In this document: piece after piece, positions 1 to 64,000 of the stretch
Position numbering within the stretch: the stretch's first letter is position 1
How the letters are laid out: every line of letters begins with the position of its first letter
Assembly: GCA_014302835.1 (NCBI GenBank)
Contig: CP060294.1
Coordinates: 682,001 to 746,000 of the forward strand
Origin: Pedobacter sp. PAMC26386
Lineage (GTDB): Bacteria > Bacteroidota > Bacteroidia > Sphingobacteriales > Sphingobacteriaceae
Length of the DNA: 64,000 bases
Reading direction: 5' to 3'
The notes under the pieces: model-generated
Databases searched by the model: none
What the model saw: the letters and a program-made list of their open reading frames with translations, nothing else
What the model was told of the DNA's origin: nothing
Position numbers and translations under genes: made by a program

Positions 1-1
1 G

Positions 2-628
<627 letters not shown>

Positions 629-695
629 TTGCAACATAGCTAACCATTGACCTGAATAGCTTGTTGCAGTATAGGGAAGTGGTTGGTAGATTTGT

Positions 696-739
696 TTAGG
701 GATAAAGAATGTATAAGCTAATTCATTCTTTATCCCTAA
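696..739 (+). terminator. Perfect 16-bp hairpin downstream of katG
   Basis: Arms TTAGGGATAAAGAATG and CATTCTTTATCCCTAA are perfectly complementary and enclose a 12-nt loop, starting 68 nt after the katG stop. There is only a short T-containing tail, so this could be a weak intrinsic terminator or an mRNA-stabilising hairpin. Confidence 0.6.
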
Positions 740-784
740 TTAATTTGTGCTTGGCCTATAAATCAGTTTGTCCAACTCCTGATA

Positions 785-1157
785 TCAAACCAGTCTGATA
801 TTTTTCACTGTTGCAATGATTTCCTGCTAACTGATATGATTACTGTGGTGCTCCATGTGCGTCAAGAAAACCGCGGGTCTCCATGTTTCATCAGACGGTA
901 ACCAACTCCTGTCCGATAGTGCATATTCAGCAGAGCACTCCGGCATCCTTAAGCCAAGTATTCGTTGCAATTTGTTTACGGCTGCTGTCATTCTGCTGCT
1001 GCAAAAGAGTAATATATCTTCGATATTGGCATTAACATACTTTTTTACAATGGTTTTAGCTTCCTCATAGGCTTTAGGCATCACAAACTACCTGTGGATA
1101 GGTGGTCGCCATATGGGCATTGCCAATGAAAGGAAGTCTTTCCTGTTGTATGTGATT
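785..1157 (-). pseudogene. Aminotransferase class V (PLP) fragment, frameshifted and nonsense-mutated
   Basis: The minus strand carries pieces of an aminotransferase class V / cysteine-desulfurase-like protein. Read 5' to 3' on the minus strand there is HIQQERLPFIGNAH and MATTY. A 1-nt frameshift near 1075 leads into AYEEAKTIVKKYVNAN, then MTAAVNKLQRILGL and AVFLTHMEHHSN. These match the family segments (G/N)AHTATT, TGAVNKLQRILGL and FVTHMEHHSN. At 827 a TAG sits where the family has the Trp of HHSN-xx-SW, and the frame continues with QEIIATVKNI to a TGA at 785. The PLP-lysine half is absent. It is a dead remnant of a gene that should be near 400 residues. The family call is from remembered motifs. 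Confidence 0.7.
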
Positions 1158-1204
1158 TTAAATAGGCTCTTAACCTCTAACGCTTGCAGACAAGTCGGCG
1201 TAAA

Positions 1205-1671
1205 TTATTCGTTTGATTCCGAATGGAGATTCAAAATGCTGCTGATAGCTGAATCTTCCTGCGTCTTTCCTTTTTTAATTTGATTGTACTTATTCCTGGT
1301 TTCCCTGAAAGTGTCTGAGCGCCCCATGATCCAGGTCCATAGTGGAATAATCTGGATCAATAACCCACGGCCCAACTCTGTAAGATCGTATTCTACTCTG
1401 GGAGGAACTTCCATATAGGAGGTTCGGGTAATCAGCCCATCTCTTTCCAGTTTGCGCAAGCTTTTCGTCAACATTTTTTGGCTTACTTGGGTTACTCGTT
1501 CCTGTAATCTTGAAAACGGATTCGGCCGTCAACTCCAAGGTTATGAATAACAAATAACGACTACGTATTCCCGACATGATTCAATACATCCCTTTTAAGG
1601 CCATACTGTTCTTCGCTGAGCGCTTCGCATATAGCCTGAAAAGCGCTAATAATTTCTTGATCTTCATGTAT
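1205..1671 (-). pseudogene. HxlR-family transcriptional regulator, multiply disrupted
   Basis: The C-terminal half is intact: VTQVSQKMLTKSLRKLERDG, then RTSYMEVPPRVEYDLTELG. This is the HxlR winged helix and wing. Upstream in the minus-strand frame, LKRDVLNHVGNT-stop-SLFVIHNLG can be read, with TAG (1561-1563) replacing the Trp of the family's GxKWS. A 1-nt deletion in the A4 run (1513-1516) then separates IRF from SRLQERV. The expected ATG also appears to be ATA at 1669-1671. Three lesions make a functional product implausible. It is divergent from the NmrA-like pseudogene, a common regulator/oxidoreductase arrangement, so the pair probably decayed together. Confidence 0.85.
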
Positions 1672-1818
1672 TTGTCAGTTATGAATATAATTTAAAAATA
1701 ATGTTTTAAAGGTCAGTTTACTAACCTTTAGGTAACAATGGGACATTAAAGTGCCTTATCACTAAATAATATTAAGGAGTTTACATTTGCTTCAAATATA
1801 AGCTTAATCGAAAAAAAT

Positions 1819-2734
1819 ATGGTCAATACTTCAATCCTGGTTTTAGGTGCTGGTGAGCTTGGAATGCCAGTTCTTTGCAATTTGGCTAAGTAAGCCGCTC
1901 CGTTTTTCAGGTACAACCATTACGGTGCTTCTTAGTCCATCAACAATTGATTCTCATGATCTTGACAAGCAACGGACAATTGCCAAACTTAATTCTCTTG
2001 GCGTTAAGATTCTTTCTGGAGATCTTTCGGGTTCAACTACCGAACTCTCTGCTATTTTCAAAGATTTTCATACCATTATTTCTTGCAATGGCTTTGTTAC
2101 AGGCAGTGGCGGTTTCTAACTAAAGCTCACCAGTGCTGTTCTCAATGCAGGCGTGAAGCGTTACTTTCCGTGGCAATTTGGAGTAGATTATGATCGTATC
2201 GGCAGAGGCCATGCGCAGGACTTGTTTGATGAGCGGTTAGATGTTCGCGATCTTTCGCGTCCGCAAGATCAAACGGAATGGGTTATCGTTTCGACAGTAG
2301 CGTTTACTAGCTTCCTGTTTGAACCTTCTTTTGGCATAGTAAATTTGGCGGAAAATACCATATACGCGCTCGGAATCTGGAGCACCTCTGTGACTGTAAC
2401 AACTCCTGAAGACATCGGTAGGTTAACTGCAGAAATATGTTTTACTGAACCGCGGATAGTAAACAGTGTGGTGTATACGGCTGGTGATACTATCCCTTAC
2501 ACGCAGTTGGCAGACATCGTTGATACAGTATTAACCAGGAAAGTGAAGCGGATAGAATGGAGTCTGCCAGAACTGAGAAACGAACTCATGAAAGACGCTG
2601 ATAACACTATAAAAAAATACAGAGTAGCTTTTGGAGAGGGCAATGGAGTGTCCTGGGATATTAACGAAACTTTCAACGTAAAGCAGAAAATAGAAACAGT
2701 TGGCATTGCACAATGGGTCCAGGAAAATTTGTGA
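1819..2734 (+). pseudogene. NmrA-like / isoflavone-reductase-type NAD(P)-binding protein, disrupted
   Basis: The start at ATG 1819 gives MVNTSILVLGAGELGMPVL, an N-terminal dinucleotide-binding GxGxxG strand. The frame then ends at 1891, and a frameshift before about 1905 moves to the frame reading FSGTTITVLLSPSTID. That frame hits TAA at 2117-2119, in frame with the continuation LKLTSAVLNAGVKRYFPWQF, so a CAA-to-TAA change is likely. The rest, to 2734, is an intact NmrA-like C-terminal region including TTPEDIGRL. The intact protein would be about 300 residues. It faces the HxlR pseudogene. Confidence 0.85.
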
Positions 2735-2762
2735 TAGAAGTACCTATTTGAAATGGATACTT

Positions 2763-3239
2763 TTATCTTGGTCTTATTGGTATCCAGATTTCTTCTTCGG
2801 ATGTAGGGTCATTATTTTTGTATTTGTCTCCCAAAACTTCGAAATGTGGTCTGTCTTCTAATTCGTAAATAGAATTTGGTAGCCAGGTTCCAAAAATATA
2901 TTGAAAAATAGAAGTGTCCGTGTTTAGGCCTATATAGTTAAAAACAGCATATAGACCCTTGGGTAAATTAAAAAAATCGAAGCCGTCTGGTATATTGTTA
3001 AAGTCTGATACTTCAATAGTTGCCCATCTTTCAAATTCGTTCGTTGGTTTAAAATCTTTAAAATGAGTTGGCTTATAAATTACCATTGATATTAAATCGT
3101 TAGATAAATTGTTTGCTATCTCTTTTTTTCTTGGCATAAAGTTCTTCCAAAGTTCTGCTGCTCTATAATCTGCATAACTCATTGTGAGCCGTTTTCCTGT
3201 TAATTTCTTTTCTTCCGAGATTTCGATTCTTGGGTCCAT
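2763..3239 (-). CDS. GyrI-like / AraC effector-binding domain protein
   Basis: This 158-residue protein has the GyrI-like small-molecule-binding fold without a DNA-binding domain. Visible family features are MVIYKPTHFKDFKPTNEFERWATIEV in outline (residues ~53-78), the central GFDFFNLPKGLYAVFNYIG strand-turn, FQYIFGTWLPNS (helix with the W-L-P motif), and the C-terminal HFEVLGDKY followed by EEIWIPI. Stand-alone members bind hydrophobic or cationic compounds, and some hydrolyse cyclopropanoids; no substrate can be read here. It stands alone, convergent with the NmrA-like pseudogene. No lesion is seen. Confidence 0.8.
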   Translation of the reverse strand: MDPRIEISEEKKLTGKRLTMSYADYRAAELWKNFMPRKKEIANNLSNDLISMVIYKPTHFKDFKPTNEFERWATIEVSDFNNIPDGFDFFNLPKGLYAVFNYIGLNTDTSIFQYIFGTWLPNSIYELEDRPHFEVLGDKYKNNDPTSEEEIWIPIRPR

Positions 3240-3796
3240 TTTTCTATATTATTTTGTGCTTGCCTAAATTCTTATAACATTGGAAAACTTAGTTAAGTAT
3301 TAAAGATAAATAAGTTATTCATCTCTTTACCTCTGTCTGAACAATTCACCAAATTACTTGGAAATTATCAGATAGATCCTCCAATTCTTTTAGACACGTT
3401 TCTGGAAGTTGTAAAATTCACAATGATTTGACTCATCTTTTTGAGATTTTAAAATATCGATATAGTAAGAAATAATCATATTTATTATTTACTGTTTAAT
3501 TTTTGAACCGCTAAATAAATTTATTAGTGACATTTTTTATATATATACTAAAAATGATGTCATTATATAATATTTGAATGAAATGAACAGCTCCTCTTCT
3601 AGAATTTAAAGAATCATGTTTAATTATTGTTTAATGCTGTTTTTTTTATTTTAATGTTCTTATTATCAGGTGGTAACATGTTTTAAGATTGTTTTTACTG
3701 GCATTACATGGCACGCTTATAGTTGTTTATTAATCTTGTGAATAAAAATGTAATTAATTTGAAATCTTCATTGTGATTAATTTTAATACTTACCCT
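3240..3796. other. AT-rich intergenic region
   Basis: About 550 bases, very AT-rich, between the divergent GyrI-like gene and the ECF sigma gene. No ORF with recognisable protein sequence, RNA gene or strong hairpin is visible. Promoters for both flanking genes presumably lie here, but no convincing consensus was located. Confidence 0.5.
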
Positions 3797-4399
3797 ATGG
3801 CCATCTCAGATTTTCATTCAAAAGTTAGATATCCTATCAGTGAGGCTAGTCTTAAAGAAAAACAACTAGTAGATGATCTGATTAAAATGGATATACATGC
3901 ATTTTCGTCTTTATATCTTCATTACTCTTCTGCGCTTTTAAGAATAATTTTAAAAATTGTTAAATCAAGAGAATCTGCTGAAGACGTTTTACAAGAAACT
4001 TTTATTAAAATATCAAGTCGGATTTATCTATATGATAAAACTAAGGGGAGATTATTTACATGGATGGCATCCATTGCAAAAAACATGGCAATCGATCATG
4101 TTAAAAATCGTAAATCAATAAACAGCTGTAAAAATATATCAATTGATGAAATTATGAACTTACCTGAAGCTTTTAATATATTTGATTATAACCCTGATGT
4201 AATTGGACTTTTACAACTTACACAGAACCTTCTGCCTGAGCAGGAGAAGGTTTTAGATTTAATCTACTTTAAGGGGCATACACATTCTGAGGTCGCTAAA
4301 ATTCTTAACATTCCTTTAGGAACAGTTAAAACCAGAAATAGAATATCAATTTCAATATTGAGAAAATATTTTAATGAATTTAAATTCCGCAATGACTAG
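3797..4399 (+). CDS. ECF-type RNA polymerase sigma factor (sigma-70 family)
   Basis: A 200-residue sigma factor with region 2 (FSSLYLHYSSALLRIILKIV, then ESAEDVLQETFIKI and LFTWMASIAKNMAIDHVKNR) and region 4 (LLPEQEKVLDLIYFKGHTHS, then VAKILNIPLGTVKTR helix-turn-helix). It resembles the SigK-like group of Bacteroidetes. I chose ATG 3797 over GTG 3773 because the extra eight residues are not sigma-like. No anti-sigma gene follows; the next genes are a DM13 lipoprotein and an outer-membrane barrel about 490 nt downstream, which are candidate targets. How it is held inactive cannot be seen. Confidence 0.9.
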   Translation: MAISDFHSKVRYPISEASLKEKQLVDDLIKMDIHAFSSLYLHYSSALLRIILKIVKSRESAEDVLQETFIKISSRIYLYDKTKGRLFTWMASIAKNMAIDHVKNRKSINSCKNISIDEIMNLPEAFNIFDYNPDVIGLLQLTQNLLPEQEKVLDLIYFKGHTHSEVAKILNIPLGTVKTRNRISISILRKYFNEFKFRND

Positions 4400-4886
4400 A
4401 AGTTGACCGTTCTGTATTAATCAAAAAATGTTATGATTTTCTACTTTTGTTATATTGTATAATTGTTTTTTGCAATTTGAATTTCTGCTGATTCAGTTTA
4501 AATGGGTATTCTATTGGAAATCCTAATTTTTTATAAAAGGTGTATTTTATAGAATAGATGTCTCCAGGTAGATTGAGCATTGCCTCTTTTCACTATCATT
4601 GATTACGTTTTTACAAGCGTCATTCTGCACTTTTACTTTTTGCTGCAATAATTTAAAACTTATTTCTTAAAGAAATTTTATGTGTTAATTAGTTTGTAAT
4701 CAGTGTGTTAATCGAATATTGTGGGTTGTTATCCCCGTTTGTTTAAGGAAGATCATCTATGGTAGGCTCTTGATTAAATGCTGTTGGAACAGCTCAGGTA
4801 ACATTGCAGAAAAAAAACAGGAAAAATTGTAAGGTATCTGGAATTTATTCGACAAAGCAGTAAGAACAACGAAGTGAAATTTATTT
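4400..4886. other. Intergenic region downstream of sigma gene
   Basis: 487 bases with no credible gene on either strand; the place where an anti-sigma gene would be expected is empty. The promoter of the DM13/barrel pair should lie in its right part. No clear hairpin or repeat was seen. Confidence 0.45.
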
Positions 4887-5309
4887 ATGAGATATTTTAT
4901 CGTTTTTATTGCGCTGCTACCATTGCTTAGCGCTTGCAAAAAAGAAAGTAGCCCTACAAGGCAGTTGGATGAAACCGTAGATTTAGCTAAGGTTGAAAAA
5001 AAAGCGTCGGGAGAGTTTAGTAACGGTCCTTATGGGCAGGTTATCGGACAGGTAAGAGTTTATTCTCAGGAACAAGATCTTATCCTGGCACTTGAAAATT
5101 TCTCTTCTTCTAATGGTCCCGATTTAAAAGTATATCTAAGTAAGGAAGAGACGCCCGTAAATTTTTATAATCTTGGTTCACTGCGATCCACAAGAGGTAA
5201 TCAGATCTACAAAATTCCCCAGAACGTAAATTATAAAGACTATAAATATGTACTTGTCTTTTGTCAACAATTTAAACATGTATTCGGTGTAGCTGCCATA
5301 ACCTTTTAA
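4887..5309 (+). CDS. DM13-domain lipoprotein
   Basis: A 140-residue lipoprotein: the signal peptide ends in a lipobox LLSAC with the lipidated Cys at residue 17. The rest is one DM13 domain, with LALENFSSSNGPDLKVYLS, NLGSLRSTRGNQIYKIP and the C-terminal YVLVFCQQFKHVFGVAAI. DM13 is a beta-sandwich related to cytochrome-like redox domains and has been proposed to act in electron transfer; its single conserved Cys (in VFC) is present. It lies 13 nt upstream of the barrel gene and is probably co-transcribed with it, perhaps under the upstream ECF sigma factor. Confidence 0.88.
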   Translation: MRYFIVFIALLPLLSACKKESSPTRQLDETVDLAKVEKKASGEFSNGPYGQVIGQVRVYSQEQDLILALENFSSSNGPDLKVYLSKEETPVNFYNLGSLRSTRGNQIYKIPQNVNYKDYKYVLVFCQQFKHVFGVAAITF

Positions 5310-5322
5310 AAATCAAGTAAAA

Positions 5323-6237
5323 ATGAAAAGAATATTATTATTTACAATTGCAAGTTTTATCTATTTACAGGGTTTTAGCCAAGGCTGTAGTGATGCAGGG
5401 TTTTGCAGCCTGGGAGCTTTAAAAGAGGTGGGACAAGAAAATGCGCAGTATAAAAATCACATTGATTTTGGCCTAAACTATGGCTTGGGTGAAGCCAATA
5501 CCTCTACCATAAATCCCTATGTTCAATATGGAAGAAATTTAGGCAATAGTTTTTCGATATTAGGAAAACTCACAGGTACTTATGCTTCTGGATTTTTGGG
5601 TTCTAAATTTAATGTCGGCGATTTTTATGCAGTTGGTAATTATAATTTGAAATCGAGTAGAAATAATTGGAATTTTATTGGTGGGCTTAAAGTCCCGCTT
5701 ACTACAGCAAACGATAAAAATAGCAATGGCAAACCACTCCCTTTAGACTATCAGTCAAGTATAGGCACGTTTGATCTGATACTGGGCTCTAATTATATTT
5801 ATAAAAATAGCCTGGAAGTAGATGCTGCCTTACAAGCGCCGTTGGCACAGCATAACAAAAGCACGTTTTTTACCGATGAATATACCGATGAGCGAATAAA
5901 CAAATTTACCTCTACAAATAATTTCCGCCGTCGTGCCGATGTGTTGTTGCGCATAGGTTATTATATAAAATTAGCAACTGGGGTTACTGTGAAGCCTAAT
6001 TTGCTTGGAATATACCACCTAGGCAAGGACACTTTTGAAGATAGAACAGGAAACGACGTGATTATCAGCGGTTCGGAAGGCTTCACACTCAATGGCGGTT
6101 TTGTTTTGTCGAAGACTTTCAGAAAGTCTTCGCGGCTGGAATTAATAGCAGCCACACCATTTGCTGTACGAAAAGTGAGACCTGATGGACTTACGCGCGA
6201 ATTCGCGGTTAATATTCAATACTCCATACCATTTTAG
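5323..6237 (+). CDS. Outer-membrane beta-barrel protein, possible porin/transporter
   Basis: 304 residues with an N-terminal signal peptide (cleavage likely after FSQG). It has many alternating amphipathic strands and ends in a C-terminal Phe (NIQYSIPF), typical of outer-membrane barrels. A short segment with Cys pairs (GCSDAGFCSLGAL) follows the signal peptide; such a cysteine-bearing plug-like start is seen in barrels paired with redox lipoproteins. I do not recognise the exact family. It is directly downstream of the DM13 lipoprotein, so a joint periplasmic or outer-membrane role is inferred. Confidence 0.7.
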   Translation: MKRILLFTIASFIYLQGFSQGCSDAGFCSLGALKEVGQENAQYKNHIDFGLNYGLGEANTSTINPYVQYGRNLGNSFSILGKLTGTYASGFLGSKFNVGDFYAVGNYNLKSSRNNWNFIGGLKVPLTTANDKNSNGKPLPLDYQSSIGTFDLILGSNYIYKNSLEVDAALQAPLAQHNKSTFFTDEYTDERINKFTSTNNFRRRADVLLRIGYYIKLATGVTVKPNLLGIYHLGKDTFEDRTGNDVIISGSEGFTLNGGFVLSKTFRKSSRLELIAATPFAVRKVRPDGLTREFAVNIQYSIPF

Positions 6238-6364
6238 ATCTCGGATTCAGTTCATCTGTTGATGTAGCGGTCATGCTTAAAGTGTTTTTTATACTGACTA
6301 AAATTTTTGAAATAAGATTTCATATGCATGACTAGAATATATTTTTATTTAAATAATTTGAGAC

Positions 6365-7497
6365 ATGAATCAAAATCAAATCCCGATATATAAACAAAAT
6401 CCAAGAGCAAGAGAAATTGGAATTCCTTTTAATGGTATTATAGGAAAGTTTAATGCGATAACAGATGTAAAAGGTGTGAGGTTGGCTATAGTACAATTCT
6501 TTCCGAAAACGAGGGAAACCTACAAGGAAAAGATCCTGTTAGAACTGGCGTGACAGCCATATTGCCAAGAGGTAATAACAATAGTCCGGTTTTTGCAAAT
6601 TGGTACGCGCTGAATGGTAAGGGTGAAATGACTGGGACGACATGGATCACAGAATCAGGTTTTTTAGAAACACCAATTATGATAACAAACACAAATAGTG
6701 TTGGTGTTGTGAGAGATGTTGTATTAAAATGGTTTATAAAAAAGGATTGGTATAAAGATGATTCTTGGTATACTTATCCCGTTATAGCAGAAACTTATGA
6801 TGGACTCTTGAATGATATTTATGGATTTCATGTAAAAGAAAGTCATGCATATGAAGCACTAAACAATGCTAGATCAGGCGCTATAGAGGAAGGAAACGTT
6901 GGGGGTGGAACAGGAATGGTATCCTTAGGTTTTAAAGGGGGAACCGGGACTTCATCTAGAATTGTAAAAATCGGAGATTCAACTTATACCGTTGGGGTTC
7001 TGATACAGTCAAATTTTGGAGAAAAATGACATTTGACAATTGCAGGTGTCCCGGTTGGAAAGGAATTAATTGATACGATGAATAGTGAAATTAACGCTCG
7101 ATCATCGTATACACAAGAAGGAAATGGCTCAAGTGTCGTTGTGGTAGCTACCGACGTACCATTATTACCCCATCAATTAAAAGGAATAGCTTCGAGGGTA
7201 AGCATTGGCAATGGCGTGGTTGGTGGATATGGGAACAACGGTTCGGGAGATATTTTTATTGCTTTTTCGACAGCAAATCCAATGGCATTTCAAAGAGAGA
7301 ATCTTACAAAGGTTGATGAGCTGCCTAATGATTTAATGAATCTATTATTTGAAGCAGCCGCTCAGTCTGTTGAAGAGTCTATTATTAATGCAATGATTGC
7401 AGCAGAAACTATGGAGGGGGTCAATGGAAATAAGGTATATGGATTCCCTCATAATTTAGTTACTGACGGTTTAAGAAAATATAACAAAATCTTATAA
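6365..7497 (+). pseudogene. P1 family peptidase (DmpA/BapA beta-aminopeptidase), two lesions
   Basis: The translated pieces rebuild a peptidase family S58 enzyme. ATG 6365 gives the N-terminus RAREIGIPFNG with ITDVKGVRL. A missing G near 6487 shifts the frame. The second frame reads GYSTILSENEGN, then VRTGVTAILPRG and on to SNFGEK. TGA at 7027-7029 then replaces an Arg codon before HLTIAGVPVGKE. The final part contains EGNGSSVVVVATDVPLLP, the segment that carries the self-cleavage/nucleophile serine in this family, and the typical VEESIINAM C-terminus. Without the two changes the protein would be about 377 residues. It sits 4 nt upstream of the chloramphenicol acetyltransferase. Confidence 0.9.
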
Positions 7498-7501
7498 TTT
7501 C

Positions 7502-8161
7502 ATGAGTGCCATATTTACCACAGTATCCGAGGATTGGGTCAGAAAACCATACTTTGATTATTTTTACTATACCATTAAAACCAAATATAATATAAATCAT
7601 CAGATCGATATTACAGCTTTAATAGCTGAAATTAAGGATAGGAAACTGAAATTCTATCCAACATTTTTATACGTAATTATGAGAGTTGTCAATCAGAATG
7701 AAGAGTTTAGAATGAGTTTCGATGAGAGAGGAAGTTTAGGTACCTGGAATTATGTAGTACCTTCCTATACTATTTTCCACGATGATGATAAAACGTTCTC
7801 AGATATCTGGAGTGAATATAAGCCGGGTTTTAACGATTTCTATGAAACAGTTACTGAAGATCTCCTATTGTATAAAGATGTTAAAGGCATAAAAGCCAAG
7901 CAAGACCGACCTCAAAATTTCTGTCCTATTTCTGTCTTACCGTGGTTGAGCTTCTCTGGGTTTAGCCAGGATACCTATACAGAATCTCCATTTCTTTATC
8001 CAATTATAAGATTTGGAAAGTTTTATGAACAGGGTGGAAGAACTTTAATTCCATTTTCTGTTTTTGTAAATCATGCAATTGCAGACGGCTACCATACTTC
8101 AAAACTTATAAATGAAGTGCAGGGTTTGGCGAATGATGTGACAAACTGGGTTAATCTTTAG
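7502..8161 (+). CDS. catA: Type A chloramphenicol O-acetyltransferase
   Basis: A 219-residue CAT, the usual length, which acetylates the 3-hydroxyl of chloramphenicol using acetyl-CoA as a cytoplasmic homotrimer. The active-site segment FVNHAIADGYH (residues 188-198) gives catalytic His191 and structural Asp195. The family's first His of HHAxxDGFH is Asn here. PWLSFSGF places Ser150 at the position of CAT Ser148, and RKPYFDYF matches the N-terminal substrate-pocket helix. The frame is intact, unlike the peptidase pseudogene just 4 nt upstream, so it may have been translated as part of that operon. Activity on chloramphenicol is inferred; some relatives act on other xenobiotics. Confidence 0.9.
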   Translation: MSAIFTTVSEDWVRKPYFDYFYYTIKTKYNINHQIDITALIAEIKDRKLKFYPTFLYVIMRVVNQNEEFRMSFDERGSLGTWNYVVPSYTIFHDDDKTFSDIWSEYKPGFNDFYETVTEDLLLYKDVKGIKAKQDRPQNFCPISVLPWLSFSGFSQDTYTESPFLYPIIRFGKFYEQGGRTLIPFSVFVNHAIADGYHTSKLINEVQGLANDVTNWVNL

Positions 8162-8320
8162 GGGTTGATGAGTATAGTTTTTTGGATGTTCCAAACAATA
8201 ATGTGGCTATTATCATATGATATGATCTAGCAAATGTGGGATAGACAAAAAGCGGTGCTTTATCTAGGATTTCGTGAATTAAATATAGCATCAAAAGGTT
8301 TTAATTAGGTCACCAGTGCA
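8162..8320. other. Intergenic region with a small palindrome
   Basis: Non-coding stretch after the CAT gene. It contains the 12-bp palindrome TATCATATGATA at 8211-8222 and nothing else recognisable. The large inverted repeat starts immediately after it. Confidence 0.4.
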
Positions 8321-8393
8321 TAAGTGATAGGTGTTGAGAAGGGGTTGGTAAGGGTCAGATCCTTACCAACCCCTTCTCAACACCTATCACTTA
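8321..8393. repeat. Perfect 33-bp inverted repeat with 7-nt loop
   Basis: The left arm (8321-8353, starting TAAGTGATAGGTG and ending GGTTGGTAAGG) is matched base for base by the right arm (8361-8393, starting CCTTACCAACC and ending CACCTATCACTTA), around the loop GTCAGAT. It lies between convergent catA and azoR. The stem is longer than usual for an intrinsic terminator and has no T-run after it on either strand. It could be a miniature mobile element, a recombination product, or a very stable bidirectional transcription barrier. Confidence 0.85.
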
Positions 8394-8480
8394 CACATTG
8401 AAGAGGGATCTAAGGCGGTTTTTACCAACTAATAATTGCTGTTTTTTTGAATGAATTATGAGAATAAAATACAGTCTTGT

Positions 8481-8500
8481 TGAGAAGGAATTCTAATAGA
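8481..8500 (+). repeat. Partial copy of the dispersed TTCTAATAGA repeat
   Basis: TGAGAAGGAA followed by TTCTAATAGA resembles the core of the G-rich repeats at 11344, 13429, 19494 and 21198, though its G-rich half is weak. It lies between the big inverted repeat and the 3' end of azoR, in the same orientation as the other copies. Confidence 0.4.
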
Positions 8501-8523
8501 TCATGGGTCAGTAAAAGAAGATT

Positions 8524-9126
8524 TTAATCAACCTCAATGCTATCAATTGCTTTTTCCATAGCATATTCTTTTACGCCCGGCACTTTTAGTCCTTCAGCAC
8601 GGAATACCGTCAGATCTGTCATGCCTAAAAATCCAAGAAAAGCCTTCAAATAAGGAGCAACAAAGTCGTTGGCTTTACCTGGACCTTCTGAATAAACACC
8701 CCCGGAAGACATTGCCACATAAAGTTTTTTTCCTGTTACTTTTCCAATGGGACCATTTTCACCATACCCAAAAGTTATTCCAGCTCTGGTAATATGATCA
8801 ATCCAGGCCTTTAACACTGTAGGGATAGTAAAGTTGATAAGTGGTGCACCAATCACAATGATATCCGCGGCCAATAACTGTTTAACCAGCTCATCAGAAA
8901 AGCGAATAGATTCTTTTTCTTCTTCAGTCAGCTGATCTCCGGGAATAAAGAATGTACGAAGCACAGCAGGGCTAAGATGCGGAATTTCGATATTGACCAG
9001 GTTTAATTCTTCCAACGTACTACCCGGGTACTTGTCCTGAATTTTTTCGACGATAGCGTGCCCCAGCTTAATGCTGTACGACTCTTTACCTTGTATGCTT
9101 GATTTTAAATGAAGGATGTGTTTCAT
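8524..9126 (-). CDS. azoR: FMN-dependent NADH:quinone reductase / azoreductase
   Basis: A 200-residue flavodoxin-fold protein of the AzoR family, which reduces quinones and azo dyes with NADH and protects against thiol and quinone stress. Family segments are the N-terminal MKHILHLKSSIQGKESYS (FMN phosphate loop), ADIIVIGAPLINFTIPTVLK (residues ~87-106, the conserved APMYNF-type loop), and WIDHITRAGITFGYGENGP. Length and termini fit. It is divergent from an intact HxlR-type regulator, the usual arrangement for quinone- or azo-responsive control. Confidence 0.92.
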   Translation of the reverse strand: MKHILHLKSSIQGKESYSIKLGHAIVEKIQDKYPGSTLEELNLVNIEIPHLSPAVLRTFFIPGDQLTEEEKESIRFSDELVKQLLAADIIVIGAPLINFTIPTVLKAWIDHITRAGITFGYGENGPIGKVTGKKLYVAMSSGGVYSEGPGKANDFVAPYLKAFLGFLGMTDLTVFRAEGLKVPGVKEYAMEKAIDSIEVD

Positions 9127-9304
9127 AATAAATTTGCTTATTTAATAATATTATCAATTTTAAGTTCCGAGATCGCCTGATTTCCTTTTGTGTTCATAAT
9201 GAAAGGTTTCGTTCGCTCGAATTATCTTAAGCAAAAGTATGGTAACCAAGTGATCAAAAGTTAGTACTTACCCAAAGGAAAGCGGTTACATTGAGGTAAG
9301 TGAT

Positions 9305-9312
9305 TATCTTTG
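9305..9312 (+). promoter_or_regulatory. TATCTTTG, Bacteroidetes -7 promoter element
   Basis: TATCTTTG is an exact match to the Bacteroidetes TANNTTTG -7 element and lies only 5 nt before the hxlR-type ATG at 9318. A transcript starting a few bases downstream would be leaderless or nearly so. No clear TTTG -33 box is seen at the ideal distance. Confidence 0.5.
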
Positions 9313-9317
9313 TCTCT

Positions 9318-9695
9318 ATGAAAAAGATTGAAAATGAGATTCTTCCAAGCAATGACGAATGCGCAGACTCGCTCAAAAACGTCCTTGATGCGCTGTATGT
9401 TCTTAATGGAAAATGGAAACTGGCTTTGATCCTTTGTCTGGTGCAATCATCAAAGCGTTTTAATGAGATTCAGCATGAAATGACTGGCATATCCTCTAAG
9501 GTATTAGCTAAAGAATTGAAAGATCTGGAATTGAATGACTTTATCATTCGTAATGTATATCCAACTACTCCTGTAAGTATTATTTATGAAGCGACCGCAT
9601 ATAGCAGAACGCTAAAAAAGGTGATAGGTGAACTAAGTGCCTGGGGGGAACAGCATAGGGAAAATATTAAGCAAAGTATGCGGAAACAAGCTTGA
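9318..9695 (+). CDS. HxlR-family transcriptional regulator
   Basis: 125 residues with a complete HxlR winged-helix domain. NVLDALYVLNGKWKLALILC is the first helix with the family GKW motif, RFNEIQHEMTGISSKVLAKE is helix 2 and the recognition helix, then LKDLELNDFIIRNVYPTTP and the wing IIYEATAY. ATG 9318 is preferred to GTG 9300 because TATCTTTG sits between them. It lacks the N-terminal redox Cys of YodB/QorR, but ECADSL near the start offers one Cys. Divergent from azoR, it is the likely regulator of that gene. Confidence 0.9.
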   Translation: MKKIENEILPSNDECADSLKNVLDALYVLNGKWKLALILCLVQSSKRFNEIQHEMTGISSKVLAKELKDLELNDFIIRNVYPTTPVSIIYEATAYSRTLKKVIGELSAWGEQHRENIKQSMRKQA

Positions 9696-9755
9696 GCACG
9701 AAAAGAAATACCTTTTCAGAGAAGATTCAAATTAAAAGAAATGTTTTTTGATTAT

Positions 9756-10092
9756 TTAGGTCTTAAAGCAAATATATCTGATGTCATAGATTTTTAATAT
9801 CATTTTTGTAATCAAATTACTATAAATAAATTGTTGACCTCCTTCTAGTAAACAGGTCCCAACGACTGCAATTTTTTCTTCTATTTGTTCGGAAATTTCA
9901 AGTTGTACATCGGTATTTAAAACAAAATCATCTGTATAAGATCGTTTATTTAAGATAACGGCTCTTGGATTTGTAAAAAACAAATTCATCATGAAGACAT
10001 TCGTTCATAAATGCGCCATCCTTAATAAGCGATGCATTATAAAAAGCATCTTGTCTCAGTTTTATAAGTTTTCTTTCGTTCTGTAAATTTTC
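9756..10092 (-). pseudogene. DUF4440/SnoaL-like (NTF2 fold) protein, frameshifted
   Basis: On the minus strand, ENLQNERKLIKLRQDAFYNA, then DGAFMNECLHDEFVF, reads in one frame. TNPRAVILNKRSYTDDFV and VAVVGTCLLE-like sequence continue in another. The junction is a T6 run (A6 on plus at 9975-9980) that needs one T fewer for EFVFTNPRA. These are hallmarks of the DUF4440 NTF2-like family (LRxAFYxA, FMxxxLxDEFVFTNPxG). The C-terminal strand pattern also breaks down after GGQQF. Immediately upstream is an A13 run preceded by GTG; in the present length it puts a TGA before the frame, so even the start is unclear. Confidence 0.75.
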
Positions 10093-10117
10093 TTTTTTTT
10101 TTTTTCACAAAATTACC

Positions 10118-10253
10118 TTACTTGTTTAAGTTCGCATAGTAAAAATGGAACATGAAATTTTTATCCTGTAAAAAATGGGAAGGTGTACAATTCATGAAAT
10201 TTTTAAACTCTTTAATAAAATAATTTTGGTCAAAATATCCTTTTTCAAGCACA
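10118..10253 (-). pseudogene. AraC-family C-terminal fragment
   Basis: The minus strand reads LEKGYFDQNYFIKEFKNFMN, then CTPSHFLQDKNFM, ending with TAA at 10118. This is the second helix-turn-helix end of an AraC regulator (GYFDQ, FIREFK, TPSQF). Nothing AraC-like precedes it: the sequence runs straight into the G-rich element at 10254-10268. About 45 codons remain of a gene normally near 280. The DUF4440 remnant follows on the same strand. Confidence 0.75.
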
Positions 10254-10268
10254 GTGGGGAGGGGTGAG
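10254..10268 (+). repeat. G-rich element at the truncation point of an AraC fragment
   Basis: GTGGGGAGGGGTGAG resembles the G-rich half of the dispersed repeat (GGGGGAGAGGGG) and has the same orientation. The AraC fragment to its left is cut exactly here. The TTCTAATAGA half is not present, so membership is tentative. Confidence 0.35.
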
Positions 10269-10465
10269 TGTTTAACTTAATAATGAATTCTTCCATGAAG
10301 AAGATAATAATGCTGAGTAAGTTAAATTCAATAGATTTATTGTTCCCTTCATTACTTGGAATACTAGTTTGTCTTGTATGGAGGTAATGAACTTTCTTTA
10401 AGGTAACTTAGGTGTTACAATATATATAGTCAAGACGCGTTTAATGTGTACTTGAAACATGGGCT

Positions 10466-11323
10466 ATGATTAGAATAAAAGTGATTACCTTTTTAGGTTT
10501 GCTAGTTGCTTTGGAAGCATGCACAAAAAATTCTCCTGTCGAGGAACAAGATAATACATCGGTATTACCTGGCGGACCGGCAGAAAATAAAACAGATTGG
10601 TGGAAACCAAAAGCAGGTATTTCCTTTGATTGGAATTTAGAAGTAGCTAATCAAAGTGATGTTTATACCACAGATGTGGTTGATGTGGATGCATTTGAAA
10701 CCACAAAGGAGATGGTTACTGCATTGCATGCCAAAGGAAAAAAAGTGATTGCATATGTTTCTGTTGGAACGCTTGAAAATACCCGTACAGATGGGAATTT
10801 GCTTCCGGTTGAGGTTATTGGGAATATTTATCCTGAGTGGCCGGAGGAGAAATGGCTGGACATCCATCAGCTAGATAAAATGAAACCTTGGCTGATCAAC
10901 AGGTTTACCATGATACAGAAAAAGGGATTCGATGCAATTGAACCAGATAATATTGATGGCTATTCTGCTACTAATACAGGTTTTTCAATCAGTTTAGATG
11001 ATACTAAGAAATTTTGTGATTATATAATTACACTCTCTCACCAGATGGGGCTTGGCATTGGTCAGAAAAATGTTGGCGAACTAGCCATTGATTACAGTTC
11101 GAAATTTGACTGGGCGCTAACTGAAGATGCTTTCAATCAAGGATGGCAGGATAATATGAAACCCTATATCATACAAAATAAGCCTGTTTTTGCTGTTGAA
11201 TATACGGATCAAACTGACCAACAGTTCTTTAGTTCAGTCATCTGTCCAAAAGCGAAAGCGATGAAATATAGTGCTATATTAAAGAAGAGACATATTGATA
11301 AATGGGTTGTTTTTTGTAATTAA
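10466..11323 (+). CDS. GH114-type endo-alpha-1,4-polygalactosaminidase-like lipoprotein
   Basis: 285 residues with a lipoprotein signal (VALEAC, lipidated Cys at residue 19) followed by a TIM-barrel of the GH114 family. Visible family segments are WWKPKAGISFDWNL (the usual W-Q-W-Q-L equivalent), VVDVDAFETTKEMVTALHAK, KKVIAYVSVGT (the strand with YxSxG), WLDIHQ, GFDAIEPDNIDGY (conserved acidic residues on barrel strands) and ALTEDAF. Characterised members cut alpha-1,4-linked galactosamine polymers in exopolysaccharides. Exported to a membrane surface, it may attack fungal or bacterial matrix sugars; the substrate is inferred from the family. Confidence 0.85.
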   Translation: MIRIKVITFLGLLVALEACTKNSPVEEQDNTSVLPGGPAENKTDWWKPKAGISFDWNLEVANQSDVYTTDVVDVDAFETTKEMVTALHAKGKKVIAYVSVGTLENTRTDGNLLPVEVIGNIYPEWPEEKWLDIHQLDKMKPWLINRFTMIQKKGFDAIEPDNIDGYSATNTGFSISLDDTKKFCDYIITLSHQMGLGIGQKNVGELAIDYSSKFDWALTEDAFNQGWQDNMKPYIIQNKPVFAVEYTDQTDQQFFSSVICPKAKAMKYSAILKKRHIDKWVVFCN

Positions 11324-11343
11324 ACTAGACTCTTTGCTTTCCT

Positions 11344-11408
11344 GGGGGAAGTGGGGTTCTAATAGAAGACTTTGGAGATTTTCGCAGTTTTAAAGCAGAT
11401 TTTGGATG
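11344..11408 (+). repeat. Dispersed G-rich repeat, copy 1
   Basis: Starts GGGGGAAGTGGGG, continues TTCTAATAGAAGACTTTGGA and ends TTTTAAAGCAGATTTTGGAT. It aligns along about 65-70 bases with the copies at 13429-13500 and 21198-21270 despite substitutions. It lies 20 nt after the GH114 stop. Confidence 0.65.
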
Positions 11409-11480
11409 TCCACTAACCTGTTTTATAGAATAAATATTTCTATAGTCCTGCCGCCATAAAACCTTATCAATAACGCTTTT

Positions 11481-11707
11481 TTATTTTACCCTATTTACAA
11501 TTCCTGCTACGTCATGGCCTAAAACAAACGGTGTTTATAGGGCAAAATAAGTTTGAATTCTCCCGATCTGATTTTAGAATCCAGGAGGTTTACACGGGCA
11601 GCGTGTACTTCTATCAATACATCGTCTGCCCGTTGCCTAGGATCAGGTATTTGCTTGATGCGTCCGCCATCTTTGCTTTTGTATTTATCAATGATGAATG
11701 CTTTCAT
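11481..11707 (-). pseudogene. Zinc-type alcohol dehydrogenase / quinone oxidoreductase N-terminal fragment
   Basis: MKAFIIDKYKSKDGGRIKQI, then DDVLIEVHAARVNLLDSKIR and SGEFKLILPYK, is the start of a medium-chain NADP-dependent oxidoreductase. A frameshift near 11530 leads to PFVLGHDVAGIVNRV, the conserved GHDxxGxV segment, and the frame ends at 11481. Only ~75 of about 330 codons remain. It follows the SDR pseudogene by 10 nt on the same strand, so it was the last gene of a TetR-controlled oxidoreductase operon. Confidence 0.85.
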
Positions 11708-11717
11708 TTTTCTAATA

Positions 11718-12484
11718 TTATGATTCTAATACTTTGTAACTTGCCTTCGGATTAACTAAACCAAAAGCAATTTTTGGGAAAAAGCGGCTGACCACATAGA
11801 GTGCTTTTGTATCGCCTACACGGATGATATACTGATCCTTCCTGAGAGCTGAAATAAGGACTTCTACCAGTTCTTCTGAACTAAGTTTTTTGTCATTCCT
11901 TCCGGCTGTCATTTCTGTAGCAACAACGGGGGGAGTAGTTCAAATATTTTGAGATCACTGTTTAAAATTTGCAGGTGCTTGCGTAATGCTTCTGTGTAAA
12001 AGCGTAAGGCCACTTTAGATGCAGAATAGGTTGCTTCGAGTAACGAAGGGACATAGCTCAGTATTGACGTTGTGTTGATAATGGCACTTTCTTTTCTTGC
12101 TTTCAGCATATCCAGAAAAATGTTGTTAAGACGAATTACCCCAAGGTAGTTGACATTCATTTCGTACGCCGCATCTTCAAAATGCTGGTCGCTTGTTATG
12201 CCAAGGTTGATCCCGCTGGTTAACACACCCGCATTATTGTATAAAATATCTATCCCACCTAAGTCTTTTACCTGGTTGAAAAGTTTCAGTGCATCATCCT
12301 TATCTGACACATCGCTTTGAATAGCAGTCAGTCCCGGATACAGTTTCTTTGCTGCGTCTAATTTAACCTGATTTCTGCCAGTGATGATTACATTAGCTCC
12401 ATTGTCTAAAAATTGCTTTGCTGCTTCCAGCCCGATCCCTGATGCACCACCTGTGATCAATACCGTTTTTCCTTTTAATTGCAT
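11718..12484 (-). pseudogene. Short-chain dehydrogenase/reductase, frameshifted near the C-terminus
   Basis: The first 190 residues are a normal classical SDR: TGGASGIGLEAAK (cofactor loop TGxxxGIG), NNAG at the NAG motif, catalytic Ser in NTTSILS and YSASKVALR with the Tyr-x-x-x-Lys pair. At the C6 run (plus-strand G6, 11928-11933) the frame shifts. The remaining 64 residues (ATEMTAGRNDKK, then SSEELVEVLISALRKDQY) continue in the next frame to 11718. One more C would restore a ~254-residue enzyme resembling DltE-type SDRs. The TetR operator at 12564-12585 lies upstream. Confidence 0.85.
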
Positions 12485-12563
12485 GATTGAAAATTTATTT
12501 TGTAATATTTATCGGTTTGTGTTAGTAAGAGGGCTCTGTAGCCTGAGGTACTTTATTTTAATT

Positions 12564-12585
12564 AAATATACTATTTAGTATATTT
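12564..12585. promoter_or_regulatory. TetR-type operator upstream of the SDR gene
   Basis: Perfect palindrome: AAATATACTA, centre TT, TAGTATATTT. The same arms (AAATATACT/AGTATATTT) recur at 13215-13236 before the tetR gene, so this is probably the binding site of that TetR protein in the SDR/dehydrogenase promoter. Confidence 0.75.
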
Positions 12586-12601
12586 TTAATTCGAAAAAAT
12601 G

Positions 12602-13192
12602 CTATGGTGTATAGCTGTTTAATTCAGCTTTCAAGTTTTTAATCAGCCCATGCATGGGTTTTACCGAGTTTATGGTCCTACACATTATAAGGCCCCCCTC
12701 AACAGCAGCTACCGCTTTGAAAGCAAAAACGACTGGATCTAGCCGGTCAGAAAATTCACCATTTTTAATACCTTGGCTTAAAATGCTGACAAACAATTCC
12801 TGTCCCTGTCTAATAATGCCCGCTACCTTCTCTTTGATGTCAGGGAAGTTATCATCTGATTCCACGGCAATATTAAATACAGGACAGCCTCCGCAAAGGT
12901 AAGTGTTTAAGGGATCCTTATAAAAATCAAGAAAAGCGAACACTTTTGCCTTTGCTTTTTTTTCTTTACTAATGATTGCCGTTATTTTGTCGCCGTTATT
13001 TTGTAACATAAAATCAACAACTTGTAAAGCTAGATCTTCCTTGTTTTCAAAATGGCCATAAATACTACCCTTAGTAAGCTTTGCGGCTGCAAGCACGTCG
13101 TCTATATTAGCGCCGGATATTCCTTTTTGATTAAAAATTGGGGCTGCTGTTTCCAGTATAAACTGTTTTGTTCTTTCCGCTTTGGTTAACAT
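12602..13192 (-). CDS. TetR/AcrR-family transcriptional repressor
   Basis: 196 residues. The N-terminal TetR helix-turn-helix is clear: RTKQFILETAAPIFNQKGI, then IDDVLAAAKLTKGSIYGHF with the ENKEDL turn. The C-terminal ligand domain contains CGGCPVFNIAVESDD, typical of TetR proteins next to oxidoreductases that respond to electrophiles or aldehydes; its Cys pair could sense reactive compounds (inference). Matching palindromes lie before this gene and before the downstream SDR gene, pointing to autoregulation plus control of the SDR operon. The target genes are both broken. Confidence 0.9.
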   Translation of the reverse strand: MLTKAERTKQFILETAAPIFNQKGISGANIDDVLAAAKLTKGSIYGHFENKEDLALQVVDFMLQNNGDKITAIISKEKKAKAKVFAFLDFYKDPLNTYLCGGCPVFNIAVESDDNFPDIKEKVAGIIRQGQELFVSILSQGIKNGEFSDRLDPVVFAFKAVAAVEGGLIMCRTINSVKPMHGLIKNLKAELNSYTP

Positions 13193-13214
13193 ATCATCAA
13201 ATTTGATACTACAA

Positions 13215-13236
13215 AAATATACTTAAAAGTATATTT
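13215..13236. promoter_or_regulatory. TetR-type operator in the tetR promoter
   Basis: Palindrome AAATATACTT, centre AA, AAGTATATTT, 22 nt upstream of the tetR start codon and sharing its core with the site at 12564-12585. Consistent with autorepression. Confidence 0.75.
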
Positions 13237-13428
13237 TAAGATAATTTAAATGTCATAAATAATTTGTGTTCTGTAAATGGAATTCTTAAAATTAATTGAC
13301 AAGAAGTGCTAGATCATTAAGCTAAAGGTGGAGAAACCATGTGCAGAACTTATGGAAAGGAGTTGGTGATTTCATAATAAGACAAAGAAAAACGTTAGCA
13401 ATGTATATTGCAATTTGCGAATGTTTGT

Positions 13429-13500
13429 GGGGGGAGAGGGGGATAATAGAACACTTAGAGGGTGTTTTTGCCATTTTATGACAGATTCCGGATGAATAGT
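13429..13500 (+). repeat. Dispersed G-rich repeat, copy 2
   Basis: G6AGAGGGGG is followed by ATAATAGAACACTTAGAGGG and ends GACAGATTCCGGATGAATAGT in outline. It is the closest relative of copy 4 (21198-21270), sharing TAATAGAACACTTAGAGG and GGTGAATAGT-type ends. It abuts the 3' end of the CPBP gene. Confidence 0.75.
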
Positions 13501-13504
13501 AATA

Positions 13505-14383
13505 CTAGGAAGATATACCTGCCAACTCTTTACGCCTTGACCAGAAATAAATGGCGAGAAGAAAGCTGATGATGGGTAACACTAAACCAAACTCTCCTGT
13601 AAAATACTTAGTATTTTTATTTTCAATAGTAATGGGATTAAAAACAGCCTGAATAAATAAATTATGACTGGCATGCAGCATTACACCGGTCCATAGGCTG
13701 TTTGATTTTAAACGGAACCATGTAAAGATAAAGCTTACACTTATTATCCCTAAAGTGAAAGTGATAAGTGAATACCAGCTGGGGGCGCCGGCATTATAAT
13801 TTCCGAAAATTAATAAGGGGTAATGCCATATTGCCCAAATCAATCCCATTATCAATGATGTTTTGGTATAACTGTTTGTGCTTGTAGCGATTTCAGGTAA
13901 TAAAAATCCCCGCCACCCGATTTCCTCGCCTAAGGCAGTTGCGATACTTGGTAGCAGACCTATACTCCCCTCTAGAATACAAAATAAAATAATAAAGAGA
14001 CCACTGGGAATGTTGTTCCTACCTAAATCTTCTTGCATCTTTGCCAGGAAAGTTTGATTATAAAAGCCCCCGCCACCGAAACTCCACACTATAGTATAGG
14101 CTGCCAACGCATATAATAAGGGGATCAGATAAGACCACAATATGTATTTGGATTTGCCCCACTGCCATGCCAAATCAGAAATATTTCTGCCTAATATTTT
14201 ACAAGTGATATAGGCTGCTAGTGCTGGACACCACATAATTCCATACCCGTAGACCCGGTTGCCAAAACTTCCTGTTTTTACACCAGCATGTATAGTAAGT
14301 ACCCATACAACGGAACTTAAAAGTAGTATGAAAAATAAAAAAGTGAATATTGCTTTGCGGCTTGAGGTTTGTACATTTTCCAT
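13505..14383 (-). CDS. CPBP-family intramembrane metalloprotease
   Basis: A 292-residue polytopic membrane protein of the CAAX protease / Rce1-like (CPBP) family. Catalytic signatures are GEEIGWRGFLLP (Glu153, Glu154, Arg158), WAIWHYPL (His187) and LHASHNLF (His240, Asn241), all present in transmembrane context. Eight or so hydrophobic segments are visible. Bacterial members cleave membrane-associated substrates or serve in bacteriocin immunity; no substrate can be read. It is divergent from the sensor kinase gene, so a link to that two-component system is possible. Confidence 0.9.
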   Translation of the reverse strand: MENVQTSSRKAIFTFLFFILLLSSVVWVLTIHAGVKTGSFGNRVYGYGIMWCPALAAYITCKILGRNISDLAWQWGKSKYILWSYLIPLLYALAAYTIVWSFGGGGFYNQTFLAKMQEDLGRNNIPSGLFIILFCILEGSIGLLPSIATALGEEIGWRGFLLPEIATSTNSYTKTSLIMGLIWAIWHYPLLIFGNYNAGAPSWYSLITFTLGIISVSFIFTWFRLKSNSLWTGVMLHASHNLFIQAVFNPITIENKNTKYFTGEFGLVLPIISFLLAIYFWSRRKELAGISS

Positions 14384-14557
14384 ATTTATAATGATCAGAT
14401 TATATATTAGTTAAGGATTCATAATAATGATAGTCACCATGGATACCGTGACAAATGTATGCTGACTTTATGTAAAAGATAGTTATGTTAGGTTAAATAG
14501 CGTTAAATCGGATGTAATAAGAGTTGCTTGCCTGAAAAAAAAGCGGACATTTGGTAG

Positions 14558-15997
14558 ATGAACCGGATGCCGGAAAAATATGTTTATCCTTTAGTTGTTT
14601 TGTCTATGCTCATCTGCGTTTTGCTTCAGTTTGCTTGGCTTAACCAGCTGTTCAAAGAGGAAAAGCGACGGACGATTGATGATATTGGAAATACTATTAA
14701 TGCAGTATCCAAAAATAATATCTATGTCACATTAGAGACGAAATATAAGGGTAATGCAGCGTTAAATAGATTTTTTCTTTCTCCTGAATGGCTTGGGATC
14801 TCGCAGGGATTCGAGGGTGCCAAAGATGACAGGCTATACAAATCATTTGATATAAATCTACAACCTGACTCGACCGTACTGGATCTGCGTTTAGTATTTT
14901 TAAAAGATCCTCCGGTACATCGCCTAGCCCCTAAATACGGGATGGGATATTCTCTTCAACAGATGAAGACAATGGACAGTTTATCCCTAATCAGCTTAAA
15001 ACGTTCAGTTATTAAAGAATTGAATAAGCAGGGAATCCATTCCGGTTATTTTTTCTTAGTCCATTCTTATGGTAGGGATGATTTTCATTCAACTTCAGCG
15101 ATAACGTCATCAGATTTTATAAGCAGAAGATACACCTATAACCTTATGCACCTCCATACTGTTCAGCTTGTTGTAGATTCAGTTAAGAAGGTAGTATGGT
15201 TTAAAATGCGCTATTTTTTATTGTCCTCTATTTTGATGGTTGTTTTAACAGGAATTGCATTTTACTTCATATTTAAGTTGATGATTAGTCGCCGCTTATA
15301 TGCCGATGCCCGGATTGCTTTTACCAGCAACATGACCCATGAAATCAAGACTCCAATTGCTACAGTCGCGTTGGCACTGGAATCTATTAGTAAATATGAG
15401 CTTACAAAAGACCCTGCAAAATTGCAGCGCTATCTAAATATGGGGAGACAGGAATTACAACGACTTACACTTATGGTAGAGAAGGTATTAAGTTTAAGTA
15501 TGGAGGATGGTAAAATTATACTTAGCCCGGTTTTTTATGATGTTCAGTCGGGACTGTCAGATGTTATCCGCTCCATGGAATTGCCACTATTAAATGCAGG
15601 TGCCGTTTGCAAGCTGATTGTATCTTCTGAGCCCTGTTTTATTGAAGGAGATGCAATGCACCTCACAACCGTGTTTTATAATCTGATAGAAAATGCGATT
15701 AAACATGCGATTAACCCACTGGAATTGCTGATCACTTGTAAGTGTGACCGAGAATGGGTAACGATTAGTTTCAAAGACAATGGCCCGGGGATTCCAGATA
15801 TGTACAAGGAAAAGATTTTTGACCGGTTTTTTAGAGTTCCGCAACCGGAAAATGTTCACCAGGTAAAGGGTTCGGGCCTGGGTTTAAATTATGTTTTGAG
15901 CGTAATTCAAAGTCATAGTGGCACGATCTCCGTAGACAGTGATTATGGCGTAGGAAGTACATTTACAATTAAACTCGCCGCAAGTAATGAATTCTAA
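14558..15997 (+). CDS. Membrane sensor histidine kinase
   Basis: 479 residues: TM1 about residues 10-28, an extracytoplasmic sensor of ~190 residues without a recognised domain, and TM2 about 218-240. A kinase core follows directly, without a HAMP domain. H-box SNMTHEIKTPIATV gives phospho-accepting His261. The N box is NLIENAIKHA, G1 is DNGPGIPD, F is FDRFFRVP and G2 is KGSGLGLNYV. The gene overlaps the response regulator by 11 nt, a strong sign of a cognate pair. The kinase type (His-kinase A with short linker) is typical of Bacteroidetes OmpR-type systems. Confidence 0.93.
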   Translation: MNRMPEKYVYPLVVLSMLICVLLQFAWLNQLFKEEKRRTIDDIGNTINAVSKNNIYVTLETKYKGNAALNRFFLSPEWLGISQGFEGAKDDRLYKSFDINLQPDSTVLDLRLVFLKDPPVHRLAPKYGMGYSLQQMKTMDSLSLISLKRSVIKELNKQGIHSGYFFLVHSYGRDDFHSTSAITSSDFISRRYTYNLMHLHTVQLVVDSVKKVVWFKMRYFLLSSILMVVLTGIAFYFIFKLMISRRLYADARIAFTSNMTHEIKTPIATVALALESISKYELTKDPAKLQRYLNMGRQELQRLTLMVEKVLSLSMEDGKIILSPVFYDVQSGLSDVIRSMELPLLNAGAVCKLIVSSEPCFIEGDAMHLTTVFYNLIENAIKHAINPLELLITCKCDREWVTISFKDNGPGIPDMYKEKIFDRFFRVPQPENVHQVKGSGLGLNYVLSVIQSHSGTISVDSDYGVGSTFTIKLAASNEF

Positions 15998-16679
15998 AAT
16001 TTTATATGTCGAAGACGAGCCATTCATAGCACAAATCGTTAGTGAAGGCCTTATCAGCAGTGGTTATATGGTGAAAACTGTCACTGATGGAAATTTTGTG
16101 ATGAAGGAGTTTAAGCAATTTAGACCTGATATCTGTATTATGGATATTATGTTACCTTCTGTGGATGGTTATTCATTAACGACAGAAATACGTAAAATTG
16201 ATGCTCATATTCCGATCATATTTGTGAGTGCCAAATCAATGACAGAAGATGTGGTTAGAGGTTTTAAAACCGGGGGAAACGATTATCTTAAAAAGCCATT
16301 CAGCATGGATGAACTGTTAGTGCGGATTGAATCCTTATTATCCAGATTTAATAACTTATCAGGGATTGGCTCCAAAGATGAAAACGGAATGTATGAATTC
16401 GCGAATTGCCAATTTGATGCGGCACATCAACAATTGATTACCCCTCTCTCTACTTATCTTTTATCTTATAAGGAAGCCGCTCTGCTTGAGTTATTGCTTG
16501 ATCGAAAAAATGAGGTACTGGAGCGGCAGGAAGTACTGCTTAAAATCTGGAAGGAAGACACCTATTATAACACCAGAAGTTTGGATGTTTTTATGGCACA
16601 TTTGAGAAAGCTTCTCAGGGATGATCCGGCGGTGCAGATCCTGAGCCTGCGTGGGGTTGGGTACAAATTGTTTTGTTAA
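15987..16679 (+). CDS. OmpR-family response regulator
   Basis: 230 residues. The receiver domain (1-~118) has the acidic pair in YVEDEP, phospho-acceptor Asp53 in CIMDIMLPSVDG, Ser/Thr in FVSAKS and Lys in YLKKPF. The C-terminal winged helix (~135-230) has LLSYKEAALLELLLDRKNEV, TRSLDVFMAHLRKLL and the wing LRGVGYKLF. It overlaps the sensor kinase gene upstream. Targets are unknown. Confidence 0.95.
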   Translation: MNSKILYVEDEPFIAQIVSEGLISSGYMVKTVTDGNFVMKEFKQFRPDICIMDIMLPSVDGYSLTTEIRKIDAHIPIIFVSAKSMTEDVVRGFKTGGNDYLKKPFSMDELLVRIESLLSRFNNLSGIGSKDENGMYEFANCQFDAAHQQLITPLSTYLLSYKEAALLELLLDRKNEVLERQEVLLKIWKEDTYYNTRSLDVFMAHLRKLLRDDPAVQILSLRGVGYKLFC

Positions 16680-16847
16680 CTGCATGAATGCTTTTCAAGG
16701 AAAATTGATATTGCCATCTGCTGAGTTGGTTATCAATCCAGCTCTTCGTTGTACCATCTGTGGCCTTTTGAATATCAGTTAAAGCCTTGGGAAAGAATTA
16801 GTTTTATAAACCTGCATTTATGATTTAAGATTTTTTGATATAGTAAT
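16680..16847. other. Intergenic region after the response regulator
   Basis: No gene, repeat or convincing terminator seen between the response-regulator stop and the antitoxin remnant. Confidence 0.4.
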
Positions 16848-17032
16848 CTAGCCCTGTAAAATCTCTGAATTAGTCTTGTATTCAATAATTCTTTCATTGA
16901 CAATATCCTGGTGTTCTAAAAGAATATCTATATTCTCGAACCAGATCAATCGTTGAGTTCCAATTTTTCAGGTGATGATAATTGTTTCAACGTATCTATT
17001 AATTGTTTGAATGATAATTCTACGAAGATCAT
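16848..17032 (-). pseudogene. Antitoxin-like (addiction-module) protein remnant, frameshifted
   Basis: The minus strand from ATG 17032 reads VELSFKQLIDTLKQLSSPEK, then LELND to TGA at 16946. With a 1-nt correction it continues IWFENIDILLEHQDIVNERI, then IEYKTNSEILQG to TAG at 16848. The order (F-x-x-L-I-x-x-x-K-Q-L-S-P-x-E-K, then EHQxIVxERxxxYxxNPE) is that of short Bacteroidetes antitoxin / addiction-module proteins of RelE-type systems. No toxin gene is present next to it. Family assignment is from remembered sequences. Confidence 0.6.
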
Positions 17033-17143
17033 GATATCTATTAAATTAATGAAGAATACAAGGTTAATTTGTAAGAGGTTCTTTTCGGTTTGGAACCTAA
17101 CTAATCCGTTCAATACTTAAATAAATACAAAATAATTTTTTAT

Positions 17144-17161
17144 TAAATGAATAATCATTTA
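17144..17161. promoter_or_regulatory. Palindromic operator candidate before tetR (17183)
   Basis: TAAATGA, spacer ATAA, TCATTTA: 7-bp perfect arms ending 21 nt before the TetR-family start codon. Position and form suit an autoregulatory TetR operator. Confidence 0.6.
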
Positions 17162-17182
17162 GTTTTGAGCGATTATTAGATT

Positions 17183-17794
17183 ATGCGGATTAGGGATATT
17201 AATAAAGAGCAATTAGTAAAGGAAAAAGCTATAGAAACTATCGTAAAATACGGCTTGGAAGGCTTTACTATTAATAAACTTGCGAAAGCCTGCGGTGTTT
17301 CGGTAGGAACACCTTATGTTTATTACAAAGATAAGGACGATCTTATTTTAAAGATCGTATTGGAAGAGGGTGCAAGAATGGAAGATGCGATAAATGAGGA
17401 TTTCGATCCGGAGGCTTCATTAGAAGAAGGTTTGCGGATCCAGTGGCGCAACCGGTTCGACTATATGATGAAAAATCCTTTGCTGGGACAGTTTTTCGAT
17501 CAGATCAGCAGCTCAACCTACCATCAGCAATTCCTTGAAATGTTCACAAGCAATAGAGGCTCATTCTTAAGTAAGTTCAAAGAAAATATGGGGAGTTTCA
17601 TTAGTAATGTTGTAATGCGGGGCGAAATGGAGGACTTGCCTATTGATGTTTACTGGTCGATTGCATTTGGCCCATTATATACTTTAATGCGCTTTCATCA
17701 ACAAGGGCGCAGTATAACAGGTGCTTCGTTTCAAATCCGCGAAGAGCTTATATGGGCCACGTTTAAACTTGTACTGAAGGCTTTGAAAAAATAG
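17183..17794 (+). CDS. TetR-family transcriptional regulator
   Basis: 203 residues. The N-terminal helix-turn-helix reads AIETIVKYGLEGFTINKLAK, then GVSVGTPYVYYKDKDDLI. The C-terminal ligand domain is of the TetR_C type found in multidrug regulators and has no Cys-rich motif. A palindrome lies just upstream. It is followed after 35 nt by a carbohydrate-esterase gene on the same strand; whether it controls that gene is inference from spacing. Confidence 0.88.
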   Translation: MRIRDINKEQLVKEKAIETIVKYGLEGFTINKLAKACGVSVGTPYVYYKDKDDLILKIVLEEGARMEDAINEDFDPEASLEEGLRIQWRNRFDYMMKNPLLGQFFDQISSSTYHQQFLEMFTSNRGSFLSKFKENMGSFISNVVMRGEMEDLPIDVYWSIAFGPLYTLMRFHQQGRSITGASFQIREELIWATFKLVLKALKK

Positions 17795-17829
17795 CCACTC
17801 TAATAATAGGTAGTATAAATATAAAAAAT

Positions 17830-18675
17830 ATGATAAATTCTTTTTTGATGTTAGGCCAATCAAATATGGCAGGGCGGGGATATTTGAGTGATGTTAAGCA
17901 GATCTATGATGAAAAGATCAAAATGCTGGTGAATGGCCGCTGGCAAACGATGACAGAACCAATTAATTTTGACAGGCCTACATCCGGTATAGGACTTGCA
18001 GCATCATTCGCGGGTGCCTGGCGATTAAAAAATGATCAGGAAGAAATCGGTTTGATACCGTGTGCTGACGGGGGCACGAGCCTGGATGATTGGGCTGTTG
18101 GGGGTGTACTCTTTGAAAACGCCGTTTTCCAGGCAAAGCTTGCCCTAAGGTCCAGTAAGTTGAGCGGGATCTTATGGCATCAAGGCGAAAATGATAGTTT
18201 TGGTGGATTTTCCACTCTTTATTACGATAAACTGAGTATTATCGTTGATGCATTTCGCCTTGAGCTTGAAGTACAAGATATTCCTTTTATTGCAGGCGGC
18301 CTTGGCGATTTTTTAAGTGGTGGCAGGTACGGAAAATATTTTACTGAATATAACCAGGTTAATTATGCTCTTCAGAAATTCGCTGAAACTAAGCCGAACT
18401 GCTATTTTGTAACGGCAAATGGATTAACGGCTAACGAGGATGGGCTTCATTTTGATGCGGTATCGCAGCGTAGGTTTGGAATCCGGTATTTCGAATCATT
18501 AGTCGAAAAGAAAAATATTTTGGTACCACTTGCTGGCGAGGATGAGTTAATCGAGATCATACAGGAAAGGCCTTTAACTAAAAAAGAACAGGGTACATTG
18601 TTAGAAGTTGATTTTGCCCGCGGTAAAATGTCCCTAGGTGATCTGGAAGAAAAACTGAGCCTGCTGAACGACTAA
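17830..18675 (+). CDS. SASA-family carbohydrate esterase (acetyl-xylan esterase/sialate O-acetylesterase-like)
   Basis: 281 residues, an SGNH-type hydrolase. FLMLGQSNMAGRG has the nucleophile Ser in GQSNM, LWHQGENDS is the WHQGE block, and EDGLHFD carries the catalytic Asp-x-x-His. There is no signal peptide, so unlike many CE6 enzymes it looks cytoplasmic. After about residue 230 comes a ~50-residue C-terminal extension (LTKKEQGTLLEVDFARGKMS) that I do not recognise. Family members remove acetyl groups from sugars such as xylan or sialic acid. It lies 35 nt after the TetR gene. Confidence 0.85.
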   Translation: MINSFLMLGQSNMAGRGYLSDVKQIYDEKIKMLVNGRWQTMTEPINFDRPTSGIGLAASFAGAWRLKNDQEEIGLIPCADGGTSLDDWAVGGVLFENAVFQAKLALRSSKLSGILWHQGENDSFGGFSTLYYDKLSIIVDAFRLELEVQDIPFIAGGLGDFLSGGRYGKYFTEYNQVNYALQKFAETKPNCYFVTANGLTANEDGLHFDAVSQRRFGIRYFESLVEKKNILVPLAGEDELIEIIQERPLTKKEQGTLLEVDFARGKMSLGDLEEKLSLLND

Positions 18676-18780
18676 TTAAATTGATATGTTCCCTGACCAG
18701 TTGAATGAGATCAATAAGCATAATGATAAATCAAAAACGCAAGATAGTTAGTCATTATTTTTAAGTCATAATCTTATGTT

Positions 18781-19269
18781 TTAAAATCGGCATAATTTCT
18801 CGATCAGAGTTTTCTGAGATGGGTAAACATTGCTCAACGAACTTTTAGTTGCCATCTCGAACTCTGAAAAATCGAAACCAGGTGCGACTGCGCAGCTGAC
18901 CAACGCAAAGTCCCGTTTTGATGAAACCTCAGCAGCAAACCAGCAATTTGGTTCGATGGAAACTTGTAGATTACCAGTTTCTGAATCACTAAGTTCTATA
19001 CACTTGTAGCCCCCGTCTGCATCTAAAACGTGGATATTTATTGGCTGACCAATATGGAAGTACCAAAGCTCATCAGACTTTAAGCGATGAAAACCGGAGA
19101 AATCACTACCTTCAAGCAAGTAATAAATTGATGTGCAAGCGCGTCTTAATTCACTTTCGTTATCACGATTAACTTCGGCATGAGATCTGAAAATTTCTCT
19201 ATAATAACCACCTTCGGGATGTGATTGAAGATCTAGGCGATCTATCCAGTAGCTAGCTTTGTTTTTCAT
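18781..19269 (-). CDS. Cupin-type DUF985 family protein
   Basis: A 162-residue single cupin of the DUF985 (Cupin_5) family. The start ASYWIDRLDLQSHPEGGYYR carries the family HPEGGYYRE motif. SIYYLLEGSDFSGFHRLKSD provides the first cupin motif with the metal/sugar-site His. WYFHIGQPINIHVL and SCAVAPGFDFSEFE are the C-terminal strands. Related folds include epimerase-like cupins; no function is established for the family. It is divergent from the truncated AraC gene and intact. Confidence 0.9.
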   Translation of the reverse strand: MKNKASYWIDRLDLQSHPEGGYYREIFRSHAEVNRDNESELRRACTSIYYLLEGSDFSGFHRLKSDELWYFHIGQPINIHVLDADGGYKCIELSDSETGNLQVSIEPNCWFAAEVSSKRDFALVSCAVAPGFDFSEFEMATKSSLSNVYPSQKTLIEKLCRF

Positions 19270-19440
19270 ATTATTTTTTTTTTATTTGATGACTATCTTT
19301 CTTGAAAACCTAAGTATTGACAACTATAAAATAACGCATTTTTATCTGGATAAATTATATGAAGAATATGCTCTTTTTTGAGACAAGAATCGAACACGCG
19401 CTGACTAGTAAGACATTCCTCTAAAAAGGACATTGATCCA

Positions 19441-20106
19441 TTGTCAGAAAATTTTCTTGCTCCGCTCGTCAGTTGGGTTAGGTTTTTCTGTTTGGGGGGA
19501 GGGGATTCTAATAGACATGCTGATCTGATTTGTAATTACCAATTGGGCAAGAAGATTCAGCAGTATGGTTTCTTTTCATATGCAGTAAACGAGGCATTGT
19601 TTCTTTCAGAAAAGGAAAAGAGCGTGGTCACGACACTGTTTGAAAGTATTGCAATGGAACCGGAGCACAATATTGATAAATTCAGTCAGGATGTTCTCGT
19701 TTCTCAGATAGAGCTATTACTGAATTATAGCAACCGTTTCTATAACCGGCAGTTCATCACCCGCAAAGTGTTGTATGTTGACTTAATCGTCCAGTTGGAT
19801 GCATATCTGGCAATGCACCTTGAAAATGAGTTGAAAGGACTGCCAACGGTACAGCAGGTATCAGATCATCTTAGGGTATCTCAAAGATATTTGACCGATA
19901 TGCTCAAATCACTGACAGGCCATGGTACTCAGCAATATATTCACTACCGGTTAATTGAAAAGGCAAAGTCTCTGCTGGTTATTACTGACCTAAGTGTAGC
20001 AGAGATCGGGTACCAATTGGGGTTCGAACATCCTCAATCATTCAATAAATTATTCAAAATGAAAACAAAAACAACACCTTCAGAATTTAGGGATTCATTC
20101 AATTGA
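19441..20106 (+). pseudogene. AraC-family regulator, N-terminus lost at a repeat junction
   Basis: From about 19516 the frame encodes a normal AraC-type protein lacking its first ~100 residues: ADLICNYQLGKKIQQYGFFS, YAVNEALFLSEKEK, then the DNA-binding end (VSDHLRVSQRYLTDMLKSLT, and LSVAEIGYQLGFEHPQSFNK). Upstream the frame continues open to a TTG at 19441, but those 25 residues come from the G-rich repeat copy 3 and unrelated DNA. The cupin ligand domain is missing. A DNA-binding-only protein might still be made, but no ribosome-binding context supports it. Confidence 0.7.
19494..19516 (+). repeat. Dispersed G-rich repeat, copy 3 (short)
   Basis: GGGGGGAGGGG followed by ATTCTAATAGACATG. Homology to the other copies ends after TAATAGA; immediately to the right begins AraC coding sequence that lacks its 5' part. 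Confidence 0.6.
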
Positions 20107-20330
20107 AAGATATTCTTCAGAGAGGCGCCAGGTTGTTACTTTATAGGTAATGCATCGATAAGGGCTACCGCTTTTTCGATTCCATCTCAATATCTAGCCC
20201 GGCTTCGTTTATCAGGACATCGGATCTAAGGGGGCAAATCCCTTATGCCAATCTCTTTTTGATAAATACATACTTGTTGCACTAAAAAAAGAGAAGATAT
20301 TATGAATTGTTTCCTGGATTGGATTGACTT

Positions 20331-21128
20331 TTATCCTGTCTCTGTTATAGACTTTGGCAGCATCAATAAAAATGGTAAAGCCATGGTATAATCCAAATCA
20401 GGATATTCTAATTCCAATACCCTTATATTGCTATAGTAAGTTTCATGTTGTGTATAGTAGTATTTTTCAGACTGGACAAACCATGCTTTGTTTTCCAGTT
20501 TCTGAGCAAGGAACCATTTCTCAAACATGCGTGCACTACGACCATTACCATCATTCCATGGATGTATCTTTACAAATACAAGATGTATCATGCTGGCAAA
20601 AAAGAAGGTCTCCAGCGGTGTCAGTTCAGTGTTAATTGGCGTTTCCATATCAGCATACAATTTATCCATCTCAGAAGCTACTCCAATAGGAGAGGCCGCC
20701 ACATACTCAATGCGTTCAACTTTTGTCGTAACAAACATATTCTGATTTCTGAACTTGCCTATCCAATTTGTAGATACGATATACCTTGCTAAAATGGTAT
20801 GCATCTCTGCAAATGTTTCTTTTCCTATTCTATTTTCTGAAGCAAATTGATAAGCAAGATACAGGTCATCTATTTTACGCGTATAATCAGGTTTAAATTC
20901 AATATGAAATCGCTTATGCTTAATATAAGAATCTAATTCTATGGTTTCTCCTTCAATTTTGCTTGAATATACGGAGGCTACAGAAGTATAAAAGCTAAAC
21001 TCATCTGTGGAAATGAGAGCATCTTCCAATTCGTTAAATGCAGTTAACAATGCCTCATTTGAAACCACACTTTTGTATTGCCCAAGCAAATCAGTAGGTA
21101 TGATTTGTAAGTCCTCTATTGTTAACAT
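20331..21128 (-). CDS. Fic-domain protein (AMPylase family) with N-terminal inhibitory helix
   Basis: 265 residues. The Fic core motif is HPWNDGNGR (His189 to Arg197), with the usual Phe replaced by Trp and the acidic Asp193 kept. An inhibitory (S/T)xxxE(G/N) helix is present N-terminal to the core: SSKIEG, with Ser55, Glu59 and Gly60. This is the class II, self-inhibited arrangement. Such proteins transfer AMP from ATP to a Thr, Ser or Tyr of a target, with Glu59 blocking ATP until relieved. No winged-helix C-terminus and no partner antitoxin gene are seen. The target is unknown. Confidence 0.92.
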   Translation of the reverse strand: MLTIEDLQIIPTDLLGQYKSVVSNEALLTAFNELEDALISTDEFSFYTSVASVYSSKIEGETIELDSYIKHKRFHIEFKPDYTRKIDDLYLAYQFASENRIGKETFAEMHTILARYIVSTNWIGKFRNQNMFVTTKVERIEYVAASPIGVASEMDKLYADMETPINTELTPLETFFFASMIHLVFVKIHPWNDGNGRSARMFEKWFLAQKLENKAWFVQSEKYYYTQHETYYSNIRVLELEYPDLDYTMALPFLLMLPKSITETG

Positions 21129-21153
21129 TGTTCCTAGAGTTAGTTGTAAACAA

Positions 21154-21185
21154 AAAAAGCTTTAAATCGAAATTTAAAGCTTTTT
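21154..21185. terminator. Perfect 14-bp hairpin with CGAA loop upstream of fic
   Basis: AAAAAGCTTTAAAT, loop CGAA, ATTTAAAGCTTTTT. The symmetrical A/T tails could terminate transcription in either direction. It lies 26 nt before the Fic start codon, so it may shield fic from upstream transcription or be part of its leader. Confidence 0.65.
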
Positions 21186-21197
21186 AGTGAATTCAGC

Positions 21198-21270
21198 GGG
21201 GGAGAGGGGATTTTAATAGAACACTTAGAGGGGGGGGGGGACGTTTTAAGGCAGATTTTGGGTGAATAGT
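21198..21270 (+). repeat. Dispersed G-rich repeat, copy 4 (with G11 run)
   Basis: GGGGGAGAGGGG, then ATTTTAATAGAACACTTAGA, an uninterrupted G11 run (21230-21240), then TTTTAAGGCAGATTTTGGGT and GAATAGT. It aligns over its whole length with copy 2 at 13429-13500. The G11 run replaces GGGTGTTTTT of copy 2 and may have expanded by slippage. Confidence 0.75.
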
Positions 21271-21775
21271 GTGACACTTCTTCTTAATCTTTTTTGTAGT
21301 TGGCGTTTGTAGCCTTTTAACTCTTTAGATGAAGTATATTCGCTGAATTAGTAATCATTCGAAAGTTTTGTATATCCTTAGTCAGTTCGACTCTGGCAAA
21401 GGGAGAGAATAGCCTTTTTGTTTTCATCCGTGCACGGATATATAAATAATTCGTTGTCATCGAGATGATTCACTTACTTGTTGTTAACTAATAAGAGTTT
21501 AACGTTTTTTTGTACAAAAAAACACCCTTCATTGAAACCATAAAAAACAATTAAAGACAATGAAATGATTTTATTTATCTTTAGTGCAAGGTTAGGCTGA
21601 AGTGCACTGATTTCCTCCCACTTCTGCAAGACCAAAACCGTTAACAATACTGTTTTATGACAGACAATAAAGGAAAAAATATAATAAAGGATGTCGTCGA
21701 AACGGGTTCTGGAATTTCGGGGATTAACATCGTGTGTATATTTATACAGTGCCAGAGGTTTTTTTACACTCTGCC
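21271..21775. other. Intergenic region left of the ankyrin cassette
   Basis: About 500 bases without a gene I can support. A 113-codon minus-strand frame (21474-21815) is open but has no recognisable protein character. The right end contains GTTGTGCG, discussed under the cassette. Confidence 0.4.
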
Positions 21776-22540
21776 GTTGTGCGTCAGCTATGACTGAAAC
21801 CTCCGAAAATAACACAGAGAAAAAATGAAAGCATTATTTACTGCAATCCGAGAAAAAGACACGAACAAAATAACAGAACTAATTACAAAAAAACCTGACC
21901 TCGTAAATAGTGTTGCTAAACAACCTCCAAAAAAGGATGATGGACAATCTCCGTTACAAATTGCATTTAAGGCAAGGAATTTTTGGGCAGCAAAGTACTT
22001 GCTTGAAAAAGGAGCAGATGTAAATTTCATAGACGCTACATCAGTTAATGAATGGAAAATGCCAGTACTACACGATGCGGTAATGGCAACAGTATCTTTG
22101 GCGAGATTTGAATTTGCTGTCGACCCGTGGAATGAAGAAAAAAAACATCTTTATGAATTAAAGGGAGTAAAAGAACACTTCGAAAAAACATTCTCTTTGC
22201 TGAAAATTATGGTTGAAAAAGGAGCAGATGTAAATTCTGTTGACAGTTATGGAAATTCTGTATTAATGCGTGCTTGTGCTGATGTTGAAAATCGTTGGAT
22301 GGCTAAAGATAGGTCTATACCCAAAGAAACTACTTGGGACTTAAAACAAATTTTCGATTTGTTAATTTCTTCGGGTGCTGACGTTTATAGAACGACACCA
22401 ACAAGAAAAGCAATTACGGAAATGAATAAAAGACTTTTGAAACAACTAAAAATTGAAATTTAGCCGAACGCACAACAAGGTATATTGTCAAAAGCGGAGC
22501 TGAAAGGACTTTTTGTGCAAAACCCAACAACTTTACTAGC
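21776..22540 (+). mobile_element. Integron-cassette-like unit carrying the ankyrin gene
   Basis: GTTGTGCG at 21776-21783, 41 nt before the ankyrin start, is the exact complement of CGCACAAC at 22469-22476, 5 nt after its stop. Core-site complementarity around a single promoterless ORF, plus a structured-looking tail after the stop (ACAAGGTATATTG region), is what an integron gene cassette looks like. A matching GTTGTGC downstream of the tail was not found and no integrase is in the window, so this is a candidate stranded cassette. The right boundary is approximate. Confidence 0.35.
21825..22463 (+). CDS. Ankyrin-repeat protein
   Basis: 212 residues, no signal peptide, made of about four ankyrin repeats. 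Visible repeat cores are ALFTAIREKDTNKITELITK, SPLQIAFKARNFWAAKYLLE, KGADVNFID, LLKIMVEKGADVNSVDSYGN with VLMRACADV, and IFDLLISSGADVYR. Ankyrin repeats bind other proteins; no catalytic domain is attached. The gene is alone, tightly framed by the complementary GTTGTGCG / CGCACAAC motifs, and lies in the accessory side of the window 430 nt from the tRNA-Ser gene. Confidence 0.85.
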   Translation: MKALFTAIREKDTNKITELITKKPDLVNSVAKQPPKKDDGQSPLQIAFKARNFWAAKYLLEKGADVNFIDATSVNEWKMPVLHDAVMATVSLARFEFAVDPWNEEKKHLYELKGVKEHFEKTFSLLKIMVEKGADVNSVDSYGNSVLMRACADVENRWMAKDRSIPKETTWDLKQIFDLLISSGADVYRTTPTRKAITEMNKRLLKQLKIEI

Positions 22541-22800
22541 TACTTTTTTGAAATTCTTACAAATACTTATTTTTAGGTAGTAACCCAAGTAGTTGGCAAT
22601 ATGGGGGAAGAGGGATTCGAACACTAGATGAATTAATGATTTATAAAGATGCTGAAATTCTTGTTTTACTCGTTCCGCTCGTTGGCTCGATTATCGGTAA
22701 GTTTATACCCGTGGATTTCCGCTAATAGGGATTAGCTCGCTGCGCTCGCTGATCCCTTGAGGGGGAGGCTTCAAACAAACTGCGCTCGCTTCGCTCGTAC
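22541..22800. other. Intergenic region between cassette and tRNA-Ser
   Basis: Holds the tRNA-like repeat copy at 22603-22622 and several CGCTCG-rich short repeats (for example TGCGCTCGCT at about 22740 and GCGCTCGCTTCGCTCG at about 22783). No gene is seen. Confidence 0.45.
22603..22622 (+). repeat. Partial duplicate of the tRNA-Ser 3' end (attachment-site-like)
   Basis: GGAAGAGGGATTCGAAC at 22606-22622 is identical over 17 bases to 22906-22922 inside the tRNA-Ser gene (T-arm and acceptor stem), exactly 300 nt away and in the same orientation. Preceding GGG extends the similarity to the other G-rich repeats. It looks like an attL/attR-type copy of a tRNA end. Confidence 0.7.
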
Positions 22801-22868
22801 GCATTTTTTTGGTTTAAAACCAGCCTTGCACTGAAGGAGTGCAGAACTGGCTTTAAACCAAAAAATGC
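22801..22868. repeat. Imperfect long inverted repeat next to the tRNA terminator
   Basis: Left arm GCATTTTTTTGGTTTAAAAC (with CAG) pairs with right arm CTGGCTTTAAACCAAAAAAT (with GC); an inner GCACT/AGTGC stem encloses the loop GAAGG. The A-T rich arms end beside the tRNA terminator hairpin. Confidence 0.6.
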
Positions 22869-22890
22869 TACTTATCTTCGATAAGCAGCA
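22864..22890 (-). terminator. Intrinsic terminator of tRNA-Ser
   Basis: On the minus strand, ATGCTGCTTAT, loop CGAAG, ATAAGTAGCAT is followed directly by a T-run, 9 nt after the CCA end of the tRNA. One mismatch in the stem. A classical intrinsic terminator. Confidence 0.8.
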
Positions 22891-22898
22891 TTTATGTT

Positions 22899-22988
22899 TG
22901 GCGGAGGAAGAGGGATTCGAACCCTCGGTACCGTTGCCAGTACGACAGTTTAGCAAACTGTTCCTTTCGGCCACTCAGGCATCCCTCC
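22899..22988 (-). tRNA. tRNA-Ser (anticodon GCT)
   Basis: Minus-strand gene of 90 nt. The acceptor GGAGGGA pairs with TTCCTCC (one G-U), the discriminator is G and CCA is encoded (22899-22901). The D-arm reads GCCTGAGTGGCCGAAAGG. The anticodon stem-loop ACAGT-TTGCTAA-ACTGT gives anticodon GCT, which reads AGC/AGU. A long variable arm typical of class II tRNA-Ser follows, then T-arm GAGGGTTCGAATCCCTC. The 3' end points towards the accessory region, the side where islands using a tRNA 3' end would accumulate. Confidence 0.95.
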
Positions 22989-23055
22989 GTTTAAATTTGT
23001 TACCCGTTTTCCGGGGTTGCAAATATAGTAATAGAATCATTAATTCAAAAAAAAA

Positions 23056-25134
23056 TTAAACATTTTGTAGGTAATCTATACGCACATGATAGATGCTCAT
23101 AAGCATTGTCTTGAATATCAGCTTTATAGTTTCTATATCTTTTAACGTTAAATCGCAATTATCTAACTGGTTTTGTTCCAATTTGTAATTAATGATGCGT
23201 TCAACCAGATCATTTATGTTTTGAGCGTTCGGATTTTTGATACTTCTTGAGGCTGCTTCGACCGAATCGGCTAGCATTAACACCCCAGTTTCCTTAGAGA
23301 ATGGGATAGGACCAGGGTAACGGAAGATATTTTCGTCTACAAATTTCTCTGGAGAATTTTTAAGGAAAGACTGGTAAAAATAATCTACACGCGTATTTCC
23401 ATGGTGCGTTCTGATAAAGTCAATTACACTTTCCGGTAACTGATGTCTTCGGGTAATTTCAATTCCCTTATGCACGTGCTTAATGATGATCTGCGCACTT
23501 TGTTCATAAGGCAGTTTATCATGCGGGCTTAAAGTTGTATTCTGGTTCTCAATAAAGTATTGAGGGTTCTCAATTTTACCAATATCATGATACAAAGCAC
23601 CAGCTCTTACCAGTAATGAATTTCCACCAATCTTGAAGATCGCTGCTTCGGCTAAATTGGCAACTTGTAACGAATGCTGAAAAGTACCCGGAGCTTTGAA
23701 TGCTAGTTCTCTTAATAGCTTGTTATTCGTGTTTGTAAGCTCAATCAACGCTACATCAGAAGTGATACCGAATACACGCTCAAAAGCATAGATCAGTGGG
23801 TAAGCCAGTAAGGATAAAAGTACACTGATAATGAAAGGTACAAAGTTGATCCATTCAATCTCTTTAAAAGAACCGTCCCTTAATAAGGCAATTCCAATAA
23901 AACAGATAAAATATGCTGTTAATATAAATAGCGCAGATAAGAGTAATTGCTCTCTTTTGATCAGGTTTCTGATACTATAGATGGCAACCATACCCGCAGT
24001 CACTTGGTAAAATACAAATTCAAAACTATTAGGGACAAAGAAGCCGGCTATCAGGATAACCAGTAAATGGAGGTACAATGCCAGACGAGTATCAAAAAGT
24101 ATTCTGATAATAATCGGAACAATACAGAATGGGATATAGTAAAGACTAGGCATGTTTAGCTTGATAGACCAGGTCAGTGCAAGCAGTAGCATGGTGATGA
24201 TTAATAATAATAATGATAATTGTCTGTTATCACTAAAAATGTCTTTTCTGAACATAGAAAGAAATACCATCAGCAGACTCAAAATAAATCCGACCAATAA
24301 GATCTGGCCCAGGTACACAAGTTTACTATCACCAATAGTTTTAGTCTGTGCCTCATAGGTTTCTTTGAAGGACTGGAGTTTCTGGAACACTTCATCATCA
24401 ATCACGTTGTTCTTGGCAATGATCAATTCTCCTTTCTGCACCATCCCTCGGGTAGTTGAAAGGCTGTTTATCGTATTATTCTGGACAATTGCAGTCAGTT
24501 TTTCATCAAAAACGATATTAGGTTGTAAATGATCCTCAACCAGATTTATTACGACTTCTTTCTCTTTTACTTTAGTAGAAGTGAAAGTTGTATTGAAGTA
24601 ATCAAGCGCAGTCTGTACGGTGAAAACATCTTGCGTACTAATTGTTTTGGTGATATTGTTATTCAGTAAGGAGATGTCGTAATATTTGCGTCCTTTCTGA
24701 TGCTTAGGGTTGATAGCAATAATCCCTTTTTCATAAATGCTTTTCAATAATTTCAGTGAAGCTATTTTATTTGGAAGTTTCTCTTCTTCAGGAAAAGCAT
24801 TTCCGCGCCATTTGACATCAAATTCATTCGTATAAGCATCTTCTACAGCAGTATACAATTCAGGACTGTATCTGTATATCGGAAGAACATTTTCCAATGC
24901 ATCTTGCTTATCCGTATTTACCTGCGGACTGGTTTTCAGAATAGCAAAACTAAATGGAGAGACGAGGTCTTTATTTAACCATACTTTACCTTTTTGGAAC
25001 TCATACCGGAAGCGCGGTTGCTTAGGTAAAAAAAAAGTAATGATAAGCACAGTAAGCACCATCATAATATATTTAATATTAGAAGAGTACTTTCTGTAAA
25101 GGATTTTATGAGAATTCTTTTTGATTTTAGCCAA
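23056..25134 (-). CDS. pgpH: 7TM-HD protein, PgpH-type cyclic-di-AMP phosphodiesterase
   Basis: 692 residues. One N-terminal TM (~20-40) precedes a large extracytoplasmic 7TMR-HDED domain (~45-270, including the inner pair IASLKLLKSIYEKGIIAI and LSTTRGMVQKGELII). Seven TM helices follow (~275-460), then a cytoplasmic HD phosphohydrolase domain. Metal-binding motifs are visible: FQHSLQVANLAEAA (first His), LYHDIGKIENPQYF (HD pair), VHKGIEITRRHQLPESV and FIRTHHG. PgpH proteins hydrolyse c-di-AMP, a second messenger that controls potassium and osmolyte transport. Several K+/Na+ transporters lie within 17 kb. Confidence 0.9.
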   Translation of the reverse strand: MAKIKKNSHKILYRKYSSNIKYIMMVLTVLIITFFLPKQPRFRYEFQKGKVWLNKDLVSPFSFAILKTSPQVNTDKQDALENVLPIYRYSPELYTAVEDAYTNEFDVKWRGNAFPEEEKLPNKIASLKLLKSIYEKGIIAINPKHQKGRKYYDISLLNNNITKTISTQDVFTVQTALDYFNTTFTSTKVKEKEVVINLVEDHLQPNIVFDEKLTAIVQNNTINSLSTTRGMVQKGELIIAKNNVIDDEVFQKLQSFKETYEAQTKTIGDSKLVYLGQILLVGFILSLLMVFLSMFRKDIFSDNRQLSLLLLIITMLLLALTWSIKLNMPSLYYIPFCIVPIIIRILFDTRLALYLHLLVILIAGFFVPNSFEFVFYQVTAGMVAIYSIRNLIKREQLLLSALFILTAYFICFIGIALLRDGSFKEIEWINFVPFIISVLLSLLAYPLIYAFERVFGITSDVALIELTNTNNKLLRELAFKAPGTFQHSLQVANLAEAAIFKIGGNSLLVRAGALYHDIGKIENPQYFIENQNTTLSPHDKLPYEQSAQIIIKHVHKGIEITRRHQLPESVIDFIRTHHGNTRVDYFYQSFLKNSPEKFVDENIFRYPGPIPFSKETGVLMLADSVEAASRSIKNPNAQNINDLVERIINYKLEQNQLDNCDLTLKDIETIKLIFKTMLMSIYHVRIDYLQNV

Positions 25135-25666
25135 AATGGTGAAGATTTTTATTGTACAAAAATAGGATTTTTGATCGTGTGTTTTAAACGCTATTTCTGA
25201 GCCGTTTTTATAAAAGGGAAATTTAGATAGAAAATCATGTCATATTTTCGATTTGAAGAATTAAAATTAAGCATGGAGAATAATCCAAAATAGTAATTTC
25301 TTATACCATTATTCTACTAAACCACAATTAGGTTGACGCAAAGTTACGCAATATCAAAAGGAATACAGTGGGAATTATAATATCGGGCTGAATGACTTTG
25401 ATAAGAAATTAAAAGGTGCAAAAAATGCTAATGTATTGCTACCCAATATTTCCGAAGATTTTAACCTTGAGCCCAACTCCATTACTGAATCAATAGTGGG
25501 AGGTTTATTTGTGACATAAAGGATTGCAATAAATGAAGGTATCGCAGTACAAAAAAGAAGGGTGCCATGAATGTCTATCGACATATAGCAACATAAAATT
25601 AAGCATTAAGCAAGAATAATCCGATTGATGTGAAGGCTAATCTATTTGCGAGAGAGAGTTTATTTC
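25135..25666. other. Intergenic region with a possible gene relic
   Basis: Mostly non-coding. On the plus strand 25337-25519 is open with protein-like sequence (YSGNYNIGLNDFDKKLKGAK, then VLLPNISEDFNLEPNSITES) but without a start codon, so it may be a relic of an unrecognised gene. Confidence 0.35.
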
Positions 25667-26014
25667 TCATTTATTGGAAATCTTTAATCTAAAAGTAGTT
25701 GTATCTACTGCTACAGCATTCATTTGTTTATTCAGTTCCTTAACGGCTTTTCTGAAAAGCGCTTCGTCCATTCCAGTACCAGTTCGTGCAGCGAGATATA
25801 ATTTAAATGTTTTGGGTCTCAATTTAGCATTGGCAAGCATCATATTCATTCCTGGAAACGTATGTGATATATCTTTTGCGAGTGATCCAGAATGATGTAT
25901 TCCAATGCCGGTGCTTACGTCAAATACTTCAAAAGTTTTTGCTTTTGTCTGGTTTTGGGTCTTTGGTTGCTCAATTGGAGCATGTATTGTCGTATCGCAA
26001 GCCCTGAAATATAA
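25667..26014 (-). pseudogene. Open frame following the stop of the 26995-26015 gene; possible lipoprotein relic
   Basis: Directly after the TAG of the upstream membrane protein, the same frame stays open for ~115 codons. It starts LYFRACDTTIHAPIEQ and continues TFEVFDVSTGIGIHHSGSLA, then MNMMLANAKLRPKTFKLYLA, ending LKISNK. The first ATG is internal (25849). Either the upstream gene once read through, or a lipoprotein gene has lost its start (FRAC resembles a lipobox). I do not recognise the protein. Confidence 0.35.
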
Positions 26015-26995
26015 CTAGGTCTTAGTGGTGTCACCGTTATTAAGTATACTTTTTGTTAGCTTACTGAAATTATCTCCCTTGCCGATTACATATAAGTCCA
26101 GATTAACTGAGTCTGGATGGGCAATGAACTTTTCCAAATTGGTACTGGCGTTCGTATATTTAAATGCACTGATACCTGTTGGATTAGTCATGTCCAGATC
26201 TGGCAGCAGTGTCAGCTTCACTGTGGTGTCATTGCTGTAAAGAAAAAGGGGACCTGATCTTTGAACTAGTTTTTTTAAAACCAGTTTTGCTTGTGAGGAT
26301 CTTCTCTCAAATATTTCTTCTGAATTTTTGGCTGCTTCCTTATCGAAAGGATTTTTTTGTTTAAACCAAACCGGACCATAAACACGTACAAGTGACGCTA
26401 TTGCTAGTATCAAACCTACAGGTATGGCCCATGGTTTGATATTGTTTTTCTTTTGAGCAATATCAAACTGTTCAGTCAAAGAGAGGCTATCCGGATCTTC
26501 AAATGAAGTATTGGATTCCGGATATGTTTTTTTTGTTAATTGAGTAAGGGTAGGTTTAGATAAGGAGTCTTGTTCCCTCTTTTTAAGTTGTTGTTGTAGT
26601 GCTATAGTAAAATGTGAATAGGTTAATTGATCCTTTTTACTTTGCATCTTATAATTGGTGGACCAGGTTACCTTTCGGCCATCGCGTAACTTTAGCCGTA
26701 TAGCCGGAGCATACATGGCTGGTGAGGAAATCTGTAAAATATCGTCATAAAATATCTTTCCAAAATAGTTGGAATCAAGATAAGTGTCTGTGATAGTGAT
26801 AGTATCACGGGTACTCATTTTGATGAACATCATTACAATAGCTAAAATCATTGGGGCGAATAAAATGAACATAAATATCCATACGTTTACATTCGGTCCC
26901 AATAAAAATATAAAGGGAAAACCCAAAGGAAGCAACAACATGTAGCGAATACCTTTGATATTCTGAAATTTAAATGCATAGACCCCCTCTTCCAT
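26015..26995 (-). CDS. Unknown membrane protein with PH-like N-terminal region
   Basis: 326 residues. Two TM helices near the start (~18-60: YMLLLPLGFPFIFLLG and VWIFMFILFAPMILAIVMMF) are followed by a bPH/YdbT-like segment (TITITDTYLDSNYFGKIFYD, DILQISSPAMYAPAIRLKLR). A polar linker and a third TM (~190-207, AIPVGLILAIASLVRVYG) precede a soluble C-terminal domain of ~120 residues. The topology suggests a membrane-anchored protein with both ends folded. I do not recognise a named family, and the in-frame open sequence after its stop is odd. Confidence 0.6.
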   Translation of the reverse strand: MEEGVYAFKFQNIKGIRYMLLLPLGFPFIFLLGPNVNVWIFMFILFAPMILAIVMMFIKMSTRDTITITDTYLDSNYFGKIFYDDILQISSPAMYAPAIRLKLRDGRKVTWSTNYKMQSKKDQLTYSHFTIALQQQLKKREQDSLSKPTLTQLTKKTYPESNTSFEDPDSLSLTEQFDIAQKKNNIKPWAIPVGLILAIASLVRVYGPVWFKQKNPFDKEAAKNSEEIFERRSSQAKLVLKKLVQRSGPLFLYSNDTTVKLTLLPDLDMTNPTGISAFKYTNASTNLEKFIAHPDSVNLDLYVIGKGDNFSKLTKSILNNGDTTKT

Positions 26996-27145
26996 TTTTT
27001 TGTTTTTTTCTGATATTCCTTTCTCAATTTTAATGCCAGCAAGAATAATATGAATTCCAACGGATTTGCTGTGCTTTAAATAAATACAAGCTCAAAACAA
27101 ACATTTTATAATTCTTAGTTTTCATTACATCTGTCTTTTTATAAC

Positions 27146-27153
27146 TATTTTTG
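27146..27153 (+). promoter_or_regulatory. TATTTTTG, candidate -7 promoter element
   Basis: Matches TANNTTTG and lies 15 nt before the start codon of the NtrC-type regulator gene. The -33 box is not clear, so this is a candidate only. Confidence 0.4.
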
Positions 27154-27168
27154 TTGAAAATTTTAACC

Positions 27169-28500
27169 ATGCAGCAAAGTGTTCTGATTATTGATGACGA
27201 GAAAAAGATATGTAGTCTTTTAGCGAGAATTATAGAATTGGAGGGGTTTACTGTGTTTCAGGCTAATACTGGAAAAGAGGGGCTTAAGGTGCTTGCAAAC
27301 CAGGAAGTTCATGTCGTGATTAGCGACGTGAAACTACCGGATATTAATGGGGTAGAGCTGGTTAAACAAATCAAAGAAATAAAACCTTATGCAGAAGTCA
27401 TCAATCTGACTGCTTTTGGAACGATCCAGGATGGTGTAAAAGCAATGCGGAACGGGGCATTTGATTATATCACTAAAGGAGATGATAATGATAAGATTAT
27501 CCCGTTGGTCTATAAGGCTATGGATAAAGCAAAACTGCAATACCGGGTTTTTGAACTGGAATCTAAAATACAAAAACAATATGATTTCACTTCGATATTA
27601 GGTCAGTCCAAACCAATTTTAGAGGCGATAGATCTTGCCAGAAAAGTTTCGCCTACAGATACAACAGTTTTATTATTAGGTGAAACAGGAACGGGGAAAG
27701 AGGTTTTTGCACAGGCTATCCACTATGAAAGTCAGCGGAAAGCTAAACCTTTTGTTGCTTTAAATTGCAGTGGTTTCAATCCTGATCTTTTGGAGAGTGA
27801 GTTGTTTGGATATAAACAGGGTGCTTTTACGGGAGCTCAGAAAGATAAAAAGGGGTTGCTGCAAGAGGCGAATGAAGGAACCCTCTTTCTTGATGAAATT
27901 GGTGAAATGAATCTCGATCTACAGGCTAAACTTTTACGAGTACTGGAAAACCAGACTTTTATCAAGGTAGGGGATACACAAACGACAAAGGTGAATGTCC
28001 GTATTATTGCTGCAACGAACAGAGATTTGAAAACAGAAGCTGATGAAGGTCGTTTCAGACTGGATTTATTTTATAGATTATCTGTTTTTTCTATAGAACT
28101 TCCTTCTTTAAATGAAAGAAAAGGAGATGTGCTTTTGATCGCTAAGTTTTATCTGAAACAGTTTGCGGCCAAAGTCAATAAACCGGATTTTACAATGGAT
28201 GAACAGTTTAGTGCAAACTTGCTGAGCCACGTTTGGAAAGGGAATATCAGAGAATTGAAAAATGTTATTGAAAGAGTTGTGATCTTGTCTGATGGTCAGG
28301 TTCTCCATGCAAATTTACTTCCTTACGAGTTTCATCATGGAACAGTAGAAGGAGAAGGGATGAAAATGGAGACGGTAGAAAAAATGCATATTATTAAAGT
28401 ATTAAAGTATACTGGTAATAACAAAACTGAAACTTCCCGCTTACTTGGCATAGGATTAACGACGCTTTATCGTAAACTGGAAGAATACCATATCTCCTGA
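27169..28500 (+). CDS. Sigma-54-dependent response regulator (NtrC family)
   Basis: 443 residues in three domains. The receiver (1-~120) has phospho-acceptor Asp53 in VISDVKLPDING and Lys in YITKGDD. The AAA+ domain (~140-370) has Walker A GETGTGKE, the sigma-54 contact loop GAFTGA, Walker B TLFLDEIGEM and arginine-finger region FRLDLFYRLSVF. The C-terminal Fis-type helix-turn-helix ends TETSRLLGIGLTTLYRKLEE. ATG 27169 is preferred over TTG 27151 because the receiver begins MQQSVLIIDDEK. No kinase gene is adjacent, so its partner is elsewhere. Downstream genes are small and unlinked in function. Confidence 0.94.
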   Translation: MQQSVLIIDDEKKICSLLARIIELEGFTVFQANTGKEGLKVLANQEVHVVISDVKLPDINGVELVKQIKEIKPYAEVINLTAFGTIQDGVKAMRNGAFDYITKGDDNDKIIPLVYKAMDKAKLQYRVFELESKIQKQYDFTSILGQSKPILEAIDLARKVSPTDTTVLLLGETGTGKEVFAQAIHYESQRKAKPFVALNCSGFNPDLLESELFGYKQGAFTGAQKDKKGLLQEANEGTLFLDEIGEMNLDLQAKLLRVLENQTFIKVGDTQTTKVNVRIIAATNRDLKTEADEGRFRLDLFYRLSVFSIELPSLNERKGDVLLIAKFYLKQFAAKVNKPDFTMDEQFSANLLSHVWKGNIRELKNVIERVVILSDGQVLHANLLPYEFHHGTVEGEGMKMETVEKMHIIKVLKYTGNNKTETSRLLGIGLTTLYRKLEEYHIS

Positions 28501-28517
28501 TCAGCCGTTTTAATAGG

Positions 28518-28808
28518 ATGATACTTGAACATGCCATATTAAATATTTTACCAGGTAAGACGGCTGAATTCGAACTCGCATTTAAAGAAGCACAACAGAT
28601 CATTTCCAGAATGCAGGGTTATGTTAGCCATGAACTTCAACGGTGTATAGAAAATCAGGATCAATATCTTTTATTGATATACTGGCAAACGCTGGAGGAT
28701 CATACTATTGGATTCAGAACATCTGTTGACTATTTAAAATGGAAAGCATTACTTCATCATTTTTATGATCCTTTTCCTAAAGTGGAGCATTATGCAAAGA
28801 TATTTTAA
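28518..28808 (+). CDS. Antibiotic biosynthesis monooxygenase (ABM) domain protein
   Basis: 96 residues forming one ABM ferredoxin-like domain. MILEHAILNILPGKTAEFEL starts the first strand, QGYVSHELQRCIENQDQYLL carries the conserved H-E, and LIYWQTLEDHTIGFRTS the W-x-x-x-E/D-x-H-x-x-F-R block. ABM proteins include cofactor-free monooxygenases and many with unknown substrate. It is 17 nt after the NtrC-type regulator and may be co-transcribed. Confidence 0.88.
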   Translation: MILEHAILNILPGKTAEFELAFKEAQQIISRMQGYVSHELQRCIENQDQYLLLIYWQTLEDHTIGFRTSVDYLKWKALLHHFYDPFPKVEHYAKIF

Positions 28809-28867
28809 AAGCTAATTGAGATTTATATATGCTCATTTTGTTATTTTAGCTTATCAAACAATTATCC

Positions 28868-29410
28868 ATGGAAATCACCAACAAAGAAGAACACGCTTAT
28901 CCAATCGGACGTTTTGTCCCAGCTGAGACTTATACGCCACAATCGCTGAATTCCTGGATAGGTTCTATCAGATCTATACCACTATTACTTGATTATTGCA
29001 TTGAAAATCTGGATGAAGCGCAATTGAATGTTCCATATAGAGAGGGGGGGTGGAATATTATACAGGTTATCCATCATGTTGCTGATAGCCACATGAATGC
29101 TTATATCAGGTTGAAATTAACACTGACAGAAGACCGTCCGACAATTAAATCTTATGAAGAGCAATTATGGGCGGAGCTTCCTGATGTAACGGATGTACCT
29201 TTAAATGTTTCAATTACACTGATCCATGCTTTACATCGCCGCTGGACTTCTATGTTAATGCAAATGAATGATGAAGACTGGACCCGCGAATATTATCATC
29301 CAGTCAGTGAAACCTATGTTGCCTTATGGCAAATGACCAATTTGTACAGCTGGCACGGTAAACACCATGCTGAACAGATTCTATCATTGCGTCAGAGAAT
29401 GAACTGGTAA
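28868..29410 (+). CDS. DinB/YfiT-type putative metal-dependent hydrolase
   Basis: 180 residues, four-helix DinB fold of the YfiT (BstA-like) subfamily. The N-terminal YPIGRFVPAETYTPQSLNSW is typical. Metal-ligand histidines appear in IIQVIHHVADSHMNAYIRLK and SWHGKHHAEQILSL, and the linking segment RPTIKSYEEQLWAELPDV is the YfiT signature. Family members bind zinc or nickel, and some act as thiol transferases; the substrate here is unknown. Convergent with the antiporter operon. Confidence 0.9.
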   Translation: MEITNKEEHAYPIGRFVPAETYTPQSLNSWIGSIRSIPLLLDYCIENLDEAQLNVPYREGGWNIIQVIHHVADSHMNAYIRLKLTLTEDRPTIKSYEEQLWAELPDVTDVPLNVSITLIHALHRRWTSMLMQMNDEDWTREYYHPVSETYVALWQMTNLYSWHGKHHAEQILSLRQRMNW

Positions 29411-29426
29411 CTAACATTTGAATAAA

Positions 29427-29448
29427 AATCCGCAGGTGTCTGCGGATT
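29427..29448 (-). terminator. Intrinsic terminator of the antiporter operon
   Basis: Stem AATCCGCA/TGCGGATT with a 6-nt loop, followed on the minus strand by TTTTTATT, directly at the stop codon of the Kef-type gene. Oriented for the minus-strand operon. Confidence 0.7.
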
Positions 29449-31468
29449 AAATCTGCGGATAAATTAAAAGCTTGGTTTGAGATTCAAAAAGATGTTCAAG
29501 TTTACGTTGGGTATAAGTCAGTGAAAGGAGATATGTAGTTTCCAGTTTCCTGTCTAATACCACAATCATAAAATCATCTGGCATTATTCTTGCCTTCAGG
29601 ATTCTCCAGTCTTTCCAGATTTCAGTTGCTTCAAATTTAAAAGTAACACTGGCTTTCAGCGTTTTTAACGCATGTTCGATATGAGCCCGTGTAGATGCAT
29701 CACAAAAACAGTTTACCGAAAGACTCAGTTCTGTACTTAGTTTACAAACTTTTGCCAGCCATACTTTCATGTCCTTTTCCATTAAATAAGCCGGTGGGCA
29801 AACTAATTGGATACTAGTATGAACTGTAATCGGTTTATTGAGATGCAGGATAAACAAGTTGGCTGGAGATTTTTCAATCAACGCAGCAGATTTATCTCCT
29901 AAAAACTTATCAAAAACTGTTGCTTTCCTGGGCCATCCGGTAATGATAATATTAGAAGATTTTTCTTTTGCAATCCGAAGTACACCACTCGAAACGTTGT
30001 GATCCAGTGTGGCGATCACCTTAACCAAGGTGTCATTTCCAGAAGCATATTTTACGGAGTCATTTAACTTTTTACGTGCGATTAGTAAATTGGCTTGCGC
30101 ATTATCACTGTCTGGTACAACAGAAAGCAGACTTATCGGCTGTTTTGAGTCTTTATCTTTAAACAATACGGCCAGATCCAACATGGTCTCCATATTATTG
30201 AAATCTGCAATTGGAATGAGGATGTTTTCCTGGTTCTGGGCAACTTCAGGTCCAGTCAGTTCTTCTTCAGAGACAATGTTCCGGCTCGCTTTCTCGGTCG
30301 CAAAAGAAGCAAATACGCAGGTAATCAGAATCAGGATAATTGTTCCGTTCAAGATATTGTCATCAATAATTTTTGCCTGATAACCGACTAATATAATTGC
30401 CAGGGTAGCCGCCGCATGAGCACTGCTCAATCCGAAAATCAGTAATCTTTGGTTTTTCGAGTATTTAAAAATCCACTGTGTTAAAGTTGCTGAAAAGTAT
30501 TTACCTAAAATAGCGACAAGCGTTAATGCACCTGCAACAATCAATGCCTCGGGTCCTCTGAAGAGAACTCGAAAATCTACGAGCATACCCACACTGATCA
30601 GAAAAAAAGGGATGAACAAGGCGTTCCCAACAAATTCAATTCTGTTCATTAGAATGGAAGAATGCGGTATCAGCCTGTTTAAAGCTAAACCGGCAACGAA
30701 TGCCCCGATAATAGGCTCAATACCTGCTAGCTGTGCTAAGAAAGCGGAGAAGAAAACAACAGATAAGACGAAAATATAATGGGAAGTTTTCTCACTTTCC
30801 AGTTTGGTGAAAAACCATTTGGCAATTCTGGGAATGACAAAGAATACTGTTGCTGTAAAAATGGTGAGAGAAATGGCCAGTCGTATCCAGAATGAACTGT
30901 TCAATTCACCTTGGACAGAACCCATAATCACTGCTAAGATAATCAGTACGGCAGTATCAGTCAGAATTGTACCTCCGACAGTTACAGCTACCGCTTCATT
31001 TTTGGCAATCCCAAATTTATTGACAATAGGATAGGCCACTAAGGTATGTGTAGCAAACATACTTGCTGTCAGAATTGAGGTAAGCAAAGAGTAGTGCAAC
31101 AAGTAATAGCAGACTGGAAAACCGATCATTATCGGCACTGCAAAGGTTAGAAAACCAAAGACAAAACTCTTATGTTTCTTTTTCTTGAACTCTGCCAAAT
31201 CTAACTCAATACCCGCGATAAACATGATATATAGTAAACCGATAGTTGCGAAAAGCTCTATAGCAGAATTCTTTTGAAGAATGTTGAAGCCATTTGGGCC
31301 TACGAAAATACCCGCAATAATAAACCCTACAATCCCAGGTATTTTTATTTTTCCCAGTAAAATCGGTGCAATAAGGATGATAAACAGTAATAAAGAAAAG
31401 ATTAGTACTGGGTTGGTAAAAGGAAGATGGAACTGCTTGGTAATATGGTCAAATATGTTTGTGTGCAT
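29447..31468 (-). CDS. CPA2-family cation:proton antiporter (Kef-type) with C-terminal USP-like domains
   Basis: 673 residues. Residues ~15-385 are a 12-13 TM Na+/H+ exchanger domain of the KefB/CPA2 type: GIVGFIIAGIFVGPNGFNIL, LYIMFIAGIELDLAEFKKKK, the loop ASMFATHTLVAYPIV in place of the usual T-D-P, and AFVAGLALNRLIP. Residues ~405-673 are cytoplasmic and contain two universal-stress-protein-like halves (ILIPIADFNN, SSNIIITGWPRK) instead of a TrkA-N domain. Probable K+ or Na+/H+ exchange at the inner membrane. It is 10 nt downstream of the CPA1 antiporter gene. Confidence 0.9.
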   Translation of the reverse strand: MHTNIFDHITKQFHLPFTNPVLIFSLLLFIILIAPILLGKIKIPGIVGFIIAGIFVGPNGFNILQKNSAIELFATIGLLYIMFIAGIELDLAEFKKKKHKSFVFGFLTFAVPIMIGFPVCYYLLHYSLLTSILTASMFATHTLVAYPIVNKFGIAKNEAVAVTVGGTILTDTAVLIILAVIMGSVQGELNSSFWIRLAISLTIFTATVFFVIPRIAKWFFTKLESEKTSHYIFVLSVVFFSAFLAQLAGIEPIIGAFVAGLALNRLIPHSSILMNRIEFVGNALFIPFFLISVGMLVDFRVLFRGPEALIVAGALTLVAILGKYFSATLTQWIFKYSKNQRLLIFGLSSAHAAATLAIILVGYQAKIIDDNILNGTIILILITCVFASFATEKASRNIVSEEELTGPEVAQNQENILIPIADFNNMETMLDLAVLFKDKDSKQPISLLSVVPDSDNAQANLLIARKKLNDSVKYASGNDTLVKVIATLDHNVSSGVLRIAKEKSSNIIITGWPRKATVFDKFLGDKSAALIEKSPANLFILHLNKPITVHTSIQLVCPPAYLMEKDMKVWLAKVCKLSTELSLSVNCFCDASTRAHIEHALKTLKASVTFKFEATEIWKDWRILKARIMPDDFMIVVLDRKLETTYLLSLTYTQRKLEHLFESQTKLLIYPQI

Positions 31469-31478
31469 GTATTCAATT

Positions 31479-32717
31479 TTATTTTACCAATTTGTTAACT
31501 ACCTTATTTAAGGTTAATCCCTGCACGACAATCGAAAATATCACAATGATGTAACTGGCAGAAACAATAAGAGGCTTATATGGCGATGCTGGTAAAGATA
31601 AGGCTAGTGCAACAGAAATACCTCCTCTTAAACCTGCCCAGATCAGAATCCCTAACCGGTTATAGTCAGTTTTTAATGATCTTTTCATGAGTATAGTTGG
31701 TGCCGCAATACTTAGTCCTCTGGCAATCAGTACGAAAAATACGGAGAGTAAACTAATCAGCCAATAATTCTTAAAGAAAGGAATAATCACAATCTGCAAA
31801 CCGATCATGACAAACAGAATCGTATTAAGCAGATCATCAATTAGCCCCCAAATCTTATCCAGGATATCTTTAAGGTGTGCTGAGTTGGTGTTTTCGCCTA
31901 ATTTCATATTACTCAGCATTAATCCGGCGGTTACAGCTGCCAGTGGAATAGATACATGAAGTAAACCGCCCGCTACAGAAATTCCCATGACCATAGCAAG
32001 TGTGATCATTAATATAGTTTGAAGTTCATCGACTTTTTTAACTAGCCTGGTACAGAAATAACCAGAGGCGACACCTAGTAAAATCCCACCAAAGACCTCT
32101 TGTGCAAAGAGGAATGACGAATGCGACCAGGAGAAAGCCATTCCTGTGTTTTCTGTAAGCTCCCGAAGGGTGACGAACAAGAGAATACCGACACCATCGT
32201 TAAACAAGGACTCACCACCAATTATGGTCTCGAGTGAAGGTGGGATTTTTGATTTCTTTAAAACTGATAAGACGGCAACCGGATCTGTAGGAGAGATTAA
32301 TGCACCAAAAAGAAAACAGTACATCAGCGGGATTTCTATATGCAGAAATGATGCCGTCCAGTAAAACAGGAATCCGAATATAGTTGTACTGCCAATCACA
32401 CCTACTGTACTTAAGACCAGTACCGGCCGTTTTTGTGCCTTCAACTTTTCAAAATCAAAATGTAGCGCACTGGCAAAAAGTAAAAAGGCCAGCATCACAT
32501 CTAACAGGGTTTTTGTGAAATCTATACTTGAAGTAAGCTCGGATATGAAATTATAAGCTGCAGGAAATGTTTTTCCGGTAATCAGAATGAGTACAGAAAG
32601 ACTAATGGCTATGACCATAATCCCGATGGTACCAGGCAATTTAATATAGCGGTGATTCAGGTAGGAAATGAGCGCGCTGATAGTTACCAAAATGGTAATC
32701 GTAGTAAAAGTATCCAT
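31479..32717 (-). CDS. CPA1-family Na+/H+ antiporter (NhaP-like)
   Basis: 412 residues, ~12 TM helices. Family motifs include LFGALISPTDPVAVLSVLKK (TDPVAV), GGESLFNDGVGILLF (FNDG with the ion-binding Asp) and ILIWAGLRGGISVALALSLP (LRGGIS). No cytoplasmic tail, so short for NhaP. First gene of a two-gene operon with the Kef-type antiporter, suggesting a joint role in monovalent cation and pH balance. Confidence 0.93.
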   Translation of the reverse strand: MDTFTTITILVTISALISYLNHRYIKLPGTIGIMVIAISLSVLILITGKTFPAAYNFISELTSSIDFTKTLLDVMLAFLLFASALHFDFEKLKAQKRPVLVLSTVGVIGSTTIFGFLFYWTASFLHIEIPLMYCFLFGALISPTDPVAVLSVLKKSKIPPSLETIIGGESLFNDGVGILLFVTLRELTENTGMAFSWSHSSFLFAQEVFGGILLGVASGYFCTRLVKKVDELQTILMITLAMVMGISVAGGLLHVSIPLAAVTAGLMLSNMKLGENTNSAHLKDILDKIWGLIDDLLNTILFVMIGLQIVIIPFFKNYWLISLLSVFFVLIARGLSIAAPTILMKRSLKTDYNRLGILIWAGLRGGISVALALSLPASPYKPLIVSASYIIVIFSIVVQGLTLNKVVNKLVK

Positions 32718-32912
32718 TAATTAAATTAGAGATTTCATTTCAATTTATAGTTTAAACAACAAAATAGGTTAAATTGTTCATTCTCGTTTGTAGATTATGT
32801 TTTAATAAACATTGAGGCAAATCTGTTGCAGAAATAAAAAAACAATTAATTTAGACAGAATGCTGGTTGGTTATTCAGTACAAAAACCGGAGTTCATTAC
32901 AAAATAAATCAG

Positions 32913-33809
32913 ATGCAATATTCAAAACTTGGAAAGTCTGACCTTGAAGTTAGCAGAATTGGATTCGGTTGTATGTCCTTGTCTGGAAATGCTTCTGAAA
33001 ATGAGCTAATCATTGAAAAAGCACTCGATCTTGGAATCAATTATTTTGATACGGCAGATCTTTACGAGCATGGTGAGAATGAAATTAAAATAGGCAAACT
33101 GTTAAAGTCAAAACGGGATCAGGTTATTATCGCCACTAAAGTTGGAAATCAGCATAGAAAAGACGGGAATGGTTGGGACTGGAATCCGGCAAAAGAATAC
33201 ATTTTGTCAGCCGCGGAAGAAAGTCTGAAAAGATTACAAACGGACTATATAGATCTTTATCAGCTACATGGAGGGACTATTGATGATCCTATGGACGAAA
33301 CGATTGAGGCCTTTGAGATCCTAAAACAACAGGGAAAAATCAGACATTACGGAATCTCATCTATTCGGCCAAATGTGATCAGGGAATATGTTCAGCGTTC
33401 TGGAATCGTTAGTGTAATGATGCAGTACAGCTTGTTAGACAGAAGGCCGGAAGAAGAATGCCTGGAATTGCTTAAAAAAAACGACATTGGCTTATTAGGA
33501 CGGGGAAGTATTGCGCAAGGATTATTAGCAGATAAACCAGCAGTACCTTATTTAAACTGGTCGGCGGTAGAAGTTGGGCATGCAGCAGAAATAGTCCGGT
33601 CTATAACTCACAGACACAATTCTTCTGCACAGACTGCGGTTCGTTTTGTTCTGCAAAACCAGGCCATAAATAGTGCAGTGATGGGGATACGGACGCTGGC
33701 GCAGTTAGAAGATATTGCTTTGGTAGCAGATTTTCCGCCGCTGAGCATACAGGAAATGGAGTTACTATTAAGAGTATCACCTGCACAATACTATACAGTT
33801 CATAAATAA
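32913..33809 (+). CDS. Aldo/keto reductase
   Basis: 298 residues, a TIM-barrel NADPH-dependent oxidoreductase. Catalytic tetrad residues are visible: Asp and Tyr in NYFDTADLYEHG, Lys in IIATKVGN, His in YIDLYQLHGG. Cofactor segments include GLLGRGSIAQGLLA and the C-terminal SAVMGIRTLAQLEDIA. The protein starts MQYSKLGKSDLEVSRIGFGC, as expected. The substrate is not predictable. Followed after 38 nt by a hypothetical gene. Confidence 0.93.
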   Translation: MQYSKLGKSDLEVSRIGFGCMSLSGNASENELIIEKALDLGINYFDTADLYEHGENEIKIGKLLKSKRDQVIIATKVGNQHRKDGNGWDWNPAKEYILSAAEESLKRLQTDYIDLYQLHGGTIDDPMDETIEAFEILKQQGKIRHYGISSIRPNVIREYVQRSGIVSVMMQYSLLDRRPEEECLELLKKNDIGLLGRGSIAQGLLADKPAVPYLNWSAVEVGHAAEIVRSITHRHNSSAQTAVRFVLQNQAINSAVMGIRTLAQLEDIALVADFPPLSIQEMELLLRVSPAQYYTVHK

Positions 33810-33847
33810 ATGTTACAGCAACTCATAGATAAATATCACAAGATAAA

Positions 33848-34357
33848 ATGAAATTATCATTCGGTACAGAAGTCAATCATCAGCCTAATTATTTTCTGGA
33901 AAAGATCTGGAAAGGTCTACTGCTCGGTCCGGGTGACTTGGAAGGAAGCTATCAGGATTACCAGCGTCGCCATCTGGAGAAATTTGGCAAATGCTGGGAT
34001 GGAGATACTTTTGGAGAATTCCTGGAAGCAAAAATCCATACGATCCGTAGAGATTTAGATAATGAATGGAGGGCAGGGATGGAAATTCAGTTGGTTATTA
34101 ACCTGAACTCGACCTATGAATTTCAATTTGCACCCTTGTTAAGGTGTCAATCTGTTCAAAGAATCCAGATTGACTATTCTAATTTAATTAATGATGACGG
34201 GCCTGCTGTTTTTGTAAATTATGAACTCATTGATAAAGAAACACTAGTGCGTCTTGCGATTAATGATGGCTTTGGAACAGTAGAAGACTTTTTCCATTAT
34301 TTCAACGAAGAATTTACTGGAAATCTAATCCACTGGACTCCTTTAAAATATGGTTAA
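33848..34357 (+). CDS. Hypothetical protein
   Basis: 169 residues, no signal peptide or TM helix, acidic and mixed alpha/beta in character. I do not recognise a family. The frame is clean, starts at a good ATG 38 nt after the aldo/keto reductase and ends just before a convergent ABC transporter gene. Segments such as IWKGLLLGPGDLEGSYQDYQ and RCQSVQRIQIDYSNLINDDG look well folded. Confidence 0.6.
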   Translation: MKLSFGTEVNHQPNYFLEKIWKGLLLGPGDLEGSYQDYQRRHLEKFGKCWDGDTFGEFLEAKIHTIRRDLDNEWRAGMEIQLVINLNSTYEFQFAPLLRCQSVQRIQIDYSNLINDDGPAVFVNYELIDKETLVRLAINDGFGTVEDFFHYFNEEFTGNLIHWTPLKYG

Positions 34358-34369
34358 CGTAAACTGTGT

Positions 34370-36226
34370 TTATCTGTACCCCATAGCCTGAAGATTAAAC
34401 AGTTCTGCATAACGACCGTTTTTATCCAGCAGCTGCTGATGACTTCCTATTTCTACTAGTTCTCCTTTTTCCAACACGAGAATTCTATCAGCCATTCTTA
34501 CTGTAGAAAAACGGTGAGAGATCAGAACTGCTGATTTTCCCTGTGTCAGTTCTGAGAAACGCTGAAAGACCTCATATTCTGCTCTTGCATCCAATGCCGC
34601 AGTAGGTTCATCGAGAATTAGTAATTGTGAATCTTTCATGTATGCTCTGGCTAAAGCAACTTTCTGCCATTCGCCACCTGAAAGTTCTACTCCTTCAGAG
34701 AATCTTTTACCTAACATCTGATTATAATGTCCAGGCAGTTTTTCTGCAAGCTGATCTGCCAGACTTTGATGAGCAGCAGAATGTATCAAAGGGTTATTTT
34801 CTTTCTCTTTGATATTCCCAACCGATATGTTTTGAGAAAAACTCATTTGATAACGGATATAATCCTGAAAGATAATTCCAAGATTCATTCTTAAATCGGC
34901 CAGATCATAATCTTTCAAATCTATCCCATCTAATAAAATACGGCCTTCCGTAGGATCATACAATCTGGCCAGTAATTTAACCAATGTAGTTTTTCCGGCT
35001 CCATTTTCTCCTACCAGTGCTAGTTTTTCACCGGGTAATAGGGTGAAACTTAAATGCCTGTTAGCCCAGCGTTCAGAATTCAGATAACGGAAACCGACAT
35101 CTTCAAAAGTAAAACCGGTTCGAATAGGTCTGGGGAAGGGTATGGGTTTTGCCGAAGTCGTAATCTTTGGATTAATCTCGAAAAATTCAAAGAAATCACG
35201 GAGGTAAATAGCCCCCTGTGAAACTGCAGTAAAACGGGTCAGGATTCCTTCCAGTAATGCTCTTAATTGTCTAAAAGAACCGGCCAAAAATGTCAGTTCA
35301 CCTATGGTCACTTTTCCGGATACAGCGTCCAGAATTATAACTATATAAGCGCCATAATATCCCGCTGTGCCCAATAAAGCGAAAAATGTACCCCAGGCAG
35401 AGCGTTGTATAGCGAGTTTTTTATTTGCATTATAAAAGCGGTCTGATAAAACTGAAAACCGGTCTATGACAAAACCAGAAAGGTTAAATATTTTGATTTC
35501 TTTGGCTGTTTCATCACTTGCCCCTAGAAAACGAAGATAATCGAGTTCTCTTCTTTCAGGCGTCTGTCCTCTGGTTAATGCGTAACTCTGATCATTAAAA
35601 TAAGATTCACCTAAAAAAGAAGGGAGGATAGCGATAAACAAAAGGAGAATAAGCCATGGATTAAAAACAATCAGTCCTGCTGCAAGGAAGCCCATTGTAA
35701 TCAGATCCTGTAGCTGGCTCAATACCTGTGAAAGTAAAATAGTACGGCCTACAGTTTGTTGACGGGCACGTTCCAGTTTATCATAAAAAATTGAATCTTC
35801 GAACTGATCCAGATCTAAGGTAGCTGCATGCGCCATAATCTGGACTGAGGTGTGTTTAGAAAAAAGATCTCCAAGCAAACTGTCTATCAGTGAAATCGCC
35901 CTGCTCAGTAAATCTGATGAAACCGCAAGGGCAAATTCAAGAGTTATCAATTCCCATAGAAGGGTTAAATCATGCTGTTGCGGTGTTTTACTAAACAGGA
36001 TTACCTGGTCAATAATCAGTTTACCGACATATAACATGGCCAGGGGAGTTGCTGAACGTGCTATTCGCAGCAATAAGTTACCTATGGTCATGCGGGGGCT
36101 TGTTTGCCAGACCATTTTAAAGAATGCTGGCAGGTTTCCTAATGCCTGCATTCTTTCTTTTAATGTTAAACTATCTTTTTTAGAATTCTGTAAAGAAGAT
36201 TTATTGAACAACCTGTTTGTCGCCAT
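34370..36226 (-). CDS. ABC exporter, fused permease and ATPase
   Basis: 618 residues from ATG 36226; an upstream in-frame ATG (36265) adds 13 unlikely residues and deepens the overlap. Residues ~30-330 form a six-TM type I exporter domain. The nucleotide-binding domain (~370-618) has Walker A GENGAGKTTLVKLL, Q-loop IIFQDYIRY, signature LSGGEWQKVALARA, Walker B LLILDEPTAALD and the H-loop VLISHRF. It overlaps the metallophosphoesterase gene by 26 nt, so translation is coupled. The substrate is unknown; half-transporters of this type act as homodimers exporting lipids, peptides or drugs. Confidence 0.93.
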   Translation of the reverse strand: MATNRLFNKSSLQNSKKDSLTLKERMQALGNLPAFFKMVWQTSPRMTIGNLLLRIARSATPLAMLYVGKLIIDQVILFSKTPQQHDLTLLWELITLEFALAVSSDLLSRAISLIDSLLGDLFSKHTSVQIMAHAATLDLDQFEDSIFYDKLERARQQTVGRTILLSQVLSQLQDLITMGFLAAGLIVFNPWLILLLFIAILPSFLGESYFNDQSYALTRGQTPERRELDYLRFLGASDETAKEIKIFNLSGFVIDRFSVLSDRFYNANKKLAIQRSAWGTFFALLGTAGYYGAYIVIILDAVSGKVTIGELTFLAGSFRQLRALLEGILTRFTAVSQGAIYLRDFFEFFEINPKITTSAKPIPFPRPIRTGFTFEDVGFRYLNSERWANRHLSFTLLPGEKLALVGENGAGKTTLVKLLARLYDPTEGRILLDGIDLKDYDLADLRMNLGIIFQDYIRYQMSFSQNISVGNIKEKENNPLIHSAAHQSLADQLAEKLPGHYNQMLGKRFSEGVELSGGEWQKVALARAYMKDSQLLILDEPTAALDARAEYEVFQRFSELTQGKSAVLISHRFSTVRMADRILVLEKGELVEIGSHQQLLDKNGRYAELFNLQAMGYR

Positions 36227-37337
36227 GATTACAAAAATACGTAAACTCTTCGAACAGTGTGGCATCTTCTCCCGGCTTCAATCCCTGGTGAGGAATCGAG
36301 TAATATTTACCGCTAATCTGATGTCCTTCTTCTGTCTTCTCAATTTCCAGATTTAAGAATCCATGCTGCATTGTACATGCATTTTCAAGGGTAACTGTAT
36401 CAAAAATCTCACTTTTATTAGTATACAGTATATCGTCACTTTCAGCTAACCAGTGTAATTCATCAAATCCACCTGCTCCGCAAACAATAAAGGGAACTGT
36501 TTTTCCATCTGCATATGTTTTATTAAAGCGCTGATAATTATGGACATGCCCACTTAAGACAAGATCTGGGGTTACCCCGGCTTTTTGAAATGAATCTTCC
36601 ATGAAATTAATCATTGGCAAGCTGGAGCTGTGGTTGAAATCTGCTGAATAGGGTGCATGGTGTACACAAACGATAATTGCTTTGTCCGTGTGCTCAGTTG
36701 CCGCTTGTTTAAGCTCATTAATAAACCATGATTTTTGTTCTTCAGTAATGACTCCAAATTTTGGAACATTACTGTGCAGGCCTATAATATTAGCCAGCGG
36801 AGTTTGCAAAGTCCAGTAGACATGAGGCTGTACTCCGCTCATACGATTTAGTTTTGTGCCAAAAGGGACTGGTCTGGGTGTCTTGCCACAAAACACACTA
36901 GTAAAAGGGAAAAGACTTGAATAAGGGACTTTTGCATTTAGATTGACATCACTGTCATGGTTGCCGGCAATGGCATATATTGGCAGGGGGTAATCCTGGT
37001 AAGGAGTAAAGAACTGGCGCTCATATTGATCAGCTTCCCCGAAATGATAAACGATGTCTCCTACATGATATAAAAAAGAAGGTTGGGCAGCCTTGTTTTT
37101 AGCCTCATCATATTGTTTGCCCATTTCTTCTGCAATTAGCTTTTGAAAAGCCGGAGATTTTATTCCTCCAGTATCCCCAGCGACCTGGAAAACCATTTTA
37201 TGCGGGTCTGGCAAGGATACTTCCGGTTTTAAGCGGTATGGATATTCTCCAAATGGTTCCGGTAGCGGCTGAAATTTATAGGTGTCGTCTGGTTGATTTA
37301 ATTTGAATAAAGGTGTTTTTTTGTTTTCTGATAACAT
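36201..37337 (-). CDS. Calcineurin-like metallophosphoesterase
   Basis: 378 residues with all five metallophosphoesterase blocks: AGDTGG (the first block, usually D-x-H, here with a Thr), HVGDIVYHFGE, IAGNHDSD, IIVCVHHAPY and LSGHVHNYQRF. The N-terminal ~50 residues are polar, without a signal peptide. It resembles purple-acid-phosphatase-like cytoplasmic enzymes. It lies 6 nt downstream of the DUF47 gene and overlaps the ABC exporter gene, forming a three-gene operon. Confidence 0.88.
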   Translation of the reverse strand: MLSENKKTPLFKLNQPDDTYKFQPLPEPFGEYPYRLKPEVSLPDPHKMVFQVAGDTGGIKSPAFQKLIAEEMGKQYDEAKNKAAQPSFLYHVGDIVYHFGEADQYERQFFTPYQDYPLPIYAIAGNHDSDVNLNAKVPYSSLFPFTSVFCGKTPRPVPFGTKLNRMSGVQPHVYWTLQTPLANIIGLHSNVPKFGVITEEQKSWFINELKQAATEHTDKAIIVCVHHAPYSADFNHSSSLPMINFMEDSFQKAGVTPDLVLSGHVHNYQRFNKTYADGKTVPFIVCGAGGFDELHWLAESDDILYTNKSEIFDTVTLENACTMQHGFLNLEIEKTEEGHQISGKYYSIPHQGLKPGEDATLFEEFTYFCNHGDKQVVQ

Positions 37338-37343
37338 GCTTAT

Positions 37344-37985
37344 TTATGCGTTTTTAATCAGGATAGCTTCGAGCACATTCGCTGCATCATCACATTTATC
37401 GGTGGCCATCTCCAGGGTCTGGAGAATCTCTTTTTGCTTGATGAGCTCGATCGCATCTGTTTCTGATATAAACAAACGGGCAATGGCAGTGTTGCAAAGA
37501 AAATCTGCCTGGCTCTCTCCTTTGTTAATTCTTAAACAAACATCAGCAATAATTTTGGTATTCTTAAAATTACGAAGCTCCATTATCGCTAATTCAAGAT
37601 CTTTGGACATTTCTGTGATTAACTTAGCAAGATGTACAATTTCCTGACTGAAAACTTCGATTTTATACAATTCTATATTCAGGGAAGTAGCATAGACATA
37701 ATCCGCTATATCATCTATTGCACTCACTAAAGCGTGGATATCCTCCCGATCAAAAGGAGTGATGAAATTCTTGCTCAGTTCCAGAAATATAGAGTGCGTA
37801 ATATCATCGCCGGCCTGTTCTAGTCTTTCTGTTTCCCTGAAAAGAGCAATGCGTTTTTCATGATCTTCAGTGGTTACTATATGCAGCAGACTTTCAGATA
37901 TTTTAACCAGGTTTTTGACATCCTGTTCAAAGAGTGGCTGGAATTTTTTATCTTTAGGGCTGAAGAAATTGAATACAGAGTTCAT
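37344..37985 (-). CDS. DUF47-family (PhoU-like) protein
   Basis: 213 residues, all-helical PhoU-like fold. Typical segments: the start FNFFSPKDKKFQPLFEQDVK, ERLEQAGDDITHSIFLELSK, FITPFDREDIHALVSAIDDI (the most conserved DUF47 block) and a C-terminal EILQTLEMATDKCDDAANVL. DUF47 proteins usually pair with Pit-type phosphate transporters as regulators; no pit gene is adjacent here. First gene of the operon with the phosphoesterase and ABC exporter. Confidence 0.93.
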   Translation of the reverse strand: MNSVFNFFSPKDKKFQPLFEQDVKNLVKISESLLHIVTTEDHEKRIALFRETERLEQAGDDITHSIFLELSKNFITPFDREDIHALVSAIDDIADYVYATSLNIELYKIEVFSQEIVHLAKLITEMSKDLELAIMELRNFKNTKIIADVCLRINKGESQADFLCNTAIARLFISETDAIELIKQKEILQTLEMATDKCDDAANVLEAILIKNA

Positions 37986-38090
37986 CGTAAGCTGGGGTTT
38001 CTGTAAAAATAACCAGCTAATGTTAAGCCTTCATCAAATCTGTATGAGATTAGCAATTTGATAGCATTGGCTATTTATAGGCAGCTATTT

Positions 38091-38306
38091 TCAGGCAATC
38101 AGTTGCTGAAGATCTGTTTCAGGAATCAACGTCGGATCTTTAAATTGTTTATTTAAAATTGCCCTGCGGATTCTGACAGTTCGGGTGGTGGTGATAATTA
38201 CGGCCCCGGTTTTAGTATAGTTATGAGAGACATAAGAACCAACAGTAGGGTCAAATTGATAAATTCTGATCAATAATTCGTGGAAAATGAAAATAGGTAA
38301 TGGCAC
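38091..38306 (-). CDS. Small hypothetical protein
   Basis: 71 residues, basic (VRIRRAILNKQFKDP), no TM helix. The frame is clean between the DUF47 and kup genes, and the C-terminal sequence TLIPETDLQQLIA looks natural, but I do not recognise it. The start is uncertain. Confidence 0.45.
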   Translation of the reverse strand: MPLPIFIFHELLIRIYQFDPTVGSYVSHNYTKTGAVIITTTRTVRIRRAILNKQFKDPTLIPETDLQQLIA

Positions 38307-38524
38307 GTTGTAAAGGTAAATTAACCTTTTGGTAATATGTAATTATCATTTTGTTAATACTGTTTATGATTTAACATTAATTTAATATTGGAAGAGTGAA
38401 TTAATTACGGTTTTTAGTCGTGGGGGTATCGTTTTTGTTTGAAGAAAATTGTAAGATGTTTAAACAGATTGGATTAAATATGATTTTTTTGGCATTTTAG
38501 TGCCCTTCAATGTAGAACAATCCC

Positions 38525-38532
38525 TACATTTG
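38525..38532 (+). promoter_or_regulatory. TACATTTG, -7 promoter element of kup
   Basis: Exact TANNTTTG match ending 19 nt before the kup start codon, predicting a leader of roughly 15 nt. The -33 element is not obvious. Confidence 0.45.
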
Positions 38533-38551
38533 CGCCACTCAAATAAAAAAA

Positions 38552-40489
38552 ATGGCAAATCATAAAGACGTCAATAAGCTAACCGCGGCAGGTTTACTCA
38601 TTAGCTTAGGGATTATTTACGGAGATATCGGTACTTCACCACTCTATGTTTTTAAAGCAATTATTGGCGATAGGTTAATTACTGCTGATCTGATACTAGG
38701 AGGTTTATCTTGTATCTTCTGGACATTAACACTTCAAACTACTATAAAATACGTAATCATAACACTTCAAGCAGATAATAAAGGTGAAGGTGGTATCTTC
38801 TCTTTATATTCTTTGGTTAAACGTAAAGCAAAATGGCTTATTATTCCTGCAATGATCGGTGGCGCTGCGCTGCTGGCTGATGGAATTATGACTCCTGCAG
38901 TAACGGTCTCTTCTGCAATTGAAGGACTAGGGATTATTTATCAGGATCTGCCAACTGTGCCGATTGTTATTCTGATTATCACTTTTCTTTTTGGGATTCA
39001 ACAATTTGGAACTTCATTTATTGGTAAAGCTTTCGGACCGATTATGTGGATCTGGTTTACCATGATAGCAGTTTTAGGGGCTGTTTATGTAATGCAGTTT
39101 CCAGAAATTCTTAAAGCGATTAATCCTTATTATGCTTACCATATCCTGACTACCAACCCAGAAGCATTCTTGATTATTGGTGCTGTATTTTTATGTACAA
39201 CTGGAGCAGAGGCATTATATTCTGATTTGGGTCACTGTGGACGTTCAAATATCCGGGTGAGCTGGGTATATGTTAAAATCTGTTTGATTTTAAGCTATAT
39301 GGGACAAGGTGTATGGTTATGGCAGTTACAAGGCAAACATTTAGGAGAAATTAATCCTTTCTTTCATATTATGCCAGACTGGTTTTTGATCTACGGTATT
39401 CTGATTGCAACTGTTGCGGCTGCTGTAGCCAGCCAGGCATTGATTTCAGGTTCATTTACCTTGATTTCAGAAGCAGTAAGATTAAATCTTTGGCCTAAGG
39501 TTAAAATCAATTATCCAAGTAATTCAAAAGGACAATTATATGTGCCTTCGATGAACTGGGTCTTATTTATCGGTTGTATCCTGGTTGTTTTGATTTTCCA
39601 AAAATCGGAACATATGGAAGCCGCTTACGGTTTGTCTATTACTGTAGCGATGCTGATGACCACGATTTTAGTGTCAATCTTCTTAATGCGTAAAAAAATT
39701 CCGATGTATCTGATCGTGATTTTCTTAACTATTTACGGTGTAATTGAATTGACTTTCCTTGCAGGTAACGCGGTGAAAATACTTCATGGAGGATGGTTTA
39801 CACTAATCCTGGGTATGTCGCTCTTCTCCATTATGTGGGCGTGGTCTAATGGCCGTAGAATCAGAAACCGTTATATGCGTTTTGTAGATATAGAGAAATA
39901 TTTTCCTATTATCAGTAAGATTAGTGAAGATGAAACGATCTCCAAATATGCTTCGCAATTAGTTTACTTGACGAGTGCCAATTTCAATTTTGAAATTGAA
40001 TCTTCTATCATGTATTCTATCATTCAAAAACATCCAAAAAGGGCAGATGTATATTGGTTGCTTCACGTTGATGTAACAGATGAGCCTTTTACAATGGAAT
40101 ATAAAGTTGAGCAGTTAGTTGATAAAAAACTGATCAGAGTTGATTTCCGTCTTGGATTCCGCGTAGAACAACGTGTGAATGTATTGTTCAGAAAGGTAGT
40201 GGAAGAGATGGTGAAAAATGGAGAAATTGATATCACTAGTAAATATGCTTCCTTAAAAGAGCATAATATTGCAGGAGATTTCAGATTTGTTGTGATTGAA
40301 AAAGTACTTTCAAACGCTAACAGTCTGCGCTTTATTGAACGTTTCACCATGGCTTATTATTCGATCCTTAAAACGTTTTCTGTACCGGAAGAAAGAGGCT
40401 TTGGTCTTGACCTGAGCTTTGTTGCGGTAGAAAAGGTTCCTTTGATTGTTGATATTCCTACCGATTTCTATTTAAAAAGGCTGGATTAA
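38552..40489 (+). CDS. kup: Kup-type potassium uptake transporter
   Basis: 645 residues: ~12 TM helices (to about residue 440) and a ~200-residue cytoplasmic tail. Family motifs include the start LISLGIIYGDIGTSPLYVFK, ADNKGEGGIFSLYSL (TM2 loop), GAALLADGIMTPAVTVSSAI and EALYSDLGHCGR with the conserved acidic site. Kup takes up K+ with H+, mainly at low pH or osmotic stress. Kup proteins can be c-di-AMP targets in other phyla, and a PgpH gene lies 13 kb away. Monocistronic. Confidence 0.96.
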   Translation: MANHKDVNKLTAAGLLISLGIIYGDIGTSPLYVFKAIIGDRLITADLILGGLSCIFWTLTLQTTIKYVIITLQADNKGEGGIFSLYSLVKRKAKWLIIPAMIGGAALLADGIMTPAVTVSSAIEGLGIIYQDLPTVPIVILIITFLFGIQQFGTSFIGKAFGPIMWIWFTMIAVLGAVYVMQFPEILKAINPYYAYHILTTNPEAFLIIGAVFLCTTGAEALYSDLGHCGRSNIRVSWVYVKICLILSYMGQGVWLWQLQGKHLGEINPFFHIMPDWFLIYGILIATVAAAVASQALISGSFTLISEAVRLNLWPKVKINYPSNSKGQLYVPSMNWVLFIGCILVVLIFQKSEHMEAAYGLSITVAMLMTTILVSIFLMRKKIPMYLIVIFLTIYGVIELTFLAGNAVKILHGGWFTLILGMSLFSIMWAWSNGRRIRNRYMRFVDIEKYFPIISKISEDETISKYASQLVYLTSANFNFEIESSIMYSIIQKHPKRADVYWLLHVDVTDEPFTMEYKVEQLVDKKLIRVDFRLGFRVEQRVNVLFRKVVEEMVKNGEIDITSKYASLKEHNIAGDFRFVVIEKVLSNANSLRFIERFTMAYYSILKTFSVPEERGFGLDLSFVAVEKVPLIVDIPTDFYLKRLD

Positions 40490-41280
40490 TCCTTCTTGCC
40501 AAAATCTGACGGCCTGATATTAGTAAGCTGAAAAAATGCTTTGCTGAAGGCCGCCAGACTATTATACCCTGTTAGATATGCTATTTCTGTCGTAGTTTTA
40601 TCGCCCAGCATAATTAATTCTATAGCCTTTACCGTCCTTAATAACTTAAGATACTGCAAAAAAGAGATACTCATTGTGGATTGGAATAAGCGGGAGAGCG
40701 TACGTTCACCCATTCCGAAACGGCTGGCCAGATTTTCTAAAGTCAGTGGCTGTGAGAAATTTTGAGAGAGATACAAAACAATCGGCCTTAATCGTGTATT
40801 AGAAGTGGTTGGTAAGGCAATCGGAAAGGATTTTGTACTCAGCTTTGGTAAGATATCTTTGATCGCCGCTAGGAAATGATAACCCGAGTCTTTTTTTTCT
40901 ACTGTACCCGTCCAGTTTTCTGCAAAAACCAGCATTTCAAATAATAAGCTGTTGACCGGATAAATCCCTAGCTTTTGATAAAAAGGATTCAAATGATCAT
41001 CATCAGTATAAAAGTATAAGTTATGGGTAAGCGTAGCTGCGTTCCTGACATTCAGGAAATGTTCCAGGCCTGCTGGTATCCATACATAGTGCCTTGCTGG
41101 TATGATATAGGTCTTATTTTCGATATAAATATAAGCAATACCACCCTCTACATAAGTTAACTGGCTTTTTGTATGGGAGTGTTTAGGGAGGCTGCGCTCT
41201 AGTTTTTGATGTACAATAAATATACTTTTTGACTTAAAATCAATACTTTTTAGGTAGGTGGCAGTGTCTAAGAGTTGCAT
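40486..41280 (-). CDS. AraC-family transcriptional regulator
   Basis: 264 residues from ATG 41280; the longer frame from 41364 would overlap the divergent tolC-like gene and adds non-AraC sequence. The N-terminal cupin has HSHTKSQLTYVEGGIAYIYI and IIPARHYVWIPAGLEHFLNV. The C-terminal double helix-turn-helix has LENLASRFGMGERTLSRLFQ and TTEIAYLTGYNSLAAFSKAF, then TNIRPSDFGK. It is divergent from a tripartite efflux operon and is probably its regulator. Confidence 0.92.
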   Translation of the reverse strand: MQLLDTATYLKSIDFKSKSIFIVHQKLERSLPKHSHTKSQLTYVEGGIAYIYIENKTYIIPARHYVWIPAGLEHFLNVRNAATLTHNLYFYTDDDHLNPFYQKLGIYPVNSLLFEMLVFAENWTGTVEKKDSGYHFLAAIKDILPKLSTKSFPIALPTTSNTRLRPIVLYLSQNFSQPLTLENLASRFGMGERTLSRLFQSTMSISFLQYLKLLRTVKAIELIMLGDKTTTEIAYLTGYNSLAAFSKAFFQLTNIRPSDFGKKD

Positions 41281-41362
41281 TGGCTGGAATGGACAAATAT
41301 TTGGTAATATAGATAAAATTACATGTATATCATAGGTGTAATTTTGTATCATTCTTAAAGAC

Positions 41363-42688
41363 ATGTACTACAATAATAAAAAACTCGTTCTGCTGTTCTT
41401 CGCTATTTTCCTGTTTAACACGGTTAACGCGCAACAGACCAGCCAGATTCCAATGTCCCTTACTCAGATCTGGGAAAAAGTAACCGCAAATAATAGGACT
41501 ATACAAATGCAGGACCTGAAAGTAAAAGGAACTGTTGAAGGTATTAAAGATGCTAAAGCAGAGCGGCTTCCTGATATTTCAGCCGAAGGCGAATACGCAA
41601 GGGTTAGTAATCTTCCAATCTATGAAAATGGATTGTTTCATACGCCAACTCAGTTTGAAGTTGTGCATACCTCTTATAGATTTGGTGGCGATGCCTATTT
41701 TAATCTATATAGTGGAGGGAAGACTAATATTAAAATTGCGGAAGAAAAAAAAGAAAATGAGATTGCTATTGAACAGCGAAACCTCACTACTTCAGAAATG
41801 AAATTAAGAGCTACCGCTTATTTTCTGGATCTTCAGAGAAGTAATATCTTCAAAACATTGTTATTAAAAGATATTAGTGATCAGGAGAAACAATTAGAAG
41901 AAATCAAACAGCTGCTTAAAAATGGAGTAGTTTTAAAGAGCGATGTACTGAGGGTAACACTAAAATTGTCCAGACAAAAAATGGCACTTGTTCAGTTGAA
42001 TAATGATTTGGCGATTGCCAATCAGAAGCTGGATATTCTTACCGGATTGCCAGATGAAACAGTTATTCAACCTATTGATAATACAAAAGCTGACTTACCG
42101 GTATTAAAACCTTATACTACTTATTTGTCTGATGCGATGGCTCATTCCTTTGCTTATAAAATCTCAGAAAAGGAAACTGAACTGCGTAAATTGGAAGTGA
42201 AAAATGTAAAAGCAAATGTCTCTTTTAAGCTAGACTTGTTTGCGAATTATGCTTATTCTTATCCGCAGATTTTGATTTATCCCTATTCAATTGCAATGTA
42301 TGGTTTGGGAATGGCAGGTGTGAAAGCAAGTTTTCCAATTTCTGCCTTTTATCACAATACACATAAAGCAAGAGCGGCAGAATTAAAATATCAGCAACAG
42401 GAAGTAGAACATTCAGCTACAGAAGATAAAATCAGGCAGGAAGTGAATGAAGCTTATCTGAGATATCAGGAATCGCTGACACGAATTGACGTGGCTAAAG
42501 AAAATATTAACCAGGCTACAGAGAACTTAAGGATTGTAAATAACACTTATTTCAACCAGCTTGCTTTGGTGACAGATTTGCTGGATGCTGATACTCAGTT
42601 GCTTCAAACTCGTTTCGACTATGCAGCGGCTAGAATCGCAGCACAATTACAATTTTATCAATTACAAAAGGCAATAGGTAACCTCTAA
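41363..42688 (+). CDS. TolC-family outer-membrane efflux protein
   Basis: 441 residues with a signal peptide (LLFFAIFLFNTVNAQ). Two repeats of long coiled-coil helices flank short strands, the outer-membrane channel plan: the first half has QMQDLKVKGTVEGIKDAKAE, the second KIRQEVNEAYLRYQESLTRI and NQATENLRIVNNTYFNQLAL. It forms the channel for the HlyD/MFS pump encoded 1 and 1,059 nt downstream. First gene of the operon. Confidence 0.92.
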   Translation: MYYNNKKLVLLFFAIFLFNTVNAQQTSQIPMSLTQIWEKVTANNRTIQMQDLKVKGTVEGIKDAKAERLPDISAEGEYARVSNLPIYENGLFHTPTQFEVVHTSYRFGGDAYFNLYSGGKTNIKIAEEKKENEIAIEQRNLTTSEMKLRATAYFLDLQRSNIFKTLLLKDISDQEKQLEEIKQLLKNGVVLKSDVLRVTLKLSRQKMALVQLNNDLAIANQKLDILTGLPDETVIQPIDNTKADLPVLKPYTTYLSDAMAHSFAYKISEKETELRKLEVKNVKANVSFKLDLFANYAYSYPQILIYPYSIAMYGLGMAGVKASFPISAFYHNTHKARAAELKYQQQEVEHSATEDKIRQEVNEAYLRYQESLTRIDVAKENINQATENLRIVNNTYFNQLALVTDLLDADTQLLQTRFDYAAARIAAQLQFYQLQKAIGNL

Positions 42689-42689
42689 A

Positions 42690-43748
42690 ATGAAAACAAA
42701 GAATAATTATACAAACACAGATCAGTTAATTACTAAAATAACGGCGTGGATAGCTGGAATCATTGCTGTGGGCCTTGCCATCTGGGGAGTTGTATCCCTA
42801 GTTCAGCTTTACCGTTATGAAGATACGAACGATGCGCAGATAGAAGAATATATCAACCCGATCACTTCACGCGTAGGTGGTTTTATCAGGGAGATTAGGT
42901 ACGAAGAGAACCAGGACGTAAAAAAAGGAGATACGCTGTTAATTATTGATAACAGTGAATATCAATTACAGCAAGAAGAAGCTGAGGCTGCACTTTCAAA
43001 TGCACAAGCGCAGATTAATGTGTTAGAAAGCAATGTGACGACTACTTCTAAAGTTTCTCAGGCCAGTCAGTCTCAAATTGCTTCTGCAAAAGCAAAATTG
43101 GTGAAACAACAGCAAGATTATGATAGGTATTCAAAACTGTATAAAGTGGAATCTGCTACACAGCAGCAATTAGAAAATAGTAAGGCAGCTTTAGATGTGG
43201 CTACTTCGGAATATCGTTCTGCTGAAGAAAACTATCAGGCTTCTTTATCAAAAGTAAACGATATCAGATCGCAAAAAGGAGTTTATGAAGCAGAAATTAA
43301 ACGCCGTAAGGCATTGCTGAGCAGAGGTAAACTGGATGTGAGTTATACAATTATACGTGCACCATATAATGGGAAAATGGGCAGAAGAACAATCCAGGAG
43401 GGACAGCAAATCCAAACAGGGCAGACACTGGCTTACATTGTGGATCAGGATGCTGGTAAGTGGGTGATTGCTAATTTCAAGGAAACACAGATTGCAAAAA
43501 TGAAAATCAATGGTGAAGCAGAAATTACTGCTGATGCATTTCCTGGTAAAATATTTAAAGGAAGAATCGTATCGCTATCTCCTGCTACAGGGGCAAGGTT
43601 TTCACTACTTCCTCCAGATAACTCTACTGGTAATTTTGTGAAAATTGTTCAGCGTATCCCCGTTAAAATTAAACTTACTGAAAGCAGAGCAGTTGTAGAT
43701 CAGCTGCGTGCTGGTATGAATGCTAATGTGAAAATAAGAAAAGACTAA
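42690..43748 (+). CDS. HlyD/EmrA-type membrane fusion protein
   Basis: 352 residues. One N-terminal TM (~18-38), a lipoyl half-motif (SRVGGFIREIRYEENQDVKK), a long coiled-coil hairpin (~85-195), the second lipoyl half (YTIIRAPYNGKMGRRTIQEG) and beta-barrel domains (WVIANFKETQIAKMKINGEA). It links the inner-membrane MFS pump to the TolC channel. Starts 1 nt after the TolC stop and overlaps the MFS start by 1 nt. Confidence 0.94.
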   Translation: MKTKNNYTNTDQLITKITAWIAGIIAVGLAIWGVVSLVQLYRYEDTNDAQIEEYINPITSRVGGFIREIRYEENQDVKKGDTLLIIDNSEYQLQQEEAEAALSNAQAQINVLESNVTTTSKVSQASQSQIASAKAKLVKQQQDYDRYSKLYKVESATQQQLENSKAALDVATSEYRSAEENYQASLSKVNDIRSQKGVYEAEIKRRKALLSRGKLDVSYTIIRAPYNGKMGRRTIQEGQQIQTGQTLAYIVDQDAGKWVIANFKETQIAKMKINGEAEITADAFPGKIFKGRIVSLSPATGARFSLLPPDNSTGNFVKIVQRIPVKIKLTESRAVVDQLRAGMNANVKIRKD

Positions 43749-45343
43749 TGAGTTTAGCTTTACCTGTATTTAAATCGTGGGTGCCTGCCTGGTTAATCAG
43801 GGCGACGATATTTCTAGTCATTTTTCCTGGACTTTTGCTCTTTGGGTTATCTACAGCCAGTGGTGCCGGTGCTGCGGGTTATTATGGGATAGAACCAGCA
43901 GATGTACAGTATTCAATGGTTGTTTTTTATGCAGCTGTTGCCGGTTTCTTTGCCCTGGAAAGAAGATTCTTTATTTTTATGGCTACCAAAGAGTATTTTA
44001 TCCTGAGTATTCTAATTCAGATGGGTACAGCATATGTTTGTTTTCATACGCAGAATTTATATATATTATTAGTGTTTAGGTTTTTGCAGGGAATGTCCAA
44101 CTGTATGTCCACCAGTATTTGTATTACGCTTATTTTTGGAAGTCTGCAAAATGAAAGAGCTAGAGAAGTTGGTTATTCCATATTTTACTGTTTATTACTC
44201 TGTATAACTCCAATTTCTACTATCATTACGGCGCCTATATTAAATGCTTTTGATTATAATGTATTGTATAAGTTTATCATTTTCGCCTACATTCCAGGGG
44301 GGATTTTACTACTGGTGATCATGAATGACGTCAGGCTGAACAGAAAAATGCCGCTTTATCAGCTCGATTTTTACAGCTTTATCATTTATTCATCAATACT
44401 CTGTTTATTAGGTTATACCTTGGTTTACGGGCAGCAATATTACTGGTTGCAGGATTTAAGGATTGTCTGGAGCTTATCAGCAACTGTGCTCTTAATTGGA
44501 TTGCATATTTTTCGTCAGCTCCATTTGAGACGTCCTTATTTAAACCTCGAGGTCTTTAAACACCGCAATTTTAATGTAGGGATGTTTCTGATCTTCGTCC
44601 TTTATCTGATTCGTGGTGCACTGGGAATCGTTTCTATCTATTTTGCTTCTATTTTAGGGATGGACCCGATTCATATTGGCTATATTATGGTTGCAAATAT
44701 CATTGGTATTGTAATCAGTGTACTAATTTCCTCCCGTCTTATTGTTATGAAAAGGCCAATACGCCTGGTTTGGCTTTACGGTTTTGTGTTGTTATTGATT
44801 TTCCATGCTTGGATGTGGTTTCTTTTTACCACACAAGCTGACGCTTCAACCTATGTTATTCCTTTAATTATCCAGGGAATGGGGGCGGGGATGCTCATGA
44901 CCCCGATTATTGTTTTTGCGATCTCTTCTGTACCTGAACACTTAGGCAGTTCAGCATCAGCTACTGGTGTCTTTTTCCGCTTTACCGGATTTTGTACTAG
45001 CATTGCACTAATCAATTACTTTCAGCTTCATCAGAAAAATAACCATGTCAACCGTTTTCAGGAACATTTGAGCGGACTGAATACTTTAGTTTCTGAACGT
45101 TTGGCGCAATATGTCAGAGCATTAACTAATAAGGGGATGGCGCCAGATCTGGCGGCTAAAGCTGCCAGAGGTTTATTGAACAGAACTGTGGATAGCCAGG
45201 CACAATTGAGGGCTATGATGGATTATTACTTGCTGACTAGTATTGTGCTGATTGTCGTCCTTTTGGTTATTGCATTATTCCCTAAGCTGAACAGGACAAA
45301 AATTGATTTAAAATCTAATCAACCTTCACCGGCTGTTTATTAG
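43748..45343 (+). CDS. EmrB/QacA-type MFS drug exporter (DHA2 family)
   Basis: 531 residues, 14 predicted TM helices, inner membrane. Features include FRFLQGMSNCMSTSICITLI (motif C-like region with R-x-x-Q-G), the conserved MGAGMLMTPIIVFAISSVPE and SSASATGVFFRFTGFCTSIA. The overlapping start with the HlyD gene shows coupled translation. With TolC and HlyD partners it forms a tripartite proton-driven efflux pump for hydrophobic compounds; the substrate is unknown. Confidence 0.92.
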   Translation: MSLALPVFKSWVPAWLIRATIFLVIFPGLLLFGLSTASGAGAAGYYGIEPADVQYSMVVFYAAVAGFFALERRFFIFMATKEYFILSILIQMGTAYVCFHTQNLYILLVFRFLQGMSNCMSTSICITLIFGSLQNERAREVGYSIFYCLLLCITPISTIITAPILNAFDYNVLYKFIIFAYIPGGILLLVIMNDVRLNRKMPLYQLDFYSFIIYSSILCLLGYTLVYGQQYYWLQDLRIVWSLSATVLLIGLHIFRQLHLRRPYLNLEVFKHRNFNVGMFLIFVLYLIRGALGIVSIYFASILGMDPIHIGYIMVANIIGIVISVLISSRLIVMKRPIRLVWLYGFVLLLIFHAWMWFLFTTQADASTYVIPLIIQGMGAGMLMTPIIVFAISSVPEHLGSSASATGVFFRFTGFCTSIALINYFQLHQKNNHVNRFQEHLSGLNTLVSERLAQYVRALTNKGMAPDLAAKAARGLLNRTVDSQAQLRAMMDYYLLTSIVLIVVLLVIALFPKLNRTKIDLKSNQPSPAVY

Positions 45344-45819
45344 ATTATCTTCTGTTTTTCGAACAGATCCTCGTCTCTTTGGTCTCCATAGAGATCTGTT
45401 TTAAGGTTTACACCGTGGTATTTTGTGTTATTTTTTGTCACTAAACTGTCAGAATCTTTGTTTTTGACGTTCTTTAGCTGATCTTTTAATCCAGCCAGTT
45501 GATTTAAATTTTCTATAGCAGGATGCTCAGATCCTTCCTATCGTTCAGTAGCGCTATTATAGGCTTGTATGGTCTGTTTTTGTGGTTTATTTTAGTTAAC
45601 ATTTTGTTTGTCAGTGTGTTATTGTTTTTGTTGTTTGTAGTCTTTTTTCATGGTTCATGACTTCTATGAATTACAGTATAGTGAACAATACCTCACGGAA
45701 ATGGTTTTAAATAAACATACAGACATATTAAAACCTAATTATCGTTCGTTAATGATTTGGAAGAAAACAAACAATTATTAACTTTAAGCCCAGAAATCAA
45801 ATTTAATTAACAAAATATC
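45344..45819. other. Intergenic region upstream of histone-like gene
   Basis: 476 bases with no supported gene. The left part may contain decayed coding sequence, but no frame is protein-like. The promoter of the histone-like gene should lie near the right end. Confidence 0.45.
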
Positions 45820-45999
45820 ATGGAAAAATTCGCAAAATTAAAAGAGTTAATCGCCGGAGTTGAGGCAGATGCAGACAAGTTTTACAATTCAGGTAACGGT
45901 GCTGCCGGTACTAGAGTACGTAAAGCAATGCAAGATTTAAAAACACTTGCTCAGGACATCCGTACTGAAGTAACTGAAAAGAAAAACAGCGACAAATAA
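45820..45999 (+). CDS. Histone H1-like (Hc1-type) DNA-binding protein
   Basis: A 59-residue Lys-rich protein typical of Bacteroidetes: MEKFAKLKELIAGVEADADK, then FYNSGNGAAGTRVRKAMQDL and KTLAQDIRTEVTEKK. The motif GNGAAGTRVRKAMQ(D/E)LK is the family signature. It probably binds DNA in the nucleoid. ATG 45820 is preceded by an A/T-rich leader, and an intrinsic terminator follows at 46037. Confidence 0.92.
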   Translation: MEKFAKLKELIAGVEADADKFYNSGNGAAGTRVRKAMQDLKTLAQDIRTEVTEKKNSDK

Positions 46000-46030
46000 T
46001 TATATTCTGCTCTGCGCAAGCAGGCTTTAT

Positions 46031-46067
46031 AAAAAAGCCGTCTCCCTTTATTGGAAGGCGGCTTTTT
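46031..46067. terminator. Bidirectional terminator between histone-like and symporter genes
   Basis: A-run, GCCGTCTCC / GGAAGGCGGC stem (one mismatch, one G-U) and T-run. It lies between convergent genes, 31-67 nt after the histone-like stop, and the A/T tails suit both strands. Confidence 0.8.
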
Positions 46068-46075
46068 ATGTTTTG

Positions 46076-47335
46076 TTATTTTTTCAATGCTAGGATATTC
46101 TGTTCTCCTGGGTTAAACTCATTCTCAGTTTTCGCAATCACAATAGTTGCCACCCCATTTCCAATGATATTGGTAATTGCACGTGCTTCACTCATAAACT
46201 TATCTACCCCTAACAGAAATGCAAGCCCCTCTACGGGGATTTTATGAATAGCAGTAAGGGTTGAGGCCAATACAATAAATCCACTGCCAGTGACCCCTGC
46301 TGCACCTTTAGAGGTAAGCATTAAAATACCTATAATACTCAGCATCTCTGGAAATGATAGATGAATGTTATACAGTTGTGCTAAAAAGATAATAGCCATT
46401 GATAAGTAAATTGATGTCCCGTCCAGGTTGAAAGAATAACCAGTTGGAATAACCAGGCCGACAACAGATTTACTGCATCCCAGCTGCTCCAGTTTTTTCA
46501 TAATAGAGGGGAGGGCGGACTCTGAAGAGGAAGTCCCTAAAACAAGCAGTAATTCTTCTTTAATATATTTAAGAAAACTAAGGATACTTAAATTGAAATA
46601 CCGCATGATAGAACCCAGAATCAGGAAAACGAACAAACCCATAGTCAGGTAAACAGTGCCCATCAGTTTCGCTAAAGGAATCAGCGTTTGTAACCCAAAT
46701 TTACCAATGGTATAAGCCATTCCTCCAAAAGCACCCAAAGGAGCGAGGTACATGACATATCTTAATCCGCTAAATACCAATTTTGAAGCTTTACCCAACA
46801 CACCAATAACAGCCTGTCTCCTGGAGTAAAAGTTCAATGCAACACCTACAATAATAGCAACGACCAAAACCTGTAAGGTTAGGTTAGACATAAAGAACTT
46901 GCCCCAGTCAAAACCAGCACCAGATTCCGCAGCTTTTGTGTATTTTGACGGATCCTGTATATTCAGACCTGTACGGTCTATGTGACCAGGTCTGATCATA
47001 TAGGCAACGAATATCCCAATGGCAAGGGCAAAAGTGGTCACCACTTCGAAATATAAAAGTGATTTGACACCGATACGGCCTACCTTTTTGAGGTCGCCCA
47101 TACCGCTAATCCCTAAAACAATGGTCAGGAAAATAATCGGAGCAATAAACAGTTTGATAATATCGACAAAGGTTTTACCCACAATTTCCATTTTTATCGC
47201 CACTGCGGGATTTACAGTTCCCAGTATAACACCGGCGATAATTGCGATTAAAACCCAGAAAGTGAGATTCGTAAATATTTTTTTTGCAAAGCTTTTCTTT
47301 TGCGTTTGAACAGTGGCATTTGAAATAATTTCCAT
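46076..47335 (-). CDS. Dicarboxylate/amino acid:cation symporter (DAACS family)
   Basis: 419 residues, the glutamate-transporter fold: TM helices plus hairpins HP1 (LLVLGTSSSESALPSIMKKL, with the serine-rich stretch) and HP2 (LTSKGAAGVTGSGFIVLAST). The motif YSFNLDGTSIYLSMAIIFLA is the NMDGT-like sodium-site segment, and VDKFMSEARAITNIIGNGVA the substrate-binding TM8. It imports C4-dicarboxylates or acidic amino acids with Na+ or H+. It is the last gene of the minus-strand block that starts with an ECF sigma factor. Confidence 0.94.
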   Translation of the reverse strand: MEIISNATVQTQKKSFAKKIFTNLTFWVLIAIIAGVILGTVNPAVAIKMEIVGKTFVDIIKLFIAPIIFLTIVLGISGMGDLKKVGRIGVKSLLYFEVVTTFALAIGIFVAYMIRPGHIDRTGLNIQDPSKYTKAAESGAGFDWGKFFMSNLTLQVLVVAIIVGVALNFYSRRQAVIGVLGKASKLVFSGLRYVMYLAPLGAFGGMAYTIGKFGLQTLIPLAKLMGTVYLTMGLFVFLILGSIMRYFNLSILSFLKYIKEELLLVLGTSSSESALPSIMKKLEQLGCSKSVVGLVIPTGYSFNLDGTSIYLSMAIIFLAQLYNIHLSFPEMLSIIGILMLTSKGAAGVTGSGFIVLASTLTAIHKIPVEGLAFLLGVDKFMSEARAITNIIGNGVATIVIAKTENEFNPGEQNILALKK

Positions 47336-47412
47336 ATTGTTGGTTTAAAAATAATGATAATTACCTCAGGACATAGAATCTGGGTGTATCATTAGATGAA
47401 TTTTTATATTTA

Positions 47413-48726
47413 TTAGTCAATTGATATATGATACATTAGTACATACATCATTTTTCTACTGATATTTGTAATTTTCCCGTCTGGTTGTGCCATAAATATG
47501 GGCCTGCTTTGTGCATTAAAAACTAATTTTGAAGCATGTCCTTTCAATAACAGGCTGACTCCGGCATCATAAGTCACCATCGGATCTGCAAATCTTTCAA
47601 ATCTGGAATATTGTATTCCTAAAGCAGGAAGCAATTGTGCCCCCTTCTTTTTCTGATTGAAATAAGGGAGCAAAAAGCCGGTTTGTGCACTGATACTATT
47701 TCCTGTACCAATGACAGGGTAGCCATTTCCAGAACCATTAAAAGAAGCACTACTAGGGTCTAAACCATTTGCTGGATTACCAATTGCGAGTATGCGGGTA
47801 TAATTGGGGCCAAAATCGTGGTGATGGTAAGCTGCGTAAAAGGTGAAAGCCGTACCTTTTTCTTTATTGATGGGGGTATCATAAAAAATATCTGCAGCAA
47901 ATTGTTTGAGGTTATCTGAAATAGTGTCTTTGGCTAGGTTTTTATGCCATAAAGCATCTTTTTGAAATTCAAAACCGGCACCTATATTTAATACTTTCTT
48001 TTTACCAAGATAGGCACCTTGGTTCTGCGCCATTACATTGCTTTCTTTATCAAAAAACTGCCATTTGATATATCCGGACCAATTTGGTTTGATAACTCTG
48101 GTATTAAAAACTGCTACATTTTCTAAAGGAGCTGATCCTCCAGTATTATATGGAGTAGCATAAGCAAAGCGATAATCTAATTTTTCGATTACACCTTTTA
48201 CAAATAAACCTAGTTTACGCTGCGTAATATCTGTCCTGTTGATGTCTCCAAGATTAATTAAGGGAGTTTCATAAAGTAAGGTTTTAGTATAACCAGTAGC
48301 ATATCTTGAAAGGCCAGTCCAGGAAGAACGCCCTCCTCCAACAGAGATATAATTGTTAATTTTATAGTCTGCATAACCATCCAGAAAATCTACATAAGTA
48401 TCTGTTTTAGTTAGATTATTGACGTTTGTTGGCCCTAATTGAAGCACTAGCATCAGCTTATCTACTGGCATTGCTGTGATTTTTAACCTGACCCGTCTTA
48501 AAGTCACATCAGTTACAGAGTTGACCTGTGAATCATTGATTTTACTACCGGGATTAAGCTGTGTATTTCTGAACCAGACCTGCATATAACCACCGAATTT
48601 TAAGTAATGAGTTTTTTCTTTGTTCAGGTAAAGTGTGAGGGGGTCGGTCGGTGGATCTTGATTTTGTGCCTGCACAATTGCAGGCATTATAGACATAAAG
48701 CCTAACAGGTAATAATAGAATCTCAT
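47413..48726 (-). CDS. Outer-membrane porin (OprO/OprP-like)
   Basis: 437 residues with a signal peptide (SIMPAIVQAQ) and a 16-18 strand barrel. KFGGYMQVWFRNTQLNPGSK, VTDVTLRRVRLKITAMPVDK and VGGGRSSWTGLSRYATGYTK are typical of the phosphate/polyphosphate-selective-type porin family as it occurs in Bacteroidetes. It ends MYHISID rather than with an aromatic. It lies 76 nt after the TonB receptor and 77 nt before the symporter, so it may let small anionic substrates reach the periplasm. Confidence 0.8.
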   Translation of the reverse strand: MRFYYYLLGFMSIMPAIVQAQNQDPPTDPLTLYLNKEKTHYLKFGGYMQVWFRNTQLNPGSKINDSQVNSVTDVTLRRVRLKITAMPVDKLMLVLQLGPTNVNNLTKTDTYVDFLDGYADYKINNYISVGGGRSSWTGLSRYATGYTKTLLYETPLINLGDINRTDITQRKLGLFVKGVIEKLDYRFAYATPYNTGGSAPLENVAVFNTRVIKPNWSGYIKWQFFDKESNVMAQNQGAYLGKKKVLNIGAGFEFQKDALWHKNLAKDTISDNLKQFAADIFYDTPINKEKGTAFTFYAAYHHHDFGPNYTRILAIGNPANGLDPSSASFNGSGNGYPVIGTGNSISAQTGFLLPYFNQKKKGAQLLPALGIQYSRFERFADPMVTYDAGVSLLLKGHASKLVFNAQSRPIFMAQPDGKITNISRKMMYVLMYHISID

Positions 48727-48801
48727 ATTAAATATTTGGTTTGTAATTAGCTAAGAGGATGCAGCCAATTTTTTTACCCCACATTTTGAAAATAAATAGA
48801 A

Positions 48802-51585
48802 TTAAAATTTGACCTGCAGACTCGTGTAGTAATTCATTCCATTGAATCCGAATTGGTTAGCTGTTCTGCTGTAGGGGATCTGTCCACCAAATGATAAGTT
48901 GGTATTGAGTGCATTGATCTCTTTGATTTCGTCCGGATAAATATTAAAAAGATTATTGCAGCCCGCGGTGATGCTTAGTTTTTTACTGATCTTCCACGAA
49001 AACTGAAGATCAGTAATTACTTTGCTGGCAAAAGTCTGATCATAAATCGGATCGTTTTCCCATGCGGCCACTTGTCCAAAATAGGTATTGCGTAGCAGGA
49101 AGTTTAATGCCTTAACCTGGTATATGAATGATAATATCAATTTACTATTTGGCTGTGATTTTTCGATAATACCCAAATCCACACGTGGTAGCAAACTATA
49201 ACCTGGTATATTACCACCGGCTGAAAGAGGTAGATTATCTATTCTCATTTTAACCCTGGTTTGGCTAAAAGAGGCGGTTCCATTAATGGTAAGAGATTGT
49301 TTTTGTGCAAAAACTGCTGCATAGTTAGCGGTAAGCTCAACACCTCTGGTATATGTATTTAAAGCATTGATGAAAAACTGCATATCTGTCACCCCCGCAT
49401 TAGCCAGTACTGGTTTTAAAGCTGAAACAGAACTATCTAACCGACCTGAAACAACAATTCGGTTACGAATGGGGATATAATAAAAATCGGCCGAAAAAGA
49501 AAAATAAGAGTTAATACTGCCCGCCAGCCCGGCACTAAAATTGAGCGATGTTTCTGGCTTGAGTTTAGGTACGCCCAGCTGTTGTAATACAGGGTTGTCA
49601 TTGCGGAAATGCTGTACCAGGTAAACGCCAGACTGCCCACTTTTTTGAAAGAACTGGAATTGTTGCTGCTCATAATATACCTGTTGTAAAGAAGGAGCTC
49701 TGAAATTCCGACTCAGTGAACTTCGTAGCGAAAATTTTTCACTTAATTTATGTCTTAGAGCCATTTTACCAGAAATATTTCCACCAAAGTCACTGTAACG
49801 CTCATAACGAATCGCCGCAGACAGCAAGGTGTTTTTAGATAAATCTATATTTGATTCTGCATAAAGACCCACGTTTGCACGGTATTTATTTAGTCTTTCC
49901 TCTGGTTTAAAGCCAGGTCTGCCATTGGTTCCAGGAAGCTTTAAAAGAGCTGCGGGTGTGCCCGGTAAATTTGCATCCAGATAAGAAGACTCTTCTCCGC
50001 CAATAATTTGATAATTTTCTAGACGAGATTCTGCTCCTGCTGCCAAGGTAATATTTGGGGATATTTTTTTGGAAAAATCAATATTTAAAATCCCTTGCTG
50101 CAGCGTGGTGCCGCCTGCATTAAAAGCCAGAGGAGATAACCCGCCCATAGAAGCATTCACCGTATTTACTGCCTGACTTTTGATACTATTATAACCGTAA
50201 ACTGCACTGAAATCCATATTCCATCCATCTAAACTCGTTTTTCTAATCCCAGCAGCCAAAGATCGGTTAGATAAAACTGCCGGGAATTTAGGTAGGTAAC
50301 CGTCTGGGAAAATTACAGAGGATGCGGGGTAGAAATTTGGGAAGCGGTAAAATCCAAAGGTTATTGCTCTTCTGCGGGAAAAGCCACCAAACGAATAAAG
50401 TTTCCACTTTTTATTTAATGGAGTTTCCATATTGAACCATAAAGCGATATTCTTAATTTCTGCATCGCCATATTGCCCTTGTTTGCGCTGAAATCCATTT
50501 TCCTTAACGAGTTGATCATCTCTGCGCTTATTCTCATTCAGTTTATCGGTTGGCGTTGGGAAACTAATACTGCTTAATTTTGAGGTGTCAGCAGCATTAT
50601 TGTAAACAAGACCGTTATAAGCCCGGGCTCGGTTAGTAGCCTGCTGATACTGATAATTCAATGTGAAATCCAGAAATCCTTTTCCGGCAGCAAGAGGAAT
50701 CCCGTAACTTAAATTATTTTGCGTGTAAACGCCGTCTCCTTTTAAGGTTTGTCCCAGTTGAGTGGTGAAATATCCTCCTGTATCTTTTTTTAATACGATA
50801 TTGATAATTCCGGCAATTGCATCAGATCCATATTGAGCGGCGGCCCCATCTCTTAATATTTCGATTCGCTCAATCATAGCAGCGGGAATTGCACTGAGAT
50901 CTGTACCTGCAGTACCCTTTCCAACTGTATTGTTCAGGTTTAGTGCAGAGATATTATGTCTTCTTTTACCATTAATTAAAACCAGCAGCTGATCGGGACC
51001 AAGCCCGCGGATGGTTGACTGTTCCGCATAAGAGGCTACATTATTAATCCCATATTTTGAAGAGTTGAAAGAAGAAGAGGTATAGTGCAGCATTTGCGCT
51101 AATTCTACCTGACCAGTTTGCACCAGGGTACGCTGATTGAAAATGTCTACAGGTAAAGCTGTTTGCAGTTTGGTACGTGGCATCATGGTATGGGAGCCTA
51201 AGATAGCAACCTCTTCTAGGTTCAGGGTAACCGGCTTTATATTCTGTTTTTGATTGTTTATAGCAGCTTTAATAATATACTGGCTGTCTGAAATCTTTTT
51301 AAAAGATAGATTTAAAGGGGGGAGTAACTTATTTAATATGAAATCTAGATTGGGTACGGCTAAGCGTTTATAGCTGATCAGTTTTACTTCACTGATCAAT
51401 TGGGCTTCATAAACGAAACTGACCTTGAACCGATTGGAAAGAAAGTCTAGCTCATTGCCCAGCGTCTGATGTTGGGCAGTAGTTTTATCCTGCCCTTTTA
51501 TTTGTTCGCAGCAGATATTAAATATAGCAAACAGGATAATACCTGTTATCAATTGATTAATTGCCGATATAGACTTCCTTACCAT
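48802..51585 (-). CDS. TonB-dependent receptor with N-terminal STN signalling domain
   Basis: 927 residues. Signal peptide, then an STN secretin/TonB short N-terminal domain (~40-115, FLSNRFKVSFVYEAQLISEV), plug domain (~155-270, LAQMLHYTSSSFNSSKYGIN, IRGLGPDQLLVLINGKRRHN and IERIEILRDGAAAQYGSDAI) and a 22-strand barrel ending SLQVKF. The usual carboxypeptidase-like N-terminal domain is absent. Domain order and the upstream FecR and sigma genes match FecA-type transducers that import a siderophore or other large nutrient and signal its presence. No SusD partner is present. The start overlaps fecR by 29 nt. Confidence 0.92.
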   Translation of the reverse strand: MVRKSISAINQLITGIILFAIFNICCEQIKGQDKTTAQHQTLGNELDFLSNRFKVSFVYEAQLISEVKLISYKRLAVPNLDFILNKLLPPLNLSFKKISDSQYIIKAAINNQKQNIKPVTLNLEEVAILGSHTMMPRTKLQTALPVDIFNQRTLVQTGQVELAQMLHYTSSSFNSSKYGINNVASYAEQSTIRGLGPDQLLVLINGKRRHNISALNLNNTVGKGTAGTDLSAIPAAMIERIEILRDGAAAQYGSDAIAGIINIVLKKDTGGYFTTQLGQTLKGDGVYTQNNLSYGIPLAAGKGFLDFTLNYQYQQATNRARAYNGLVYNNAADTSKLSSISFPTPTDKLNENKRRDDQLVKENGFQRKQGQYGDAEIKNIALWFNMETPLNKKWKLYSFGGFSRRRAITFGFYRFPNFYPASSVIFPDGYLPKFPAVLSNRSLAAGIRKTSLDGWNMDFSAVYGYNSIKSQAVNTVNASMGGLSPLAFNAGGTTLQQGILNIDFSKKISPNITLAAGAESRLENYQIIGGEESSYLDANLPGTPAALLKLPGTNGRPGFKPEERLNKYRANVGLYAESNIDLSKNTLLSAAIRYERYSDFGGNISGKMALRHKLSEKFSLRSSLSRNFRAPSLQQVYYEQQQFQFFQKSGQSGVYLVQHFRNDNPVLQQLGVPKLKPETSLNFSAGLAGSINSYFSFSADFYYIPIRNRIVVSGRLDSSVSALKPVLANAGVTDMQFFINALNTYTRGVELTANYAAVFAQKQSLTINGTASFSQTRVKMRIDNLPLSAGGNIPGYSLLPRVDLGIIEKSQPNSKLILSFIYQVKALNFLLRNTYFGQVAAWENDPIYDQTFASKVITDLQFSWKISKKLSITAGCNNLFNIYPDEIKEINALNTNLSFGGQIPYSRTANQFGFNGMNYYTSLQVKF

Positions 51586-52570
51586 TCTCTTTTACCGTTG
51601 TATTCAGTAAGGCTGCTAAAGTCTGGATTAAAACAGCTTCGTCTTTAAGTTCCAGAGTTCCAGAAATTTCCTTTTTAGTGATTAATCTGTCTTTGATTAA
51701 ATATTTTCTTCCATAATAGGCAGATAATCTATTGCATACTTCAGTTAAGGTCGTTTTCTTGAAAATGTATTGACCATTTATCCAGGAAGTAACCTGTTCT
51801 ATATCGTTGATTTGTTTTCTGACAGCAGCTTGTCCTTTCTTACAAACAGAGTATTCACCAGGAGATAAGGTAAGGGATTGGTTTTTCAATCTTAAGGCTA
51901 CTTTCCCGCTAACTAAGGTAACCTCTGTACTATCAGAACCGCTATTCACATTAAACACGGTTCCTAAAACATTGATATCTGTCAGATTTGCATGTACAGT
52001 AAAGGCTATGGGCGATTGATTTTCAGGTTCAAAATGTCTGATTTGAAAATGAGCTTCGCCGGTTAACCAGACTTGTCTGTCTTTTTTATCCCAGTTTTTT
52101 GGATACTTCACCGAGCTGTTTGCATTCAGTATTACAGTAGAACTATCTGGTAATATTAATGTCTTTGTTTGACCATAAGGGACTGAAACTGTTAATAAAG
52201 CCATATCTTTAGGCTTGTTTTGAAAATAAAATACTACACCCGAACCGATAACCAGTCCAGTAATCATTGCCGCTATTTTGAAAAAAGGAAAGCTACTTTT
52301 AACAGGGGCGAGACGATGAGTCCCTTGGCCAGCAATTGTACTTTCTATTCTGTTTTTAAGGCTTTCATAAAACTCTTCCTTTAAAGGACTTTTACCTGAA
52401 GAAAGTAAAGCAATGATTTCTTTAGCCTCATTTACTTTTTCCAGGCAAGCAGGATTATCATGAATCCATTTTTCCCAGAATAGAACAGCTTGCGGATCAG
52501 TCGCATGCACGTAATTGGTAAAGCTCTCGTCATTTACAAAATCGGCTGTTGTATATTCCTGGTATGACAT
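51557..52570 (-). CDS. FecR-family anti-sigma/signal-transfer protein
   Basis: 337 residues. The N-terminal cytoplasmic part (~1-90) is sigma-binding, one TM (~97-115, FFKIAAMITGLVIGSGVVFY), then the periplasmic FecR domain (LLTVSVPYGQTKTLILPDSS, VILNANSSVKYPKNWDKKDR, VWLTGEAHFQI) and a C-terminal DUF4974/STN-like segment (VCNRLSAYYGRKYLIKDRLI). It relays the receptor's signal to the sigma factor. It overlaps the receptor gene downstream. Confidence 0.93.
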   Translation of the reverse strand: MSYQEYTTADFVNDESFTNYVHATDPQAVLFWEKWIHDNPACLEKVNEAKEIIALLSSGKSPLKEEFYESLKNRIESTIAGQGTHRLAPVKSSFPFFKIAAMITGLVIGSGVVFYFQNKPKDMALLTVSVPYGQTKTLILPDSSTVILNANSSVKYPKNWDKKDRQVWLTGEAHFQIRHFEPENQSPIAFTVHANLTDINVLGTVFNVNSGSDSTEVTLVSGKVALRLKNQSLTLSPGEYSVCKKGQAAVRKQINDIEQVTSWINGQYIFKKTTLTEVCNRLSAYYGRKYLIKDRLITKKEISGTLELKDEAVLIQTLAALLNTTVKENGKEVYIGN

Positions 52571-52600
52571 TTTTATCGATTATAATTTATTAGAGGCTTT

Positions 52601-53230
52601 TCATGAAGTAATTACCCCATATAGCCAAAGTAAAAATAAAATAAGAAGATGTTTTTGTCTCAATCCGTCTATCGCCCTGGCCATTAATTTATAACACCCT
52701 TTGATACTGATATTTAATAAGGAAGCAATTTCTTTAAAGCTAAGCTCTTGATAATAACGTAAATGTATCAGCTCCTTTTGTTTTGGAGAAAGCGTTTCCA
52801 GCATCGCTAAGACCATTTTTGCTGTAGATTTATGACTTTCTTTTAATATAAATTCAGACTCGACAGAATTATAGGAAGAAGAATCATTTAATAATTCTTC
52901 TTCAGTGTCTACAAAATCAGTACTTACATTTTTTTGTTCTTTTTTTAATTTATGAATAATAGTTGTTCTCACTGATTTGATTAGGTAGCTCTTTAAAGAA
53001 TACTGGATTTCAAATTTATGCCTGTTTGTCCAGATCCATACAAAAACATCGTGGAGACTGTCTTCAATTATTTGTATATCATCCGTAAGACGCAGACCAT
53101 AGCCAGTAAGTGTTTTTACAAACCTTTTATAAAGCTCATCAAAGGCATGTTTGTTATGTTGTTTAATCTGATTAACCAATTCGGCATCATCAAGCAAGGA
53201 CATGGCATTATTGCTATTATTTGCCTGCAT
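52601..53230 (-). CDS. ECF sigma factor (FecI-like)
   Basis: 209 residues. Region 2: HAFDELYKRFVKTLTGYGLR, IIEDSLHDVFVWIWTNRHKF and SLKSYLIKSVRTTIIHKLKK. Region 4: LSPKQKELIHLRYYQELSFK and EIASLLNISIKGCYKLMARA. A hydrophobic C-terminal tail (LLILFLLWLYGV) is unusual for FecI-type proteins and could anchor the factor to the membrane. Lies 30 nt upstream of fecR, forming the start of the ECF/FecR/receptor operon. Confidence 0.92.
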   Translation of the reverse strand: MQANNSNNAMSLLDDAELVNQIKQHNKHAFDELYKRFVKTLTGYGLRLTDDIQIIEDSLHDVFVWIWTNRHKFEIQYSLKSYLIKSVRTTIIHKLKKEQKNVSTDFVDTEEELLNDSSSYNSVESEFILKESHKSTAKMVLAMLETLSPKQKELIHLRYYQELSFKEIASLLNISIKGCYKLMARAIDGLRQKHLLILFLLWLYGVITS

Positions 53231-53616
53231 AAAAATTGTATAAAAGAATTGGTTAGTTCTTACGCGTAAAAATAAGGTTAAACTTAGATTTTTTGTGTTG
53301 TTTTAGTCTTGGTTCTGCTTTGTATGATAAGTGTGTTGTTGTTAAGTCGTTTGTAATAAATAGGTTACGTTGTAATTTTGATATATAAATATTTTTGAGC
53401 TGAAAATATTTATGTAGCAACACGTTTGATTGGGGAGAATAAATTAATTATAACCTATTGTATTTAATTTACAAGACCGGTGTTTGCCGGTTATGGAAAT
53501 AAGCCGGAGCGGAGAAATGGTTGGAATATAGAGTGCGAATGCTGATAGGCACTAAGGTCTGTACATTGGCAGGAATATAGGCAGAAAACTGCGTACTGTT
53601 TAACAGTACGCAGTTT
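53231..53616. other. Intergenic region with an AT-rich inverted repeat
   Basis: 386 bases between the sigma gene promoter side and the DoxX gene end. It contains a perfect inverted repeat at 53385-53413 (ATAAATATTTT, loop TGAGCTG, AAAATATTTAT), about 155 nt upstream of the sigma gene, and the DoxX terminator at its right end. No gene is seen. Confidence 0.5.
53385..53413. repeat. 11-bp perfect inverted repeat
   Basis: ATAAATATTTT and AAAATATTTAT around a 7-nt loop. It may be a regulator site or terminator-like structure; there is no direct evidence of role. Confidence 0.5.
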
Positions 53617-53617
53617 T
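53585..53617 (-). terminator. Intrinsic terminator of doxX
   Basis: AAAACTGCGTACTG, loop TTTAA, CAGTACGCAGTTTT: a perfect 14-bp stem overlapping the DoxX stop codon and ending in a T-run on the minus strand. Its symmetry would also stop plus-strand transcription. Confidence 0.8.
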
Positions 53618-54069
53618 TATGGTTTTGGACGATGTGTTCTCATCCAGTTATCTACAGAATAAGGGCCAGAACCTACTATCCAGAATAATACAAGCAATAG
53701 CAGTACTATAATTGACAGCCACAATTCTGAATTTAGAAAGGAGAACCCTTTAGAAATATTTACAAAGAAAATAGCACCTAAAAGGATTGGAATCTGGATC
53801 ACTGCAGCAAAACGTGTGACTAGTCCAATAAGAATTAGTAAACCGCCAGCCAGATGTGCAAAAGCAACAGTATGTAAAACCACGACGGCCATTAATCCTG
53901 AAAATCCAAGTGTGTTGTGCTGGATTATCCATTCTTGCTGGACTCCGGTATCACTGACAAAGGCAATACCTTTACTTAATATCAACAAACCGAGTCCAAT
54001 CCGGACTACGTCGAGCCACTTAGTATGATGGATATCACCCCAGTGCTCTATTTTTTGAACCATGTTCAT
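53617..54069 (-). CDS. DoxX-family membrane protein
   Basis: 150 residues, four TM helices (~23-42, 58-80, 84-104, 112-130). WLDVVRIGLGLLILSKGIAF is the typical first helix, AFAHLAGGLLILIGLVTRFA the second, and the short basic C-terminus is usual. DoxX-like proteins may work with thiol or quinone redox enzymes at the membrane. It lies about 100 nt downstream of a flavoprotein oxidoreductase and is probably in the same TetR-controlled group. Confidence 0.85.
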   Translation of the reverse strand: MNMVQKIEHWGDIHHTKWLDVVRIGLGLLILSKGIAFVSDTGVQQEWIIQHNTLGFSGLMAVVVLHTVAFAHLAGGLLILIGLVTRFAAVIQIPILLGAIFFVNISKGFSFLNSELWLSIIVLLLLVLFWIVGSGPYSVDNWMRTHRPKP

Positions 54070-54171
54070 ATAACCTCCTTTTTAAGATAGATTGATTTGG
54101 TTATATTAAGTTAAGAATAAAATATATTTAAACTGCTAATAATTGTGTGTTAATTCGTTACGGTTTAAAAA

Positions 54172-55071
54172 TTAAGAAAAAATCAGCTCATTGTTAATGG
54201 AAGCCCCCGCAAAAGAGCCTGCGGCTACAGCACTTGAAACAGATCTCATTATCTCTGTACAATCTCCGGCAGCAAAAATGCCTGAAACATTGGTTTTTCT
54301 GAAATAGTCTACCACTATCAGACCCTTATCATCGATTTGACAACCCATGGTTTCAGGAATGGGGCAATGCTGTATAAATGGTGGCCTGGTATAGATGGCC
54401 TCAACTTTTTGAAGGGTCCCATCAGCAAAAAGTATTTCTTGTAAGTGACCTTCTTTATGTGTTAAACTGGCTATTTTTTTCTCAACGATGGCTACATTCT
54501 GTGCTTTGATCTGTTGTTCCTCTTCTGCATTGAACAGTACTTTTCCATTGGTGAATACGGTAAGGTCCGTTGTCCAGTTTAAAATCAGTTTACTCAAATG
54601 AAGAGTGGTATTATCATTTGATAAAATTCCAGTTGGTCGTCCTTTATATTCATAACCATGGCAATAAGGACAATGAATTACTGAAATTCCCCAGCAGGAT
54701 GAAAGACCTTGAAGATCGGGAAGAAGATCTTTTACACCAGTAGTAAAAAGGACTTTCTTCGCATTAAGCCGTAAGCCTGTTGCCGTTAAGACAGTAAAAT
54801 TATTGTTTTCACCAGTTACCTGCAGAACTATGTCTTCCATAAAGTTTACAGTTGGATATTCTGATACCTGATCTCTTGCAGTTTTTACAATTTGTGAAGG
54901 GCTAAAACCATCCTGAGTGATGAAATTATGTGAATGTGGTGTTTGCCGGTTACAAGGAAGACCACTATCTATGACTAGTGTTTTTCTAATGCCTCTGCCT
55001 AGAGACATAGCAGCTGATAAGCCACTATAGCTACCTCCAATTACAATTACTTCAAATTCTTGTTGTTCCAT
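54172..55071 (-). CDS. Thioredoxin-reductase-like NAD(P)/FAD oxidoreductase
   Basis: 299 residues from ATG 55071; the longer frame adds 22 residues that overlap the TetR gene. FAD site VIVIGGSYSGLSAAMSLGRG, redox-active pair in IHCPYCHGYEYKG, and the C-terminal FAD block SGIFAAGDCTE. The NAD(P) half is short and lacks a clear second GxGxxG, as in the AhpF/TrxR-like subgroup that takes electrons from other donors. It probably reduces disulfides or small molecules. It starts 4 nt after the TetR stop. Confidence 0.88.
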   Translation of the reverse strand: MEQQEFEVIVIGGSYSGLSAAMSLGRGIRKTLVIDSGLPCNRQTPHSHNFITQDGFSPSQIVKTARDQVSEYPTVNFMEDIVLQVTGENNNFTVLTATGLRLNAKKVLFTTGVKDLLPDLQGLSSCWGISVIHCPYCHGYEYKGRPTGILSNDNTTLHLSKLILNWTTDLTVFTNGKVLFNAEEEQQIKAQNVAIVEKKIASLTHKEGHLQEILFADGTLQKVEAIYTRPPFIQHCPIPETMGCQIDDKGLIVVDYFRKTNVSGIFAAGDCTEIMRSVSSAVAAGSFAGASINNELIFS

Positions 55072-55075
55072 ACGA

Positions 55076-55639
55076 TTATAAAAGATTAATTCCAATACCT
55101 TTGCTGAAAGAGAACCATGCAAAATTTTTAATATCATTTATTGCCACAGACCCGGTCGTCGCAGAAAGAATAGTCGTGGTTATTATTCCTCTCATAAATA
55201 GGATTATCCAGCCTTGCGTTAAGTTTGAACTGATAATTCCTTGTTTTTGAAGGGTGAGAATTAGTGTTGTTGTTTGCAGAAAAGTATCATCATATGCTGC
55301 ACAATCTTCATCTTCTTTTTGATGCTGATGATCCTGTTGCTGGTGTAATTTATGTAAGAAAGAATATTTTGATCCACAGTCTATGCTTGCATATAAAACC
55401 TGTTCCAATTGGATTAAAGGATCGGTAGAGCTATTGACTGCAGCGGTAATATTCGCCCTGCAATTTTCCTGCATTTCTTGCTTGCAAGCTCTTAGTAGAT
55501 CATTTCTGTCGGTGAAATATCGGTGAAGTGTTCTCCTTGTAACTTCGGCTCGCTCAGCTATTTTTTCGAGTGAGCTCGAATAGTCGTCGTTAAAGATTTC
55601 TATCGCTGTATCAATAATTTTTTGTTTCGTATTTTTCAT
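55076..55639 (-). CDS. TetR-family transcriptional regulator
   Basis: 187 residues from ATG 55639 (the frame is open to 55684, but the extra 15 residues are not TetR-like). Helix-turn-helix: KQKIIDTAIEIFNDDYSSSL and IAERAEVTRRTLHRYFTDRN. The ligand domain contains a His-rich stretch (LHKLHQQQDHQHQKEDED) followed by Cys, which could bind a metal (inference). Operon with the flavoprotein (4 nt spacing), suggesting self-regulation together with it. Confidence 0.88.
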   Translation of the reverse strand: MKNTKQKIIDTAIEIFNDDYSSSLEKIAERAEVTRRTLHRYFTDRNDLLRACKQEMQENCRANITAAVNSSTDPLIQLEQVLYASIDCGSKYSFLHKLHQQQDHQHQKEDEDCAAYDDTFLQTTTLILTLQKQGIISSNLTQGWIILFMRGIITTTILSATTGSVAINDIKNFAWFSFSKGIGINLL

Positions 55640-55776
55640 AATAGGTAGCGCAATTATAGGAATTATTTCCCAATTGTGAGACATTATGAAGGGCTTGTTT
55701 TAAGAAAAAAACATAGAAAATAGTTATTTGTCTGATTATGAGTTTATTATGTGTGTCTACTGATTAATTACCGGGT

Positions 55777-57930
55777 CTATTTTTTAATAGACCGTTCAGG
55801 AAGATAATCAAGAAGCTTTTCCAGTAATTCACTTTCCTTATAAGGCTTAACTAAATAGTCATTCAGGCCAGAAGAAAAGTAGTTCTGATGAGATTCAGGT
55901 GAAATCTGGCCAGTAATGGCAATAATTGGTGTCCTGCATTTTTGAGCATCGTGGTGTGCTCTGATCTTTTTTGTAAGTTCAAGGCCATCCATTCCAGGCA
56001 TCTCAATGTCTGTTAGGACCATATCATAATAATGTGCATCAAATGCTTTTAAGGCATCTTCGCCATTAGTTGCAGTGTCAAAACTAATGTTTAGTTTATT
56101 AAAGATCATTTTAATGACCAGCAAGTTCATATTCACGTCATCTACAACCAGTAAATGAGTGTTTTTAAAAGCATCTGCATGTGAAAGCCGGTTTTCTTTG
56201 TCTGTTAAATCTTCATGTTTCTGTTCTGCAATTGGGTATGGGAGTTCAAGATAAAAGATGGTTCCTTTGCCCGGTATACTGTTTACAGCTATTTTTCCGT
56301 GATGCAGATCTACCAGTTTTTTGCAGATTGGCAAGCCCAGTCCTGATCCTTTTTGCCAGTCCATACGTTTATTGTTGATCACCTGCGAAAATTCATCAAA
56401 AATAAAAGGCAGTTCTTTTTCAGAAATTCCAATTCCAGTATCACTTACTTCGATGAGTAATTGAATATGATCGGCATCTGTGTTTTTTGTACTCACATTT
56501 ACATTAACTTCTCCCTTATCTGTGAATTTAATTGCATTTGCAATCAGGTTAACCATAATCTGTTTAAGACGGTAGGGGTCTCCCGTAATTAATAGATCTG
56601 GTGCGTCTTTTTGGTTTAGTTTTAATTGTAATCCCTTCTGATTTGCCAAAACAGCAGTAGCTGCAACAATTTCATGTAAAATACTTTTATAATGGAAAGG
56701 TGTTTTGGAAAGAGATAGTTTTCCTGTCTCCATGCGTGAAAAGTCAAGAATCTCATTTACTGCAGACAGAAGCATCGAAGAGGAGGTTTCTAGTAAATTT
56801 GCCATTGCTCCCTGTTCAGTATTCAAAGGAGTACCCTTGAGTTGTTCAGTGGCCCCCAGTATAGCATTTAGCGGAGTACGCATTTCGTGACTTATGCTGG
56901 TGAAAAATCTGGATTTTACAATTACTTGTTCAGAAGCCAATTTATTTGCTTTAACTATTTTACTATAGGCACGATAAAGTGTAATTAGTAAGGATACAAT
57001 GATTACAATTGAAAATGCATTGATCAAAAAATTGATTTTTCCTGAGGTACCAATAATCTCCAGAGAATGCACAGTCCTGTCTCTGAGAGTGAGTTTTCTT
57101 GTTTCCTGAAGTGAATGTTCACGATCACTGAATTCATGGAACATAATTTTGATGTTTTCCAGGATGCGCTCGTTCAATTTCAAAATTGAGCGTTCATTAG
57201 TTGTCAGCAGTTTATGGTTCCCCTTTTGATTTTCAAAAAGCTTCCGATAGAAGTTTTCTATCTCATCGAGCTGTTTTTTACTATAGAGATTATCATTTTC
57301 AGAAGCCTCTATGGTTACAGTTTCTACCTTATTAGTTTTAGCTGTGTCTTTTTTCTCTTCTTTATTTAATATGGCACTTTTTAAGCGTTGAAAGAATTTT
57401 GTCTTTTTGGGTTCCGGAACGGGATTGACAGTCTCTGTTTTTATAACTTTTTTTATTGTTTTTCTTGGTGCTCTTTGGAATGAACTAACCGGAACAGCAG
57501 TTTTTGTAGTATCTACTAACAGGTTAACAGACATCAAAGAGTCAGTCATTTTTTTTATACTGGCATAAAGCAAAATCTGCTTGTCTCTTTTAGCCAGATC
57601 ATTTGAAATATCAGTTGAAATACTATTCAGATCTTCTTTAGAGAAGCTTTCTAATAGTGCAGAAACACGTTGTATCCCTTTACTATACTTGATGAAATAT
57701 TGTTTTTCCCATAATGAGGTGTACATTCTGAAATTATTCTCTGCCTCTTGGAGCCCCATATTAATAGTATCCAGTTTGTAGATCTGTTCATTGTTAACAT
57801 CCCTTTGCTCGCTGGCGACCTGAAGTATTTTTTGTTCAGTGTATTGGGAAAAGGATGCTCTTAGCAGCAGTATAATAAAGAATGCAATAATTACCAGAAT
57901 GACTATAAAGGAGATTTGCTTATTCTTCAT
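55777..57930 (-). CDS. Hybrid sensor histidine kinase / response regulator
   Basis: 717 residues. TM1 (~7-26), a long extracytoplasmic helical sensor (~27-295), TM2 (~296-318), then the kinase: FFTSISHEMRTPLNAILG with His348, NLIANAIKFTD, DTGIGISEKELPFIFDEFSQ, GSGLGLPICK. A receiver domain follows (HLLVVDDVNMNLLVIKMIFN) with Asp641 in LTDIEMPGMDG, and YLVKPYKESELLE at the end. The sensor contains a basic, low-complexity insert (about residues 160-205, many Lys), unusual for a periplasmic region. No separate output regulator is adjacent; it is divergent from a LysR gene. Confidence 0.92.
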   Translation of the reverse strand: MKNKQISFIVILVIIAFFIILLLRASFSQYTEQKILQVASEQRDVNNEQIYKLDTINMGLQEAENNFRMYTSLWEKQYFIKYSKGIQRVSALLESFSKEDLNSISTDISNDLAKRDKQILLYASIKKMTDSLMSVNLLVDTTKTAVPVSSFQRAPRKTIKKVIKTETVNPVPEPKKTKFFQRLKSAILNKEEKKDTAKTNKVETVTIEASENDNLYSKKQLDEIENFYRKLFENQKGNHKLLTTNERSILKLNERILENIKIMFHEFSDREHSLQETRKLTLRDRTVHSLEIIGTSGKINFLINAFSIVIIVSLLITLYRAYSKIVKANKLASEQVIVKSRFFTSISHEMRTPLNAILGATEQLKGTPLNTEQGAMANLLETSSSMLLSAVNEILDFSRMETGKLSLSKTPFHYKSILHEIVAATAVLANQKGLQLKLNQKDAPDLLITGDPYRLKQIMVNLIANAIKFTDKGEVNVNVSTKNTDADHIQLLIEVSDTGIGISEKELPFIFDEFSQVINNKRMDWQKGSGLGLPICKKLVDLHHGKIAVNSIPGKGTIFYLELPYPIAEQKHEDLTDKENRLSHADAFKNTHLLVVDDVNMNLLVIKMIFNKLNISFDTATNGEDALKAFDAHYYDMVLTDIEMPGMDGLELTKKIRAHHDAQKCRTPIIAITGQISPESHQNYFSSGLNDYLVKPYKESELLEKLLDYLPERSIKK

Positions 57931-58167
57931 TTTGTTTTTTCAATCGTGTTTAAAGGTTTCTAGCAATACGCAGACCTTTTATGTTCATGGTAAGAACCAT
58001 AAAAGTGGTTTAGATTATATACAAATGATAATCATTCGCATGAGCAGTAATTAAGAGTGCAAATGTAGGGGAAAATTTTGTTAGAAAAATATATTGTCAG
58101 GAGAGAGTGTAATTTGAACGGGTCAGTTATTTCATTTATTGCTGTTTTATTAAGACCTTGCCCGTCT

Positions 58168-59064
58168 ATGTCAGACTTTCGTTTAGAAGTTTTTTATACT
58201 GTGGCCAGACGCCTTAGTTTTACTAAAGCAGCTGCTGCTTTATTTATCACACAACCAGCAGTAACCAAGCATATTTATGAATTGGAGCAGCAATATGATA
58301 ACAAGTTGTTTGAACGTAAAGGCAATAAGATACAGCTTACTCCGGCAGGGGAGCTATTATTGAACCATACTGAATCATTATTTGATATCTATAGGAATAT
58401 TGATTTTGATATGAATGCACTTGTACATAAAAAAGAGGGAATCTTATATCTGGGGGCCAGTACCACGATCTCTCAATATGTGATTGCGCCGATACTTGCT
58501 AGTTTCAGGAGTAAGTTCAAGGCCATAGAAATTAATTTGATCAATGGTAATACCGAGCAAATAGAGAAGGCTTTACTGGAAAAAGAAATTCAGCTGGGTA
58601 TCATAGAAGGTCGGTCTAAACATCAGGAAATTAGCTATACTGAGTTTATTAGGGATGAAATTGTCCTGGTTTGTAGCAAAGATCACCCGCTGGCTAAAAA
58701 AACTGAGTTGAGTAAAGATTTGCTACAGGAAAGCTCTTTTGTGATGCGAGAGCAGGGATCTGGAACGTTGGAAGTTATTGATTACGCATTAAAAGAAATC
58801 GGGATGAAGGTTTCTGATCTTAAAGTAGAAATCCAGTTGGGGAGTACTGAAAGTATCAAATCATATTTAATGCATTCTCAATGCCTTGCATTTATTTCTA
58901 TTCATGCTTTAACAGACGAATTGCAGCGCGGGACATTAAGGGTGATTGATGTGGTTGGATTAAATATAGAACGCAATTTCTATTTTATTCATCTTCAAGG
59001 TAAACTAGATGGATTATCAGAAGTTTTTCTACGTCATGCACAATTAGCTCATAACCTGAAGTAA
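58168..59064 (+). CDS. LysR-family transcriptional regulator
   Basis: 298 residues from ATG 58168; the frame is open from 58078, but the first 30 residues are not LysR-like. The DNA-binding end is FYTVARRLSFTKAAAALFIT, QPAVTKHIYELEQQYDNKLF and ERKGNKIQLTPAGELLL. The effector domain reads GILYLGASTTISQYVIAPIL, and LVCSKDHPLA. It sits 72 nt upstream of a YeiH-type exporter gene on the same strand. LysR proteins (YeiE, CbbR/CysB-like) commonly control YeiH, so this is its likely regulator. Confidence 0.92.
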   Translation: MSDFRLEVFYTVARRLSFTKAAAALFITQPAVTKHIYELEQQYDNKLFERKGNKIQLTPAGELLLNHTESLFDIYRNIDFDMNALVHKKEGILYLGASTTISQYVIAPILASFRSKFKAIEINLINGNTEQIEKALLEKEIQLGIIEGRSKHQEISYTEFIRDEIVLVCSKDHPLAKKTELSKDLLQESSFVMREQGSGTLEVIDYALKEIGMKVSDLKVEIQLGSTESIKSYLMHSQCLAFISIHALTDELQRGTLRVIDVVGLNIERNFYFIHLQGKLDGLSEVFLRHAQLAHNLK

Positions 59065-59111
59065 TGGCAGATTAATTTTATCAATTTGACCCCTGTGGCC
59101 ATTCTGGACAC

Positions 59112-59133
59112 CTTTGTATTACAAAATACAAAG
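59112..59133. promoter_or_regulatory. LysR-type operator candidate before yeiH
   Basis: Perfect dyad CTTTGTATT, spacer ACAA, AATACAAAG, ending 3 nt before the chosen yeiH start codon. It contains interrupted T/A symmetry as in LysR boxes. Because it overlaps the expected ribosome-binding region, it could also act as an RNA hairpin. Confidence 0.5.
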
Positions 59134-59136
59134 ATT

Positions 59137-60069
59137 ATGCAAATGAGTCTGACTACCCGTAAAATTATATTTATCCTTGCTGCAATAGGGTGCTTTTTCC
59201 CATTTATGTCCCCGCCTGTGGCCTTGCTAATGGGCTTAATCATGGCCCAGGTTATGGAACACCCTTTTCTTCATTTGAATCATCAAGCCACTAACTGGTT
59301 ATTGAAGCTTGCAGTAATTGGACTAGGGTTTGGGATGAACCTATCTTTTGCACTCAAAGCTGGTAAAGATGGTTTCTTATTTACAGTAGCTTCAATTTTT
59401 GGTGTACTTACTTTAGGCTTCATTCTGGGTAAATTCTTTAAAACTGAACGTAAAACTTCTTTTCTGATTTCTTCAGGTACAGCTATTTGTGGTGGAAGTG
59501 CAATCGCCGCCTTATCTCCGGTAATGAAAGCTGGTGAAAAAGAAATCTCAGCTGCACTAGGAATTGTGTTTATCTTGAATTCGGCCGCTTTGTTTATATT
59601 TCCTAGCATTGGTCATGCTTTACATTTGTCGCAAAGCCAGTTTGGAATGTGGTGTGCAATTGCTATTCATGATACCAGTTCTGTAGTTGGAGCTGCTAGC
59701 AAATATGGAGAGCAAGCTTTACAAATTGCGACAACGGTTAAACTTGCGCGTGCGTTATGGATTATTCCTGTTGCTTTTGGGACTGCTTTTCTCTTCAAAT
59801 CTGATCAGAAAAGGATTAAGATTCCTTATTTTATTGGCTTATTTATTCTGGCGATGTTAGCCAATACTTATTTACCAGCTGTCAAACCCTTTGCCCCATA
59901 TCTGGTCAGTCTGGCCAAAGTAGGATTGACCTTGACTTTGTTTCTGATTGGCAGTGGGTTATCACTTGAAGTAATCAAATCTGTTGGAGTTAAGCCTTTT
60001 GCTCAGGGTGTTATACTCTGGATTGCGATCTCCTCGGTTTCTTTATGGGCAATCATGATCTTGGTCTGA
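59137..60069 (+). CDS. YeiH-family putative sulfate/sulfonate exporter
   Basis: 310 residues from ATG 59137, about ten TM helices. Family signatures are VIGLGFGMNLSFALKAGKDG, SSGTAICGGSAIAALSPVMK (GTSICGGSAI block), IAIHDTSSVVGAASKYGEQA and KVGLTLTLFLIGSGLSLEVI. PF03601 proteins have been linked to sulfur-compound or sulfite export; direction and substrate are not proven. Preceded by its probable LysR regulator and a dyad at 59112-59133. Confidence 0.9.
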   Translation: MQMSLTTRKIIFILAAIGCFFPFMSPPVALLMGLIMAQVMEHPFLHLNHQATNWLLKLAVIGLGFGMNLSFALKAGKDGFLFTVASIFGVLTLGFILGKFFKTERKTSFLISSGTAICGGSAIAALSPVMKAGEKEISAALGIVFILNSAALFIFPSIGHALHLSQSQFGMWCAIAIHDTSSVVGAASKYGEQALQIATTVKLARALWIIPVAFGTAFLFKSDQKRIKIPYFIGLFILAMLANTYLPAVKPFAPYLVSLAKVGLTLTLFLIGSGLSLEVIKSVGVKPFAQGVILWIAISSVSLWAIMILV

Positions 60070-60096
60070 TGATAAACGAGTGAATTAAAATTTGCG

Positions 60097-60106
60097 CAAA
60101 CGTTTG
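60097..60106. promoter_or_regulatory. CAAACGTTTG palindrome, site 1
   Basis: Ten-base perfect palindrome with a central CG, similar to LacI/GalR-type operator cores. An identical copy lies 203 nt downstream in the same intergenic region. Confidence 0.45.
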
Positions 60107-60299
60107 ATATTCTTTTTTAAAACGATATAGTTGACTTTTTTAGAGTAAATACTTCGTGTGTAAGCAGTTTTTATAGCTTAGCTAAGGGAGTATGTCATTC
60201 TTAAACTTAGGTAAGCCCATCAGATAATATGTTTAATGGACTTTTTTATCGAAAAATGAGAAATTCTGCTGGGATTTAATCATTGTATTGTCCTGTGAT

Positions 60300-60309
60300 C
60301 AAACGTTTG
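60300..60309. promoter_or_regulatory. CAAACGTTTG palindrome, site 2
   Basis: Identical to site 1; 100 nt upstream of the protease gene start. Two sites would allow loop-forming repression or activation by a LacI-type regulator not present in the window. Confidence 0.5.
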
Positions 60310-60408
60310 TGTATCATTTATGATGCATATTTTTTTTAGATATCTATAGATTACAGTTGTGTAAGGCGTTGTGCTTTAATATAATATCTTAATCTAACCA
60401 AGAAACCT

Positions 60409-62001
60409 ATGAAAACGAAACTATTATTATTAATCCCGGTACTAATCAGCTTTATGGCTTGCAAGAAAATTGCAGATGGCGGTGCTGGAGGGGGGACTCC
60501 AACAAATCCCATTACAACTGCAGATGGATACAGCAGCGATCACATCCATAATCTTAATCTTGTTTATTTTATACCAAATGACTTGGATACGCTGCCGGGG
60601 TATCAGAAGCGCTTAAGTGATCTGATGCTTTGGGGACAGAAGTTTTATAAAGATGAGATGGCCCGTAACGGTTATCCTGATAAAACTTTTGGTTTGTTTG
60701 TGAATAGCGCTAACCGCGTAAAAATTATTGTAATCAGAGGAACCAAACCTAAAGCCAGCTATCCGTATTCTGGTGGAAATGGCGCCGTTTCTACAGAGAT
60801 CAACGCTTATTTTACAGCACATCCGACAGAAAATACAAGTGCACATACACTGGTTATTATACCACGTTACGAATTTAAACCAGATGGTACTCCAAGTGGC
60901 GGGCCATTTTATGGAACTGGGAAATGGTGTTATGCCCTTGATTATGAAGGTATGGATATTAAGAACCTTGGTAAAACTGATACTGACGGTAAACGCTTTA
61001 GTGTTTGGTTTGGTGGGATGATGCACGAATTAGGCCATGGTTTAAACTTACCGCATAACTGTCAGAAAGTATCGGAAAATGAAACGCTGGGTATGGCATT
61101 AATGTGGGCAGGTAATGGTACACTTGGGATTTCTAAAACATTTTTAACGGCTACGGATGCAGCAATATTAAATGTTAATCAGATTTTTAATAAAGATGAT
61201 CAGCCTCGTTACGGTGCGGTTAAGGCATCGATCAATAGAATTCATGCAGATTACGTTGCTGCAAAATCATCGATCGTTGTTTCTGGTAAATTTACTTCAG
61301 ATATTAAAGTTAATAGTGTTGTATATTATAATGACCCGAATGTAAATAACGAAGGTATTGGTGTTAACCGTGATTATAATGCAACTACCTGGGAATCTAA
61401 AGCAATAGGAGTAGATAGTTTTTATGTAGAGATGCCAATTTCTGAGCTTAAATATAAAGATGGTAATCCATATGAATTGAAAGTGAAATTGGTTCATGAT
61501 AATGGAAATGTTACTGAAACAATTTACAATTATGAATTTGTGAATGGTATTCCGGTCTTAAAATTCAGCACAAGGAATGAACTGAGTAAAGTGGGTTGGA
61601 ATGTAATTAATGTGAGTTCACAGGAAACCAGTCAGGAAGACGGTAAAGCTGCAAATCTGATTGACGGAATGGCAAATACTTACTGGCATTCTCAGTATTC
61701 GGGAACAACGGCGGCTTATCCACATTCATTCACTATCGATATGGCAGCTGCTAAACAGGTTACTGGAATTAGCATTGCACAAAGGAGTGGCTTATCGAGA
61801 GCTATAAAGGACTATGAGATTCAATATAGTACTGACGGATCAAGCTTTGTTTCTGCAGGATCTTTTGTACTGGCCAATGTAAATGGTGCCCAGTATGTTA
61901 ATTTACCTACACAGCAGACCTTCCGTTATTTTAAGATCATTGCTAAATCTTCTTATGATGGCCAGGCATTTGCCTCCTTGTCGGAAGTTGGTGCATATTA
62001 A
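60409..62001 (+). CDS. Secreted zinc metalloprotease lipoprotein with F5/8 type C domain
   Basis: 530 residues. Lipoprotein signal (LLIPVLISFMAC, lipidated Cys at residue 18) and a Gly-rich spacer. The catalytic domain carries HELGHGLNLPH (residues 206-216), i.e. HExxH with a third His five residues on, a zincin motif. A middle beta-rich region (~285-385) is followed by a C-terminal F5/8 C (discoidin) domain (~390-530: ANLIDGMANTYWHSQYSG, PHSFTIDMAAAKQVTGISIA, QTFRYFKIIAKS) that normally binds glycans. The combination suggests a surface protease acting on glycoproteins such as mucins (inference). Confidence 0.88.
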   Translation: MKTKLLLLIPVLISFMACKKIADGGAGGGTPTNPITTADGYSSDHIHNLNLVYFIPNDLDTLPGYQKRLSDLMLWGQKFYKDEMARNGYPDKTFGLFVNSANRVKIIVIRGTKPKASYPYSGGNGAVSTEINAYFTAHPTENTSAHTLVIIPRYEFKPDGTPSGGPFYGTGKWCYALDYEGMDIKNLGKTDTDGKRFSVWFGGMMHELGHGLNLPHNCQKVSENETLGMALMWAGNGTLGISKTFLTATDAAILNVNQIFNKDDQPRYGAVKASINRIHADYVAAKSSIVVSGKFTSDIKVNSVVYYNDPNVNNEGIGVNRDYNATTWESKAIGVDSFYVEMPISELKYKDGNPYELKVKLVHDNGNVTETIYNYEFVNGIPVLKFSTRNELSKVGWNVINVSSQETSQEDGKAANLIDGMANTYWHSQYSGTTAAYPHSFTIDMAAAKQVTGISIAQRSGLSRAIKDYEIQYSTDGSSFVSAGSFVLANVNGAQYVNLPTQQTFRYFKIIAKSSYDGQAFASLSEVGAY

Positions 62002-62024
62002 TTTGTTTTTTTAATTTTTGATAT

Positions 62025-62065
62025 AAGCCCTTGATCTGTTTTGTAGCAGATTGAGGGCTTTTATT
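62025..62065 (+). terminator. Terminator of the protease gene
   Basis: AAGCCCTTGATCTG / CAGATTGAGGGCTT stem (two G-U or mismatched positions) with an 8-9 nt loop, followed by TTTT on the plus strand, 24 nt after the stop. Confidence 0.75.
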
Positions 62066-62095
62066 AGTGGTCAGGTCTCAGTGGACTGAATTCTG

Positions 62096-62130
62096 TCAAA
62101 GCCCCTGAATTTAGTTTTCAGGAGCTTTGA
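62096..62130. terminator. Hairpin at the end of the oxalate decarboxylase-like gene
   Basis: TCAAAGCCCCTGAA / TTCAGGAGCTTTGA, one mismatch, 7-nt loop, lying between the convergent protease and cupin genes. No strong T-run on the minus strand, so terminator function is likely but not certain. Confidence 0.55.
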
Positions 62131-62149
62131 TATGGAATAGATTTTTAAA

Positions 62150-63325
62150 TTAAAAAATTCCCTTCTTGTGTTTTGATAATGTTGATGTCTGAGCAGGAGT
62201 TATGCCAAAATGATCTTCAAGGAGCTGAGCCGGATTTGAGGACAACCAGTCATTAAGTGATATTTCCTGATATTCACCTGCATTGAAAAGTATAATCAAT
62301 TTGAGTGTTTCTGTGCCGGTGTTTTCAATATAATGTCCATAACCCTGTTTGATAAAAGAGACCATTCCTTTTTTGTAGGCCATCGTCTTAACACGTCCGT
62401 GTGAACCGAAAATACTGATGTTCCCTTTCCCGCTCATTACATATTGCCATTCATCAGCGTTTGGGTGCCAGTGTAGTTCGCGGATTGCACCGGGTTCAAT
62501 GTCCATGCGCAATGCTGTTAAGGTGGTCTGAATTGGAAATTCTTTAGCAGACACCTTTCTTGTGAAACCACCAGGGAATTTTTGAAATACGCCATCGGCC
62601 TCCATACGGAATTTATGAGCAGAATCGCTGGTTGGGATATTCGGGTCTAAATTTTGTGGTTTTGGTTCGGTTGCTATTTTCCCAGTGCCAATATAAAGTT
62701 CTTTGTGCGGAAAAGATGCAAATGTACTGGCTGGTAATCCTGAGTTGCGTGCTAGTATTTCAGGAGAGATATGACTGATCCAATCCGTTGAACTAAAGGT
62801 TCCAAATTCAGAGAAATGTCCGTTGTCAAAACCAAGTAAAAACAAACAGTGCTGATCACCCAAACACTGTAAACAATGGCCATGGCCTTTTGGGAAATAC
62901 CAGATATCACCTTTTTCAAAGTCATCTGTTGATGTGGTTCCATCCGGAGAAACTACTGTGGTGCGTACTTTGCCCTCTAAAATATATGCCCATTCTGCTG
63001 CGATAGAATGCCAGTGTAGTTCGCGGAAGCTACCCGGGTTAAGACGCATAATTACAGCTGCGATGCTTTGTGATACTGGAAATTCTTCTACGGTGGCTTC
63101 TTTGGCAGTCCCACCGGCGCCTGTCCAGCCCGTACTTCCATTTTCAATGTCATAAACAAAATCTTCCAACTCTGCCTGTAGGGTATCTGGTCCATTTTTT
63201 TTTGGTGATTTTACTGCTGCGTCCGCCTTGCTAGGGATTAATAAATTTAGGCTTGTTGCCGCTGTTACCAAACCAAAGGTTGATAAAGATGCTGCGGAAA
63301 TGAATCCACGTCTTGTAGTTGCCAT
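62150..63325 (-). CDS. TAT-exported bicupin, oxalate decarboxylase-like
   Basis: 391 residues. The TAT signal (TTRRGFISAAS with following hydrophobic stretch to KADAA) sends it to the periplasm. Two cupin domains each keep a Mn site: H104WHxxxxE111 with His150, and H285WHxxxxE292 with His331. The overall pattern (FRELHWHSIAAEWAYILEGK, GDIWYFPKGHGHCLQCLGDQ) is that of the OxdC/OxdD family, which converts oxalate to formate and CO2. The active-site lid S172EFGT differs from the SENST of characterised OxdC but keeps the Glu. It is divergent from a FadR-type regulator, with shared operator-like palindromes between. Confidence 0.88.
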   Translation of the reverse strand: MATTRRGFISAASLSTFGLVTAATSLNLLIPSKADAAVKSPKKNGPDTLQAELEDFVYDIENGSTGWTGAGGTAKEATVEEFPVSQSIAAVIMRLNPGSFRELHWHSIAAEWAYILEGKVRTTVVSPDGTTSTDDFEKGDIWYFPKGHGHCLQCLGDQHCLFLLGFDNGHFSEFGTFSSTDWISHISPEILARNSGLPASTFASFPHKELYIGTGKIATEPKPQNLDPNIPTSDSAHKFRMEADGVFQKFPGGFTRKVSAKEFPIQTTLTALRMDIEPGAIRELHWHPNADEWQYVMSGKGNISIFGSHGRVKTMAYKKGMVSFIKQGYGHYIENTGTETLKLIILFNAGEYQEISLNDWLSSNPAQLLEDHFGITPAQTSTLSKHKKGIF

Positions 63326-63347
63326 ATTTTTTTAGATTAATATAAAG

Positions 63348-63355
63348 CAAATATA
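63348..63355 (-). promoter_or_regulatory. TATATTTG, -7 element of the oxalate decarboxylase-like gene
   Basis: Read on the minus strand, TATATTTG matches TANNTTTG and lies 22 nt before the start codon. The palindrome at 63382-63396 is centred about 35 nt further upstream, i.e. over the -33 region, where a repressor would block initiation. Confidence 0.45.
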
Positions 63356-63381
63356 GATTTGATATTTTATATTTAAAAATA

Positions 63382-63396
63382 AAACATCATATGTTT
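63382..63396. promoter_or_regulatory. GntR/FadR-type operator, site 1
   Basis: AAACAT, spacer CAT, ATGTTT (arms extend one more A/T pair). The same form occurs at 63523-63537 and as a partial copy at 63402-63415, all between the divergent regulator and oxalate decarboxylase-like genes. Confidence 0.6.
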
Positions 63397-63401
63397 TATT
63401 T

Positions 63402-63415
63402 AACATCATATGATT
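63402..63415. promoter_or_regulatory. Partial operator copy, site 2
   Basis: AACATCATATGATT repeats the left half (AACATCATATG) of site 1, 20 nt away centre to centre, about two helical turns. Confidence 0.45.
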
Positions 63416-63484
63416 GTGGTGAACCAGTAAAACACCGTGGTGAACATAATTTAATGCCATATACAAGTTCAAATAGGGTTAGCC

Positions 63485-63512
63485 TTACTAAAATATGTCT
63501 TTATTTTAGTAA
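63485..63512. repeat. 11-bp perfect inverted repeat upstream of the FadR-type gene
   Basis: TTACTAAAATA, loop TGTCTT, TATTTTAGTAA. Lies 55 nt before the regulator start; may be a second operator or leader hairpin. Confidence 0.5.
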
Positions 63513-63522
63513 TGTTTAATAG

Positions 63523-63537
63523 AAACATCGTATGTTT
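63523..63537. promoter_or_regulatory. GntR/FadR-type operator, site 3
   Basis: AAACAT, spacer CGT, ATGTTT, 29 nt before the FadR-type start codon, consistent with autoregulation. Confidence 0.6.
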
Positions 63538-63566
63538 GTGTCAGAGCAATTGTTTTGAGCATTTCT

Positions 63567-64000
63567 ATGAAACTTTACGAAAAAGTAATTAGCCTGATAA
63601 AGGATGATATTTCCCAGGGAAAATACAGTGCGGGTGAAAAAATACCAGCTGAACCTGAGTTGATGAAGTTATATGATGTAGGCCGTTCAAGTATCAGAGA
63701 GGCAATTAAGACATTAGCTATTTCTGGACTTTTGAAAGTACAACAGGGGTCGGGTACTTTTGTCAATACTAATTTTCAGGAAGTAAGTATTGAACAACGG
63801 TTAAGGCGTGCTGATTTTGATGATGTAAACGCTGTAAGAGGGTTGATGGAAAAGGAAATCGTAAAACTGGCGACGCAAAACCGTACAGAGGAGCATTTGA
63901 CGGAAATTGAAGAATGCCTGGAGAAACGCAAATTAGCTATTCAGGCAGAAGATTCTCAAAAATGTACTGATGCAGATATTGCATTTCATATGGCCATTGC
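63567..64000 (+). CDS. FadR-type GntR-family regulator, N-terminal part (cut by window end)
   Basis: The visible ~144 residues start MKLYEKVISLIKDDISQGKY and contain the GntR winged helix: GEKIPAEPELMKLYDVGRSS, IREAIKTLAISGLLKVQQGS with GTFVN. The start of an FCD ligand domain follows (FDDVNAVRGLMEKEIVKLAT and the ligand-site ADIAFHMAIA). FCD members sense organic acids. Divergent from the oxalate decarboxylase-like gene with shared operator-like sites, so oxalate or a related acid is a plausible ligand. Truncated by the window. Confidence 0.93.
   Translation, partial: MKLYEKVISLIKDDISQGKYSAGEKIPAEPELMKLYDVGRSSIREAIKTLAISGLLKVQQGSGTFVNTNFQEVSIEQRLRRADFDDVNAVRGLMEKEIVKLATQNRTEEHLTEIEECLEKRKLAIQAEDSQKCTDADIAFHMAI

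Follow-up and report, generated by a model that had tools for sequence, protein, structure and literature searches.

Repeats on the 3' side of a tRNA-Ser(GCT) gene in Pedobacter sp. PAMC26386 as probable scars of serial serine recombinase insertion

Integron cassette arrays consist of small gene units delimited by border repeats, and they grow at one end. Serine recombinases stack elements at the 3' end of a gene in SCC elements. In the integration-dependent immunity of mycobacteriophages, the C-terminus of a phage gene changes on integration, the changed gene being that of the repressor.

In archaea, the 'suicidal' integrases of SSV1, pTN3 and pT26-2 have their att site in their own gene, and integration splits this gene; a review terms this self-splitting behaviour exclusively archaeal (PMC8371274, in part). 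The attP and attB half-sites of serine integrases differ by a 5-bp shift of the outer motif (PMC3783163, in part).

Here a row of repeats is described from a window of 64,000 nucleotides of the Pedobacter sp. PAMC26386 genome (CP060294.1, positions 682,001 to 746,000; coordinates are those of the window, and G numbers designate genomes of relatives). From sequence comparison, this row very probably consists of stacked attR scars, produced when large serine recombinases (LSRs) inserted elements serially at the 3' end of tRNA-Ser(GCT). The tRNA gene was located by ARAGORN at 22899..22988 on the minus strand; a comparison with an empty site, given below, identifies its 3' end as the insertion target. 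Full copies of about 75 bp, each a likely attR scar, are present at 11344..11418 (diverged), 13429..13500 (reading ...RGIIEHLEGVFAIL and a stop) and 21198..21270 (of the LSR tail type). The copy at 19494..19515 is a half copy, in which the G-rich part is followed by TTCTAATAGA and the right arm is gone; it is weak in the profile described below (E 0.036). All copies in the window lie on the plus strand and on the 3' side of the tRNA, as a first-pass annotation of this DNA had claimed, and the three full copies and the short one that it listed are real. Its partial copy at 8481..8500 is plausible as a decayed copy but weak, since its 15-base core has two mismatches, the level of background matches elsewhere, and its weaker copy at 10254 is nothing but a run of G and was rejected. 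The copy that it placed at 22603 does carry the displaced tRNA 3' end (GGGGGAAGAGGGATTCGAACACT...), but represents a second junction type (22603..22650), without TAATA and with an arm unlike that of the main repeats and common to G023 (38688). The same annotation took the family for degraded versions of the tRNA, a view contradicted by the main repeats, which differ from the tRNA in a consistent way, carry TAATA as a 5-bp insertion and have a right arm in common.

A profile built from 12 copies, three of them from the window, recovered the repeats at 11344, 13430 and 21198 in a search of the whole genome with E values of 2e-15 to 1e-19. The next match elsewhere in the genome was a single one (E 2.5e-4) that does not look site-like; the profile match at 2532273 was dropped after inspection. 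When the 15-base core was searched with up to two mismatches, 12 matches were obtained, four of them, including the partial at 8481, in the cluster and all four on the plus strand; a reversed control pattern gave 11, so that the other eight are regarded as background. Above background, all repeats of this genome share one orientation and fall in the 15 kb that adjoin tRNA-Ser(GCT) on its 3' side. In the genus, the exact 15-mer occurs eight times, in five of 145 genomes, and all eight lie 3' of tRNA-Ser(GCT), at no more than 18 kb from it and in the same orientation. Recorded plasmids, phages and viral contigs gave no direct match, and an origin from one of them was rejected; two exact matches in Legionella are at the estimated chance level (about four in that collection).

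The repeat is present at the same tRNA in four relatives. In one of them, G018, the sequence that flanks copy 21198 in PAMC26386 lies directly against the tRNA. PAMC26386 has 1,705 bp more than G018, inserted exactly at the tRNA 3' end, and copy 21198 forms the outer end of this insertion. Among the 50 bases to the left of junction 21198, 45 equal the tRNA flank of G018 and 17 the present tRNA flank of PAMC26386. This present flank (22729..22898) contains a hairpin, and a related sequence abuts the repeat at 17181 in G022. The first-pass annotation had proposed comparing relatives, and junctions do coincide with copies; its proposal of serial integration at the 3' end of the tRNA-Ser gene is supported by these junctions, by the single orientation and by the lack of other copies above background.

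The half of the repeat that is not tRNA-like reads as a protein C-terminus (GGEGILIEHLEGIFGVLRQILGK and a stop in relatives). Such orphan tails were found in 60 of 399 genomes of the family. Among the tails listed, only those of G110 and G446 have long open frames upstream, and both continue LSRs; in G110, G446 and G423 the LSR C-terminus runs in frame into the tail, the repeat arm being there the continuation of an intact serine recombinase gene. The related LSRs contain Resolvase and Recombinase domains; a 248-aa fragment from G110, with only a sub-threshold Pfam match, was recognised as an LSR by comparison with a full one. Outside the Pedobacter cryoconitis group, 51 tails showed 7421, 4388 and 10498 differences at codon positions 1, 2 and 3, respectively, and stops were found in the reading frame of six of the 51 tails, the corresponding numbers for the two other frames being 48 and 27 (three of 66 junctions, G379_182101, G025b and copy 11344 of PAMC26386, were not anchorable). 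Some observations run against the reading as LSR scars. The codon signal of the P. cryoconitis group is weak (333/227/359, n=12), and no intact LSR bearing exactly the tail of this group was seen. Searches of the PAMC26386 genome with the tail peptide and the tail protein profile gave no match, because its copies contain indels and stops; their link to LSR tails therefore runs solely through DNA similarity to the copies of relatives.

Neither NCBIfam nor PHROGs recognised the tail peptides, the tail region matched nothing but itself when the whole database was searched, and the LSR protein had no match among plasmids and phages at E 1e-20. Two viral contigs that matched the tail pattern encode other proteins, and some tail-search matches fell by chance in other proteins, one of which we take to be FolE. 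Among 121 full-length homologs, P0050, P0052 and P0060 (E 0.017, 4e-4 and 0.015) are suggestive candidates for LSRs with a native tail.

Related elements have the LSR gene at a tRNA, with its frame entering the antisense tRNA, and the tail kilobases away. For instance, the LSR of G140 enters antisense tRNA-Ser(TGA) and the tail is 21.7 kb off, and in G084 an LSR is located at tRNA-Ser(GCT), its tails lying distally at about 36 and 79 kb. In a survey of 30 LSR loci, fetched from 65 PF07508 matches listed, 17 genes end within an antisense tRNA and one further gene runs through one, but 11 loci have no tRNA overlap, which counts against the LSR-scar reading. Among the best 120 of 605 LSR homologs, 42 have an antisense-tRNA 7-mer in their last 60 residues; none of the 120 has one in the first or middle 60.

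ARAGORN found a single tRNA-Pro in 26 short tail loci, so wider stretches were examined. A tRNA-Ser gene lies within 10 kb on the predicted side of 13 of 39 tail sites and on the other side of none (sites down to E 2.9e-6, minus those already seen with wider flanks; the right side is shorter than 3 kb in two and the left shorter than 5 kb in three). The other 26 sites, without tRNA-Ser within 10 kb, argue against LSR scars. LSR sequence reaches the junction on the left in two of the 39 and is present on the right in four. Outside this count, tail sites are located 2.0 and 1.6 kb from tRNA-Ser(TGA) in G076 and G080, 5.6 kb from tRNA-Ser(GCT) in G154, and 36-55 kb from tRNA-Ser(TGA) at three sites of G110. 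Against the same reading, the G078 site lies 5.0 kb from tRNA-Asp, the stretches fetched for G115 and G068 contained no tRNA on the predicted side, and several weaker sites yielded no tRNA either. The predicted side of the fetched stretch was likewise free of tRNA in G025, G026, G084 (3252842), G102, G002 (two sites), G108 and G024.

Half-site geometry also points to serine integrases. GAAC is found at offset 16 in tRNA-Ser(GCT) and tRNA-Ser(TGA), and 51 of 66 repeats have a motif of the AACA type at offset 21. Tail and tRNA half-sites thus have a common inner motif and an outer motif shifted by 5 bp, following the rule published for LSR attP and attB (PMC3783163, in part). A mirrored left half-site, as in a two-sided (dyad) attP, is mostly absent, which counts against the LSR-scar reading: GAATCCC is seen at -14 in four of 51 left flanks, although attR flanks can do without it. 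The mirrored motif is also present where the LSR joins the tRNA in G084.

On this basis, each full copy is likely to be the scar of one insertion that split the enzyme's own gene. The LSR gene would carry attP in its 3' end, and GG would be the crossover dinucleotide. Recombination with the end of the tRNA would fuse the LSR body to antisense tRNA, and the last 20 or so LSR codons would be left at the far end of the element as an orphan tail. Every later insertion would push the older scar farther from the tRNA. The recombinase genes of the window units were then probably lost, and these units would move only with the help of another element. One objection is that attL and attP do not pair in the published model; how a single tRNA could be used repeatedly therefore calls for an explanation.

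The units themselves are small. That at 8524..11323 comprises genes for a flavodoxin-fold enzyme (8524-9126, minus strand), an HxlR regulator (9300-9695, plus) and a GH114 protein (10466-11323, plus). Between 11344 and 13429 there are a short-chain dehydrogenase and a TetR regulator (11909..13192, minus). The unit between copies 13429 and 19494 (13505..19269) encodes an Rce1-like protease, a two-component pair, TetR, a SASA esterase and Cupin_5 (these assignments, like the preceding ones, are from Pfam), and its cupin stretch is 90% identical to the G023 sequence just before the repeat at 21860. A Fic protein gene (20331..21128, minus) adjoins the tRNA in G018 and is 1.7 kb off here, and the unit inserted relative to G018 contains an ankyrin-repeat protein gene (21825..22463, plus). 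No PF07508 or PF00589 match is present in the window, and transfer genes are absent from the Pfam matches of the scanned unit genes. At E 1e-3, PF07508 matches nothing in the whole genome, and no LSR was found. The units are in this respect not autonomous LSR elements encoding their own recombinase; like CIMEs and decayed islands, they keep att-like borders and lack integration genes.

The first-pass annotation attributed the row to tyrosine recombinases, whose elements would have accreted in tandem at the 3' end of tRNA-Ser; the arm would then be ordinary sequence from the end of an element. Known elements of this kind do target tRNA 3' ends, as NBU2 does at tRNA-Ser (PMC5704250, in part), and in G031 a gene for a tyrosine recombinase adjoins this tRNA-Ser(GCT). 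However, the six PF00589 matches of the PAMC26386 genome are all outside the window, whose units have no integrase gene of a tRNA island; the main arm is related to LSR gene 3' ends and continues LSRs wherever a long frame exists; and the half-site shift suits serine integrases. For the main repeat this explanation is improbable and the annotation was probably wrong about the enzyme. The junction at 22603 keeps the true tRNA 3' end, as tyrosine recombinases leave it, and these enzymes are possible makers of that type. Far less probable still, and rejected, is that the repeat belongs to the ordinary dispersed kind or is an RNA or regulatory element present several times. Its shortness and intergenic position would suit this reading, but dispersal in both orientations, named beforehand as a refuting outcome, was not seen: copies are clustered on the plus strand with the remainder at control level, a junction matches an empty site, and the sequence has a protein-coding pattern and continuity with LSRs.

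A stronger rival, though one we consider rather unlikely, regards the units as small passive att-site cassettes, rather than decayed islands, that are moved in trans by the LSRs of other elements and make up an integron-like store with the tRNA as its anchor. The units have one to a few intact genes (Fic, toxin-antitoxin, nuclease, regulator plus oxidoreductase), a single ATPase-type gene separates tail and tRNA in G080 and G076, and one unit that adjoins the tRNA in G017 is about 10 kb inside the G012 array. LSR remnants within the G023 and G012 arrays point instead to the decay of larger elements, and no excision or transfer of a unit was seen.

Serial LSR insertion, the reading preferred here, shares features with several described systems. 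As in integron arrays, small units with border repeats are aligned behind one growing end, but the anchor is a tRNA, the repeats are att scars of coding origin, and no integron integrase accompanies the array. SCC elements and mycobacteriophages use other targets, and the changed phage gene is not a recombinase. CIMEs and tandem accretions of integrative and mobilizable elements likewise leave decayed att-bordered units at one gene end, whereas the table rows concerned list tyrosine integrases at tRNA targets and the scars here are of LSR type (PMC5704250, in part). The integrase of Listeria phage LI/A118 has the same domain set as the related LSRs and the same 5-bp outer-motif shift; here the target is a tRNA 3' end and attP would be within the 3' end of the recombinase gene (PMC3783163, in part). 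With SSV1, pTN3 and pT26-2 the likeness is an att site in the integrase gene, proposed here from LSR bodies and tails of relatives. Those enzymes are tyrosine recombinases, while the present one would be a bacterial serine recombinase, with Resolvase and Recombinase domains, losing only its last codons (PMC8371274, in part). No report of such an arrangement was recognised in the portions retrieved of openly licensed PMC papers.

A broader proposal, for which we would claim slightly less than an even chance, is that Bacteroidota harbour a large serine-integrase class with the shared tRNA T-arm as attB and attP in its own last codons. Insertion would rewrite the C-terminus from a native helix to antisense tRNA, as a marker and perhaps a switch between free and integrated states; the tails would be a fossil record, and tRNA-Ser genes would hold integron-like stores that lack a recombinase of their own. 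Should the exchange of tails alter activity, it would provide serine integrases with a natural direction switch. Self-splitting, exclusively archaeal according to the review cited above (PMC8371274, in part), would be extended to bacterial serine recombinases. A G-rich half-site followed by an orphan recombinase tail offers a signature to find and order fossil tRNA insertions in Bacteroidota, also where the enzyme itself has disappeared from the genome.

The only tRNA gene that ARAGORN predicts in the window, tRNA-Ser(GCT), occupies 22899-22988 on the minus strand. Full copies of a G-rich repeat of about 75 bp are found on its 3' side, all in the same direction, at 11344, 13429 and 21198, together with a half copy at 19494, as the first-pass annotation had proposed. 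Its copy at 22603 belongs to a different type, that at 8481 is a possible decayed copy, and the weaker one at 10254 was rejected, being nothing but a G-run. In the host genome, a single contig of 4.80 Mb, a 23-base consensus with up to three mismatches has two matches, both in the repeat cluster (none for the reversed control). The 15-base core with up to two mismatches has 12 matches, four of them in the cluster and all on the plus strand, versus 11 for the reversed control. A sequence profile built from 12 copies retrieves the three window copies at E 2e-15 to 1e-19, the best match outside the cluster (E 2.5e-4) not being site-like. The window repeats are neither chance nor dispersed: as the earlier reading had predicted, the copies cluster at tRNA-Ser(GCT), only on the plus strand, and no scattered copies rise above the control.

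The window has other features. A near-perfect 43-bp inverted repeat (8314-8400, 91% complementary, 1-nt loop) lies a short way to the left of 8481, the possible decayed copy. The frame of an AraC-type regulator (19441-20106) spans the half copy at 19494, and the first part of this gene looks lost at the junction. At 6550-7497, Peptidase_S58 is divided between two adjacent open frames (profile positions 26-185 and 189-306), likely a single broken gene.

Five of 145 genomes from the genus contain the exact 15-mer, eight times in all, and each occurrence is less than 18 kb from tRNA-Ser(GCT), on its 3' side and in its orientation. For instance, the relative G023 has six repeats spaced 1.5-3.9 kb, G012 two full and two partial ones, and G022 one full repeat; G018 and G017 gave none. 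At E values under 1e-10, the profile matches 15 places in the genus: 13 belong to tRNA-Ser(GCT) arrays, and G115 and G068 have one apiece, with no tRNA in the stretch examined around either. In G018, the tRNA is directly adjoined by the Fic gene and terminator that in the window stand left of copy 21198 (20325-21208 aligns to G018 36902-37786). The 50 bases before this junction are identical to the G018 tRNA flank at 45 positions, versus 17 for the window's own present tRNA flank. The window has 1,705 bp (21198-22902) that G018 lacks, set between the GC and the GG of the tRNA end; the expectation that junctions in relatives would coincide with copies was borne out here, copy 21198 falling on the empty-site junction of G018. 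In G022, a relative of the window's present tRNA flank (83% with gaps, 29/50 without) adjoins a repeat 4,847 bp from the tRNA, and a dehydrogenase unit that adjoins the tRNA in G017 is about 10 kb off in G012. These alignments place insertion at the tRNA end, and from these comparisons new units, i.e., the DNA between adjacent copies, appear to join the array there. The genes of the units are accessory: regulators with oxidoreductases, Fic, a ParE-type toxin-antitoxin pair, a YhcG nuclease and an ankyrin protein. Two units of the G023 array (locus L055, 3469-4302 and 8283-9092) carry copies of a biotin/lipoyl-domain protein gene that are 88% identical.

The non-tRNA right arm of the repeat resembles the end of a coding gene. 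In other Pedobacter species, where profile matches are weaker, it translates to GG(E/D)xGSPLEHLEGIFxVLKxIYxK and a stop. Comparison of 51 such tails from species other than the P. cryoconitis group gives 7421/4388/10498 differences at codon positions 1/2/3, and stops occur in frame in 6/51, versus 48/51 and 27/51 in the other two frames. Within that group the codon signal is weak (333/227/359, n=12), and the window's own genome gave no match to the tail peptide or the tail protein profile; its copies are therefore linked to the tails by DNA. Copy 13429 still translates to IIEHLEGVFAIL and a stop. The profile from P. cryoconitis copies matches sites in G076, G080, G110 and others, and in the reverse search the tail peptide of other species lands on repeats of G012, G022, G023, G115 and G154 (E 0.02 to 0.3). 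At E 0.01, a profile of 20 tails has matches in 60 of the 399 genomes of the family; since all but two of the matches listed lie in open frames of at most 113 codons, the tail is, to judge from these frames, nearly always an orphan. The tail of locus L124 (G078) is 5 kb from tRNA-Asp, not tRNA-Ser, with several genes in between. In G076, G080, G110 and G026 (L115, L116, L118, L120), the tail is followed by one and the same ATPase gene, of AAA_14/DUF4143 type by Pfam analysis of the G110 copy; in two of these genomes, tRNA-Ser(TGA) comes immediately after it.

The two long-frame tails, in G110 and G446, are C-terminal parts of large serine recombinases (LSRs), in frame to the junction and on into the tail. 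Over 200 residues, that of G110 shares 87.5% identity with a full-length LSR from G110 itself, and the G446 frame matches an LSR at 37% over residues 293-504 (E 2e-38). In G423, LSR sequence ends one codon before the tail. By these alignments, the tail belongs to the gene of a large serine recombinase. In Pfam searches with three LSRs at tRNA-Ser, the Resolvase and Recombinase domains exceed their cut-offs, and a zinc ribbon scores below its own. LSR remnants are present in the P. cryoconitis arrays: that of G023 (26150-26311, 56% over 54 residues) continues at junction 26291 into a displaced tRNA end, and that of G012, with stops, reaches junction 33886. A similar remnant is found in the tRNA-Ser(GCT) flank of G011. 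The window's own genome, with completeness given as 84.7%, has no PF07508 match at E 1e-3.

LSR body and tail lie at opposite ends. In G140, a frameshift-interrupted LSR runs into antisense tRNA-Ser(TGA) (...CGERGIRTPGPVTVNSFQDCRIRP...), so far as its frame can be read a fusion of the two, and a tail is found 21.7 kb away, with a relaxase gene in between. G084 has an LSR at tRNA-Ser(GCT), with like-oriented tails roughly 36 kb and 79 kb distal to it; G110 has one at tRNA-Ser(TGA) and four tails 36-55 kb distal. Of 39 further tail sites, 13 have a tRNA-Ser, antisense every time, no more than 10 kb away on the predicted side. None has one on the opposite side, which gave two tRNA-Pro and one tRNA-Cys. 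Longer elements might account for the 26 sites that lack tRNA-Ser over that span. In L223, L224 and the left flanks of many tail sites, the tRNA-side hairpin is also LSR coding sequence (KEKGLLFLEQP), and this stretch may serve both as such and as tRNA terminator.

Half-site geometry was compared with offsets numbered from the GG after the tRNA end. Both tRNA-Ser(GCT) and tRNA-Ser(TGA) have GGGATTC at 9-15 and GAAC at 16-19; the P. cryoconitis repeat has GGGATTC at the same offsets, but TAATA moves GAAC to 21-24. Of the 66 junctions from all species, 51 have an AACA-type motif at offset 21; in the others it is displaced, altered or truncated. In a study on the serine integrase of a Listeria phage, the motif for the zinc domain is assigned to attP positions 16-24 and is 5 bp closer to the centre in attB, whereas the position bound by the recombinase domain is taken to be common to attP and attB (PMC3783163). 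The outer motif of the repeat is likewise 5 bp further out than in the tRNA, a shift that would agree in size and position with the published one if GG, the putative centre, is indeed the centre. Conservation of the left half is limited to GC; a mirrored GAATCCC at -14 occurs in 4 of 51 left flanks and at the G084 LSR-tRNA joint.

We propose that the 3' end of the LSR gene contains attP and that crossover takes place at GG, so that each insertion would leave a tail at the far end and antisense tRNA on the LSR body. The recombinases would have been lost from the window's units, and any effect of the swapped LSR C-terminus is presumptive. A tension remains: after the first insertion the tRNA would carry attL, yet attL does not pair with attP in the model as outlined in PMC3783163. 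Stacking would therefore need attB-like left halves or another route.

The first-pass annotation had read the copies as possible tRNA-derived scars of serial tyrosine-recombinase integration. Junctions of the 22603 type, also found at G023 26291 and 38688, G012 35482 and G022 21028, join a tRNA-like 3' end to another arm, without TAATA. Because LSR end and then tRNA sequence lie on its left, G023 26291 seems to be an old LSR-tRNA joint displaced by something cutting further inside the tRNA. The likely candidate maker of such junctions is a tyrosine recombinase like that of G031. The G031 gene (L065, 410 aa) is about 0.4 kb from tRNA-Ser(GCT), a position from which two recombinase classes seem to use this tRNA gene.

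In the mainly open-access literature covered, no description was recognised of tRNA-targeting LSRs whose attP lies at the 3' end of their own gene. According to a review of archaeal tyrosine recombinases, self-gene-disrupting recombinases occur in archaea alone (PMC8371274). A mobilizable-element review describes accretion of decayed elements and, in rows of its table, pairs tRNA targets with tyrosine integrases (PMC5704250); PMC12884075 covers att sites within tRNA genes in general terms.

Among the best 120 of 605 LSR homologs, an antisense-tRNA 7-mer is present in the last 60 residues of 42, most commonly from tRNA-Ser(GCT) (13), and in the first or middle 60 residues of none. At 30 LSR loci (L189-L218), 17 genes end within antisense tRNA (Met, Arg, His, Glu, Asn, Leu, Ser), L198 runs through one, L216 is frameshifted before one, and 11 show neither. 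Since LSR genes end in so many different antisense tRNAs, the arrangement extends beyond tRNA-Ser.
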